A stretch of 34,433 nucleotides of DNA from Acetobacteraceae bacterium. GTDB taxonomy: Bacteria; Pseudomonadota; Alphaproteobacteria; Acetobacterales; Acetobacteraceae. Made by a program: the position numbers and the translations under genes. Below the pieces are notes generated by a model. The model saw only the letters and a list, made by a program, of their open reading frames with translations, did not search any database and was not told where the DNA came from. Below are positions 1-34,433 of this stretch, piece after piece. Position 1 is the first letter of the stretch. Every line of letters begins with the position of its first letter. The stretch lies in the NCBI GenBank assembly GCA_009693865.1, contig SHWL01000031.1, forward strand, positions 1 through 34,433, given 5' to 3'.

Positions 1-155
1 GGGCATCAACAGCCTGGTTCAGGCCGCCAAGGCGAAGGCGCGTGGCTATCGCTCAACCCGAAATCTCAAAGCCATGGTCTATCTGATCGCAGGGAAGCTC
101 GATCTCAGGCTGCCAACGTGAATTCGTTACCACCCACTCCAAACAGCGAAGAGCC
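1..155 (+). mobile_element. Right end of an ISL3-type insertion sequence
   Basis: The window opens inside an insertion sequence whose transposase ends at 121. The presumed terminal inverted repeat runs back from 155: on the minus strand it begins GGCTCTTCGCTGTTTGGAGT, the form expected for ISL3-family ends. Immediately outside lies gaaatccg (156-163), a candidate 8-bp target duplication, which is the usual length for ISL3. The boundary falls exactly where the neighbouring comB-like protein stops looking like its family. The left end and second target copy are outside the window, so family and boundary rest on one end only. Confidence 0.75.
2..121 (+). CDS. Transposase, C-terminal end only (ISL3 type)
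   Basis: The last 39 codons of a transposase, cut by the window edge. The readable tail contains INSLVQAAKAKARGYRSTRN followed by MVYLIAGKLDL and a TGA stop at 119-121. This Ala/Lys/Arg-rich stretch followed by a Y-L-I-A-G-K motif is typical of the C-terminus of ISL3-family DDE transposases. No catalytic residue lies in the visible part. It is followed after 34 bases by the presumed right end of the element. Confidence 0.75.
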   Translation, partial: GINSLVQAAKAKARGYRSTRNLKAMVYLIAGKLDLRLPT

Positions 156-508
156 GAAATCCGTGAGCCATTGGGCGAGGGAAGCATGAGCATCGTTCCG
201 GGCGGGATTTCCACGAGGCTGACCGGAGACGAGCTGAATTGCCCCCCAGCCGCCCGGCGCCGTTGAGCCAATACCGCGCCCACTCTGTCCGCCTCAGCCT
301 GCGCGGTATCATTCGCGCCATGGGGAAAAGGCCAGACCGTCGCGCCCCTCGATACCGCCACGTCGACAGCAGTCGAGAATGACAACACGTCCACGATCAC
401 GAGCACGGCGACCCGGTCCCGCAAGGCCTCAATTCCGGCCAGCCCCCATTCAGTCAGCACCGGAGCCGTCTTCGTCTTTCCCTTACCGAACGCGGGCGCG
501 CCGCGCAA
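156..508 (-). pseudogene. 2-phosphosulfolactate phosphatase (ComB)-like, cut by IS insertion
   Basis: The N-terminal half of a ComB-family protein. ComB removes phosphate from 2-phosphosulfolactate in coenzyme M synthesis, but many bacteria without coenzyme M carry homologues of unknown role. The family-like parts are VLVIVDVLSFSTAVDVAVSR near residues 36-55 and LPSPNGSRIS near 109-118. Family members are about 230-250 residues long; here the similarity stops after about 118 residues, at the IS end, and the frame then runs antisense through the transposase to a stop at 53. The C-terminal half should lie beyond the IS, outside the window. The start is unsure: the longest frame begins with TTG at 508, while GTG at 460 gives a more family-like N-terminus. 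It follows the acyl-CoA dehydrogenase gene by 22 bases on the same strand and was probably co-transcribed with it. Confidence 0.7.
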
Positions 509-530
509 CCAATGCTCGCGTTTCGCCAGT

Positions 531-1667
531 TCAGAGCATGCGCTGTAAGATCAACTTCTGCACATCCGACGTGCCTTCATAGATCTGGCACACGCGCACA
601 TCGCGATAGATTCGTTCCACAGGATAATCGGCAAGGAACCCATAGCCGCCCAACGTCTGGATCGCGGCCGTGCAGACCGCTTCCGCGGTTTCCGACGCGA
701 AGAGTTTCGCCATGCAAGCCGCTTCCAGGGATGGCCGTCCCTCCGCCTTTAGCCGCGCCGCGTACAGCGTCAATTGCCTCGCCGCCTCCAGCTTCGTCTT
801 TGCATCGGCCAGACGGAATCCCACGGCCTGGAAGTCCACGATTTTGCCGCCGAACGCGGTCCGTTCCTTGGCATAGCCGATCGCATAGTCCAACGCGGCA
901 CGCGCCATGCCGACACTTTGCGCGGCGATGCCGATGCGGCCGCTTTCCAGAGTGGAGAGCGCGATCTTGTAGCCCTCCCCCTCGGCGCCGATGCGCTGAT
1001 CTTCCGGGATTTCAACATCCTCGAAACTCAGCGCGCAGGTGTCGGACGCTTTCTGGCCCAGTTTCGCTTCGGTCCTGGTGATCGAAAAGCCGGGGTGATT
1101 TTTTTCGATCACGAAACAGGAAATCCCGCGCTTGCCGGCCGACGGATCGGTCACCGCGAAGAATACCAGGCTGCCGGGATGCGTCGCGTTACTGATGAAC
1201 TGTTTCGATCCGTTGACGATATATTTATCGCCTTTCTTCACCGCCCGCGTGCGCAGGTTCGAGGCGTCCGAGCCTGCCTGCGGCTCGGTCAGGCCGAACG
1301 ATCCCACAGCCTCCCCGGTCGCCAGTTTCCGCAGCCACCGGTCCTTTTGCGCGTCCGTGCCGGAATTGGCGATCACGATGCAGGTGGGCGAGTTATGCAC
1401 CGACACCATCGTGGACACCGAGCCGTCGCCTGCCGCGATTTCCTCCAGCAGCAAGGCGTACGTGACCGGGTCGAGCTCGCTGCCGTCCCATTCCGCGGGC
1501 GTCGTGGCGCCAAACACGCCGAGCTCGCCGAGTTCGCGGATGATCTCCGGCTCGATCCGCCCCAACTTCTCCCGCTCAGCCGCAAGCGGCGCCAACCGCT
1601 CCTGGGAGAATTTCCGGATCATGTCGACGATGATGGTGTCGCCGTGCATGGGGAGACTGTCGGGCAT
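531..1667 (-). CDS. Acyl-CoA dehydrogenase (short/medium-chain type)
   Basis: A flavoprotein that introduces the alpha-beta double bond into acyl-CoA and passes electrons to electron-transferring flavoprotein. At 378 residues it has the normal family length. The three-domain pattern is visible: the helical N-domain, the middle FAD-binding stretch GSFGLTEPQAGSDASNLRT (about 122-140), and the C-terminal helical domain with the ERTAFGGKIVDFQAVGF signature. The catalytic base is the Glu of IYEGTSDVQKLIL (about residue 364), the position used by short- and medium-chain enzymes. The ATG at 1667 is preceded by CAGGAG at good spacing. It is transcribed away from the copper operon. Chain-length preference cannot be read from the sequence, and no thiolase or ETF gene is nearby. 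Confidence 0.93.
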   Translation of the reverse strand: MPDSLPMHGDTIIVDMIRKFSQERLAPLAAEREKLGRIEPEIIRELGELGVFGATTPAEWDGSELDPVTYALLLEEIAAGDGSVSTMVSVHNSPTCIVIANSGTDAQKDRWLRKLATGEAVGSFGLTEPQAGSDASNLRTRAVKKGDKYIVNGSKQFISNATHPGSLVFFAVTDPSAGKRGISCFVIEKNHPGFSITRTEAKLGQKASDTCALSFEDVEIPEDQRIGAEGEGYKIALSTLESGRIGIAAQSVGMARAALDYAIGYAKERTAFGGKIVDFQAVGFRLADAKTKLEAARQLTLYAARLKAEGRPSLEAACMAKLFASETAEAVCTAAIQTLGGYGFLADYPVERIYRDVRVCQIYEGTSDVQKLILQRML

Positions 1668-1845
1668 GGGAGGCTCCTGACGCTGGAGGGACCGGGCTAT
1701 GTAGCAGGAAGCGGCGGCGGGTCCAGACTTTGGCCGTGATGAATCACGGTTCGCGGAGGGGAGCCAAGCCGCAAATTCACCAGCCAGTCACCGCCTTGGA
1801 CGGAAACCATTGTCCTGCATCACGCGGCACGATAGATTTCGATCC

Positions 1846-2184
1846 ATGCGGCGGTTCGCGCGACGAGTGTTGATGATCCTGTGCATGCTCGCCCTGGTGG
1901 GCGGCAGCGCGATCAGCCTTGCCGCGTCCGTCGCGTCCTCCAGCCTTTGTGCCCATGAGCATGGCCACCATGGCGGTACGGTCCCGGCGCATCACGATCA
2001 CCAGGGCGCCGGATGCCTCGCATGCTGCCTGGGCGCGTGCTCAGCGGTGGCCGGCCTGCCGCCGCTGACATTCATCAATGCCGCCGCTGTCGCCGTCACG
2101 GCGGTGACCTGGTGGGAAGCTGGTGTTTCCCTCTCCGGCCGCGCGGTCGCGCCCGATCTCGCGCCACCCCGAACGACCGCCTGA
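1846..2184 (+). CDS. Small secreted His/Cys-rich protein, DUF2946-like, first gene of the copper operon
   Basis: A 112-residue protein with an N-terminal signal sequence: MRRFARR, then a hydrophobic run to about residue 30. A His-rich patch (HEHGHHGG... HHDHQG) is followed by a Cys pair region, GCLACCLGACS. The C-terminus, GRAVAPDLAPPRTTA, resembles the conserved tail of small proteins often found beside copper-resistance genes. Metal binding in the periplasm or membrane is a reasonable inference from the His and Cys residues, but no activity is known to me. I prefer the ATG at 1846 to the TTG at 1810, because it places the positively charged signal-peptide start at the N-terminus. It lies 147 bases upstream of the CusF-like gene on the same strand. 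Confidence 0.6.
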   Translation: MRRFARRVLMILCMLALVGGSAISLAASVASSSLCAHEHGHHGGTVPAHHDHQGAGCLACCLGACSAVAGLPPLTFINAAAVAVTAVTWWEAGVSLSGRAVAPDLAPPRTTA

Positions 2185-2331
2185 ACCAACCTCGTCGCCG
2201 TAAGGCCCGAGGTCTGGAAGAGCGTGTCCTGGCCTGACGCCGGCCCACGCGTTCAGCCGCCTTCGTACGGATCCAGCCGCTTTCACGTGTCCACGCCTCG
2301 GCGCGCCGTGACGGCCAGAAAGAGAACCACC

Positions 2332-2781
2332 ATGTCCCCTGTCATCTGTCGTCCGCTGGTACTCGCCAGCGTCATCCTCATTGCCTTGCCCGCATGCGCG
2401 GCTTCGCCACCTGCCCCAGCGGCACCGGCGGCCGTCGACCTCGGACCCTCATCTCGCGTGGCGGCGACGCGCATCGCTTTGGCTGGAGGCACCCCAGGAC
2501 CAAATCGCGCCGCCACCGTTCAGCTTGTCCATGATGGTGTCAGCGATACCCACGCGACCGCCACCGTGAACACCGTCGATCCCGCTCAGCGTAAAATCAA
2601 TCTGAGCCACGAACCGATTCCATCGATCGGATGGCCGGCGATGACGATGGACTTCGCCGTCGCGCCGTCGGTCGATCTCAGCCGCGTCAAGCCGGGGGCT
2701 CGCGTTGATTTCTCGATTCAAAAGGGCAAGGCCGGCATGTACGAGGTCCAGTCCGTCCAGCCAGCGGGAGCGAAACGATGA
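2332..2781 (+). CDS. CusF-like periplasmic copper-binding lipoprotein
   Basis: A 149-residue protein with a probable lipoprotein signal: a hydrophobic run ends in IALPAC with Cys22 as the likely lipid-attachment site. An Ala/Pro-rich linker leads to a C-terminal CusF-type domain. The segment LSHEPIPSIGWPAMTMDFAV contains His93, Trp101, Met104 and Met106, with exactly the spacing of the Cu(I)/Ag(I) ligands and cation-pi Trp of E. coli CusF (H36, W44, M47, M49). It probably carries or buffers periplasmic Cu(I) for the CopA oxidase encoded next. The stop overlaps the copA start as ATGA. Start choice: ATG 2332 gives a proper lipoprotein signal, while the longer frame from 2224 does not. No CusCBA efflux genes are in view. 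Confidence 0.85.
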   Translation: MSPVICRPLVLASVILIALPACAASPPAPAAPAAVDLGPSSRVAATRIALAGGTPGPNRAATVQLVHDGVSDTHATATVNTVDPAQRKINLSHEPIPSIGWPAMTMDFAVAPSVDLSRVKPGARVDFSIQKGKAGMYEVQSVQPAGAKR

Positions 2782-4454
2782 CATGCACGCCCCGATCGTT
2801 GGTTCACAGCGGTTCGGTGGTGAGCCGGCGCCGCTTTATTCAAGGCATTGCCACGGCCGGCTCGTTCGCGGTCAGCCCGCTCCATCGCGCGCTCGCCGCC
2901 GGTGGACCGCTTCTGACCGGCCGCGACTTCGCGCTGGAAATCGGGCCGGTACCCGTGAACATTACCGGCCGGCCGATGACCGCCATCGGCGTCAATGGTC
3001 AGGTGCCCGCTCCCATCTTGCGCTGGCGAGAGGGCGATACGGTCACGCTTGCCGTCACCAACCGGCTTTCCGAGCCAAGCTCGATCCATTGGCATGGCAT
3101 TCGCACACCCACGCACATGGACGGCGTGCCGGGTTTCAGCTTCGCCGGAATCGCGCCCGGCGAGACCTTCACCTACAGGTTTCCCGTCCCCCAAAGCGGC
3201 ACCTATTGGTATCACGGCCATTCGGGATTTCAGGAACAGAGCGGCCTCTACGGCGCGATCGTCGTCGAGCCGCGCGCCGGCTACGCGCAGGCGTTCGATC
3301 GCGATTATGTCGTTCTGTTGTCCGACTGGACTGACGAACGTCCCGAAACGATTGTCAGCAATCTTAAGTTCCAGAGCGATTACTATAATTTCGGGAAACG
3401 AACGGTTGGAGCCTTTTTCGACGATGTACGGCGGAATGGTCTGGCCTCGACGGTTTCGAATCGCCTGGAATGGGGCGAAATGCGGATGAGCCCGACCGAC
3501 ATCCTCGATGTCACGGGTGCGACGTACACCTACCTCGTTAATGGACAGCCGCCCGCCAGCAATTGGACCGCGCTTTTTCGTCCCGGCGAGCGCGTGCGCC
3601 TTCGCTTCATCAATGGCTCCTCGATGAGTATTTTCGATGTACGCATCCCGGGTTTGAAACTCACCGTCGTTCAGGCCGATGGGAACGATGTCGAACCCGT
3701 CGCCGTCGATGAATTTCGCATTGGCACAGCCGAAACGTACGATGTGATCGTGCAACCCAACACCGATCAGGCTTTCACCATCTTCGCGCAGGCGACCGAC
3801 CGGAGTGGGTTCGCGCGAGGCACGCTCGCGCCGCGCGGGGGCATGACCGGGCCGGTACCACCGCTCGATCCGCGTCCACTGCGCACCATGGCGGATATGG
3901 GCATGGGCGGCATGGACCATCGCGGCATGAAAATGGACAGCCCCACCGGGGCGCCGAAGCTGGGCGTCGCGGTCGATAACATCGCGATGATGCCCCAGGC
4001 GCGTCTCGATGAGGCCGGGACCGGTCTCGACGGCAATGGACGGCGTGTTTTGCGCTACACCGATCTGCGCGCGCTCCGGCCAGGCAACGACAAGCGGCCG
4101 CCTTCACGCGAAATCGAGCTGCATCTCACCGGCAACATGCAGCGCTTTATCTGGGGGTTCGACGGCCGGAAATTCTCGGAGGCAGAGCCGATCGAGCTCA
4201 AACGCGGCGAGCGCGTTCGCTTCGTGCTCATCAACGACAGCATGATGGAACATCCCATCCATTTGCATGGTTTGTGGAGCGAGCTCGACAACGGCCAGGG
4301 CGCGTTCCGTCCTTTTAAGCACACCATTCTGGTGAAACCTGGTGAAAGACTAAGCTTTCTCGTCACGGCCGATGAGCCTGGGCGGTGGGCTTTTCATTGC
4401 CACCTTCTCTATCACATGGAGATGGGCATGTTCCGCGAGGTGCATGTGTCATGA
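2778..4454 (+). CDS. copA: CopA-family multicopper oxidase (copper resistance)
   Basis: A periplasmic three-cupredoxin oxidase of 558 residues, probably oxidising Cu(I) to the less toxic Cu(II). The Tat signal SRRRFIQ (16-22) implies folded, copper-loaded export. Copper ligands are all present: HWHG (104-107), HGHSG (146-150), HPIHLHG (492-498) and FHCHLLYHMEMGM (539-551), with Cys541 as the type 1 ligand and Met551 as the probable axial ligand. A Met/His-rich stretch, MADMGMGGMDHRGMKM (around 371-390), is a CopA-style extra copper-binding loop, shorter than the repeats in Pseudomonas CopA. It overlaps the CusF-like gene upstream and copB downstream by ATGA, so translational coupling is likely. 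No CopRS regulator lies in the window. Confidence 0.93.
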   Translation: MTCTPRSLVHSGSVVSRRRFIQGIATAGSFAVSPLHRALAAGGPLLTGRDFALEIGPVPVNITGRPMTAIGVNGQVPAPILRWREGDTVTLAVTNRLSEPSSIHWHGIRTPTHMDGVPGFSFAGIAPGETFTYRFPVPQSGTYWYHGHSGFQEQSGLYGAIVVEPRAGYAQAFDRDYVVLLSDWTDERPETIVSNLKFQSDYYNFGKRTVGAFFDDVRRNGLASTVSNRLEWGEMRMSPTDILDVTGATYTYLVNGQPPASNWTALFRPGERVRLRFINGSSMSIFDVRIPGLKLTVVQADGNDVEPVAVDEFRIGTAETYDVIVQPNTDQAFTIFAQATDRSGFARGTLAPRGGMTGPVPPLDPRPLRTMADMGMGGMDHRGMKMDSPTGAPKLGVAVDNIAMMPQARLDEAGTGLDGNGRRVLRYTDLRALRPGNDKRPPSREIELHLTGNMQRFIWGFDGRKFSEAEPIELKRGERVRFVLINDSMMEHPIHLHGLWSELDNGQGAFRPFKHTILVKPGERLSFLVTADEPGRWAFHCHLLYHMEMGMFREVHVS

Positions 4455-5218
4455 GTGCCAAGCGTATCCTTTACTTCGCCGGGCTTCTCTTTGGGACCGC
4501 GACCTCGGCGCTGGCACAGAGCCCTCAAAAGCCGCTCATGTCCACCGCCATGGATCACAGCGCCGCGATGACGGACATGAACGACAATGGCGTTTTCGCC
4601 CATGCGCTTCTCGATCAGGCCGAGGGCCGCATTGGCGGTGGCCAGAATGGTTTTCGATGGCAGGGCCAGGCCTGGATCGGTACCGATTACAATAAGCTTT
4701 GGCTTAAATCCGAGGGTTTTGCCCGTGGCAAAGGCGGTATCGAGGACGGCCGGCATGAACTGCTCTTTGACCGGGCGATCACGACCTTTGCCGATTTGCA
4801 GGCGGGCGTGCGCACCGATCGGGATTCCGCCCGAGGCCGCACATGGGTGGCGCTCGGCGTCCAAGGACTGGCACCGCTCTTCTTCAACTATGAAGCAACG
4901 GCCTATTTGAGCGACGGGGGACACGCGGCGCTGCGCTTTTCGGTTTCGTACGATCTTCTCATCACGCAACGTCTGATCTTGCAACCGGAAGTCGAATTGA
5001 ATTTCCATGGTAAGGCCGATCCCGGCCGTGGGGTTGGCGCGGGCCTCTCCGATATCGATGCTGGAATCAGACTACGTTACGAGGTCACGCGCAAATTCGC
5101 TCCGTATGTGGGTGTCGCTTATGTCGGACGATTCGGCCAAACCGCGAGCTTTGCCCGCCGCGAAGGCGAGGCTGCGGCCGCGGTGCAATTCGTTTTCGGC
5201 ATCAGGAGTTGGTTCTGA
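4451..5218 (+). CDS. copB: CopB-family outer-membrane copper resistance protein
   Basis: A 255-residue protein starting at the ATG that overlaps the copA stop, with a signal peptide ending near SALAQ. A short Met/His stretch (MSTAMDHSAAMTDMND) precedes the conserved domain, starting around GQNGFRWQGQAWIGTDYNKLWLKSEG in pieces. Alternating strands such as LQAGVRTD, WVALGVQGLAP, YEATAYLS, LILQPEVELNF and the terminal VQFVFGIRSWF indicate a small beta-barrel, consistent with outer-membrane location and a terminal aromatic residue. CopB is known to be needed for full CopA-dependent copper resistance, though its molecular role is poorly defined. The N-terminal Met/His stretch is much shorter than in Pseudomonas CopB. 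The stop overlaps the next start by one base. Confidence 0.9.
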   Translation: MSAKRILYFAGLLFGTATSALAQSPQKPLMSTAMDHSAAMTDMNDNGVFAHALLDQAEGRIGGGQNGFRWQGQAWIGTDYNKLWLKSEGFARGKGGIEDGRHELLFDRAITTFADLQAGVRTDRDSARGRTWVALGVQGLAPLFFNYEATAYLSDGGHAALRFSVSYDLLITQRLILQPEVELNFHGKADPGRGVGAGLSDIDAGIRLRYEVTRKFAPYVGVAYVGRFGQTASFARREGEAAAAVQFVFGIRSWF

Positions 5219-5811
5219 TGCGCACGGTTATTCTCACGCTGGCTACCGCGCTTGGGCTTGGCGTGCTTGGCGGTTTCACCTTTGTTTGGTTGGGCGTTTA
5301 CGACGTGGCTGCGACCACGCCCCACTGGCCCGTGACCTATTGGATAATGGAGACTGTCCGCACGCGCTCGGTCAAAACGCGGGCTGCCGGCATCGACCCG
5401 CCGCCCGGAATGACCAGCGAGGCAAATGTCATCGCTGGCACCGAGCATTACGCGGCCCATTGCGCGTCCTGCCATGGCGCGCCCGGAGTGCCGCGCGGCG
5501 ATATCGCGAAGGGGCTTTATCCGCGGCCCGCCGATCTCACGGATGTGGCGAAGCGCTACACACCGGGCGAACTGTTCTGGATCTTAAAGAACGGCATCAA
5601 AATGTCCGGCATGCCCGCCTGGAGCGATCACAGCGACGAGGAACTGTGGGTGACGGTCGCATTCCTTGAAAAGCTACCGGCGATGAGCCAGGCGGATTAC
5701 GCCAAACTCGTGATGCAAAGCATGATGGGTGGTGGCCGACATAATCATGGCGGCAACGATGATGCGGCAACGGACAAGGCGCCCGCGTCTCCTGACGGCC
5801 ATCGGCATTGA
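5218..5811 (+). CDS. Membrane-anchored class I c-type cytochrome at the end of the copper operon
   Basis: A 197-residue protein with an N-terminal hydrophobic anchor (about 3-28) and one c-type haem site, CASCH (82-86). The probable sixth ligand is Met132 in MSGMPAW. A His/Asp-rich tail (HNHGGNDD ... PDGHRH) is unusual for a plain cytochrome and may bind metal. The start is ATG 5218, sharing one base with the copB stop. The overlap with the operon suggests it accepts electrons from, or links to respiration, the copper oxidation by CopA; this is inference from position. Similar cytochromes downstream of copAB occur in other alphaproteobacteria as far as I recall. Confidence 0.85.
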   Translation: MRTVILTLATALGLGVLGGFTFVWLGVYDVAATTPHWPVTYWIMETVRTRSVKTRAAGIDPPPGMTSEANVIAGTEHYAAHCASCHGAPGVPRGDIAKGLYPRPADLTDVAKRYTPGELFWILKNGIKMSGMPAWSDHSDEELWVTVAFLEKLPAMSQADYAKLVMQSMMGGGRHNHGGNDDAATDKAPASPDGHRH

Positions 5812-5817
5812 TGTCAG

Positions 5818-5976
5818 AGCGTTTTCAATCGAGTTGCGTCGGGGGCCCCTCGTTCGTCATGGCACGGCTTGTCCGGGCCACCTGTTCCAGCACAGTTCCG
5901 CGACCGGTGGCCCGGACAAGCCGTGCCATGACGATTTGGAGAATACCGGCCCGAAGCAGCCTGATCGGAAATTACT
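5818..5976. repeat. Palindromic element A (28-bp arms, 23-nt loop, with outer inverted repeats)
   Basis: Seven bases after the cytochrome stop begins a nested palindrome. The inner part is a perfect 28-bp inverted repeat, 5855-5882 and 5906-5933, opening CGTCATGG and closing CCATGACG, around a 23-nt loop (5883-5905) ending CCGCGACC. Outside it, 5818-5841 (AGCGTTTTC...) and the complement of 5952-5976 (AGTAATTTCCGATCAGG...) form a weaker second inverted repeat. The element lies between convergent genes and could act as a bidirectional transcription stop, but its architecture is shared with element E (34333-34411) and its outer repeats with elements B and C, so it is more than a simple terminator. 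Confidence 0.9.
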
Positions 5977-5987
5977 TTATCCGCCGA

Positions 5988-6692
5988 TCATTGCCCCTTG
6001 GCCCAGGCGTCGTACCGGGCTTTGGTTACGGCGTTCGGGGGATACAGCCCGGGTAGCGGAACGCCTTTGTCCACTTCCGACATGATCCAGGCTTCCTGGC
6101 GTTCCTGTTCCGCCGCCTCGGTCGCGACAGCCTCGACCAGGGCCGCGGGGATGACAACGGCGCCATCGTCGTCGACCACAATGAGATCGTCCGGGAATAC
6201 CGCGACGCCGCCACAGCCGATCGGTTCGCCCCAACCGACGAATGTCAGGCCGGCGACGCTCGCAGGGGCGGCGACGCCCTGGCACCAGACGGGAAGGTTG
6301 GTGCCGAGAACACCGGCCACGTCTCGGACGACGCCATCGGTGATCAGCGCGGATACGCCGCGTTTGGCCATCCGTGCGCAAAGGATGTCGCCGAAAATCC
6401 CGGCATCGGTCACTCCCATCGCGTCCACCACTGCGATGCAGCCTTCCGGCATCGCCTCAATGGCGGCGCGGGTCGAGATCGGCGACGCCCAGGAGGCGGG
6501 GGTCGCGAGATCCTCGCGCGCCGGAACAAACCGCAGCGTGAAGGCCTTTCCAATTTGCCGTTTCAGCCCTGGGCGAATGGGTTTGGTGCCGCGCATCCAG
6601 ACGTTGCGAAGGCCCTTCTTCAAGAGGACGGTGGTGATGGTGGCCGTGGTGACACCTTCGAAGGCTTTGGCGAGTTCGGGATGGATGGTCAT
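5988..6692 (-). CDS. RraA-like protein (aldolase/RraA fold, COG0684)
   Basis: A 234-residue member of the RraA/4-hydroxy-4-methyl-2-oxoglutarate aldolase superfamily. The hallmark GDILCARMAKRGVSALITDG (101-120) followed by VVRD (121-124) carries the Gly-Asp loop and the Arg-Asp pair that bind substrate and divalent metal in the aldolases. RraA of E. coli is about 160 residues and inhibits RNase E; this longer form, with a C-terminal extension ending in YDAWAKGQ, is closer to the aldolase-like branch found in catabolic clusters. Substrate is unknown, and names such as dimethylmenaquinone methyltransferase used for this family are wrong. An MFS transporter gene follows upstream on the same strand (76-base gap), suggesting joint use in uptake and breakdown of a small acid. 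Confidence 0.8.
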   Translation of the reverse strand: MTIHPELAKAFEGVTTATITTVLLKKGLRNVWMRGTKPIRPGLKRQIGKAFTLRFVPAREDLATPASWASPISTRAAIEAMPEGCIAVVDAMGVTDAGIFGDILCARMAKRGVSALITDGVVRDVAGVLGTNLPVWCQGVAAPASVAGLTFVGWGEPIGCGGVAVFPDDLIVVDDDGAVVIPAALVEAVATEAAEQERQEAWIMSEVDKGVPLPGLYPPNAVTKARYDAWAKGQ

Positions 6693-6768
6693 GGTCTTTT
6701 CCGGGTTTTGAACTGGTGCGCGATTGTGCGCTGGGCCCCGAGGCGAGGCCAGAGGTCGCCATCCGAAG

Positions 6769-7965
6769 TCATCGACTGCCGTTTCGTTCGCCCGGCTTCT
6801 CCTGCGTTTCCGGCATCGCCAGCGCCACCAGCGTCACCGCGACCAGGCCTGCCGCCGCCAGCGCCCAGAACGCGGCCGCCCGGCCGAAATGGTCAGTCGT
6901 CCAACCCGCCACCGCCGAACTGACCGCCGTTCCCGCGCCACCCGCCAAACCGAGCAGGCTCAGGCACAACGTATAGTTCTTCCCACGGGTCAGGTCCGCC
7001 GCGACCAGCGGCATCATCACCCCGAACGCGGCGCCGCCCGCCCCCTCCAGCACCTGCACAGGCACCAGCACGTAGGGGTTGCGAACCGTCGCGAACAAAG
7101 CGCCCCGGATCGGCACGGTCGCGAAGCTGACCAGCAGCACCGTGCGGTGTCCCCACGTCTCCGCGACACGGCCAATCCAGGGAGAGATAAGAGCGACCAC
7201 GACCTGCGGCACGATCAGAAACGCCGCGATCACCAGGGCGCCGCGGGAGCCGAGGCGGGCCGTGACATCGACCGCGGCCAGTTGCAGAACCGCGATGCTG
7301 GCCACCTGAAACAGCGCGACACACAGCGCGTAAATCAGCAACCGGCGATCACGTAACAATGCGAATGGCGCGAAAAAACCTGGCTTCGCCTCGTCCGCGG
7401 GTTCCGGGGCGACCGGCGCCCTCTCCTGTCCGATCGCCCGTGCCGCCAGCAGCGCGGGCACCGTCAACAGCGCGGCCACAAAGAACGCGAGGCGTTGCGA
7501 CCCCAGGTATCCGCAAAGACCCATGACCGCCGCGCCCAGACCCGCGCCGATCGACCCATAGCGGCCATTGCGGCCGATCCGCTCACCCAGACCCTCGCGG
7601 CCCACAAGGCCAAGGCTGGTCGAGGCGATGATCGGGCCAAAGAACGACCCGGCGGCGGCCTGGATCACCATCGCCACCAGGATCGGCAAGCCACGCGGGA
7701 AAACCGCGAAGACCAGCGGCACAATCCCGGTCGCCACGATCCCGCAGTTCAATATGGTCCGGCGCCAGGGACCGAAGGCATCGACGATCAGGCCCGCCGG
7801 AACCGCCGATAGAATTCCAACGACGGTACTGATTGTCAGCACGACGCCAATGTGGGTCTGGGTCCAGGCCTGGCTGGTCAAATAGACCGGAACGAACGCG
7901 CCATAAGCCGACCCCATTCCCGCCAGCAGCAGGTTGAGCCCGTCCATCCCGCGATCTGGTTTCAT
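6769..7965 (-). CDS. MFS transporter
   Basis: A 398-residue major facilitator protein with the expected 12 hydrophobic segments. The first begins near LNLLLAGMGSAYGAFVPVYL, and the interior loop after helix 6 holds the charged PAPEPADEAKPGF-like stretch near residues 180-195. Motif A between helices 2 and 3 is weak (GLIVDAFGPWRR). The early helices, with YLTSQAWTQTHIGVVLTIS, resemble the sugar/drug exporter-like MFS_1 branch. Direction and substrate cannot be told. Its ATG overlaps the stop of the upstream PRC-barrel-like gene (ATGA), so the two are translated as a pair. It ends 76 bases before the RraA-like start. Confidence 0.88.
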   Translation of the reverse strand: MKPDRGMDGLNLLLAGMGSAYGAFVPVYLTSQAWTQTHIGVVLTISTVVGILSAVPAGLIVDAFGPWRRTILNCGIVATGIVPLVFAVFPRGLPILVAMVIQAAAGSFFGPIIASTSLGLVGREGLGERIGRNGRYGSIGAGLGAAVMGLCGYLGSQRLAFFVAALLTVPALLAARAIGQERAPVAPEPADEAKPGFFAPFALLRDRRLLIYALCVALFQVASIAVLQLAAVDVTARLGSRGALVIAAFLIVPQVVVALISPWIGRVAETWGHRTVLLVSFATVPIRGALFATVRNPYVLVPVQVLEGAGGAAFGVMMPLVAADLTRGKNYTLCLSLLGLAGGAGTAVSSAVAGWTTDHFGRAAAFWALAAAGLVAVTLVALAMPETQEKPGERNGSR

Positions 7966-8384
7966 TGGGCAGGGCGATCGACGACGATCAGGGTGTTGGC
8001 GGGCCCGCTCATTTCGGGGGCCGCCGCGGCCTCATCCAGGGTCAGATCCATGACGATCCGAGTGTCGCCAACGGCGTGGCTGAACCGAAGCAGCCGCCAG
8101 GCCACGGCGACCCGGCGCATGCCGACCCCCAGGAAGCCGCCGACATTGATCACGCCAGCCAGCGGTTTGCCGTCCTTATCGGCGAGAACATCGACCAGAA
8201 GTCCCACGTCAGTGCCCGCCGAATCGGTCACGCCGCGGCCCAGAAGCGTGCCTGCCTCAGACGCCGGAACCGGGCGGGAGGTCACCGGCTGTTGCGCTAA
8301 CGCAATAGCGTGAAAACACAACAAGGCGAACGCGAGCAATGCGGCGATCCATCGCCTGGTGGATAAAGGTGGCCGGCTATTCAT
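7962..8384 (-). CDS. Secreted PRC-barrel-like protein
   Basis: A 140-residue protein with a signal peptide (hydrophobic run LLAFALLCFHAIALA, then QQPV). The mature part carries a pattern like the PRC-barrel fold: SEAGTLLGRGVTDSAGTDVGLLVDVLADKDGKPLAGVINVGGFLGVG in segments of short strands and turns, in which G-x-x-V-x-D-x-x-G-x-x-x-G is characteristic. PRC barrels are small beta-barrels found in RimM, photosynthetic reaction centre H subunits and many alphaproteobacterial periplasmic proteins of unknown role. GGGAGG lies just upstream of the ATG at 8384. It is translationally coupled to the MFS transporter. The function is unknown. Confidence 0.7.
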   Translation of the reverse strand: MNSRPPLSTRRWIAALLAFALLCFHAIALAQQPVTSRPVPASEAGTLLGRGVTDSAGTDVGLLVDVLADKDGKPLAGVINVGGFLGVGMRRVAVAWRLLRFSHAVGDTRIVMDLTLDEAAAAPEMSGPANTLIVVDRPAQ

Positions 8385-8414
8385 GATCTTACCTCCCGAC
8401 AGCTTGCAGGGATG

Positions 8415-9185
8415 TCAATACATGTTGGTGCCGCCATTGACGTGGATCACCTGACCGGTGACGAAGCCGCCCGCCGGACTCGACAGGAACAGGCACGCGC
8501 CGGCGATTTCGTCGACATGGCCATAACGGCCCAACGGCACTTCGGCGATCACCTCTTCCCGCGTTCGATGCACATATTGCGTCCAATCGCGCACCGTATC
8601 GATCGGCCCGGGGGAGACGGTATTGGCGGTGATGTTGTCGGCACCGAATTCGCGGGCGATGGCCATGGCCAACCCGTGCATGCCGATTTTCGCGGCGACG
8701 TTCGGCGCGCGGTGCGTCACATGACCCCAGAACCCGTCAGCACCCGACATGACGATGATACGGCCGAATTTTTTCTCGCGCATATGCGGGATCGCCGCGC
8801 GAGCGAGATAAAATGCCGCGGACAGGTTGGAGCGTAGAACGTCGTCCCATTCCTCGGGCGTGATGTCCAGGAATGCGCGATATTTGCGAATCCCGACGTT
8901 CGAAACGACAATGTCGATGGCGCCGAAGGTTTTCACCGTCCGGTCGACCATGTCGCTGACAGCCCGATGGTCGGAGACATCCGCGAGCACCGGCAGCACC
9001 TCGCCGCCTCGCGCGCGGATGGCCTCGGCCGTCTCGTCCAGCGCGGCCTGATCGCGATGACCGTTGATCACGACCTTGGCGCCGGCCGCGGCGAAGCACT
9101 CCGCCACCGCGCGGCCGATATTGCGGCCCGAACCGGTGATCAGCGCGACCTTACCGTCCAGGCGAAAACCCTCCGTTGTCAGCAT
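8415..9185 (-). CDS. Short-chain dehydrogenase/reductase family protein without the catalytic Tyr
   Basis: A 256-residue SDR with a normal nucleotide-binding N-terminus, TGSGRNIG (17-24), the D-V pair near residue 69 (VLADVSD), and SNVG at 95-98 in place of NNAG. Ser147 in IIVMSGADG sits where the catalytic Ser belongs, but the YxxxK motif reads NVAAK (162-166), so the Tyr is Asn; no other Tyr lies between the Ser and the Lys. Substrate-side SPGPID follows as usual. It could be a binding or regulatory SDR, or use another acid. The ATG at 9185 with GGGAAAG upstream is chosen over a longer frame, because it begins one short segment before the Rossmann motif. It diverges from greB. Confidence 0.85.
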   Translation of the reverse strand: MLTTEGFRLDGKVALITGSGRNIGRAVAECFAAAGAKVVINGHRDQAALDETAEAIRARGGEVLPVLADVSDHRAVSDMVDRTVKTFGAIDIVVSNVGIRKYRAFLDITPEEWDDVLRSNLSAAFYLARAAIPHMREKKFGRIIVMSGADGFWGHVTHRAPNVAAKIGMHGLAMAIAREFGADNITANTVSPGPIDTVRDWTQYVHRTREEVIAEVPLGRYGHVDEIAGACLFLSSPAGGFVTGQVIHVNGGTNMY

Positions 9186-9298
9186 GTCTATCTTTCCCTG
9201 CGTTTCCCTTTGGGGGCGCCCCATCGCCACATCTGGCGGCATGAGGCACGTGTCGGCAAGTCCTGGCCGCGCGGCGGTGATGCGCATATCATGGGACC

Positions 9299-9829
9299 AT
9301 GAGCGGCACGACAATCATCGACGATGAGGACGACGGCCCGCCGCGCCTGGCCGGCGGAAAGTTCTACATGACGCCCGTCGGCCATGCCGCGCTGAACGCC
9401 GAACTCCACCAGCTCCGCGCCGTCGAGCGCCCAAAAATCGTCGACATCGTCTCCTGGGCCGCCGGCAATGGCGACCGGTCGGAAAACGGCGATTACCTGT
9501 ATGGCAAGCGCCGCCTGCGGGAGATCGACGGGCGGACACGCTTCCTCATCCGCCGGCTGCGCCATGCCGAGGTGATCGATCCCCGCCACCAGACCAATCG
9601 CGCGCAGGTGTTTTTCGGCGCCTCGGTCACCTACATCAACGAGCGGGACGAGGAACTGACCGTGACGATCGTCGGTGTCGATGAAGCGGACATGGCTCAG
9701 GGAAAAATCAGCATTGCCTCCCCGGTCGCGCTGGCATTGTTGCGGGCGCGAGTGGGTGGCGAGGTCTCGGTCCGGACACCGCGAGGCACCGAGATCGTCG
9801 AGATCCTGGCGATCGCGTATCCGTCATGA
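9299..9829 (+). CDS. greB: GreB/GreA-family transcription elongation factor
   Basis: A 176-residue Gre factor. Gre proteins enter the secondary channel of RNA polymerase and stimulate cleavage of backtracked RNA. The N-terminal coiled-coil domain includes ALNAELHQLRAVERPKIVD and the tip motif GDRSENGDYLYGKRRLREID (58-77), whose acidic residues position the catalytic metal and whose form (D-Y-x-Y-G-K) is GreB-like rather than GreA-like. The C-terminal FKBP-like domain begins near VFFGASVTYINE. About 16 extra acidic residues (TTIIDDEDDGPP) precede the usual start; the Shine-Dalgarno is weak. The stop overlaps the pfkB start by ATGA. A 113-base gap separates it from the divergent SDR gene. Confidence 0.9.
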   Translation: MSGTTIIDDEDDGPPRLAGGKFYMTPVGHAALNAELHQLRAVERPKIVDIVSWAAGNGDRSENGDYLYGKRRLREIDGRTRFLIRRLRHAEVIDPRHQTNRAQVFFGASVTYINERDEELTVTIVGVDEADMAQGKISIASPVALALLRARVGGEVSVRTPRGTEIVEILAIAYPS

Positions 9830-10738
9830 CCCGTATCGTGACCGTGACGTTGAATTCGGCGATCGACCTCGCGTGTTCCGCGGAAACCGTCCGGCCCACG
9901 CATAAAACCCGCACCTTCGACGAACATATCGATCCCGGCGGCGGCGGCATCAACGCCGCCCGCGTGCCGCACGCTCTGGACTGCGACACATTGGCCGTGA
10001 TTCTCGCGGGCGGCGTGACCGGCGCGTTGATCGAAGACCTGCTGACCGAAGCGGGCGTGGCGCACGAAACCCATCCACTGCCGCGGCCGCACCCGCATCA
10101 GTTTCACCGTGTTCGAGCAGGCAACGAAGCTGGAATACCGGTTCGTCCCGCAAGGACCCACCGCCGGACCGCACGACTGGAGCGAGATCCTCGCGCGCCT
10201 CGAACAGATCGAATGCGGCTGGATCGTCGCCAGCGGCAGCCTGGAGCCCGGCATTTATGCGACAATCGCCCGCCTTGCGCGCCGTCGCGCCATTTGCTTC
10301 GCGGTCGATACGTCCGGCGCACCACTGCGCGCCGCCCTGGAGGCGGGCGTGGACCTCGTTAAACCGAGCCTGAGCGAACTGGAGGGGTATGTCGGCCACG
10401 CGTTACCCACCGCGGCGGAGCAAGAGGCCGAGGCAATGTCCCTCGTCCTCGCCGGACACGCCGCCCTTGTCGCCGTTACCCTGGGCGAACAAGGCGCGAT
10501 CCTGGCCTCGGCTGAAGGTGTGCTGCGCATGCCCGCCATTCCCGTACCGTTTCGCAGCGCGGTCGGCGCCGGAGACAGCTTCGCCGCTGGCATAACCTCG
10601 GCTTTATCGCGCGGCGCATCGAACCGCGAGGCGCTCAAATGGGGCGTCGCGGCCGGCACCGCCGCGGTCGCAAGGGCTGGCACGGCACGCGTGCGACGGG
10701 AAGACGTCGAGGACTGGTATTCAAAATTGCCCGCGTGA
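9826..10738 (+). pseudogene. pfkB: PfkB-type phosphofructokinase, frameshifted
   Basis: A ribokinase-family sugar kinase, closest in pattern to PfkB, which phosphorylates fructose 6-phosphate (or tagatose 6-phosphate). The first 86 codons, with VTLNSAIDLACS and DPGGGGINAAR (sugar-binding GGGG-N), are in one frame. From about 10085 the rest, beginning GRTRISFTVFEQATKLEYRF and including the catalytic and anion-hole motif GAGDSFAAG, is in another. Removing one base in the run ccgcggccgc (10081-10090) joins them into a 303-residue protein of normal family length. Both halves keep good codon use, so the lesion is either recent or a sequencing error. A start inside the second half at 10109 would lack the sugar-binding domain and would not be functional. 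It overlaps greB by 4 bases. Confidence 0.85.
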
Positions 10739-11779
10739 TCAGGCGGCGAAACCTTTGAACACGCTCGGGATCTTCTTCAACGCCTCGATCGTTCCGCGCC
10801 GGACTGAGGCTGGCGTGCCCTCGACGAAATCGACCGACACGGCGTCGACGATGCCGCCGTAACGTTTTTCCACGGCCTCGGCCAGGCCTTCGTACGGCGC
10901 GCGGGCAACAAACAAATCCAGCACGTCATCGGACACCTGACGTGCCATGTCTCCCCATTGGCCCGCCCGCGACATCTCGTTCAATTTGATCCCCAGATCG
11001 CCTATGCCATGCTGATCGAACACGCCGCGATAGGCCGGGGTCGAGCCATAGAACGCAACGCGGTAACGAACTTTTTCCGCCGCGGCCTCGACCGCTTTTT
11101 CATCCGGACCCGTCGCGATGAACCCGCCGCCGGTCATCTCGAAATTCTCGAACGACTTGCCGGCTTTGGCGAGTTCAGCGGCGAGCAATGGCCGCACGAC
11201 CTCGTCGACGTATCGCTTCGTCGCGAAACTGTGCAAACGTACACTATCGGCCACTCGCGCGGCGGTTTTCAGCATCAGCGGTCCGACGGCGGCCATGGCG
11301 ATCGGGGGCAGCCGCAATTTTTGCGGACCTGGTGAGAACTCCGGCGTCATCAGCGAGAACTGATAATGCTTGCCCTGATAATTCAGTTTCTCCCCGTGTT
11401 CCCAGCAGCGGAAGATCGCGCGCAGCGACTCGACGTATTCGCCCAGACGCGCGGCGGGCGCGATCCAGGGCACGCTGAACCGGCGTTCGTTGTGGCCTTT
11501 GACCTGCGAGCCCAGGCCGACGACGAAGCGGCCGTTGGAGTGGCGATTGAGGTCCCAGGCGTGGTTGGCGACGATCATCGGGCTGCGCGGAAACGCGATG
11601 GCGACCGAGGGCACCAGCGTGACACTCGCGGTCGCCAACGCCGCGAAAGCCAGCGGCGTGAACGGATCGTGCCGCAATTCATTGCTGGTGAGCACGTCGA
11701 CGCCGTCATCCTCGGCCTGGCGCGCCGCTTTGGCGCAGGCGGACCAATCGTGAACGGGCAATCCCATCGATACGCGCAT
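10739..11779 (-). CDS. LLM-class flavin-dependent oxidoreductase
   Basis: A 346-residue bacterial luciferase-like monooxygenase family protein. The TIM-barrel pattern is present: MGLPVHDWSACAKAARQAED at the first helix, LVPSVAIAFPRSPMIVANHAWDLN in pieces, and RFVVGLGSQVKGHNERRF, the glycine-rich stretch that contacts FMN or F420. The overall form resembles the subgroup often annotated as F420-dependent, but alphaproteobacteria using this subgroup may employ FMN, so the cofactor is open. GGAGAT lies just upstream of the ATG at 11779. Its stop directly abuts the pfkB stop of the opposite strand (tgatca, 10736-10741) with no spacer. It diverges from the SDR-CaiB operon and may act in the same catabolic module. 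Confidence 0.88.
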   Translation of the reverse strand: MRVSMGLPVHDWSACAKAARQAEDDGVDVLTSNELRHDPFTPLAFAALATASVTLVPSVAIAFPRSPMIVANHAWDLNRHSNGRFVVGLGSQVKGHNERRFSVPWIAPAARLGEYVESLRAIFRCWEHGEKLNYQGKHYQFSLMTPEFSPGPQKLRLPPIAMAAVGPLMLKTAARVADSVRLHSFATKRYVDEVVRPLLAAELAKAGKSFENFEMTGGGFIATGPDEKAVEAAAEKVRYRVAFYGSTPAYRGVFDQHGIGDLGIKLNEMSRAGQWGDMARQVSDDVLDLFVARAPYEGLAEAVEKRYGGIVDAVSVDFVEGTPASVRRGTIEALKKIPSVFKGFAA

Positions 11780-11865
11780 AGGTTATCTCCCTTTTATTCC
11801 CCGGCAGTTTGCCGCCCGCCGCCCGGTCCCGTAAACCTGGGGTCAACGTAGAGGAGTCAAACCGC

Positions 11866-12630
11866 ATGGGCAGCCTGGCGGGCAAAGTCGCTATCGTCAC
11901 CGGTGCGAGTCGCGGGATCGGCGCCGCGGCGGCCGCCGCATTGGCCAACGAGGGTGCGACCGTGATGTTGACCGCGCGGGACGGGCGCCTCGCCGCCGAT
12001 GTCGCGCGGAGTATCGTCGAGGCTGGCGGCAAGACCAGCTCACGGGCCTGCGACGTGTCCGATTACAAGGCTGTCGAGGCGCTGGTGGCGGAAACCGAAG
12101 GCCGTTTCGGCCGAGTCGATATCCTGATCAACAACGCGGGCGTGATCGAGCCGATCGCCACCGTCGCGGACAGCGACCCGGCCGTCTGGGCGCGCAATAT
12201 CGAGATCAACCTGACTGGCGCTTACCACCCGATCCGGGCGCTGCTGCCGCGCATGATCGCGGCGGGCGGCGGCACCATCGTCAACCTGTCCTCGGGCGCC
12301 GCCATGCGTCCGTTGGAGGGATGGGGCGCCTATTGCACCGCCAAGGCGGGCCTCGCGATGCTGACGCGCGCGGTCGCGCTGGAGAACCAGGCCAACGGCA
12401 TCCGGATTTTTGGCTTCCAGCCGGGAACGACCGATACGGACATGCAGGTCACGATCCGCGCGTCAGGGATCAATGTGATCAGTAAGATCCCACGCGAGAA
12501 TCTGACGCCGGTCAAGCTTCCCGCCGCGGCCATCGTTTACCTGTGCACGCCGGCCGCCGATGACCTGAACGGGCAGGAGTTCGGGCTGCGCGAAGAAGCC
12601 TTTTTCAAACGTCTGAACCTGGGGAACTGA
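11866..12630 (+). CDS. Short-chain dehydrogenase/reductase
   Basis: A 254-residue classical SDR: NAD(P)-binding TGASRGIG (12-19), DVSD (63-66), NNAG (89-92), active-site Ser142-Ser143 and a complete YCTAK (156-160). It probably oxidises or reduces a hydroxy/keto group on a CoA ester or acid, given the CoA transferase that follows 2 bases later. GAGGAG precedes the ATG at 11866; the longer upstream frame (from 11809) lacks a ribosome site. It is first in a rightward set with the CaiB, M20 and amidohydrolase genes, diverging across 86 bases from the LLM enzyme. Confidence 0.9.
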   Translation: MGSLAGKVAIVTGASRGIGAAAAAALANEGATVMLTARDGRLAADVARSIVEAGGKTSSRACDVSDYKAVEALVAETEGRFGRVDILINNAGVIEPIATVADSDPAVWARNIEINLTGAYHPIRALLPRMIAAGGGTIVNLSSGAAMRPLEGWGAYCTAKAGLAMLTRAVALENQANGIRIFGFQPGTTDTDMQVTIRASGINVISKIPRENLTPVKLPAAAIVYLCTPAADDLNGQEFGLREEAFFKRLNLGN

Positions 12631-12632
12631 CG

Positions 12633-13772
12633 ATGGCGGGCCCGCTGAATGGCGTGAAGGTCATTGAAATCGGTCAGGCGCTGGCGGGACCGCTGGCGGG
12701 CGTGATCATGGCCGATCTTGGCGCCGATGTGATCAAGGTCGAAAAACCGGACGGCGGCGACGACGCGCGGATGTGGGGCCCACCGTTCGTCAATGGCGAT
12801 TCGGTCAGTTTCCATACCAATAACCGTGCGAAACGTTCAGTGACTCTGGATATCAAGAGTCCCGCGGATGTCGAGAAATTGAAGATACTGGCGCGAGATG
12901 CCGATATCCTGATCCAGAACCTGCGGCCGGGGATCGTCGACGATCTCGGGATCGGACCGGACGCGATGATGTTGGTTAATCCGCGGCTGATCTATTGCTC
13001 GATCTGGGCATTCGGTCATCAGGGTCCGTTGAAAATGGCGCCGGGTTTCGATCCGCTGCTGCAATGCTATGGCGCAGTGGTTTCGTTGACAGGCCGGCCC
13101 GAGGACCCGCCAACCTTTTGTGCCCCGGCGATCAACGACACGGCGACTGGCATGTGGTGCGTGATCGGCGCTCTGGCGGCGCTGAAGCAGCGCGAGGCAA
13201 CCGGAAAAGGCTGCGTCGTCGATACGTCTTTGTTCGAAAGCGCGGTGGCCTGGGTGCAAGGCCCGCTGAACGCGTACAACGTCACCGGGAATCTGCCGCA
13301 ACGGCACGGCGCGGCCAGCGCGACGTTGGCCCCATATCAGATATTCGAGACCGCGGACCGGCCGATCTGCATCGCCGCGGGCAATGACCGGCTGTTCGTG
13401 AAACTGGCCATTGCCATGGGCCACCCCGCATGGCGTAACCACAAGCTGTTTTCCGATGGCCGGAAGCGTGCCGCGAATCGCGAGGCCCTCGTCGCCGCGA
13501 TGCAACCAGTGTTGTTGGAAAAATCCCGCCGAGACTGGCTCGGGATCATCGGCGACGCCGGCGTTCCGGTCGCGCCCGTCAACAACATCGCCGAACTCGC
13601 GGAAACCGAGCAGTTGCGGGCGATGGACATCATGCGCACATTGCCGGGCAGCAATCTGCGCATCGTCGGCCTGCCGCTCTCTTTTGACAAACAACGCCCG
13701 TATCCCGCCGGCGACTCGCCCACACTGGGCCAACACAACGACGAAATCCTCGGACCTTTCGGAGCCGCATGA
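12633..13772 (+). CDS. CaiB/BaiF-family (type III) CoA transferase
   Basis: A 379-residue type III CoA transferase, which moves CoA between carboxylic acids through an aspartyl-CoA intermediate. The N-terminal motif PLNGVKVIEIGQALAGPLAG and ADLGADVIKVEKPDGGD are standard. The catalytic Asp is Asp169 in APAINDTATG, the same position number as in formyl-CoA transferase. The linker RANREALVAAMQ and the C-terminal motif GVPVAPVNNIAEL are also as expected. The substrate acid cannot be predicted. It is placed 2 bases after the SDR stop with GGGGA upstream, and its stop overlaps the next start. Confidence 0.92.
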   Translation: MAGPLNGVKVIEIGQALAGPLAGVIMADLGADVIKVEKPDGGDDARMWGPPFVNGDSVSFHTNNRAKRSVTLDIKSPADVEKLKILARDADILIQNLRPGIVDDLGIGPDAMMLVNPRLIYCSIWAFGHQGPLKMAPGFDPLLQCYGAVVSLTGRPEDPPTFCAPAINDTATGMWCVIGALAALKQREATGKGCVVDTSLFESAVAWVQGPLNAYNVTGNLPQRHGAASATLAPYQIFETADRPICIAAGNDRLFVKLAIAMGHPAWRNHKLFSDGRKRAANREALVAAMQPVLLEKSRRDWLGIIGDAGVPVAPVNNIAELAETEQLRAMDIMRTLPGSNLRIVGLPLSFDKQRPYPAGDSPTLGQHNDEILGPFGAA

Positions 13773-14947
13773 TGAGCCAGCACACGATCGAACGCGCCCG
13801 CGCCTATCAAAACGAACTCGTGGCGATCCGTCACGACATTCATGCCCACCCCGAACTGGGCCTGGAGGAAGTCCGCACGGCCGATATCGTGGCGCGTAAG
13901 CTGGAGGAATGGGGGCTTGAGGTGCATCGCGGCGTTGGCATCACGGGCGTGGTCGGTGTGTTGCGAAATGGAAACGGCCAGGCCTCGGTCGGGCTGCGTG
14001 CCGACATGGACGCGCTGCCGATCCTGGAGGCGACCGAGCTTCCCTATGCCAGCCAGAACCCGGGACGCATGCACGCCTGCGGACATGACGGGCACACGAC
14101 GATGCTGCTTGGCGCGGCGAAGTATCTGGCGGAGACCAAAAATTTCAACGGCACCGTCAACTTCATTTTCCAGCCCGCCGAGGAAGGCGTCGGTGGCGCC
14201 CAGGCGATGTTGAAGGACGGGCTGTTCGAACGGTTCCCTTGCAACGCGGTCTATGGGATGCACAACCGTCCCGGTCTGCCAGTAGGAAAATACATCACCG
14301 GCCCGGGCGCTCGCGCGGCCGGGGGCGCGTTTTTCGACATTCTGATCACGGGCAAGGGCGCGCATGGCGCGCACCCGCAGCAGAGCATCGACCCGGTGCT
14401 GGTTGCCTGCCATCTGGGCACCGCGCTGCAATCGATCATTTCACGTAACATTTCCGCGCGTGAGAACGCGGTACTCAGCATCACGCGCATTCAATCCGGC
14501 GACGCCTATAATGTCATTCCGCAGACCGCCGTCATGGCGGGCACTGTTCGGACGATGAATCGTCAGACCATGACGACGATCCAGACAAACATGGAACGGC
14601 TTGTCGCCTCGATCGCCGCCGGGTTCGGGGCAGAGGCGACACTCGATTTCCGGCTGATCTTCGCGCCGATGGTCAACAATGAGGCGGAAGCCCAGGCTTA
14701 TGGGGACGCGGCGGCGGCGCTGGTGGGGGAGGAGAATATCGACCGTTTCTCCCCGCCCGGCATGGGGTCGGAGGATTTCAGTTTCATGATGGAACGGGTG
14801 CCGGGGGCGCACATCAACCTCGGCAATGGCGATAGCGCCGCGCTGCATAATCACAAGTACGATTTTAACGACGAGACGATTCCCTACGGGGTCGCGTTAT
14901 ACGCGGAAATCGTGGAGAAGAAGCTGCCCAAGGGCCAGGTCGATTGA
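13769..14947 (+). CDS. M20-family amidohydrolase (hippurate hydrolase type)
   Basis: A 392-residue zinc peptidase-fold hydrolase that cleaves N-acyl amino acids or similar amides. Metal-site segments are complete: ADMDALPI (79-86), MHACGHDGHT (101-110) with Cys104 and His106, PAEEG (136-140) and GMHN with His165, and a late LHNHKYDFND. The Cys in the CGH motif marks the hippuricase/IAA-amino acid hydrolase branch, where metal is often Mn or Ni. The start is one of two adjacent ATGs (13769 or 13772), overlapping the CaiB stop. Its position in the operon suggests it opens an amide in the acid that the CoA transferase then activates; this is inference. Confidence 0.92.
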   Translation: MMSQHTIERARAYQNELVAIRHDIHAHPELGLEEVRTADIVARKLEEWGLEVHRGVGITGVVGVLRNGNGQASVGLRADMDALPILEATELPYASQNPGRMHACGHDGHTTMLLGAAKYLAETKNFNGTVNFIFQPAEEGVGGAQAMLKDGLFERFPCNAVYGMHNRPGLPVGKYITGPGARAAGGAFFDILITGKGAHGAHPQQSIDPVLVACHLGTALQSIISRNISARENAVLSITRIQSGDAYNVIPQTAVMAGTVRTMNRQTMTTIQTNMERLVASIAAGFGAEATLDFRLIFAPMVNNEAEAQAYGDAAAALVGEENIDRFSPPGMGSEDFSFMMERVPGAHINLGNGDSAALHNHKYDFNDETIPYGVALYAEIVEKKLPKGQVD

Positions 14948-14989
14948 AGATCGCAGTGCGCGGCGGGTGAATCAACGGAGGAACGCACC

Positions 14990-16030
14990 ATGAGCACCAC
15001 CACGAGCCACGCCAGCCCCTATCTCGCGGTCCGCGACGAATGGCTGGCCCGCCGCACCGAAACGGTCCTGGAGCCCGCGCTGCCGATCGTCGATCCGCAC
15101 CACCATCTGTGGGAGCGGCCAGGTTGGAACTACATGCTCGACGATCTGTTGGCCGACACGAACAGCGGCCACAACATCGTGGGCACGGTGTTCGTGCAAT
15201 GCCGGTCGATGCACCGCGCTGGCGGCCCTGAAGAATTTCGTCCGGTCGGCGAAACCGAATTCGTCAACGGCGTCGCCGCCATGAGCGCCTCGGGCGGGTA
15301 TGGCGCGTCGCAAATTTGCGCGGGTATCGTTGGACACACGGATCTTCGGCTCGGTAGCCGCGCGGCCGCTGTGTTGGAGGCCCATATCCGCGCCGGTGGA
15401 GGGCGGTTCCGCGGCATCCGCCACATCACCGCCCATGATCCTGACCCGGCCCTGATGAATCCGGCTTATGCCCCGCCTCCGCGTCTGATGGGCGACGCGA
15501 CTTTTCGAAATGGCTTCGCCTGTCTGGCGCCGCTGAACCTGACATTCGATGCCTGGCTTTATCACCCGCAGATCGGCGATGTCACCGCGTTGGCTCGCGC
15601 GTTCCCCGATACAGGCATTTGCCTGAACCATATCGGCGGCCCGTTGGCCATCGGCGCATATGCCGGCAAGCGCGACGAGGTCTTCTCCGTCTGGGCGAAA
15701 TCCATGCGGGAACTGGCCACCTGCCCGAACGTGGTCGTGAAGGTCGGCGGCATGGCGATGCGCATCAATGGTTGGGACTTCCACGAAAAAGCGGACCCGC
15801 CATCGTCGGAAACCCTGGCCGCGGCCTGGAAGCCCTACGTCGACACCTGCATCGAAGCGTTCGGCGCCAATCGCTGCATGTTTGAGAGTAATTTTCCGGT
15901 CGACAAAGGGTCGTACGGTTACCAGGCGTTCTGGAACGCGTGCAAAATCCTCGCGAAAAGCGCGAGCGCGAGCGAAAAGACCGATTTGTTCAGCGGGACT
16001 GCCGCGCGCTTCTACCGGCTGGATTTGTAG
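14990..16030 (+). CDS. TIM-barrel amidohydrolase (amidohydrolase_2, COG3618)
   Basis: A 346-residue metal-dependent hydrolase of the family that contains 2-pyrone-4,6-dicarboxylate lactonase and related lactonases. The metal-binding start IVDPHHHLWERPG (33-45) is intact. CLNHIGGPLAIGAYAGKRDE (His on a mid-barrel strand) and CMFESNFPVDKGSYGY (catalytic Asp near residue 300) complete the site. GGAGGAACGCACC precedes the ATG. A lactone or similar ester formed in the same pathway as the upstream SDR, CaiB and M20 enzymes is the likely substrate, but this is inference. The 42-base gap from the M20 gene permits co-transcription. Confidence 0.9.
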   Translation: MSTTTSHASPYLAVRDEWLARRTETVLEPALPIVDPHHHLWERPGWNYMLDDLLADTNSGHNIVGTVFVQCRSMHRAGGPEEFRPVGETEFVNGVAAMSASGGYGASQICAGIVGHTDLRLGSRAAAVLEAHIRAGGGRFRGIRHITAHDPDPALMNPAYAPPPRLMGDATFRNGFACLAPLNLTFDAWLYHPQIGDVTALARAFPDTGICLNHIGGPLAIGAYAGKRDEVFSVWAKSMRELATCPNVVVKVGGMAMRINGWDFHEKADPPSSETLAAAWKPYVDTCIEAFGANRCMFESNFPVDKGSYGYQAFWNACKILAKSASASEKTDLFSGTAARFYRLDL

Positions 16031-16044
16031 GTAGGGGAGCCACC

Positions 16045-16176
16045 GGCGAGGCCTGCGAGGAACTACGCGCGAAAGGCGCCGAGATCGCGGTTGGGCCACT
16101 GACGCAAAGCCCAGGATTGGGGCTGGCGTTCGTGCGGGGGCCAGAGGGGATCATGGTAGAACTGGTGCGGCGGTAA
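16045..16176 (+). pseudogene. Remnant of a VOC/glyoxalase-like gene (C-terminus only)
   Basis: A 43-codon tail, in a different frame from the preceding amidohydrolase, reads ELRAKGAEIAVGPLTQSPGL then GLAFVRGPEGIMVELVRR and a TAA stop. That is the usual end of a vicinal-oxygen-chelate domain, with the Glu of MVELV at a metal-ligand position. The N-terminal two thirds are missing: the sequence upstream is the amidohydrolase gene. It is therefore a gene fragment left after a deletion or rearrangement that brought the amidohydrolase next to it. Confidence 0.65.
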
Positions 16177-16187
16177 CGTACCGCCGC
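16167..16187. terminator. 9-bp stem-loop at the end of the VOC remnant
   Basis: gcggcggta and taccgccgc pair perfectly around an acg loop, overlapping the remnant's stop. There is no T-run, so factor-independent termination is not certain. Confidence 0.4.
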
Positions 16188-16194
16188 GCGACCA

Positions 16195-16234
16195 CACCAC
16201 GGCATCCAGGGACAAGCCCCGGGATGCCGTGGTG
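16195..16234. terminator. 13-bp stem-loop between convergent genes
   Basis: caccacggcatcc (16195-16207) and its exact complement (16222-16234) enclose a 14-nt loop, agggacaagccccg. It lies 13 bases beyond the stop of the leftward LLM gene and just after the VOC remnant, so a bidirectional transcription stop is plausible. No T-run is present, and it could also be a member of a wider palindromic repeat class. Confidence 0.45.
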
Positions 16235-16246
16235 GGCAATCGCGAA

Positions 16247-17443
16247 TTACTTCGCCAGTTCGGGCACCTTCACCTCAACCTTCCGGTTCTTGAACGCCGG
16301 CATGACCTCTTTCGCGAATCGTTCCAGTTGTTCCAACGCCACTGCTTCCGGCACGCCGACCGACAGGCTGATCGAAATCCGGTCCAGACCGGGATAGGCC
16401 TCTTCCAACTTCATCAGATGCTCAATAATCTCGTCCGGTGACCCGGTCAGGAAGCCGCCTGATTTCACCGCGTCCTCGATCCGCGGCAGCTTCGCGGTCG
16501 GTGCGAGCTTCGGATCGCGCATGATCTCGATTTGCTCATCGCTCATGGCGCGGTTCAGCCGCAGCTCGCCGAACATTTTCATGTTCTCTTCGTAATATTT
16601 GGCGGCCTCGCGCATGCACTGGGCTTTGTTCTCGCCGATATAGGCGTGGAAGCCGAAGCACAGCCGCTCGCCCAGTTCGATGTCCTTGCCGATTTTCTTG
16701 TGCACATCCTGCCATTTGAGTACAACGTTGTGCATCGCGCCGCCATCGGCCGAACCTCCGCCGATCATCCCTTGAATGCCGTACTTAGCCATGAAAGCCA
16801 GCGCGCGTTCGGACCCGCCCTGCACCGGCTGCCAGCATTCCACCGGCAGGCGCATGGGCCGCGGCACCAGCGTCAACTCCTTCAGTTGATAGCCGCGGTA
16901 GGGCACCTCGGGCGGCAGCGTGTAGTGTTTGCCTTTGTGCGAGAACGACTCGTTGTTGAACGCCTTGAAGATGATTTCGACCTGTTCCTCGAACAGCTCG
17001 CGGTTGGCGTCCTGATCGATCAACGGTGAGCCGAAGGTCTCGACCTCGCGGGTATGGTAGCCGCGGCCGACGCCGAACGTGACGCGGCCTTTGGTCAGGA
17101 TATCCGCGACCGCGTAATCCTCCGCGAGGCGCAGAGGATGCCACATCGGCGTGATGTTGAAGCCGGTGCCGATGTTGATGTTCTTCGTCACATGCGTCAG
17201 ATGCAGCGCCATCAGCAGCACGTTCGGGATGCATTCGGTGCCCTCGCTCTGGAAGTGATGCTCGGCCATCCAGAAGGTGTTGTAACCGAACGCGTCCGCC
17301 CGCTTCGCCATCGCCTCGGCTTTGGAAAGCGCGGAGGACAGATGGGCATTGTCATACCGGCGATCGTTGATCGGCGTCCCGCCATAGCCGATGTTCTCAA
17401 GATCGACGTGGCCCGCGTACAGCGTGTCGAATTTGGTGATCAT
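16247..17443 (-). CDS. LLM-class flavin-dependent monooxygenase
   Basis: A 398-residue luciferase-like flavin enzyme. Typical parts are AEAMAKRADAFGYNTFWMAEHHF (first helix and the AEHH motif of flavin-binding monooxygenases) in pieces, INIGTGFNITPMWHPLRLAE, and RVTFGVGRGYHTREVETFG. The AEHH motif and length are those of FMN-dependent bacterial luciferase relatives rather than of F420 enzymes. GGAGGA at good spacing before ATG 17443 fixes the start and excludes a longer frame to 17533. It diverges over 110 bases from the PhnW-like gene. It may belong functionally with either flanking module; the substrate is unknown. Confidence 0.88.
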   Translation of the reverse strand: MITKFDTLYAGHVDLENIGYGGTPINDRRYDNAHLSSALSKAEAMAKRADAFGYNTFWMAEHHFQSEGTECIPNVLLMALHLTHVTKNINIGTGFNITPMWHPLRLAEDYAVADILTKGRVTFGVGRGYHTREVETFGSPLIDQDANRELFEEQVEIIFKAFNNESFSHKGKHYTLPPEVPYRGYQLKELTLVPRPMRLPVECWQPVQGGSERALAFMAKYGIQGMIGGGSADGGAMHNVVLKWQDVHKKIGKDIELGERLCFGFHAYIGENKAQCMREAAKYYEENMKMFGELRLNRAMSDEQIEIMRDPKLAPTAKLPRIEDAVKSGGFLTGSPDEIIEHLMKLEEAYPGLDRISISLSVGVPEAVALEQLERFAKEVMPAFKNRKVEVKVPELAK

Positions 17444-17553
17444 GTTGCATCCTCCGCCATATACTGGCGGGTATGTTCCCCATCCCGCTGGTTTTGGCAA
17501 CCCGATGACCGGGACGGGTGGATTTCCTGCCAAGAGCGTGCGAAGCCTTCCCC

Positions 17554-18675
17554 ATGTTGTTACTCATCCCCGGCCCAGTCATGACCCGACCCGAGGTGCG
17601 GGCCGCCGCCGGCGTGGACATCGCGCCGTGGGACTTCGATTTTCTCGACATCTACGCGACGGTCCGGGCGCGGCTGCTGAAGCTCGCGCATGGCACCGGC
17701 GGCACGCACACCGTGTTGCCGCTGCCTGGCTGCGGTCATTTCATCACTGAAGCCGCGATCAGAAGCTTCATCCCGCCGGGAGGCCGGTTACTGATCCCGA
17801 TGACCGGCAGCTACAGCGACCGAATGGTTCGCCTCGCGCGCGAGGCGGGCCGCGATCCCGTACCGCTGCCGATCGTTCAAATGGAAAAGGCTCCGCCCGC
17901 CGTGGTCGCGGCCGCCCTGGAACGCGATCCCACGATCATGCATGTCGGATTGGTGCAGTCCGAAACCGGCAGCGGCATCGCGCATGACATCGACGCCATC
18001 GGCGCCGCCGTTCATGCCGCGGGCCGGCGCATGATTGTCGACGCGGTCTCCGCTTTCGGAGCTTTGCCGCTGGACATGACGGCGCACCCCGAGATCGATG
18101 CCGCGGTATTTACCGCGAACAAATGTCTGGAGGGTCTGCCGGGCATCGCCTACGTCATCGCGCGGATCGACCGTTTGGAACAATGCGCCGGCGTCGCCGG
18201 CAGTTGGTCGTTCGATTTGTCCGACATTTACACGCAGGTGGTAAGCCGGGGCGATGGCAGGCCAAGATTCACGCCGCCGGCACAAATCATCAACGCCCTC
18301 CACACCGCGCTGGATTTTTTGGAGCAGGAGGGTGGACCGGCGGCGCGACTCGTTCGTTACACCGCCAACATGCGAACGCTGTATGACGGAATGATCCAGC
18401 TCGGTTTGACACCGTTCGTTCAGCCGGACCACCAGGGACCGATCATCGTCAATATGTGCGCGCCCGCCGATCCCGCCTGGAATCTGCAACACTTCGTCGA
18501 CGCGCTGAAACGGCGCGGCGTTCTCATCAGTAACTTCTACAACACCCCAAAGCCGGGCTTCCGTATCGGCTGTATCGGTGCGATCACCCCCCCGGAAATG
18601 GCGGGCGCGGTCGCGACGATGGATCAGGCCCTGAACGACATCGGCGTCAAAACTCGAGCGGGAGAGACCCCATGA
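17554..18675 (+). CDS. Class V aminotransferase, 2-aminoethylphosphonate-pyruvate transaminase (PhnW)-like
   Basis: A 373-residue PLP enzyme with fold-type I class V features. The pattern follows PhnW more than serine-glyoxylate transaminases: an opening [10 protein letters not shown], then [15 protein letters not shown] (59-68), SETGSG (136-141), [13 protein letters not shown] (162-174), and [10 protein letters not shown] (188-197) with the PLP Lys190, then FTPPAQ near the substrate region. PhnW makes phosphonoacetaldehyde from 2-aminoethylphosphonate and pyruvate. No phnX, phnA or phnY partner is in view, so the amine donor here is not proven. Its stop overlaps the start of formate-tetrahydrofolate ligase by ATGA, an uncommon pairing. 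ATG 17554 is chosen for its fit to the family start. Confidence 0.75.
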
Positions 18676-20342
18676 ATCCAGATCTTGAAATCGCCCGCGC
18701 GGCGGTCCTGAAGCCGATCGCCGACATCGCGGCGCGGCTGAACATTCCCGGTGACGCTCTGGAACCCTATGGCCGCCACAAGGCGAAAGTCGGTTTCGAC
18801 TTCATCAATTCGGTCCAGGACCGGACGGACGGCGCGCTGGTCCTGGTCACCGGCATCAGCCCCACCCCCGCCGGCGAGGGCAAGACCACGACCACCGTCG
18901 GCCTGGGCGACGCGCTCAACCGGATCGGCAAGCTCGCCACGATCTGCCTGCGTGAACCCAGCCTTGGCCCCAGCTTCGGCATGAAGGGCGGCGCGGCGGG
19001 CGGCGGCCACGCCCAGGTGGTGCCGATGGATCAAATTAATTTGCATTTCACGGGGGATTTTCACGCCATTACTTCGGCCAACAACCTGCTGGCCGCGATG
19101 ATCGATAACCATGTGTATTGGAGCAATTCGCTCGGCATCGACCCTCGCCGTATTTCATGGCGCCGTTGCCTCGACATGAACGATCGCGCGCTACGCTCCA
19201 TCGTCGGCAGTCTCGGCGGTGTGGCGAATGGTTTCCCGCGGGAAGACGGGTTCGACATCACCGTCGCGTCGGAGGTGATGGCGGTGTTCTGCCTGTCGAA
19301 GGACATGGCCGATCTGCAAACGCGTCTGGGAAAGATGATCATTGGGCAGCGCCGCGATGGCACGAATGTGACCGCCGCCGACATCAAGGCCGACGGCGCG
19401 ATGTCGGTGCTGCTGCGGGACGCGCTGGCGCCCAATTTGGTGCAGACGCTGGAGGGCTCGCCCGCCTTCGTGCATGGCGGCCCCTTCGCCAATATCGCGC
19501 ATGGTTGCAACTCCGTCATGGCGACGCGGCTCGCGTTGAAATTGTCCGACGTCGTGGTGACAGAGGCCGGGTTCGGCGCCGATCTGGGCGCGGAAAAATT
19601 CATGGACATCAAGTGCCGCTCGGCGGGCCTGACGCCCTCGTGCGCGGTCATCGTCGCAACCGTGCGTGCCCTGAAAATGCACGGCGGCGTCGCCCGTAAC
19701 GCTTTGGGCCCGGAGAACGTGGAGGCGGTCAAACGCGGCCTCGCCAACCTCGCCCGCCATGTCGAGAACCTTGGCAAATTCGGCTTGCCGGTGGTGGTGG
19801 CGGTCAACCATTTCACGTCCGACACAGACGCCGAATTCGCCGCGATCAAGGAGGGCATGGCCGCGCTTGGTGTCGAGGCGATTTCCTGCCGCCACTGGGC
19901 TGACGGCAGCGCGGGCGCCGAGCCGCTGGCGCGCGCGGTCATGAGCCGTATCGAAGGCCGCAAGACGGAATTCAAGCCACTCTACCCGCTGGAACTGAAA
20001 CTCGCCGACAAGATCAGAACGATCGCCAAGGAGATCTACCGGGCGTCGGACGTTTCGATCCCGGACGCGGTGGGCCGGCGCCTGAAAGCGTTCGAGGACG
20101 CGGGCTTCGGGAACGTGCCGATCTGCATCGCCAAGACGCAATACAGTTTCACTTCCGATCCGACCGTGATGGGCGCGCCGACCGGCCACGTGCTGCCGGT
20201 TCGCGAAGTGCGCCTGTCCGCGGGCGCGGGTTTCGTGGTCGCGGTCTGCGGCGACATCATGACGATGCCCGGCCTGCCGCGCGTCCCGGCAGCCGAGGCG
20301 ATCCACCTACGCGAAGACGGCGAGATCGAAGGCCTGTTCTGA
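18672..20342 (+). CDS. fhs: Formate-tetrahydrofolate ligase
   Basis: Makes 10-formyltetrahydrofolate from formate, ATP and tetrahydrofolate, feeding one-carbon units into purines, serine and methylotrophic or formate-assimilation routes. At 556 residues it has the family length. The ATP loop [18 protein letters not shown] begins at about residue 65; further signatures are [20 protein letters not shown] in two parts, and the later [16 protein letters not shown] and [14 protein letters not shown]. It is translationally coupled to the PhnW-like gene and followed 7 bases later by an aminotransferase. This suggests a small C1/amino-acid module. Confidence 0.97.
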
Positions 20343-20349
20343 ATTCGAA

Positions 20350-21501
20350 ATGGATATCAACCGGATCCCGGCTTCGAAAATCGTCGAGGTCGCGCGCCTT
20401 GCCTTCGCAACGCCGGACGTCGACTTTCTTTGCTTCGGCGAATCGGACCAACCCAGTCCGGCCGTGGCGCGCGACGCGGCGATCTCGGCGCTCATGGCCG
20501 GGGATACAAGATATCCGGACGTCCGCGGGCTGCCCGCGCTACGGGAGGGGTTGGCGGCCTATCTGACCGGCTTATACGCGAAACCCGTCGCCGAGAGCCG
20601 GATCCAGGTCACGGCCTCCGGGATGGCGGCGATCACGATAGCCTTGGCGGCGACCGTGCGGGCCGGGGGCCGGGTGGTGATCCACTCGCCGTCCTGGCCG
20701 AATGTCGCCAACGCATTGCTGCTGCGAGGCGCCGAAGTCGACGTGTTGGACCTGGACCACGACGAGGCCGGGACGTTCCGCCTCGATCTGAACCGGTTGG
20801 ACCAAAAGATGGCGGGCGCGCGCGCTTTCATCCTGAACTCGCCGAATAATCCAACCGGCTGGACCGCCTCGACTGAAGAACTTCGCGCCATTCTGGCCAT
20901 CGCCCGCCGCCACGGCGCCTGGTTGATTTCCGATGAGGTTTACGCGCGGCTGATTTACGATGAACGCCCCGCCGCGCCCTCGCTGCTGGACATCGCGGAA
21001 CCGGACGACCGCGTGATCGTCTGCAACAGCTTCTCCAAGACCTGGATCATGACCGGCTGGCGCCTGGGTTGGATCGTCGTGCCGGAAGGTCTTCGAAACT
21101 CGTTCGGTGAGATCGTCGAGGCCACCCATTCCGGGGTCGCGCCGTTCACGCAACGCGCAGGACTCGCCGCCATCGGGGAAATCGAAACGGTGACGCGGTT
21201 TCGCGCGCACTGCGCCAAAGGCCGCGAACTTGTCGGCCAGGCGCTGACGGGTCTCAACGGCGTGCGGTACGCCGCGCCGGACGGTGCCTTTTACGCGTTC
21301 GTTGGGATCGAGGGACTGACGGACAGCCTGGCGCTGGCGAAGACTTTGGTCGAAAAACATAAAGTCGCGGTGGCCCCGGGTGTCGCCTTTGGCGCGTCCG
21401 GGGAAGGCTACCTGCGGATCTGTTTCGCGCAGTCCGCGGACCTGATGGAACGCGCGATGACCCGCCTCCGGCAGGGCCTGCGCTCGGAACGCGGCGTCTG
21501 A
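20350..21501 (+). CDS. Class I/II pyridoxal-phosphate aminotransferase
   Basis: A 383-residue fold-type I aminotransferase of the aspartate aminotransferase superfamily. Visible features are the Y-P-D-V-x-G substrate segment (55-60), NSPNNPTGW (163-171) contacting PLP, SDEVYARLIYD (194-204), and SFSKTWIMTGWRLGW with the Schiff-base Lys230. The C-terminal Arg of YLRICFA binds the substrate carboxylate. Broad amino-acid or keto-acid specificity is expected; the exact substrate is not readable. It follows fhs after 7 bases and probably ends that operon, converging on the small membrane protein gene. Confidence 0.9.
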   Translation: MDINRIPASKIVEVARLAFATPDVDFLCFGESDQPSPAVARDAAISALMAGDTRYPDVRGLPALREGLAAYLTGLYAKPVAESRIQVTASGMAAITIALAATVRAGGRVVIHSPSWPNVANALLLRGAEVDVLDLDHDEAGTFRLDLNRLDQKMAGARAFILNSPNNPTGWTASTEELRAILAIARRHGAWLISDEVYARLIYDERPAAPSLLDIAEPDDRVIVCNSFSKTWIMTGWRLGWIVVPEGLRNSFGEIVEATHSGVAPFTQRAGLAAIGEIETVTRFRAHCAKGRELVGQALTGLNGVRYAAPDGAFYAFVGIEGLTDSLALAKTLVEKHKVAVAPGVAFGASGEGYLRICFAQSADLMERAMTRLRQGLRSERGV

Positions 21502-21518
21502 AAGCCCGCCACCTCAAC

Positions 21519-21773
21519 CTATCGGAAAAACGACCACAATCCGCCGATCGTCATCAGAAGGCCGACCCCACCGAACGCAACCCACGCGTATGGCGGCAGC
21601 ATCGAGAGTACCAAAAGCGTCATGTACCCGATCAACATCACGACCGCCAACGTCGACAGCATGAAGCTCATGCTGAAAATCGAGATCGCGCCTTCCCGCG
21701 CGTAGAACCGCAGCGCGAAAACCAGCATGCCCGCTATCAGCGGCAGCACGGCGAGCGGTGTGCTCTGCTCCAT
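21519..21773 (-). CDS. Small membrane protein
   Basis: An 84-residue hydrophobic protein with three likely membrane segments, around residues 7-22, 31-55 and 60-80. These include LAVLPLIAGMLVFAL, FMLSTLAVVMLIGYMTLLVL and AWVAFGGVGLLMTIGGLWSF. I do not recognise a family. AAGGA at good spacing precedes ATG 21773. It is the last gene of the leftward CYP153 run, 64 bases after the P450 stop, and might help membrane location or substrate access, but this is a guess from position. Confidence 0.6.
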   Translation of the reverse strand: MEQSTPLAVLPLIAGMLVFALRFYAREGAISIFSMSFMLSTLAVVMLIGYMTLLVLSMLPPYAWVAFGGVGLLMTIGGLWSFFR

Positions 21774-21837
21774 GGAGTTCCTTAAAACCGCCATCCCGCC
21801 CAATCGGGAGCGATGGCGCGTCTGTTAAAGCGCGGCG

Positions 21838-23109
21838 TCAGGCCGGGATGCGCACCATCATCCGGCTGATGCCATGGATGAAGTTGGAGTAAATCCGCTC
21901 CGGCTCCTCCAGCAACTCGATCTTCGGGAAGCGCTTCATGATCTCTTCCCAAAGCGTGATCAGTTGCATCTCCGCCAGCCGGTTGCCGACGCAACGATGG
22001 ACGCCGAAGCCGAACGAAAGATGATGCCGCGGCCGCGCGCGGTCGATGATGAAGTCGTTGGGATTGTTGATCGAGTCCTCGTCCCGGTTGCCCGAAATGT
22101 ACCACATGACAACCTTGTCGCCCTTCCTGACCTGCTTGCCGCCGAGTTCGGTATCCATCAACGCGGTACGGCGCATGTGCACGATGGGCGACTGCCAGCG
22201 GATGATCTCGGGCACCATGCTGGTAACGAGCGCGGGATTGTCGCGGAGTTTCTGGTATTCGGCGGGATGCTTGCACAACGCCCACAGCCCGCCGCTCATG
22301 GAATTACGGGTCGTGTCGTTGCCGCCAACAATCAGCAGGGTCAGATTACCGAGGAACTCGGCGGGATCGTTGACGAGGTTTTTGGTAGCGGCGCCATGGG
22401 CCAGCATTGAGATCAGGTCGTAGCCAGGCGGTTTCGCGGCGCGCTCGTGCCACATCGCGGTGAAAACCCGCACAGCCTCAGTCAGGATTTCCAGCCGCTT
22501 TTCCTCGGAATCCACGATGCCGCCCGCGTTGACGTCCTGTGTCGCGACGTCCGACCAATAAGTCAGCAGATGCCGGTCTGCTTCCGGAAAGTCGAACAAT
22601 GTGGTCAGCATCAACGTGGTCAGCTCGATGGAGACCAGCTTCACCCAGTCGAAGGGCTCATTGCGAGGCAGGCTGTCCAGCACCCGGCAAACCCGCTCGC
22701 GGATGACGTCGGACATGTTGTTCAGGTTCGCGGGCGCCACGATCGGGCTGACCACTTTGCGCTGATCGTCATGCCGTGGCGGGTCCATCGAGATGAAGCT
22801 GGAGCGGCGGAATTCCATCGGCCGGTCGGTGATTGAAATGCCACCCAGTTTCGCGTCCGAGGAATAAATCTCCGGATGCGTTTCGACCGCCATGATGTCC
22901 TTGAATTTGGTAACCGACCAGAATGAACCGTACATCCCGTCCTTGCGGTAATGCACCGGATCTTCCTGACGCAAACGCGCGAAATACGGATGGTAAACGT
23001 CGTTCTGATATAGTTTCGGATCGCTGACATCGATCTCGCTCAACGCCACCGACGCTGCGTCAAGCCTCGCTTCTTCCTGGGCGGCATCGTAATGAACGGG
23101 CGCGTTCAT
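21838..23109 (-). CDS. Cytochrome P450, CYP153 family (alkane/fatty-acid terminal hydroxylase)
   Basis: A soluble bacterial P450 of 423 residues. P450 marks are the I-helix oxygen-activation motif GGNDTT (262-267), the ExxR pair Glu301/Arg304 and the haem loop FGFGVHRCVG with Cys373. The family call rests on CYP153-type segments: SPIVAPANL, FDWVKLVSIELTT, LIVGGNDTTRNSMSGG, WYISGNRDE and LAEMQLITLWEEI. CYP153 enzymes hydroxylate the terminal carbon of medium-chain alkanes, alcohols and fatty acids. The ferredoxin and ferredoxin reductase genes upstream on the same strand form the standard class I electron chain. GGAGG precedes the ATG; the gap to the ferredoxin stop is 15 bases. No aldehyde or alcohol dehydrogenase is adjacent. 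Confidence 0.88.
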   Translation of the reverse strand: MNAPVHYDAAQEEARLDAASVALSEIDVSDPKLYQNDVYHPYFARLRQEDPVHYRKDGMYGSFWSVTKFKDIMAVETHPEIYSSDAKLGGISITDRPMEFRRSSFISMDPPRHDDQRKVVSPIVAPANLNNMSDVIRERVCRVLDSLPRNEPFDWVKLVSIELTTLMLTTLFDFPEADRHLLTYWSDVATQDVNAGGIVDSEEKRLEILTEAVRVFTAMWHERAAKPPGYDLISMLAHGAATKNLVNDPAEFLGNLTLLIVGGNDTTRNSMSGGLWALCKHPAEYQKLRDNPALVTSMVPEIIRWQSPIVHMRRTALMDTELGGKQVRKGDKVVMWYISGNRDEDSINNPNDFIIDRARPRHHLSFGFGVHRCVGNRLAEMQLITLWEEIMKRFPKIELLEEPERIYSNFIHGISRMMVRIPA

Positions 23110-23124
23110 GGCGGGTCCTCCGGT

Positions 23125-23603
<479 letters not shown>

Positions 23604-23675
23604 GGTTTGTCGTTGCGTTTAAGCAGACTTCGGCCCCCGGCGCCACGGCGAACCTGAGGCGGGATTCGGGCCACA

Positions 23676-24902
23676 TCATGAAGCCAGTTCCTGCATCGTG
23701 ATGGCCATATCGGCGATCCGGTCCGCCGTCAGTTTCTTGCGCCGCTGCACGATCCGCCGCCCACCCATGAACTCGGTCGAGGCATTGACAGCCTCCACCG
23801 CCTGCACGGTGCCATCGGCGGTCAGATGGAACAGCGCGAACTTGCCAGCGGCGACGTCGCCCCGAACGACGATCTCGGTGGCGTCGAACGGGATGCCGGC
23901 GATTTGCAGGCGCAACTCATATTGATCGGACCAGAACCACGGCACCTCGGGCGGCGGGCGTGGACGGCCGCAGATGGCGGAGGCGGCTTGTTTCGCCTGC
24001 TCCAGCGCATTCGGTACGCTTTCCAGCCGCATGGTGCGTTCGTACATCGGCAACTGGCGCTTCGTGCAGTCGCCGATCGCGAAGATGGCCGGGTCCGAGG
24101 TCCGCGCATCCAGATCGACCACGATCCCGCCATCGCAGGAAATCCCGGCGACTTTGGCCAGTTCCTCATTCGGCACGCCGCCGACGCCGATCAGGGCCGC
24201 GTCGCAGGGAATGACCTGCCCGTCGGCCAGGCGGACACCGGTCACGGCTCCATTGGCGCCCTCCAGCGCTTGCACGCCCGCGTTCAGGATGATCTTGACC
24301 CCTTGGGATCGGTGAAAGTCCTGGAAGAAGGTGGACAGAATTTCGCAGGCGACGCGTGCCAGAACCCGGGGTTCGCGCTCGATGATCGTGACCTCCGCCC
24401 CCAACGCGCGGGCCGACGCGGCGGCTTCGAGGCCGATATAGCCGCCACCCACCACGGCGAGGCGCTTTCCCGGTCCCAACACCGCTTTCAATTTATCGGC
24501 GTCCGCGGCGGTGCGCAGTTCCAGCACGTTCGCCTGGTCGAGGCCCGGTAAGGGAATCCGCCGTGCGCGGGACCCCGTGGCGAGGATCAGATGCGCGTAA
24601 TGCATCGTATCGCCGTCGTTGAATGTCACCGCATGCTCGGCCGGATCGATTTTCGTGACGGTGACGCCCAGTCTCAGCTCGATATCGGCGTCGTTGTAGA
24701 AAGCGAGGGGGCGTAGCGCGAGGGCTTCCGCGTCCGCCTCTCCCGTCAGCCAGGCTTTCGACAAAGGCGGGCGTTGGTACGGCGGCAAGGGCTCCTCGCC
24801 CACCAGCGTGATGCCGGTTTTCCACCCGAGTTGGCGCAGCATGGCGGCGGCGGATCCTCCGGCGTGACCGGCCCCGGCGATGACGATACGGTCGTGGGTC
24901 AT
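23676..24902 (-). CDS. FAD-dependent ferredoxin reductase
   Basis: A 408-residue NAD(P)H:ferredoxin reductase of the putidaredoxin-reductase type. Two dinucleotide-binding folds are visible: IVIAGAGHAGGSAA at residues 6-19 for FAD, and LAVVGGGYIGLEAAASA near 148-164 for NAD(P)H. The second FAD motif ends in IFAIGDCTK near 275. A C-terminal dimer domain, with VPWFWSDQYELRLQIAG, is typical of this class. It is first in the leftward CYP153 transcript but separated from the ferredoxin by element B, unlike the tight spacing of the next two genes. The ribosome site before ATG 24902 is weak. Confidence 0.92.
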   Translation of the reverse strand: MTHDRIVIAGAGHAGGSAAAMLRQLGWKTGITLVGEEPLPPYQRPPLSKAWLTGEADAEALALRPLAFYNDADIELRLGVTVTKIDPAEHAVTFNDGDTMHYAHLILATGSRARRIPLPGLDQANVLELRTAADADKLKAVLGPGKRLAVVGGGYIGLEAAASARALGAEVTIIEREPRVLARVACEILSTFFQDFHRSQGVKIILNAGVQALEGANGAVTGVRLADGQVIPCDAALIGVGGVPNEELAKVAGISCDGGIVVDLDARTSDPAIFAIGDCTKRQLPMYERTMRLESVPNALEQAKQAASAICGRPRPPPEVPWFWSDQYELRLQIAGIPFDATEIVVRGDVAAGKFALFHLTADGTVQAVEAVNASTEFMGGRRIVQRRKKLTADRIADMAITMQELAS

Positions 24903-25102
24903 GAAGGGCGGTTCCCTGAAGCGGCGTGCATGGCGGGAGGCATACCTGAAACGACCATCGCTGATCCAGGCGGTAGGGCGCGCACGAGCGCAGCCCAGAT
25001 CGTCACGCGTTCAGGTGCCATTGGCGATTTCTCCACGTCGGGTGCGGGATTGGAGCAAGGGTTGGCGGTTGGGGCAAGCGTGGCTCAAGTTGCGAGTGTT
25101 AA
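24903..25102. other. Upstream region of the CYP153 set
   Basis: No supported gene. It must hold the promoter for the leftward reductase-ferredoxin-P450 genes, but I see no clear promoter or operator. Together with element C it separates that operon from the HigBA remnant. The missing N-terminal half of higB is not recognisable here. Confidence 0.5.
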
Positions 25103-25204
25103 AGTGTTTTCCGACCTGGTCGAATCGCCTCCCCCCGTCATGGCCCGGACGAGCCAAGCCATGACGGGAGGGGGGTTTTCGATGCAACCTGATCGGAAAC
25201 CGCT
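25103..25204. repeat. Palindromic element C (outer 25-nt inverted repeat around a CGTCATGG core)
   Basis: Outer arms 25103-25127 (AGTGTTTTCCGACCTGGTCG...) and the complement of 25180-25204 (AGCGGTTTCCGATCAGGTTG...) match at 19 of 25 positions. The core has CCCGTCATGGC (25135-25145) and its exact complement (25158-25168). The centre, TGGCCCGGACGAGCC, matches one arm of element A nearly base for base, as if C were a shortened A. Its right edge lies 12 bases before the surviving part of the higB toxin. Confidence 0.85.
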
Positions 25205-25216
25205 ATAGATACCGCT

Positions 25217-25372
25217 GTGCGGCTTGAGAACCTCCGCCATCCGCCCGGCAACCTGTTAGAGGCATTGACCGGGGACCGCCGGGGACAACACAACATTCGG
25301 GTGAACGATCAGTGGCGGCTGTGTTTCATCTGGAGGGACGGCGCGGCACATGATGTTGAGATTACGGATTAG
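25217..25372 (+). pseudogene. higB: HigB/RelE-type toxin, N-terminus missing
   Basis: About 51 codons of a HigB/GraT-type mRNA-cleaving toxin: RLENLRHPPGNLLEALTGDR, then GQHNIRVNDQWRLCFIW and HDVEITD before a TAG. This is the C-terminal half of a normal protein of about 92 residues and keeps the conserved NDQWRLCF strand. An in-frame stop at 25190-25192 precludes a longer N-terminus, and about 40 residues are lost. GTG 25217 is only the first possible start. It lies 18 bases before the antitoxin, the normal order for higBA. The truncation point coincides with the edge of element C. Confidence 0.75.
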
Positions 25373-25390
25373 CACTGACGGAGAGAAACC

Positions 25391-25708
25391 ATGATCAAGC
25401 GGGAAGACCTGGACACCATGGACTTTTCAGACGTCAGCACCGGTGAGATTTTACCGATCGTCACGCCCGGTGAAATCTTGAAATTCGAGTTCCTGAAACC
25501 GCTTGGATTATCAGCCCGCGCGCTTGCGCGGGAACTCGGCGTCCCCGCCAATCGGATCACCGAGATCGTCAACGGAACGCGGTCGATCTCAGTCGAAACC
25601 GCGCTTCTTTTGGGGCGCCGGTTGGGGACATCGGCGGAATTGTGGATGAATCTGCAGACAGCTCATGACCTGGAGGACGCTCGGCGAAAAATGCTGGCAC
25701 TGCCGTAA
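25391..25708 (+). CDS. higA: HigA-family antitoxin (XRE HTH)
   Basis: A 105-residue antitoxin with an N-terminal VTPGEILKFEFLKPLGLSAR stretch followed by the helix-turn-helix ALARELGVPANRITEIVNG (about 45-63). The C-terminal SAELWMNLQTAHDLEDAR is the standard HigA end. GGAGAG precedes ATG 25391. HigA binds the toxin and represses its own operon. The toxin half of the pair is broken, so this antitoxin is an orphan here unless another HigB exists elsewhere. Its upstream promoter has probably been replaced by element C. Confidence 0.9.
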   Translation: MIKREDLDTMDFSDVSTGEILPIVTPGEILKFEFLKPLGLSARALARELGVPANRITEIVNGTRSISVETALLLGRRLGTSAELWMNLQTAHDLEDARRKMLALP

Positions 25709-25737
25709 CAAATGGTCTCGCGAGCGGCGCGCGCGCG

Positions 25738-26409
25738 TTATCCCGACGGCCAGCGGCGCAAAGCCGCCTCACCGGGTTCCGCCAGCCGGTAAACCCCGCG
25801 TTCCACGCGCTCGAACCAGCCATAAACGTTGCGAAACAGAATGCTTTGCGCCCGGGGAGCCAAAACCGCCAGGTCCCTGGGCCGCGACGGACCGCAGCGC
25901 AGCGCAGCCGCGCAGGCCAATGCCTGCTGACGATAGGCCGTCATCACCGGTTGTCGTGTCGAGCCTCCAACGGCCGGGTCGCCGTGCCGGGCGGCGTGCT
26001 CCCGCAGCAGGCGGCGGCGCCGGGGGATATCGGGGCGCGGTATGTACGGCCCGGGTTCGATGAGAACCTGAACGCGGCCGGTACTGGCGGTCACTACCAG
26101 CAGGCCAAACCCAAGCAGACGGCACAGCCGTTGGGCGCGCCTGTCCTGATCTCGCCCGCGCCTTGTTTGCCGGACCGCCAGCCAGACCTCGTCCGCGGCG
26201 CGCAGCCGGTCGACGCCCTGGAGAATCAGCTCCAGATTCAGCGCCATTTTCAGTTCGGCGATCACGACGCGCGGCGGTTCGTCCTCTCGCACCGCGACAA
26301 TGTCGCAGCCAAGGACCTCGCCTTTCACCTCGAACCCCTGGACTTCGAGGAAGTCCTTCACATGGGCGTACAGCGAGGTTTCGGGATCGCGCGCGACTCG
26401 GACCGTCAT
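25738..26409 (-). CDS. DUF2161 protein with PD-(D/E)XK nuclease-like core
   Basis: A 223-residue protein. The N-terminal half has a helix (ETSLYAHVKDFLEVQGF), then GCDIVAV with Asp36 and VVIAELK with Glu52-x-Lys54. This D...ExK arrangement is the core of PD-(D/E)XK nucleases, and the family is annotated as a putative phosphodiesterase. The C-terminus, YGWFERVERGVYRLAEPGEA, looks like a small winged-helix. Role unknown: it could act on nucleic acid. ATG 26409 gives a family-like start (the longer frame opens with GTG at 26457). It lies downstream of the two VOC genes on the same strand. Confidence 0.8.
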   Translation of the reverse strand: MTVRVARDPETSLYAHVKDFLEVQGFEVKGEVLGCDIVAVREDEPPRVVIAELKMALNLELILQGVDRLRAADEVWLAVRQTRRGRDQDRRAQRLCRLLGFGLLVVTASTGRVQVLIEPGPYIPRPDIPRRRRLLREHAARHGDPAVGGSTRQPVMTAYRQQALACAAALRCGPSRPRDLAVLAPRAQSILFRNVYGWFERVERGVYRLAEPGEAALRRWPSG

Positions 26410-26474
26410 GGACGCATTTGATCCGGATCGGCGGTGATTCGCAAAGTCCGCCGCCACGCCGGTCCGAAGCGCGC

Positions 26475-26921
26475 TTACATCTGCTCGCTTTGCATGAACT
26501 CGATCACTTCGCCGTTCGGGCCGGTCACAAAAGCGATCCGCACCTCGACCAAAGGCTCCTCGCTCAATCGCCGTGTTCCCGGTTCGACACGGGACACAGC
26601 CCCGGCCGCCAGCGCCCGGGCATACGACGCATCGGTATCCTCGACCTTCAGACAGAAGTGCAGCAGCGCGCCCTCGGTCCGGTCCTCCCAGCGCATTCGC
26701 CGCCGCCCCTCCGCCTGCACGGTGGAACCCTGACCGAAGACCTCCACGAACCTGCCATCACCCGCGTCGAGAAACGCCGCGCGATCGATCCGGCCTGGCA
26801 CCGAGAACGGGAAATGAAGGCGAAATCCCAGGCCCTCGGTATAAAACCGGATCGTTTCGTCGAAGTCGACCGCGCGGATCGCGACATGGTGGAACCCTGG
26901 CGCCGAACCGAGACTCTTCAT
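26475..26921 (-). CDS. VOC-family protein (glyoxalase/bleomycin resistance superfamily)
   Basis: A 148-residue protein made of two beta-alpha-beta-beta-beta modules. Metal-ligand candidates are the His of FHHVAIR (about 11-13), the Glu of RFVEVFG, His of LLHFCLKVED and the Glu in GEVIEFMQ near the end. The arrangement is that of lactoylglutathione lyase-like enzymes. The start ATG 26921 lies 10 bases downstream of the stop of the longer VOC gene, so the two are probably one transcript. Substrate unknown. Confidence 0.85.
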   Translation of the reverse strand: MKSLGSAPGFHHVAIRAVDFDETIRFYTEGLGFRLHFPFSVPGRIDRAAFLDAGDGRFVEVFGQGSTVQAEGRRRMRWEDRTEGALLHFCLKVEDTDASYARALAAGAVSRVEPGTRRLSEEPLVEVRIAFVTGPNGEVIEFMQSEQM

Positions 26922-26931
26922 GGCCGCGGCC

Positions 26932-27879
26932 TCAGGGACTGATGTGGCCGATGAATTTCTCCGGCGGGCGAGTGCCCCACTGCGACCGCAGCCCTTCCTC
27001 CGCCGACACCAGATTGCCGCCGTTACGCGCGTTCAACCGGTCGGTGTCAGCCCAGTGCTCGTGGATCCGGCCCCAGGGATCAGCCCAGTAGTCGTAGACC
27101 TGACTGCCAAGCAGATGACGGCCGATGCCCCACATGTGGTCGTATTTGCCGGTGCCGTTCAGGTATTCGTGGCCCATGAACACGTCGTCGATATCCTGCA
27201 CCTCGAACGAGAAGTGATTGAGCCCGGCACGCGCGTTTTTCATGCAGAAGAACGCGTGGTGGTCGACGTAATCGTCGCCCGCGTCGATCCGGCTGAACTG
27301 CCCAATCAGATTGTCTTTCTCGCCGGCATAAACATCGTCCGAGCAGATCAAGCCCAGAGTTTCGCGGAACCAGCGGACGGTTTCCTGGTTCTTCGGCGAG
27401 CCCATGACCGCGTGGCCGATCCGCTTCACCGTGGACGGGCCAACGGGGAACCGGATCACCTCACCAGCGCGGTTCAGCGGCGCGGCGCCGGAGTTGATGG
27501 CCTGACGGGCGACATGGATCGGCGCCAGGGATTCGATGCCATGCACGATTTCGATCGTATAGCCGTTGGGTTCCGTCAGGCGGACACGTTTGCCGCCGCC
27601 GGGCTCGTCGATCGTTTCGATGCCCGAGGCGCCGGGCAATTTCGCGACGGCCTTCAGATCGGCCTCGTCCGCGACAGCCCAGGCGAACCCGATGAACCCG
27701 GGATCGCCCTTTTCGGTGACGTGGATGTGATGCGCCGGATCGGTGCCGCGCATGTAAAGCGCTTTGTCCGTCCGCGCCGCCCGCGCCATCCCAAACGCCG
27801 TCAGGAATGCCTCCTGGGCGTCCAGATCCGGCGACCGGATCCGGCCGTAAGCGAGGTCTCGAACTTTGATGCCTGCCAT
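26932..27879 (-). CDS. Two-domain VOC protein, extradiol dioxygenase-like
   Basis: A 315-residue protein with a non-catalytic N-domain and a C-domain that holds the likely Fe(II) triad: His in IGHAVMG (about 157-163), His in LNHFSFEV and Glu in HEHWADTDR. This is the layout of type I extradiol ring-cleavage dioxygenases such as catechol 2,3-dioxygenase. Aromatic ring cleavage is possible, but the family also contains enzymes on other substrates. GGGAGAG upstream supports ATG 27879 rather than GTG 27885. It leads a leftward set with the smaller VOC and DUF2161 genes. Confidence 0.85.
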   Translation of the reverse strand: MAGIKVRDLAYGRIRSPDLDAQEAFLTAFGMARAARTDKALYMRGTDPAHHIHVTEKGDPGFIGFAWAVADEADLKAVAKLPGASGIETIDEPGGGKRVRLTEPNGYTIEIVHGIESLAPIHVARQAINSGAAPLNRAGEVIRFPVGPSTVKRIGHAVMGSPKNQETVRWFRETLGLICSDDVYAGEKDNLIGQFSRIDAGDDYVDHHAFFCMKNARAGLNHFSFEVQDIDDVFMGHEYLNGTGKYDHMWGIGRHLLGSQVYDYWADPWGRIHEHWADTDRLNARNGGNLVSAEEGLRSQWGTRPPEKFIGHISP

Positions 27880-27947
27880 GATCACTCTCCCACGACGGTG
27901 TTTTCCGGGACGCTATAACCCGGCGGGCGCCGGAACAACCCCGGGCA

Positions 27948-29840
27948 TCATATCGCGATGCGGACGCCCAATTCGACGACGCGATCGCTGGGGATACGGA
28001 AGAACTCCGTGGCCGGGACGGAGTTGCGCGCCAGCCAGAGAAACAGCCAGCGCCGCCACCAGGAGATATTCGGCGCCATTCCGGGAACAAGGACCTCGCG
28101 GCCGAGGAAGTAGCTCGCCTGCATCGCGTCGAAACCAGCTTCGGGTCCCAGATCTTCCAGCGCGCGCGGAATGTTCGGGCTTTCCATGAAACCATAGCGC
28201 AGCATCACGCGATGGATGCCGGGCGCCAGTTCCTCGACCGTCGAACGCTGGTCTGGGGCTTCCTCCGGACGGTCCGTGGTTTGCACGGTCACGAACATTA
28301 CCTTCTCGTGCAACACCTTGTTATGCTTGAGGTTATGCAGCAACGACGTTGGCACGTAATCCTGGTTGCCGGTCAGAAACACGGCGAGCCCAGGCACGCG
28401 GAGGATGCTGCGCGATCGCGGCAGGCGCGCGAGGAACGGGGCGATCGGCATGCTGTCCTGGCGCCACCGCGCCAACAGCAATTCCCGCCCGCGCCGCCAC
28501 GAGGTCATCAAAGCCATCAGCGCGAGGCCGAGAACCAGCGGGACCCACCCGCCTTCGAGCAATTTCAGGCTGTTCGCGGCGAAAAACACCGCGTCGACGA
28601 GGAATACGCCACCAAATATCGCGACGGCCGCGGCGCGCGGCCAATGGAACTGACGGCGGAACACCACCATCGCCAGCACCGTGTCGCACATGAACGTGGC
28701 CGTGACCGCGATGCCGTAGGCCGACGCCAGATTACTCGAGGTTTTGAACAGCACGACAAGGATCAGGACACCCGCGAGCAGTGCGGTGTTCACTTGCGGA
28801 ACATAGATTTGGCCCTCCTCGGTGTTCGAGGTGTGGCGGACGGTCAGGCGTGGCAGCAAGCCTAACTGCATGCATTGCCGCGCGACGGAATAAGCGCCCG
28901 AAATGACAGCCTGGCTGGCGATCACGGTCGCCGCCGTGGCCATCAGGACCAGCGGCAACCGGCTCCATTCCGGCGCCATCAGGAAGAACGGATTTTCCAC
29001 CGCGGACGGATCCCGCAGGATCAACGCGCCCTGGCCGAAGTAGTTAAGGGTCAGGCTCGGAAGAACGATGAAGAACCAGCTGATCCGGATCGGTTTGCGC
29101 CCAAAATGGCCCATGTCGACATATAGCGCCTCGGCCCCGGTCACGCAGAGCACGACGGCCCCAAGAGCAAAAAACGCGAGGCCTTTGTAAGTGGCGCAGA
29201 GCGCGATCGCATGCAACGGCGACAGTGCCAGCAGCACCGAAGGACGATGAATGATCTGAGCGATACCCAGGATGGCCAGAAGCAGAAACCAGGCGGCCAT
29301 GACCGGCCCGAAAATCCGTCCGACGCTGCTCGTGCCGCGATACTGCACCGCGAATAGCGCGATGATCACCGCCAGGCTGATCGGCAGGACGTATTGTTTC
29401 AGGGTCGGTGCCGCGATCTCCAACCCCTCCACCGCGGACATGACCGAAATCGCCGGTGTGATGATGCCGTCGCCAAAGAACAGACAGGCGCCGACGATCC
29501 CGACGAGGCCAAGCGCGTGACGGGTTCCCGCGTTGACCGAAACCCGCTGCGCCAGGGCTGTCAGAGCCAGAATTCCGCCCTCGCCGTGATTGTCCGCGCG
29601 CATGATCAGCGACACGTATTTCACGGTGACGATCAGAATGAGCGACCAGAAGAACAGCGACAGGAGACCGAGAATCTCGGTTTCGCTGATCGGAACGCCT
29701 TCGAAGACCTGGAGGCTCGCCTTCAGGGCATACAGCGGGCTGGTGCCGATGTCGCCATAAACGACGCCGATCACCGCCAGGAGCGCGCTTACCGATGGAG
29801 CCGTCCTCGGCGCGGGCTCAGCAGGGTCCGGATTGGTCAA
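27948..29840 (-). CDS. kup: Kup-type potassium uptake protein
   Basis: A 630-residue membrane protein that imports K+ with protons. It opens with [20 protein letters not shown], the hallmark of Kup, and has 12 hydrophobic segments over about 430 residues followed by a soluble C-terminal domain. [16 protein letters not shown]-like and [19 protein letters not shown] segments are also typical. No ATG or GTG lies in the right place and the frame starts with TTG at 29840, which would be a weak start. It follows gcrA on the same strand after 139 bases. Confidence 0.93.
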
Positions 29841-29979
29841 ACTGTGTCTCGGCCAAAAGTCCGGTACGTCGTATCGACCATGTCACACCCCGCGTCGCCC
29901 CGGCCAGCCGATATCGGGCGGCGGTCGATTACGCTCGCGGCGGGTGACTGTCAAAGGGCAAGACGGGCAAGGGGATGCG

Positions 29980-30570
29980 TCACGCGGCGTCCTCGCGCCG
30001 GTCGCGCACCCTGACGTAAGCGACCTTCACGTGGTCCTCGCAATACGGCCGGCCCGGCTCGGACGGCACGTCGCAGAAGTGAAAATCGCGGGTTCCCGGC
30101 TCGCCCAACGGCCAGCAGCAGGTGACGATCCGCCCGTAAGGTCTGGGCGCGGCGGCGACCTGCCGGGGCTGAGGGGCCGCCATCGGACGTGGCGGGGCCA
30201 TCGCCGGCCGAGGCGAGGGCGGCGCCATGACGACCGGTCGCGCGATCACCCGTGGCGCGGCAGCTGGCGCCCTTTGGACCGGCGCGGCGGGAGTGGTACC
30301 GATGACGGTGAAGGATTGATCCCCATCGCTCACCGTGCTTGCCAAAGGCGGCAGCGTCGGACCCTCGACCCGGCGGACAACCGCGAGGCGGACCGGCGCG
30401 GCATCGGGATCGCGGCGGATCGGCGACGGGCGGGCGGGCAAATCGAGTCTGTGCGCCTTGCCAACGATGGCATTCTTCGTCACGCCCAGACGGCGCCCGA
30501 TCTCGGCGGTGGAAAGCCCCTCCGCCCAGAGCCCGCGCAACTGGCCAATAATCTCGTCGCTCCACTCCAT
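29980..30570 (-). CDS. gcrA: GcrA-family cell-cycle regulator
   Basis: A 196-residue alphaproteobacterial regulator. The N-terminal HTH domain, MEWSDEIIGQLRGLW then STAEIGRRLGVTKNAIVGKA (in 45 residues), is diagnostic. GcrA binds sigma70-RNA polymerase and activates promoters containing methylated GANTC sites; in Caulobacter it acts between DnaA and CtrA. A Pro/Ala-rich middle leads to a C-terminal Cys-containing segment (TCCWPLGEPGTRDFHFCD ... YCEDH), which binds sigma factor domain 2 in Caulobacter. GGAGG precedes ATG 30570; the upstream start at 30597 is less likely. A DnaA-box-like sequence and a GAGTC lie about 100 bases upstream. Confidence 0.93.
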   Translation of the reverse strand: MEWSDEIIGQLRGLWAEGLSTAEIGRRLGVTKNAIVGKAHRLDLPARPSPIRRDPDAAPVRLAVVRRVEGPTLPPLASTVSDGDQSFTVIGTTPAAPVQRAPAAAPRVIARPVVMAPPSPRPAMAPPRPMAAPQPRQVAAAPRPYGRIVTCCWPLGEPGTRDFHFCDVPSEPGRPYCEDHVKVAYVRVRDRREDAA

Positions 30571-30660
30571 CTTGTGACCTCCCTCGGATCCAGACACCAG
30601 ATACAGTATCGTGGTCGAAGCCAGGTCTCAATGGAAGAAATGCACGTTCCCACAAAAAGT

Positions 30661-30676
30661 TGTGGACAACCGAGTC
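30661..30676 (-). promoter_or_regulatory. DnaA-box-like site and GANTC methylation site upstream of gcrA
   Basis: TGTGGACAA (30661-30669) is the exact complement of TTGTCCACA, a DnaA box form common in GC-rich bacteria. Two bases farther from gcrA, GAGTC (30672-30676) is a GANTC site for the CcrM methylase. Both lie 90-106 bases before the gcrA start. In Caulobacter, DnaA activates gcrA and methylation of GANTC tunes cell-cycle promoters, so the placement is sensible. A single match of each could occur by chance. Confidence 0.5.
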
Positions 30677-30721
30677 CCACACCACAAGATATGGGGTTTC
30701 AGACCTTCCCGAGCGCGTCGA

Positions 30722-31675
30722 TCAGAACAAAAGCCCCTTTTTCAGCAAACCATGCACGCCCTTTTCCCCGTTCACCGTTTGGGTGACGTGGAAATCGACC
30801 GCCAGAGAGCAGAATTGATAGGCTTGCTCCCGCGACAGATTGGAGCGGGCGGCGATGAAGGCGATCATCTGACGCAGCGCCTGTTTCATCGCGAGGTCGA
30901 GGTCCTCGTTCATGCCCATGGTGATGAAATGGCCTGGCGTTTCCGCGCGCGGATAGGTCAGCAACGGCGCCGCGCCAGTCTTCTTGTGCAGAACCAGTGT
31001 GAAGGTTCCGGTCAGGCAGATTTCCAGCGCGTTGATGCAGACCTCGCCGTCGCCCTGGACGCCATGGCCGTCGCCCGCGGAGAACAGCGCGCCTGGGGCC
31101 CAGACAGGCAGAAACAACGTCGAACCGGCCGTCAACTCCTTGTTATCCAGGTTGCCGCCATGTTCGCGCGGCTGGATGGTGGAGATCGTGCCGTAGCGCG
31201 GCTGCGGCGCGACACCCATGACCCCGAAGAACGGCGCCAGTGTCAGCTCAGTGCCCCACGGCAAACGGCAGGTGCCCTTGGCACGGTCAACCGGGATGTG
31301 GCTCAGATACCGGTCCGGAAAATCCTCGGGCAGCGTGCCGGCCAGCGGGCGGAACCCGCAATAACCCCAGTCGTTGCCCACTTCGATCGCATCGATGCGG
31401 ACTTCCAGCATGTCGCCAGGCTCCGCTCCGGCCACGCCGACCGGTCCGGTCAGGATATGACCTCCCGCGCGGGGGATCTTCGAGGCATGGATCGCCGCCA
31501 GCGCGGGCGGGATCGTCATGCCGGAGCCCGGGGGCGGCATGACCTCGGGCGCGCCGGAGACGCATTCCAGGACGACGGTGTCGCCGGACTCGATCGTGAT
31601 GAGGGGTGGATAGGCGGCGTCGAACGTGCCCCAGCGGGCGGTCTCCGGACCGGCGGAGAGACGATGTGTGGGCAT
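30722..31675 (-). CDS. Acetamidase/formamidase family hydrolase
   Basis: A 317-residue FmdA/AmdA-type amidase, which releases ammonia from formamide, acetamide or similar small amides. Typical segments are THRLSAGPETARWGTFDAAYPP, PVGVAGAEPGDMLEVRI, PREHGGNLDNKELTAGSTLF in part, and FSAGDGHGVQGDGEVC, where the His/Asp/Glu residues are likely metal or catalytic ligands. GGAG lies upstream of ATG 31675, which is favoured over the frame from 31720. It stands between gcrA and tatA in the same orientation, without an obvious partner transporter. Confidence 0.9.
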   Translation of the reverse strand: MPTHRLSAGPETARWGTFDAAYPPLITIESGDTVVLECVSGAPEVMPPPGSGMTIPPALAAIHASKIPRAGGHILTGPVGVAGAEPGDMLEVRIDAIEVGNDWGYCGFRPLAGTLPEDFPDRYLSHIPVDRAKGTCRLPWGTELTLAPFFGVMGVAPQPRYGTISTIQPREHGGNLDNKELTAGSTLFLPVWAPGALFSAGDGHGVQGDGEVCINALEICLTGTFTLVLHKKTGAAPLLTYPRAETPGHFITMGMNEDLDLAMKQALRQMIAFIAARSNLSREQAYQFCSLAVDFHVTQTVNGEKGVHGLLKKGLLF

Positions 31676-31848
31676 GAGGGCTCCTCGATCCTGAGTTATG
31701 CTGCTGTAGGTAACCAGCATTCCTCAGGATAAGGCCAGCGCTTCTGACGTAAAGTCGTTGCCCGGCGGTTCTTGACGATCAGCGGGACCGAGAGCCGGCC
31801 GCGCGCCATGGCCCGGCGATCACGTCCCGATCGCGGACAAATGTGACG

Positions 31849-32094
31849 CTACGCGCGTTCTTTGGCGGTTTCGCGCGCCGCGGGCTGGGCTTTTCCGTCC
31901 GGTCCGGTGATCGAGCCCGCGTTCTTGTCGGCGCTGGCCTCCATCGAGACGTCGTCGGGTTCCGCCATGTTTTTCTTGAAGGACTTGATGCCCTTGGCGA
32001 AGTCACCCATCAGACTGCTGACCTTGCCGCCGCCAAACAGCAGCAGCACGACCAAAAGCACGACGGCCCAGTGCCAAATGCTGAAGCTGCCCAT
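31849..32094 (-). CDS. tatA: Twin-arginine translocase subunit TatA
   Basis: An 81-residue protein with one N-terminal membrane helix ([19 protein letters not shown]), the Phe-Gly hinge FGGGK, an amphipathic helix ([16 protein letters not shown]) and a polar tail. TatA polymerises to form the pore for folded proteins. Two exported proteins of this window would be suitable cargo in principle; CopA has a clear Tat signal. tatB and tatC are not next to it, which is a common but not universal arrangement. ATG 32094 is chosen; a longer frame to 32223 has no membrane start. Confidence 0.93.
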
Positions 32095-32494
32095 GATTCC
32101 TCCGTCCAACCCGCGCCCCCGGTTCTGGCCGCGCCAGCCGGTTGCCGCACAAATGGCGCGGCCCGCGCCCCGATGCAAGCGGGATATGGATGCGCGCCGG
32201 GACAATCGGCCGAAACCTGGCAAATGCCGGGCTGAATTGCCCGCGGGTTCCCCCCCCTCCGAGCTTTTCTCTCACGCGGTCAATCTTTCGCGTCTTTCGT
32301 GACACGATTCGTTGCCGTCAGCGCTTCGAACGGATAACGTCACGTCCGGAGGCCCATCCCGGCCGCCTGAACGATGCCGGGAACGCCACCGAGGGAGGGC
32401 GTCGCGGTGAGTATCGCCGTCGCGCCCCTGTGCAACAGGGTGGCCTGCCTGGGGTCCCTGACGGACCGCCCGCGACCGGAAAGGCGACACGACG
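32095..32494. other. Divergent intergenic region between tatA and the cold-shock gene
   Basis: 400 bases with no supported gene. It must hold promoters for both flanking genes. Close to the cold-shock gene, two small hairpins follow each other: CCCTG-tgcaa-CAGGG (32426-32440) and GGTCC-ctgac-GGACC (32453-32467). They could form a structured 5' leader, as cold-shock mRNAs often have. A GANTC site (GATTC) is at 32306-32310. None of these is decisive. Confidence 0.4.
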
Positions 32495-32704
32495 ATGCCC
32501 ACTGGCACCGTGAAATGGTTCAACGCAACCAAAGGCTACGGCTTCATCGGCCCGGAGGCCGGGGGCAAAGATATTTTCGTTCACATCAGCGCCGTCCAGA
32601 AGGCCGGCATGCGCACCCTCAACGAGGGGCAAAAACTGTCGTTCGAGATCGAACAACAGGCCAATGGCCGCGCGGCCGCGGTCAACCTGGGGGAGGAGGC
32701 CTGA
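32495..32704 (+). CDS. Cold-shock domain protein (CspA family)
   Basis: A 69-residue single cold-shock domain, an RNA chaperone. It has [19 protein letters not shown] with RNP1 (KGYGFI) and RNP2 (IFVHISAV), and the usual end [15 protein letters not shown] precedes ATG. Many alphaproteobacteria have several such proteins, and induction by cold cannot be inferred, though the long upstream region could hold a leader. Confidence 0.95.
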
Positions 32705-32809
32705 CCCGTCATCAGGCGACGCCCGCGATCCCCGCGGCGGCCATGTCGCACTCGATGTCCCGAACCTGGGCCATGGGCCAAAGACCGCGGGCCGGTCACG
32801 GCAATTGTG

Positions 32810-32974
32810 ATTTTGGCGCTGACGCTTGCTTTTTCGTCACCCTCCGGCGTGACCGGAGGATCGGAAGCGGCACAAATCCGCGTATAAGCGCGCCGGAAAG
32901 AAAGGCGTGGTGCCGCTCCGGATCCTCCGGGCACGCCGGAGGATGACGATTGGGGAGAGGTCAGCAGCCAAAAT
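32810..32974. repeat. Palindromic element D (39-bp arms, with outer inverted repeats)
   Basis: Inner arms 32835-32873 and 32910-32948 are inverted copies with 35 of 39 positions paired, beginning CGTCA and ending TGACG, around a 36-nt loop. Outside, ATTTTGGCGCTGAC (32810-32823) and the complement of 32960-32974 (ATTTTGGCTGCTGAC) form a second inverted repeat with one inserted base. Outer repeats differ from those of A, B and C, so it is probably a different subfamily with the same nested plan. It fills much of the 352 bases between the cold-shock and methyltransferase genes; the remainder shows nothing else. Confidence 0.85.
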
Positions 32975-33056
32975 GAGAATTACTGGGCCGATCACGTAGG
33001 GCTTGCACGACACCGATCTGTCATCTAGGCAGACAACGAATTGGGGATGGGCCGCG

Positions 33057-33737
33057 ATGAGTCATACCCTGGAAGAACGCGTCCGATCGCGGCGCCTGCC
33101 AGGCGCTACACCTGAGGTCGCACTCGATGCCGCCGCGATCCGGGACGCATACCGGCGCTGGTCTGGCTTTTACGATGTCGTGTTCGGCGGAGTCTCGTCG
33201 GCGGGACGCAAACGGGCCGCCGCGCTGGTCAACCGCCTGCCAGGGCGCGCCGTATTGGAAGTCGGAGTCGGCACCGGCCTCGCCTTGCCACGTTACACAC
33301 CTGACAAGCGAATCGTCGGCATCGATCTGTCCGCGGAAATGCTTGCCCTCGCGCGCCGCCGGGTCACGGAACTTGGTCTGCGGAATGTCGAGGGCCTGCT
33401 GGAAATGGACGCCGAGGCGACCGATTTCTCCGATGGGCAGTTCGACACGGCGGTGGCGATGTTCGTGGCCTCGGTGGTGCCGAATCCCCGCCGCTTGCTC
33501 GCGGAGTTGCGGCGCGTGGTGAAGCCGGGCGGCAATATCCTGCTGGTTAATCATTTCGCCGCCCAGGGTGGTCCACGCTGGTGGGTGGAACGGGCGATGG
33601 CGCCGATGTCCCGGCGCCTGGGGTGGCACCCCGATTTCGCCATGCAGGCGTTGTTCGAGGCCGAGGATATCGCCGGAATCGAGACCAGCAAGGTGGCGCC
33701 GTTCGGGATTTTCACTTTGGTGCGGCTGCGGAACTGA
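33057..33737 (+). CDS. Class I SAM-dependent methyltransferase, PmtA-like (phospholipid N-methyltransferase)
   Basis: A 226-residue methyltransferase. Motif I, AVLEVGVGTGLALP (65-78), and the preceding YRRWSGFYDVVFGGVSSAGR segment resemble the Rhodobacter-type phosphatidylethanolamine N-methyltransferase, which forms phosphatidylcholine. IVGIDLSAEML (motif II region) and GGNILLVNHFAAQGG (post-motif) follow. A role in membrane lipid methylation is a good guess; UbiE-like methylation of other substrates is the alternative. ATG 33057 is favoured over TTG 33003 on start-codon grounds. It is alone on its strand between element D and the convergent dehydrogenase fragment. Confidence 0.8.
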   Translation: MSHTLEERVRSRRLPGATPEVALDAAAIRDAYRRWSGFYDVVFGGVSSAGRKRAAALVNRLPGRAVLEVGVGTGLALPRYTPDKRIVGIDLSAEMLALARRRVTELGLRNVEGLLEMDAEATDFSDGQFDTAVAMFVASVVPNPRRLLAELRRVVKPGGNILLVNHFAAQGGPRWWVERAMAPMSRRLGWHPDFAMQALFEAEDIAGIETSKVAPFGIFTLVRLRN

Positions 33738-33841
33738 CAGTTCCGCGGCTACAACGGATCCCGGGCCGGGACGCGAAATCCCACCTTTACCGCCGCATCT
33801 CACTTCATGGCTTCACGACCGGCCCCCGGCACGCGCCAGCT

Positions 33842-34333
33842 TTACCCCCACCGGCGATACGCCGCCGCGTCAGCCACCCGCCGCTCAGCGAGAGCCAGCG
33901 CGGCCTCCCTTGGCGGGCAATGCCGGGATGCGGCGGCCTCCAGTACGTCTCGCGTATTGGCGGCGATTTTTCCGGCGATCGTCGCGTAGGCGGCCGCCTG
34001 GGTACCGCCACGATACTCGATGGCGGCACAGATCACGCCGCCCGCGTTGGCGCTGAAATCCGGCAAGACCAGAATGCCGGCGGCATGCAGCGCGGCTTCA
34101 GCCTCGGGAGTCGCGGGAATATTGGCGCCTTGCGCGACCATCCTCGCCCGTAGCCGAGCCACGTTGTCGACCCGCAAGACGTCTGGACGGGCAGCGGGGA
34201 TCCAGATTTCACAGGGCACGCCGACGATGGCGTCGCGATCCAGCTTCTCGCCGCCCGGATACGCCGACAATGGACGATGTCCCGACTTAGGCGACGCCCA
34301 AAGACTACCGAGTCGCGCCGCCTTCCTTTCCAC
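33842..34333 (-). pseudogene. Glu/Leu/Phe/Val dehydrogenase, C-terminal part only
   Basis: The visible 163 codons hold the C-terminal part of a glutamate dehydrogenase-type enzyme: VPCEIWIPAARPD, AQGANIPATPEAEAAL, GILVLPDFSANAGGVICAAI and an extension ending in AAAYRRWG. The family-like part starts at about 34282 (GHRPLSAYPGGEK). Normal enzymes are 400 or more residues, with substrate-binding N-domain and Rossmann GxGxxG, all absent here. Upstream lies element E, in which this frame stays open to the window edge (34432). It is therefore either a 5'-truncated gene or a complete one carrying an in-frame palindrome with its N-terminus beyond the window. The GTG at 34333 is not a convincing start. 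Confidence 0.6.
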
Positions 34334-34411
34334 GTCATGGTTCGGCTCGACCGGACCATCCGAAGCGGCACTGTACCGCGACCGATGGTCCGGTCGAGCC
34401 GAACCATGACG
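34333..34411. repeat. Palindromic element E (28-bp arms, 23-nt loop)
   Basis: Perfect inverted repeat, 34333-34360 and 34384-34411, with a 23-nt loop. It opens CGTCATGG and closes CCATGACG. Arm and loop lengths equal those of element A. The arms differ from A at six positions, each change matched by its complement on the other side, and 16 of 23 loop bases are the same, including the final CCGCGACC. Outer repeats like those of A cannot be judged, because the window ends 22 bases farther on. It lies at the upstream edge of the dehydrogenase fragment. Confidence 0.9.
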
Positions 34412-34433
34412 AGGGGAGGCTGGAGCCCGATCG

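Follow-up and report, generated by a model that had tools for sequence, protein, structure and literature searches.

Two palindromes far apart in one stretch of DNA from an uncultured Acetobacteraceae bacterium share arm and loop sizes, and the question they raise is whether such a hairpin is kept or copied as a structure and how it came to occupy both places. By the window we mean the whole 34,433-nt stretch that was analysed; its own genome is a draft of 4.48 Mb in 209 contigs, 80.9% complete. Re-reading the sequence confirmed that both palindromes, designated elements A and E (Table 1), are perfect hairpins with 28-bp arms around a 23-nt loop, and by eye we likewise found that the six left-arm differences claimed between them (arm positions 9, 10, 16, 18, 23 and 27) are compensated and that the loops are identical at 16 of 23 positions, the last eight (CCGCGACC) among them. 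Folded as single-stranded DNA, A and E reach -41.1 and -42.5 kcal/mol (z-scores -10.6 and -14.1), and 0 of 200 shuffles were equally stable. The window contains 12 occurrences of the motif CGTCATGG, where 2.4 would be expected. Rfam, applied to the window with gathering thresholds, gave 0 matches, and a search of plasmids with A gave none. For a potassium transporter encoded in the window, the named protein nearest to it comes from an Acetobacteraceae MAG (84% identity).

Table 1. Positions of the hairpins, MITEs and interrupted gene in the window
Feature	Position	Strand	Remarks
MITE of an older type, T5 (GAGCGTTTTC...), about 161 bp, A at its centre	5817..5977	.	ends placed by eye, decayed
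Element A: head-to-head dimer of CGTC-tagged REPs, 28-bp arms and 23-nt spacer	5855..5933	.	
T5-type MITE with one long hairpin (23513-23569), not a dimer, at its centre	23486..23603	.	
T5-type MITE centred on a collapsed single CGTC hairpin	25102..25207	.	
Dimer with CGTC tags and arms of a different type (CGTCACCCTCCGG / CCGGAGGATGACG)	32835..32948	.	
Glutamate dehydrogenase gene split by a MITE, C-terminal part	33842..34286	-	uninterrupted frames in L311, L312
TTA, presumed target duplication of 3 bp, left copy	34287..34289	+	right copy past the contig end
ISAzo13-type MITE (type T1), first 144 of 168 bp	34290..34433	+	contig ends inside the MITE
Element E: CGTC-tagged REP dimer, GTTCGG arm type	34333..34411	.	

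The arms themselves identify the elements. In the fold, the E arm, CGTC-ATGGTTCGG-CTCGA-CCGGACCAT-C, forms a 9-bp stem with a 5-nt loop and leaves CGTC unpaired in front, and the A arm has the same 5-nt loop on a stem interrupted by an internal mismatch (4 and 3 pairs). Both A-T pairs at the first two stem positions form in E and only the second in A, and the unpaired tail at the untagged end starts with C in both elements, with no clear fit to CCA. In the arms of both, a short stem-loop carries an unpaired CGTC at one end. A superfamily of CGTC-tagged REPs was described in 2013 by Di Nocera et al. (PMC3733652), and A and E are head-to-head dimers of such REPs, each arm itself being a short CGTC-tagged palindrome. 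According to the accessible part of that paper, most CGTC REPs are arranged in head-to-head dimers whose spacers are, as a rule, conserved, so the suggestion that a 28-23-28 plan with a conserved loop was undescribed does not hold.

A and E are not a private pair and belong to a large family, well above chance. The pattern GTCATGG-N(61-91)-CCATGAC (75-105 nt) matches 185 places genome-wide, and its reversed control 0. Among the 50 matches listed, which are those of the first contigs in order, 37 are exactly 77 nt long and 43 measure 75-79 nt; a 77-nt match becomes 79 nt with the outer C and G, which is the 28-23-28 plan. A pattern of 46-76 nt found 16 further or overlapping places, 51-76 nt long, and shorter forms of the hairpin therefore exist. 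E-type copies are over-represented among the loci fetched from the same genome, where 77 nt is the length of 64 of 77 places, and the 42 distinct 77-nt sequences among fetched loci comprise 22 with perfect arms, 13 with 1-2 mismatches and seven with 3-9. The preliminary description had taken the plan as fixed; it is largely kept (those 37 of 50 listed matches), but its length is mostly rather than strictly constant. The same description had suggested that the hairpin may belong to a repeat class with CGTCATGG/CCATGACG ends, and the genome-wide family bears this out. Beyond this genome, a similar loose pattern gave 10 or more matches in 24 of the 32 other members of the genus, a number reached by 2 of the 25 genomes taken from the family's other genera; counts within the genus run from 0 to 479 (reversed control up to 2), the low ones in relatives including chance matches.

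Similarity between E and its relatives extends well past the hairpin. When the 200 bases around E were compared with the genome, at least 40 places matched beyond the 79 bp, 40 of 177 candidates having been scored, and more such places are possible. The repeated unit, the T1 element, is 168 bp long and has inverted ends (GGCGACGCCCAAAGA...) with the dimer at its centre. Nineteen complete copies were found (15 of 168 bp and four of 170 bp), and 18 of them have identical 3-bp flanks: nine TTA, eight TAA and one AAA, the exception reading TCA/TTA. A genome search by the T1 end alone gave 81 matches, among which, by eye, 21 pairs lie less than 180 bp apart and 19 of these are spaced 173-176 bp with the 3-bp flanks counted. 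The fetched loci hold 27 T1 end pairs, one of them spurious; identical 3-bp flanks accompany 22 of the remaining 26 over all lengths and 15 of 15 of the 168-bp form (TTA or TAA). A CGTC-type hairpin is present in 25 of the 26, a proportion biased by the choice of some fetched loci by their dimer and counting one locus, L127, that the script had classed as 'other' and that was reassigned to the CGTC type by eye, its arms reading GTCATCCCC. No clearly empty T1 or T2 MITE was found in this genome, the one candidate (L125) being a deletion derivative. At least 15 of the 40 E-type places adjoin contig ends, as expected because near-identical repeats break assemblies.

A 168-bp MITE flanked by 3-bp TWA duplications is the footprint of transposition, and these footprints establish, as read from the sequence, that the T1 MITE has evidently transposed as one unit, hairpin included, to many sites. 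For the earlier proposal of a hairpin that transposes by itself we saw no evidence: what moves in the case of E is a 168-bp MITE with 3-bp duplications, the hairpin forming its centre, and A lies in a different MITE. The exact 21-base T1 end has no match in 84,980 named genomes, a set from which the genome itself or a very near one was possibly left out, and of 59 genomes searched for a shorter form of the end, TWAGGCGACGCCCAAA, nine contain it, all of the same genus and the present one included. One genome, G029, contains shorter elements with like ends and without CGTC tags, either empty or decayed.

Related genomes connect the T1 end with the ISAzo13 family. There it adjoins fragments of ISAzo13 transposase genes at two loci, L167 (PF07592, 3.8e-23) and L185 (1.5e-7), and a similar, not identical, T1-type end stands beside the gene in 3 of 15 fetched ISAzo13 loci (L216, L217 and L220). 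At L217 the end reads GGCGACACCCAAAGTCTACCGAATC, close to GGCGACGCCCAAAGACTACCGAGTC of the window copy, and L216, from genome G017, has both ends, GGCGACCCGCAAAAACTACCG and GGCAACCCGCAAAAACTACCG, with TAA on each side and an open frame of 402 aa. The other 12 of the 15 show no clear T1-type end, being truncated or of other types. PF07592 was above the cut-off in 14 of 33 genomes of the genus; no ISAzo13 transposase (PF07592) was found in this 80.9% complete draft, and one of the PF07592 searches had no match in its control genomes either.

Less firmly, A too appears to sit at the centre of a MITE, one that is older and has other ends. These T5 ends read GAGCGTTTTC.../...CTTTA in A, and an 18-base T5-end pattern with up to two mismatches gave 47 matches. 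To the T5 copies L030 and L113 the right flank of A shows 82-90% identity over 40 nt (90% to L113), and the left flank, in an ungapped comparison, has diverged to 30-35% (30% to L113). Four other places share an identical 77-nt core, from which that of A departs in two letters, which form a compensated pair at arm position 10. An RraA-like ORF and an unclassified ORF flank A and converge on it. The ends of A's own MITE are decayed and it has no clear target duplication; TA stands on both sides, by eye, in the T5 copies L139, L149 and L157, and not in the others. A 29-nt piece of T5 weakly matches three Bradyrhizobium plasmids (E 0.05), and in two of them the match falls at an annotated IS630 transposase. 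Since a second T5 end was not found in the one Bradyrhizobium plasmid examined, a MITE of IS630 type with a TA target is possible for A as a lead only. T5 ends also occur apart from dimers: among 30 loci fetched by the T5 end, at least three (L137, L162 and L163) have, by eye, no CGTC hairpin in the printed stretch, and the window holds two copies with other centres (Table 1).

At its place in the window, the MITE around E splits a predicted glutamate dehydrogenase ORF. The ORF piece beside the MITE matches ELFV_dehydrog (1.5e-26), and a search of 32 genomes with this piece found long matches in three (L310, L311 and L312). The gene was read in L311 and L312, where the frames are uninterrupted, 378 and 379 residues from stop to stop, whereas the match in L310 lies on the other strand; counted on the relatives' enzyme, the window's ORF breaks off near residue 220. 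With its duplication the MITE comes to 171 bp, which is divisible by three, and through the visible part one frame stays open. A search of the fetched loci of the own genome for the dehydrogenase's N-terminal half found nothing. Most T1 copies are outside long ORFs: around 16 of the 19 complete copies, no frame reaches across the empty site with 80 codons to either side.

How general is carriage of this kind? Six of the 50 listed dimers had too little flank, which left 44. The same end motif stands on both sides of 21 of these, at least one motif on either side of 37, and none beside seven; 2000 random window positions away from the elements, taken as a control, gave four with the same motif on both sides and 358 with at least one. 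In 16 of the 44 motifs are present without a matching pair, some of these flanks being hybrid, with one type per side. Judged by similarity alone, flank-to-flank complementarity exceeded all 60 shuffles in 25 of the 44. Carriage of dimers in MITEs thus appears common, though it is not demonstrable for every dimer.

The core appears to behave as a paired structure. Covariation between the arms, which the preliminary description had named as the check to make, is real across the family: among the 42 distinct sequences both partners have changed in 10 pairs, over 60 cells, and the highest values reached by 500 shuffles, which do not preserve relatedness, are 9 and 23. It is also seen after thinning to 30 sequences (10 pairs and 29 cells against maxima of 7 and 13) and to 20 (9 pairs and 25 cells against 7 and 14). 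Covariation within the arms is weaker; in the 42 sequences it amounts to 2 and 3 pairs against shuffle maxima of 3 and 3, and to 8 and 9 cells against 5 and 4, and in the thinned sets (30 and 20) the difference is small or gone. Positions 15, 16 and 18, which would be unpaired if the REPs folded singly, vary and are largely compensated.

The core is also unusually uniform. In 39 E-type rows the 79-bp core has five variable columns, all singletons, against 26 of 47 columns in the adjoining stretches, and the 15 complete copies of the 168-bp form, recognised by their ends, show three singletons in 1185 core cells against 14 in 705 cells alongside. Private changes are about eight times rarer in the E-type core than in the adjoining sequence, a rough effect size, the rows being related by descent and some loci having been fetched by a core match. 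Singletons in the MITE ends, which were themselves a search criterion, are about as rare as in the core (3 of 1187 against 5 of 3081, p = 0.69). Uniformity of the core fits arm-to-arm correction, conversion between copies, or selection. A core that is more uniform than its backbone, and common to diverged backbones, is not what a pure passenger model predicts.

In light of these observations, we consider it quite probable that A and E are CGTC REP dimers forming the palindromic cores of two MITE families in this uncultured Acetobacteraceae bacterium, that the dimers hitchhike in these elements, and that the core is kept as a structure. The CGTC dimers would spread as passengers of MITEs that are served in trans by unrelated DDE transposases, and hitchhiking of this kind would explain why a dedicated CGTC transposase has not come to light. 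What keeps the core may be selection, gene conversion among the copies, or correction of one arm by the other while the DNA forms a hairpin or cruciform. A bolder form of this account, which we think rather unlikely but worth stating, makes the CGTC dimer a parasite of MITEs: the hairpin core would have been inserted or converted into the centres of several unrelated backbones, homogenised faster than the backbone mutates, and then distributed genome-wide by the backbones' DDE transposases.

Several other readings must be weighed against hitchhiking. The dimer may be a REPIN-like mobile unit, with a RAYT-type or other hairpin-recognising enzyme that favours palindrome centres, so that the MITEs would be landing sites and not vehicles. 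This would suit the T5 copies L030 and L113, which have 0 core differences at flank identities of 68% and 85%, the 170-bp copy from C35, with one core difference in a clearly different backbone, and L095 and L124, whose flanks, by eye, face the opposite way from those of L057 and L114 in relation to the core; another genus (G070) moreover has the spacer centre GCAC(N)GTGC as well, and a like spacer accompanies other arms in L127. Such an enzyme was nevertheless sought in vain as Y1_Tnp (PF01797) in this draft (80.9% complete), a search that found it in 5 of 14 control genomes; the accessible part of PMC3733652 records no transposase gene flanked by CGTC repeats; and there is no clearly empty T1 or T2 MITE, 25 of 26 end pairs being occupied, in loci partly chosen by their dimer, and the other being a deletion derivative. 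We regard this reading, which is compatible with hitchhiking, as improbable.

Equally improbable is a hairpin that is chiefly functional, as a terminator, an mRNA-stabilising stem or a protein site, and is kept by selection with mobility incidental; it too could hold alongside hitchhiking. The very stable fold, the covariation between arms, the conservation of the core across E-type copies and the place of A between converging RraA-like and unclassified ORFs are all consistent with a function, yet E interrupts a gene, Rfam at gathering thresholds has no match in the window, and counts from 0 to 479 within one genus resemble those of a mobile repeat more than those of a fixed regulatory element. 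That A and E are two unrelated chance palindromes is virtually inconceivable, being refuted by the 185 matches against 0 in the reversed control and by the z-scores of both folds.

Hitchhiking in MITEs bears on an older question, since the accessible part of PMC3733652 leaves the multiplication of CGTC REPs unsettled, and MITE carriage offers an answer. That part reports no transposase gene with CGTC repeats on its flanks and no dedicated transposase, describes associations between CGTC elements and transposase genes as few and fortuitous, and puts forward two ideas, that the original enzyme was lost or that a broad spectrum of transposases mobilises CGTC REPs. For the second of these, MITE carriage with flank duplications provides direct sequence evidence from one genome, and ISAzo13 is one transposase family that can now be named for testing CGTC REP mobilisation. 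The uniform core beside drifting flanks further offers a natural comparison for studying arm-to-arm correction of long bacterial palindromes. Head-to-head CGTC REP dimers are already known (PMC3733652); their position at the dyad centres of MITEs is what we did not find in print, in so far as the sources were accessible, and a literature search outside preprints and most subscription papers met no report of CGTC REP dimers as MITE cores with target duplications, the nearest work being PMC3733652.

The elements can be placed among several known systems. Elements of the ISAzo13 family in the same genus share with the T1 MITE its ends and its 3-bp TWA flanks; compared with an ISAzo13-family MITE, T1 carries in addition a CGTC REP dimer core, and the transposase of the family was not found in this draft. 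Rickettsial palindromic elements resemble A and E as CGTC-type palindromes able to sit in genes, and differ in that E arrives within a 168-bp MITE. Lichenicola cladoniae, one of the Alphaproteobacteria, is a member of the Acetobacteraceae. The accessible part of PMC12306157 gives it as an example with 1,369 REPs. REPINs, which are mobilised by RAYTs (PMC3116915, as far as accessible), are alike in having two inverted REPs, one long hairpin with a spacer and many copies; they differ in their GTAG tag, which is absent from A and E, where the tag is CGTC, and in this draft no Y1_Tnp gene was found.

The closest likeness is to the CGTC REPs of PMC3733652, in whose accessible part RPE-4 and RPE-6 of the rickettsiae are themselves counted as CGTC repeats. 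A and E share with them the CGTC tag, a stem of 8-9 bp, a loop of 4-5 nt, head-to-head dimers with conserved spacers and the want of a dedicated transposase, and the abundance of CGTC REPs in Alphaproteobacteria described there fits the present genome. That source also describes CGTC-1 dimers of H. neapolitanus within 41-bp palindromes. Unlike the cases given there, the palindromes around many of the dimers in this genome are MITEs of several types, one of which has an identified IS family and clear flank duplications.

At one locus (L127, G000:C183) we found a MITE with T2-like ends enclosing a dimer, the head-to-head pair of CGTC-tagged REPs, whose arms are of the GTCATCCCC type and whose spacer is nearly the usual one despite these arms; this pairing suggests that the arms and spacer of the dimer evolve separately. 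A further CGTC-tagged dimer lies in the window itself.

Coordinates of the features discussed
Feature	Location	Remarks
MITE at L127	L127 (G000:C183), ~1003-1170	T2-like ends
Further CGTC-tagged dimer	window 32835-32948	arms differ (CCTCCGG type); spacer longer
MITE within the dehydrogenase ORF	window 34286-34433	visible part and duplication

By eye, T1 copies at two loci (L321 and L316) are nested with other dimers, inserted either within the spacer or next to it, and the copy at L316 is flanked by a half-dimer similar to the further dimer of the window. The third inverted-repeat type, T3, has 23 ends with CATCAGGATAA in own-genome loci, a biased set mostly picked for dimers, and the near-invariant GGCCCGG of a CGTC REP arm precedes them, as if REP hairpins were the T3 target. 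When L095 and L124 are compared with L057 and L114, the flanks appear by eye to run the other way round with respect to the asymmetric spacer, much as they would after an inversion of the core within its palindromic MITE.

The relative G032 holds 16 short matches to the C-terminus of ISAzo13, the family whose ends resemble those of T1; 10 of them fall at contig starts, and together these suggest that many copies of an autonomous element are present there.

In the window, the dehydrogenase ORF would gain 171 bp (57 codons) from the MITE together with its duplication, and one frame is open through the visible part of the MITE, an arrangement reminiscent of the in-frame rickettsial palindromic elements.
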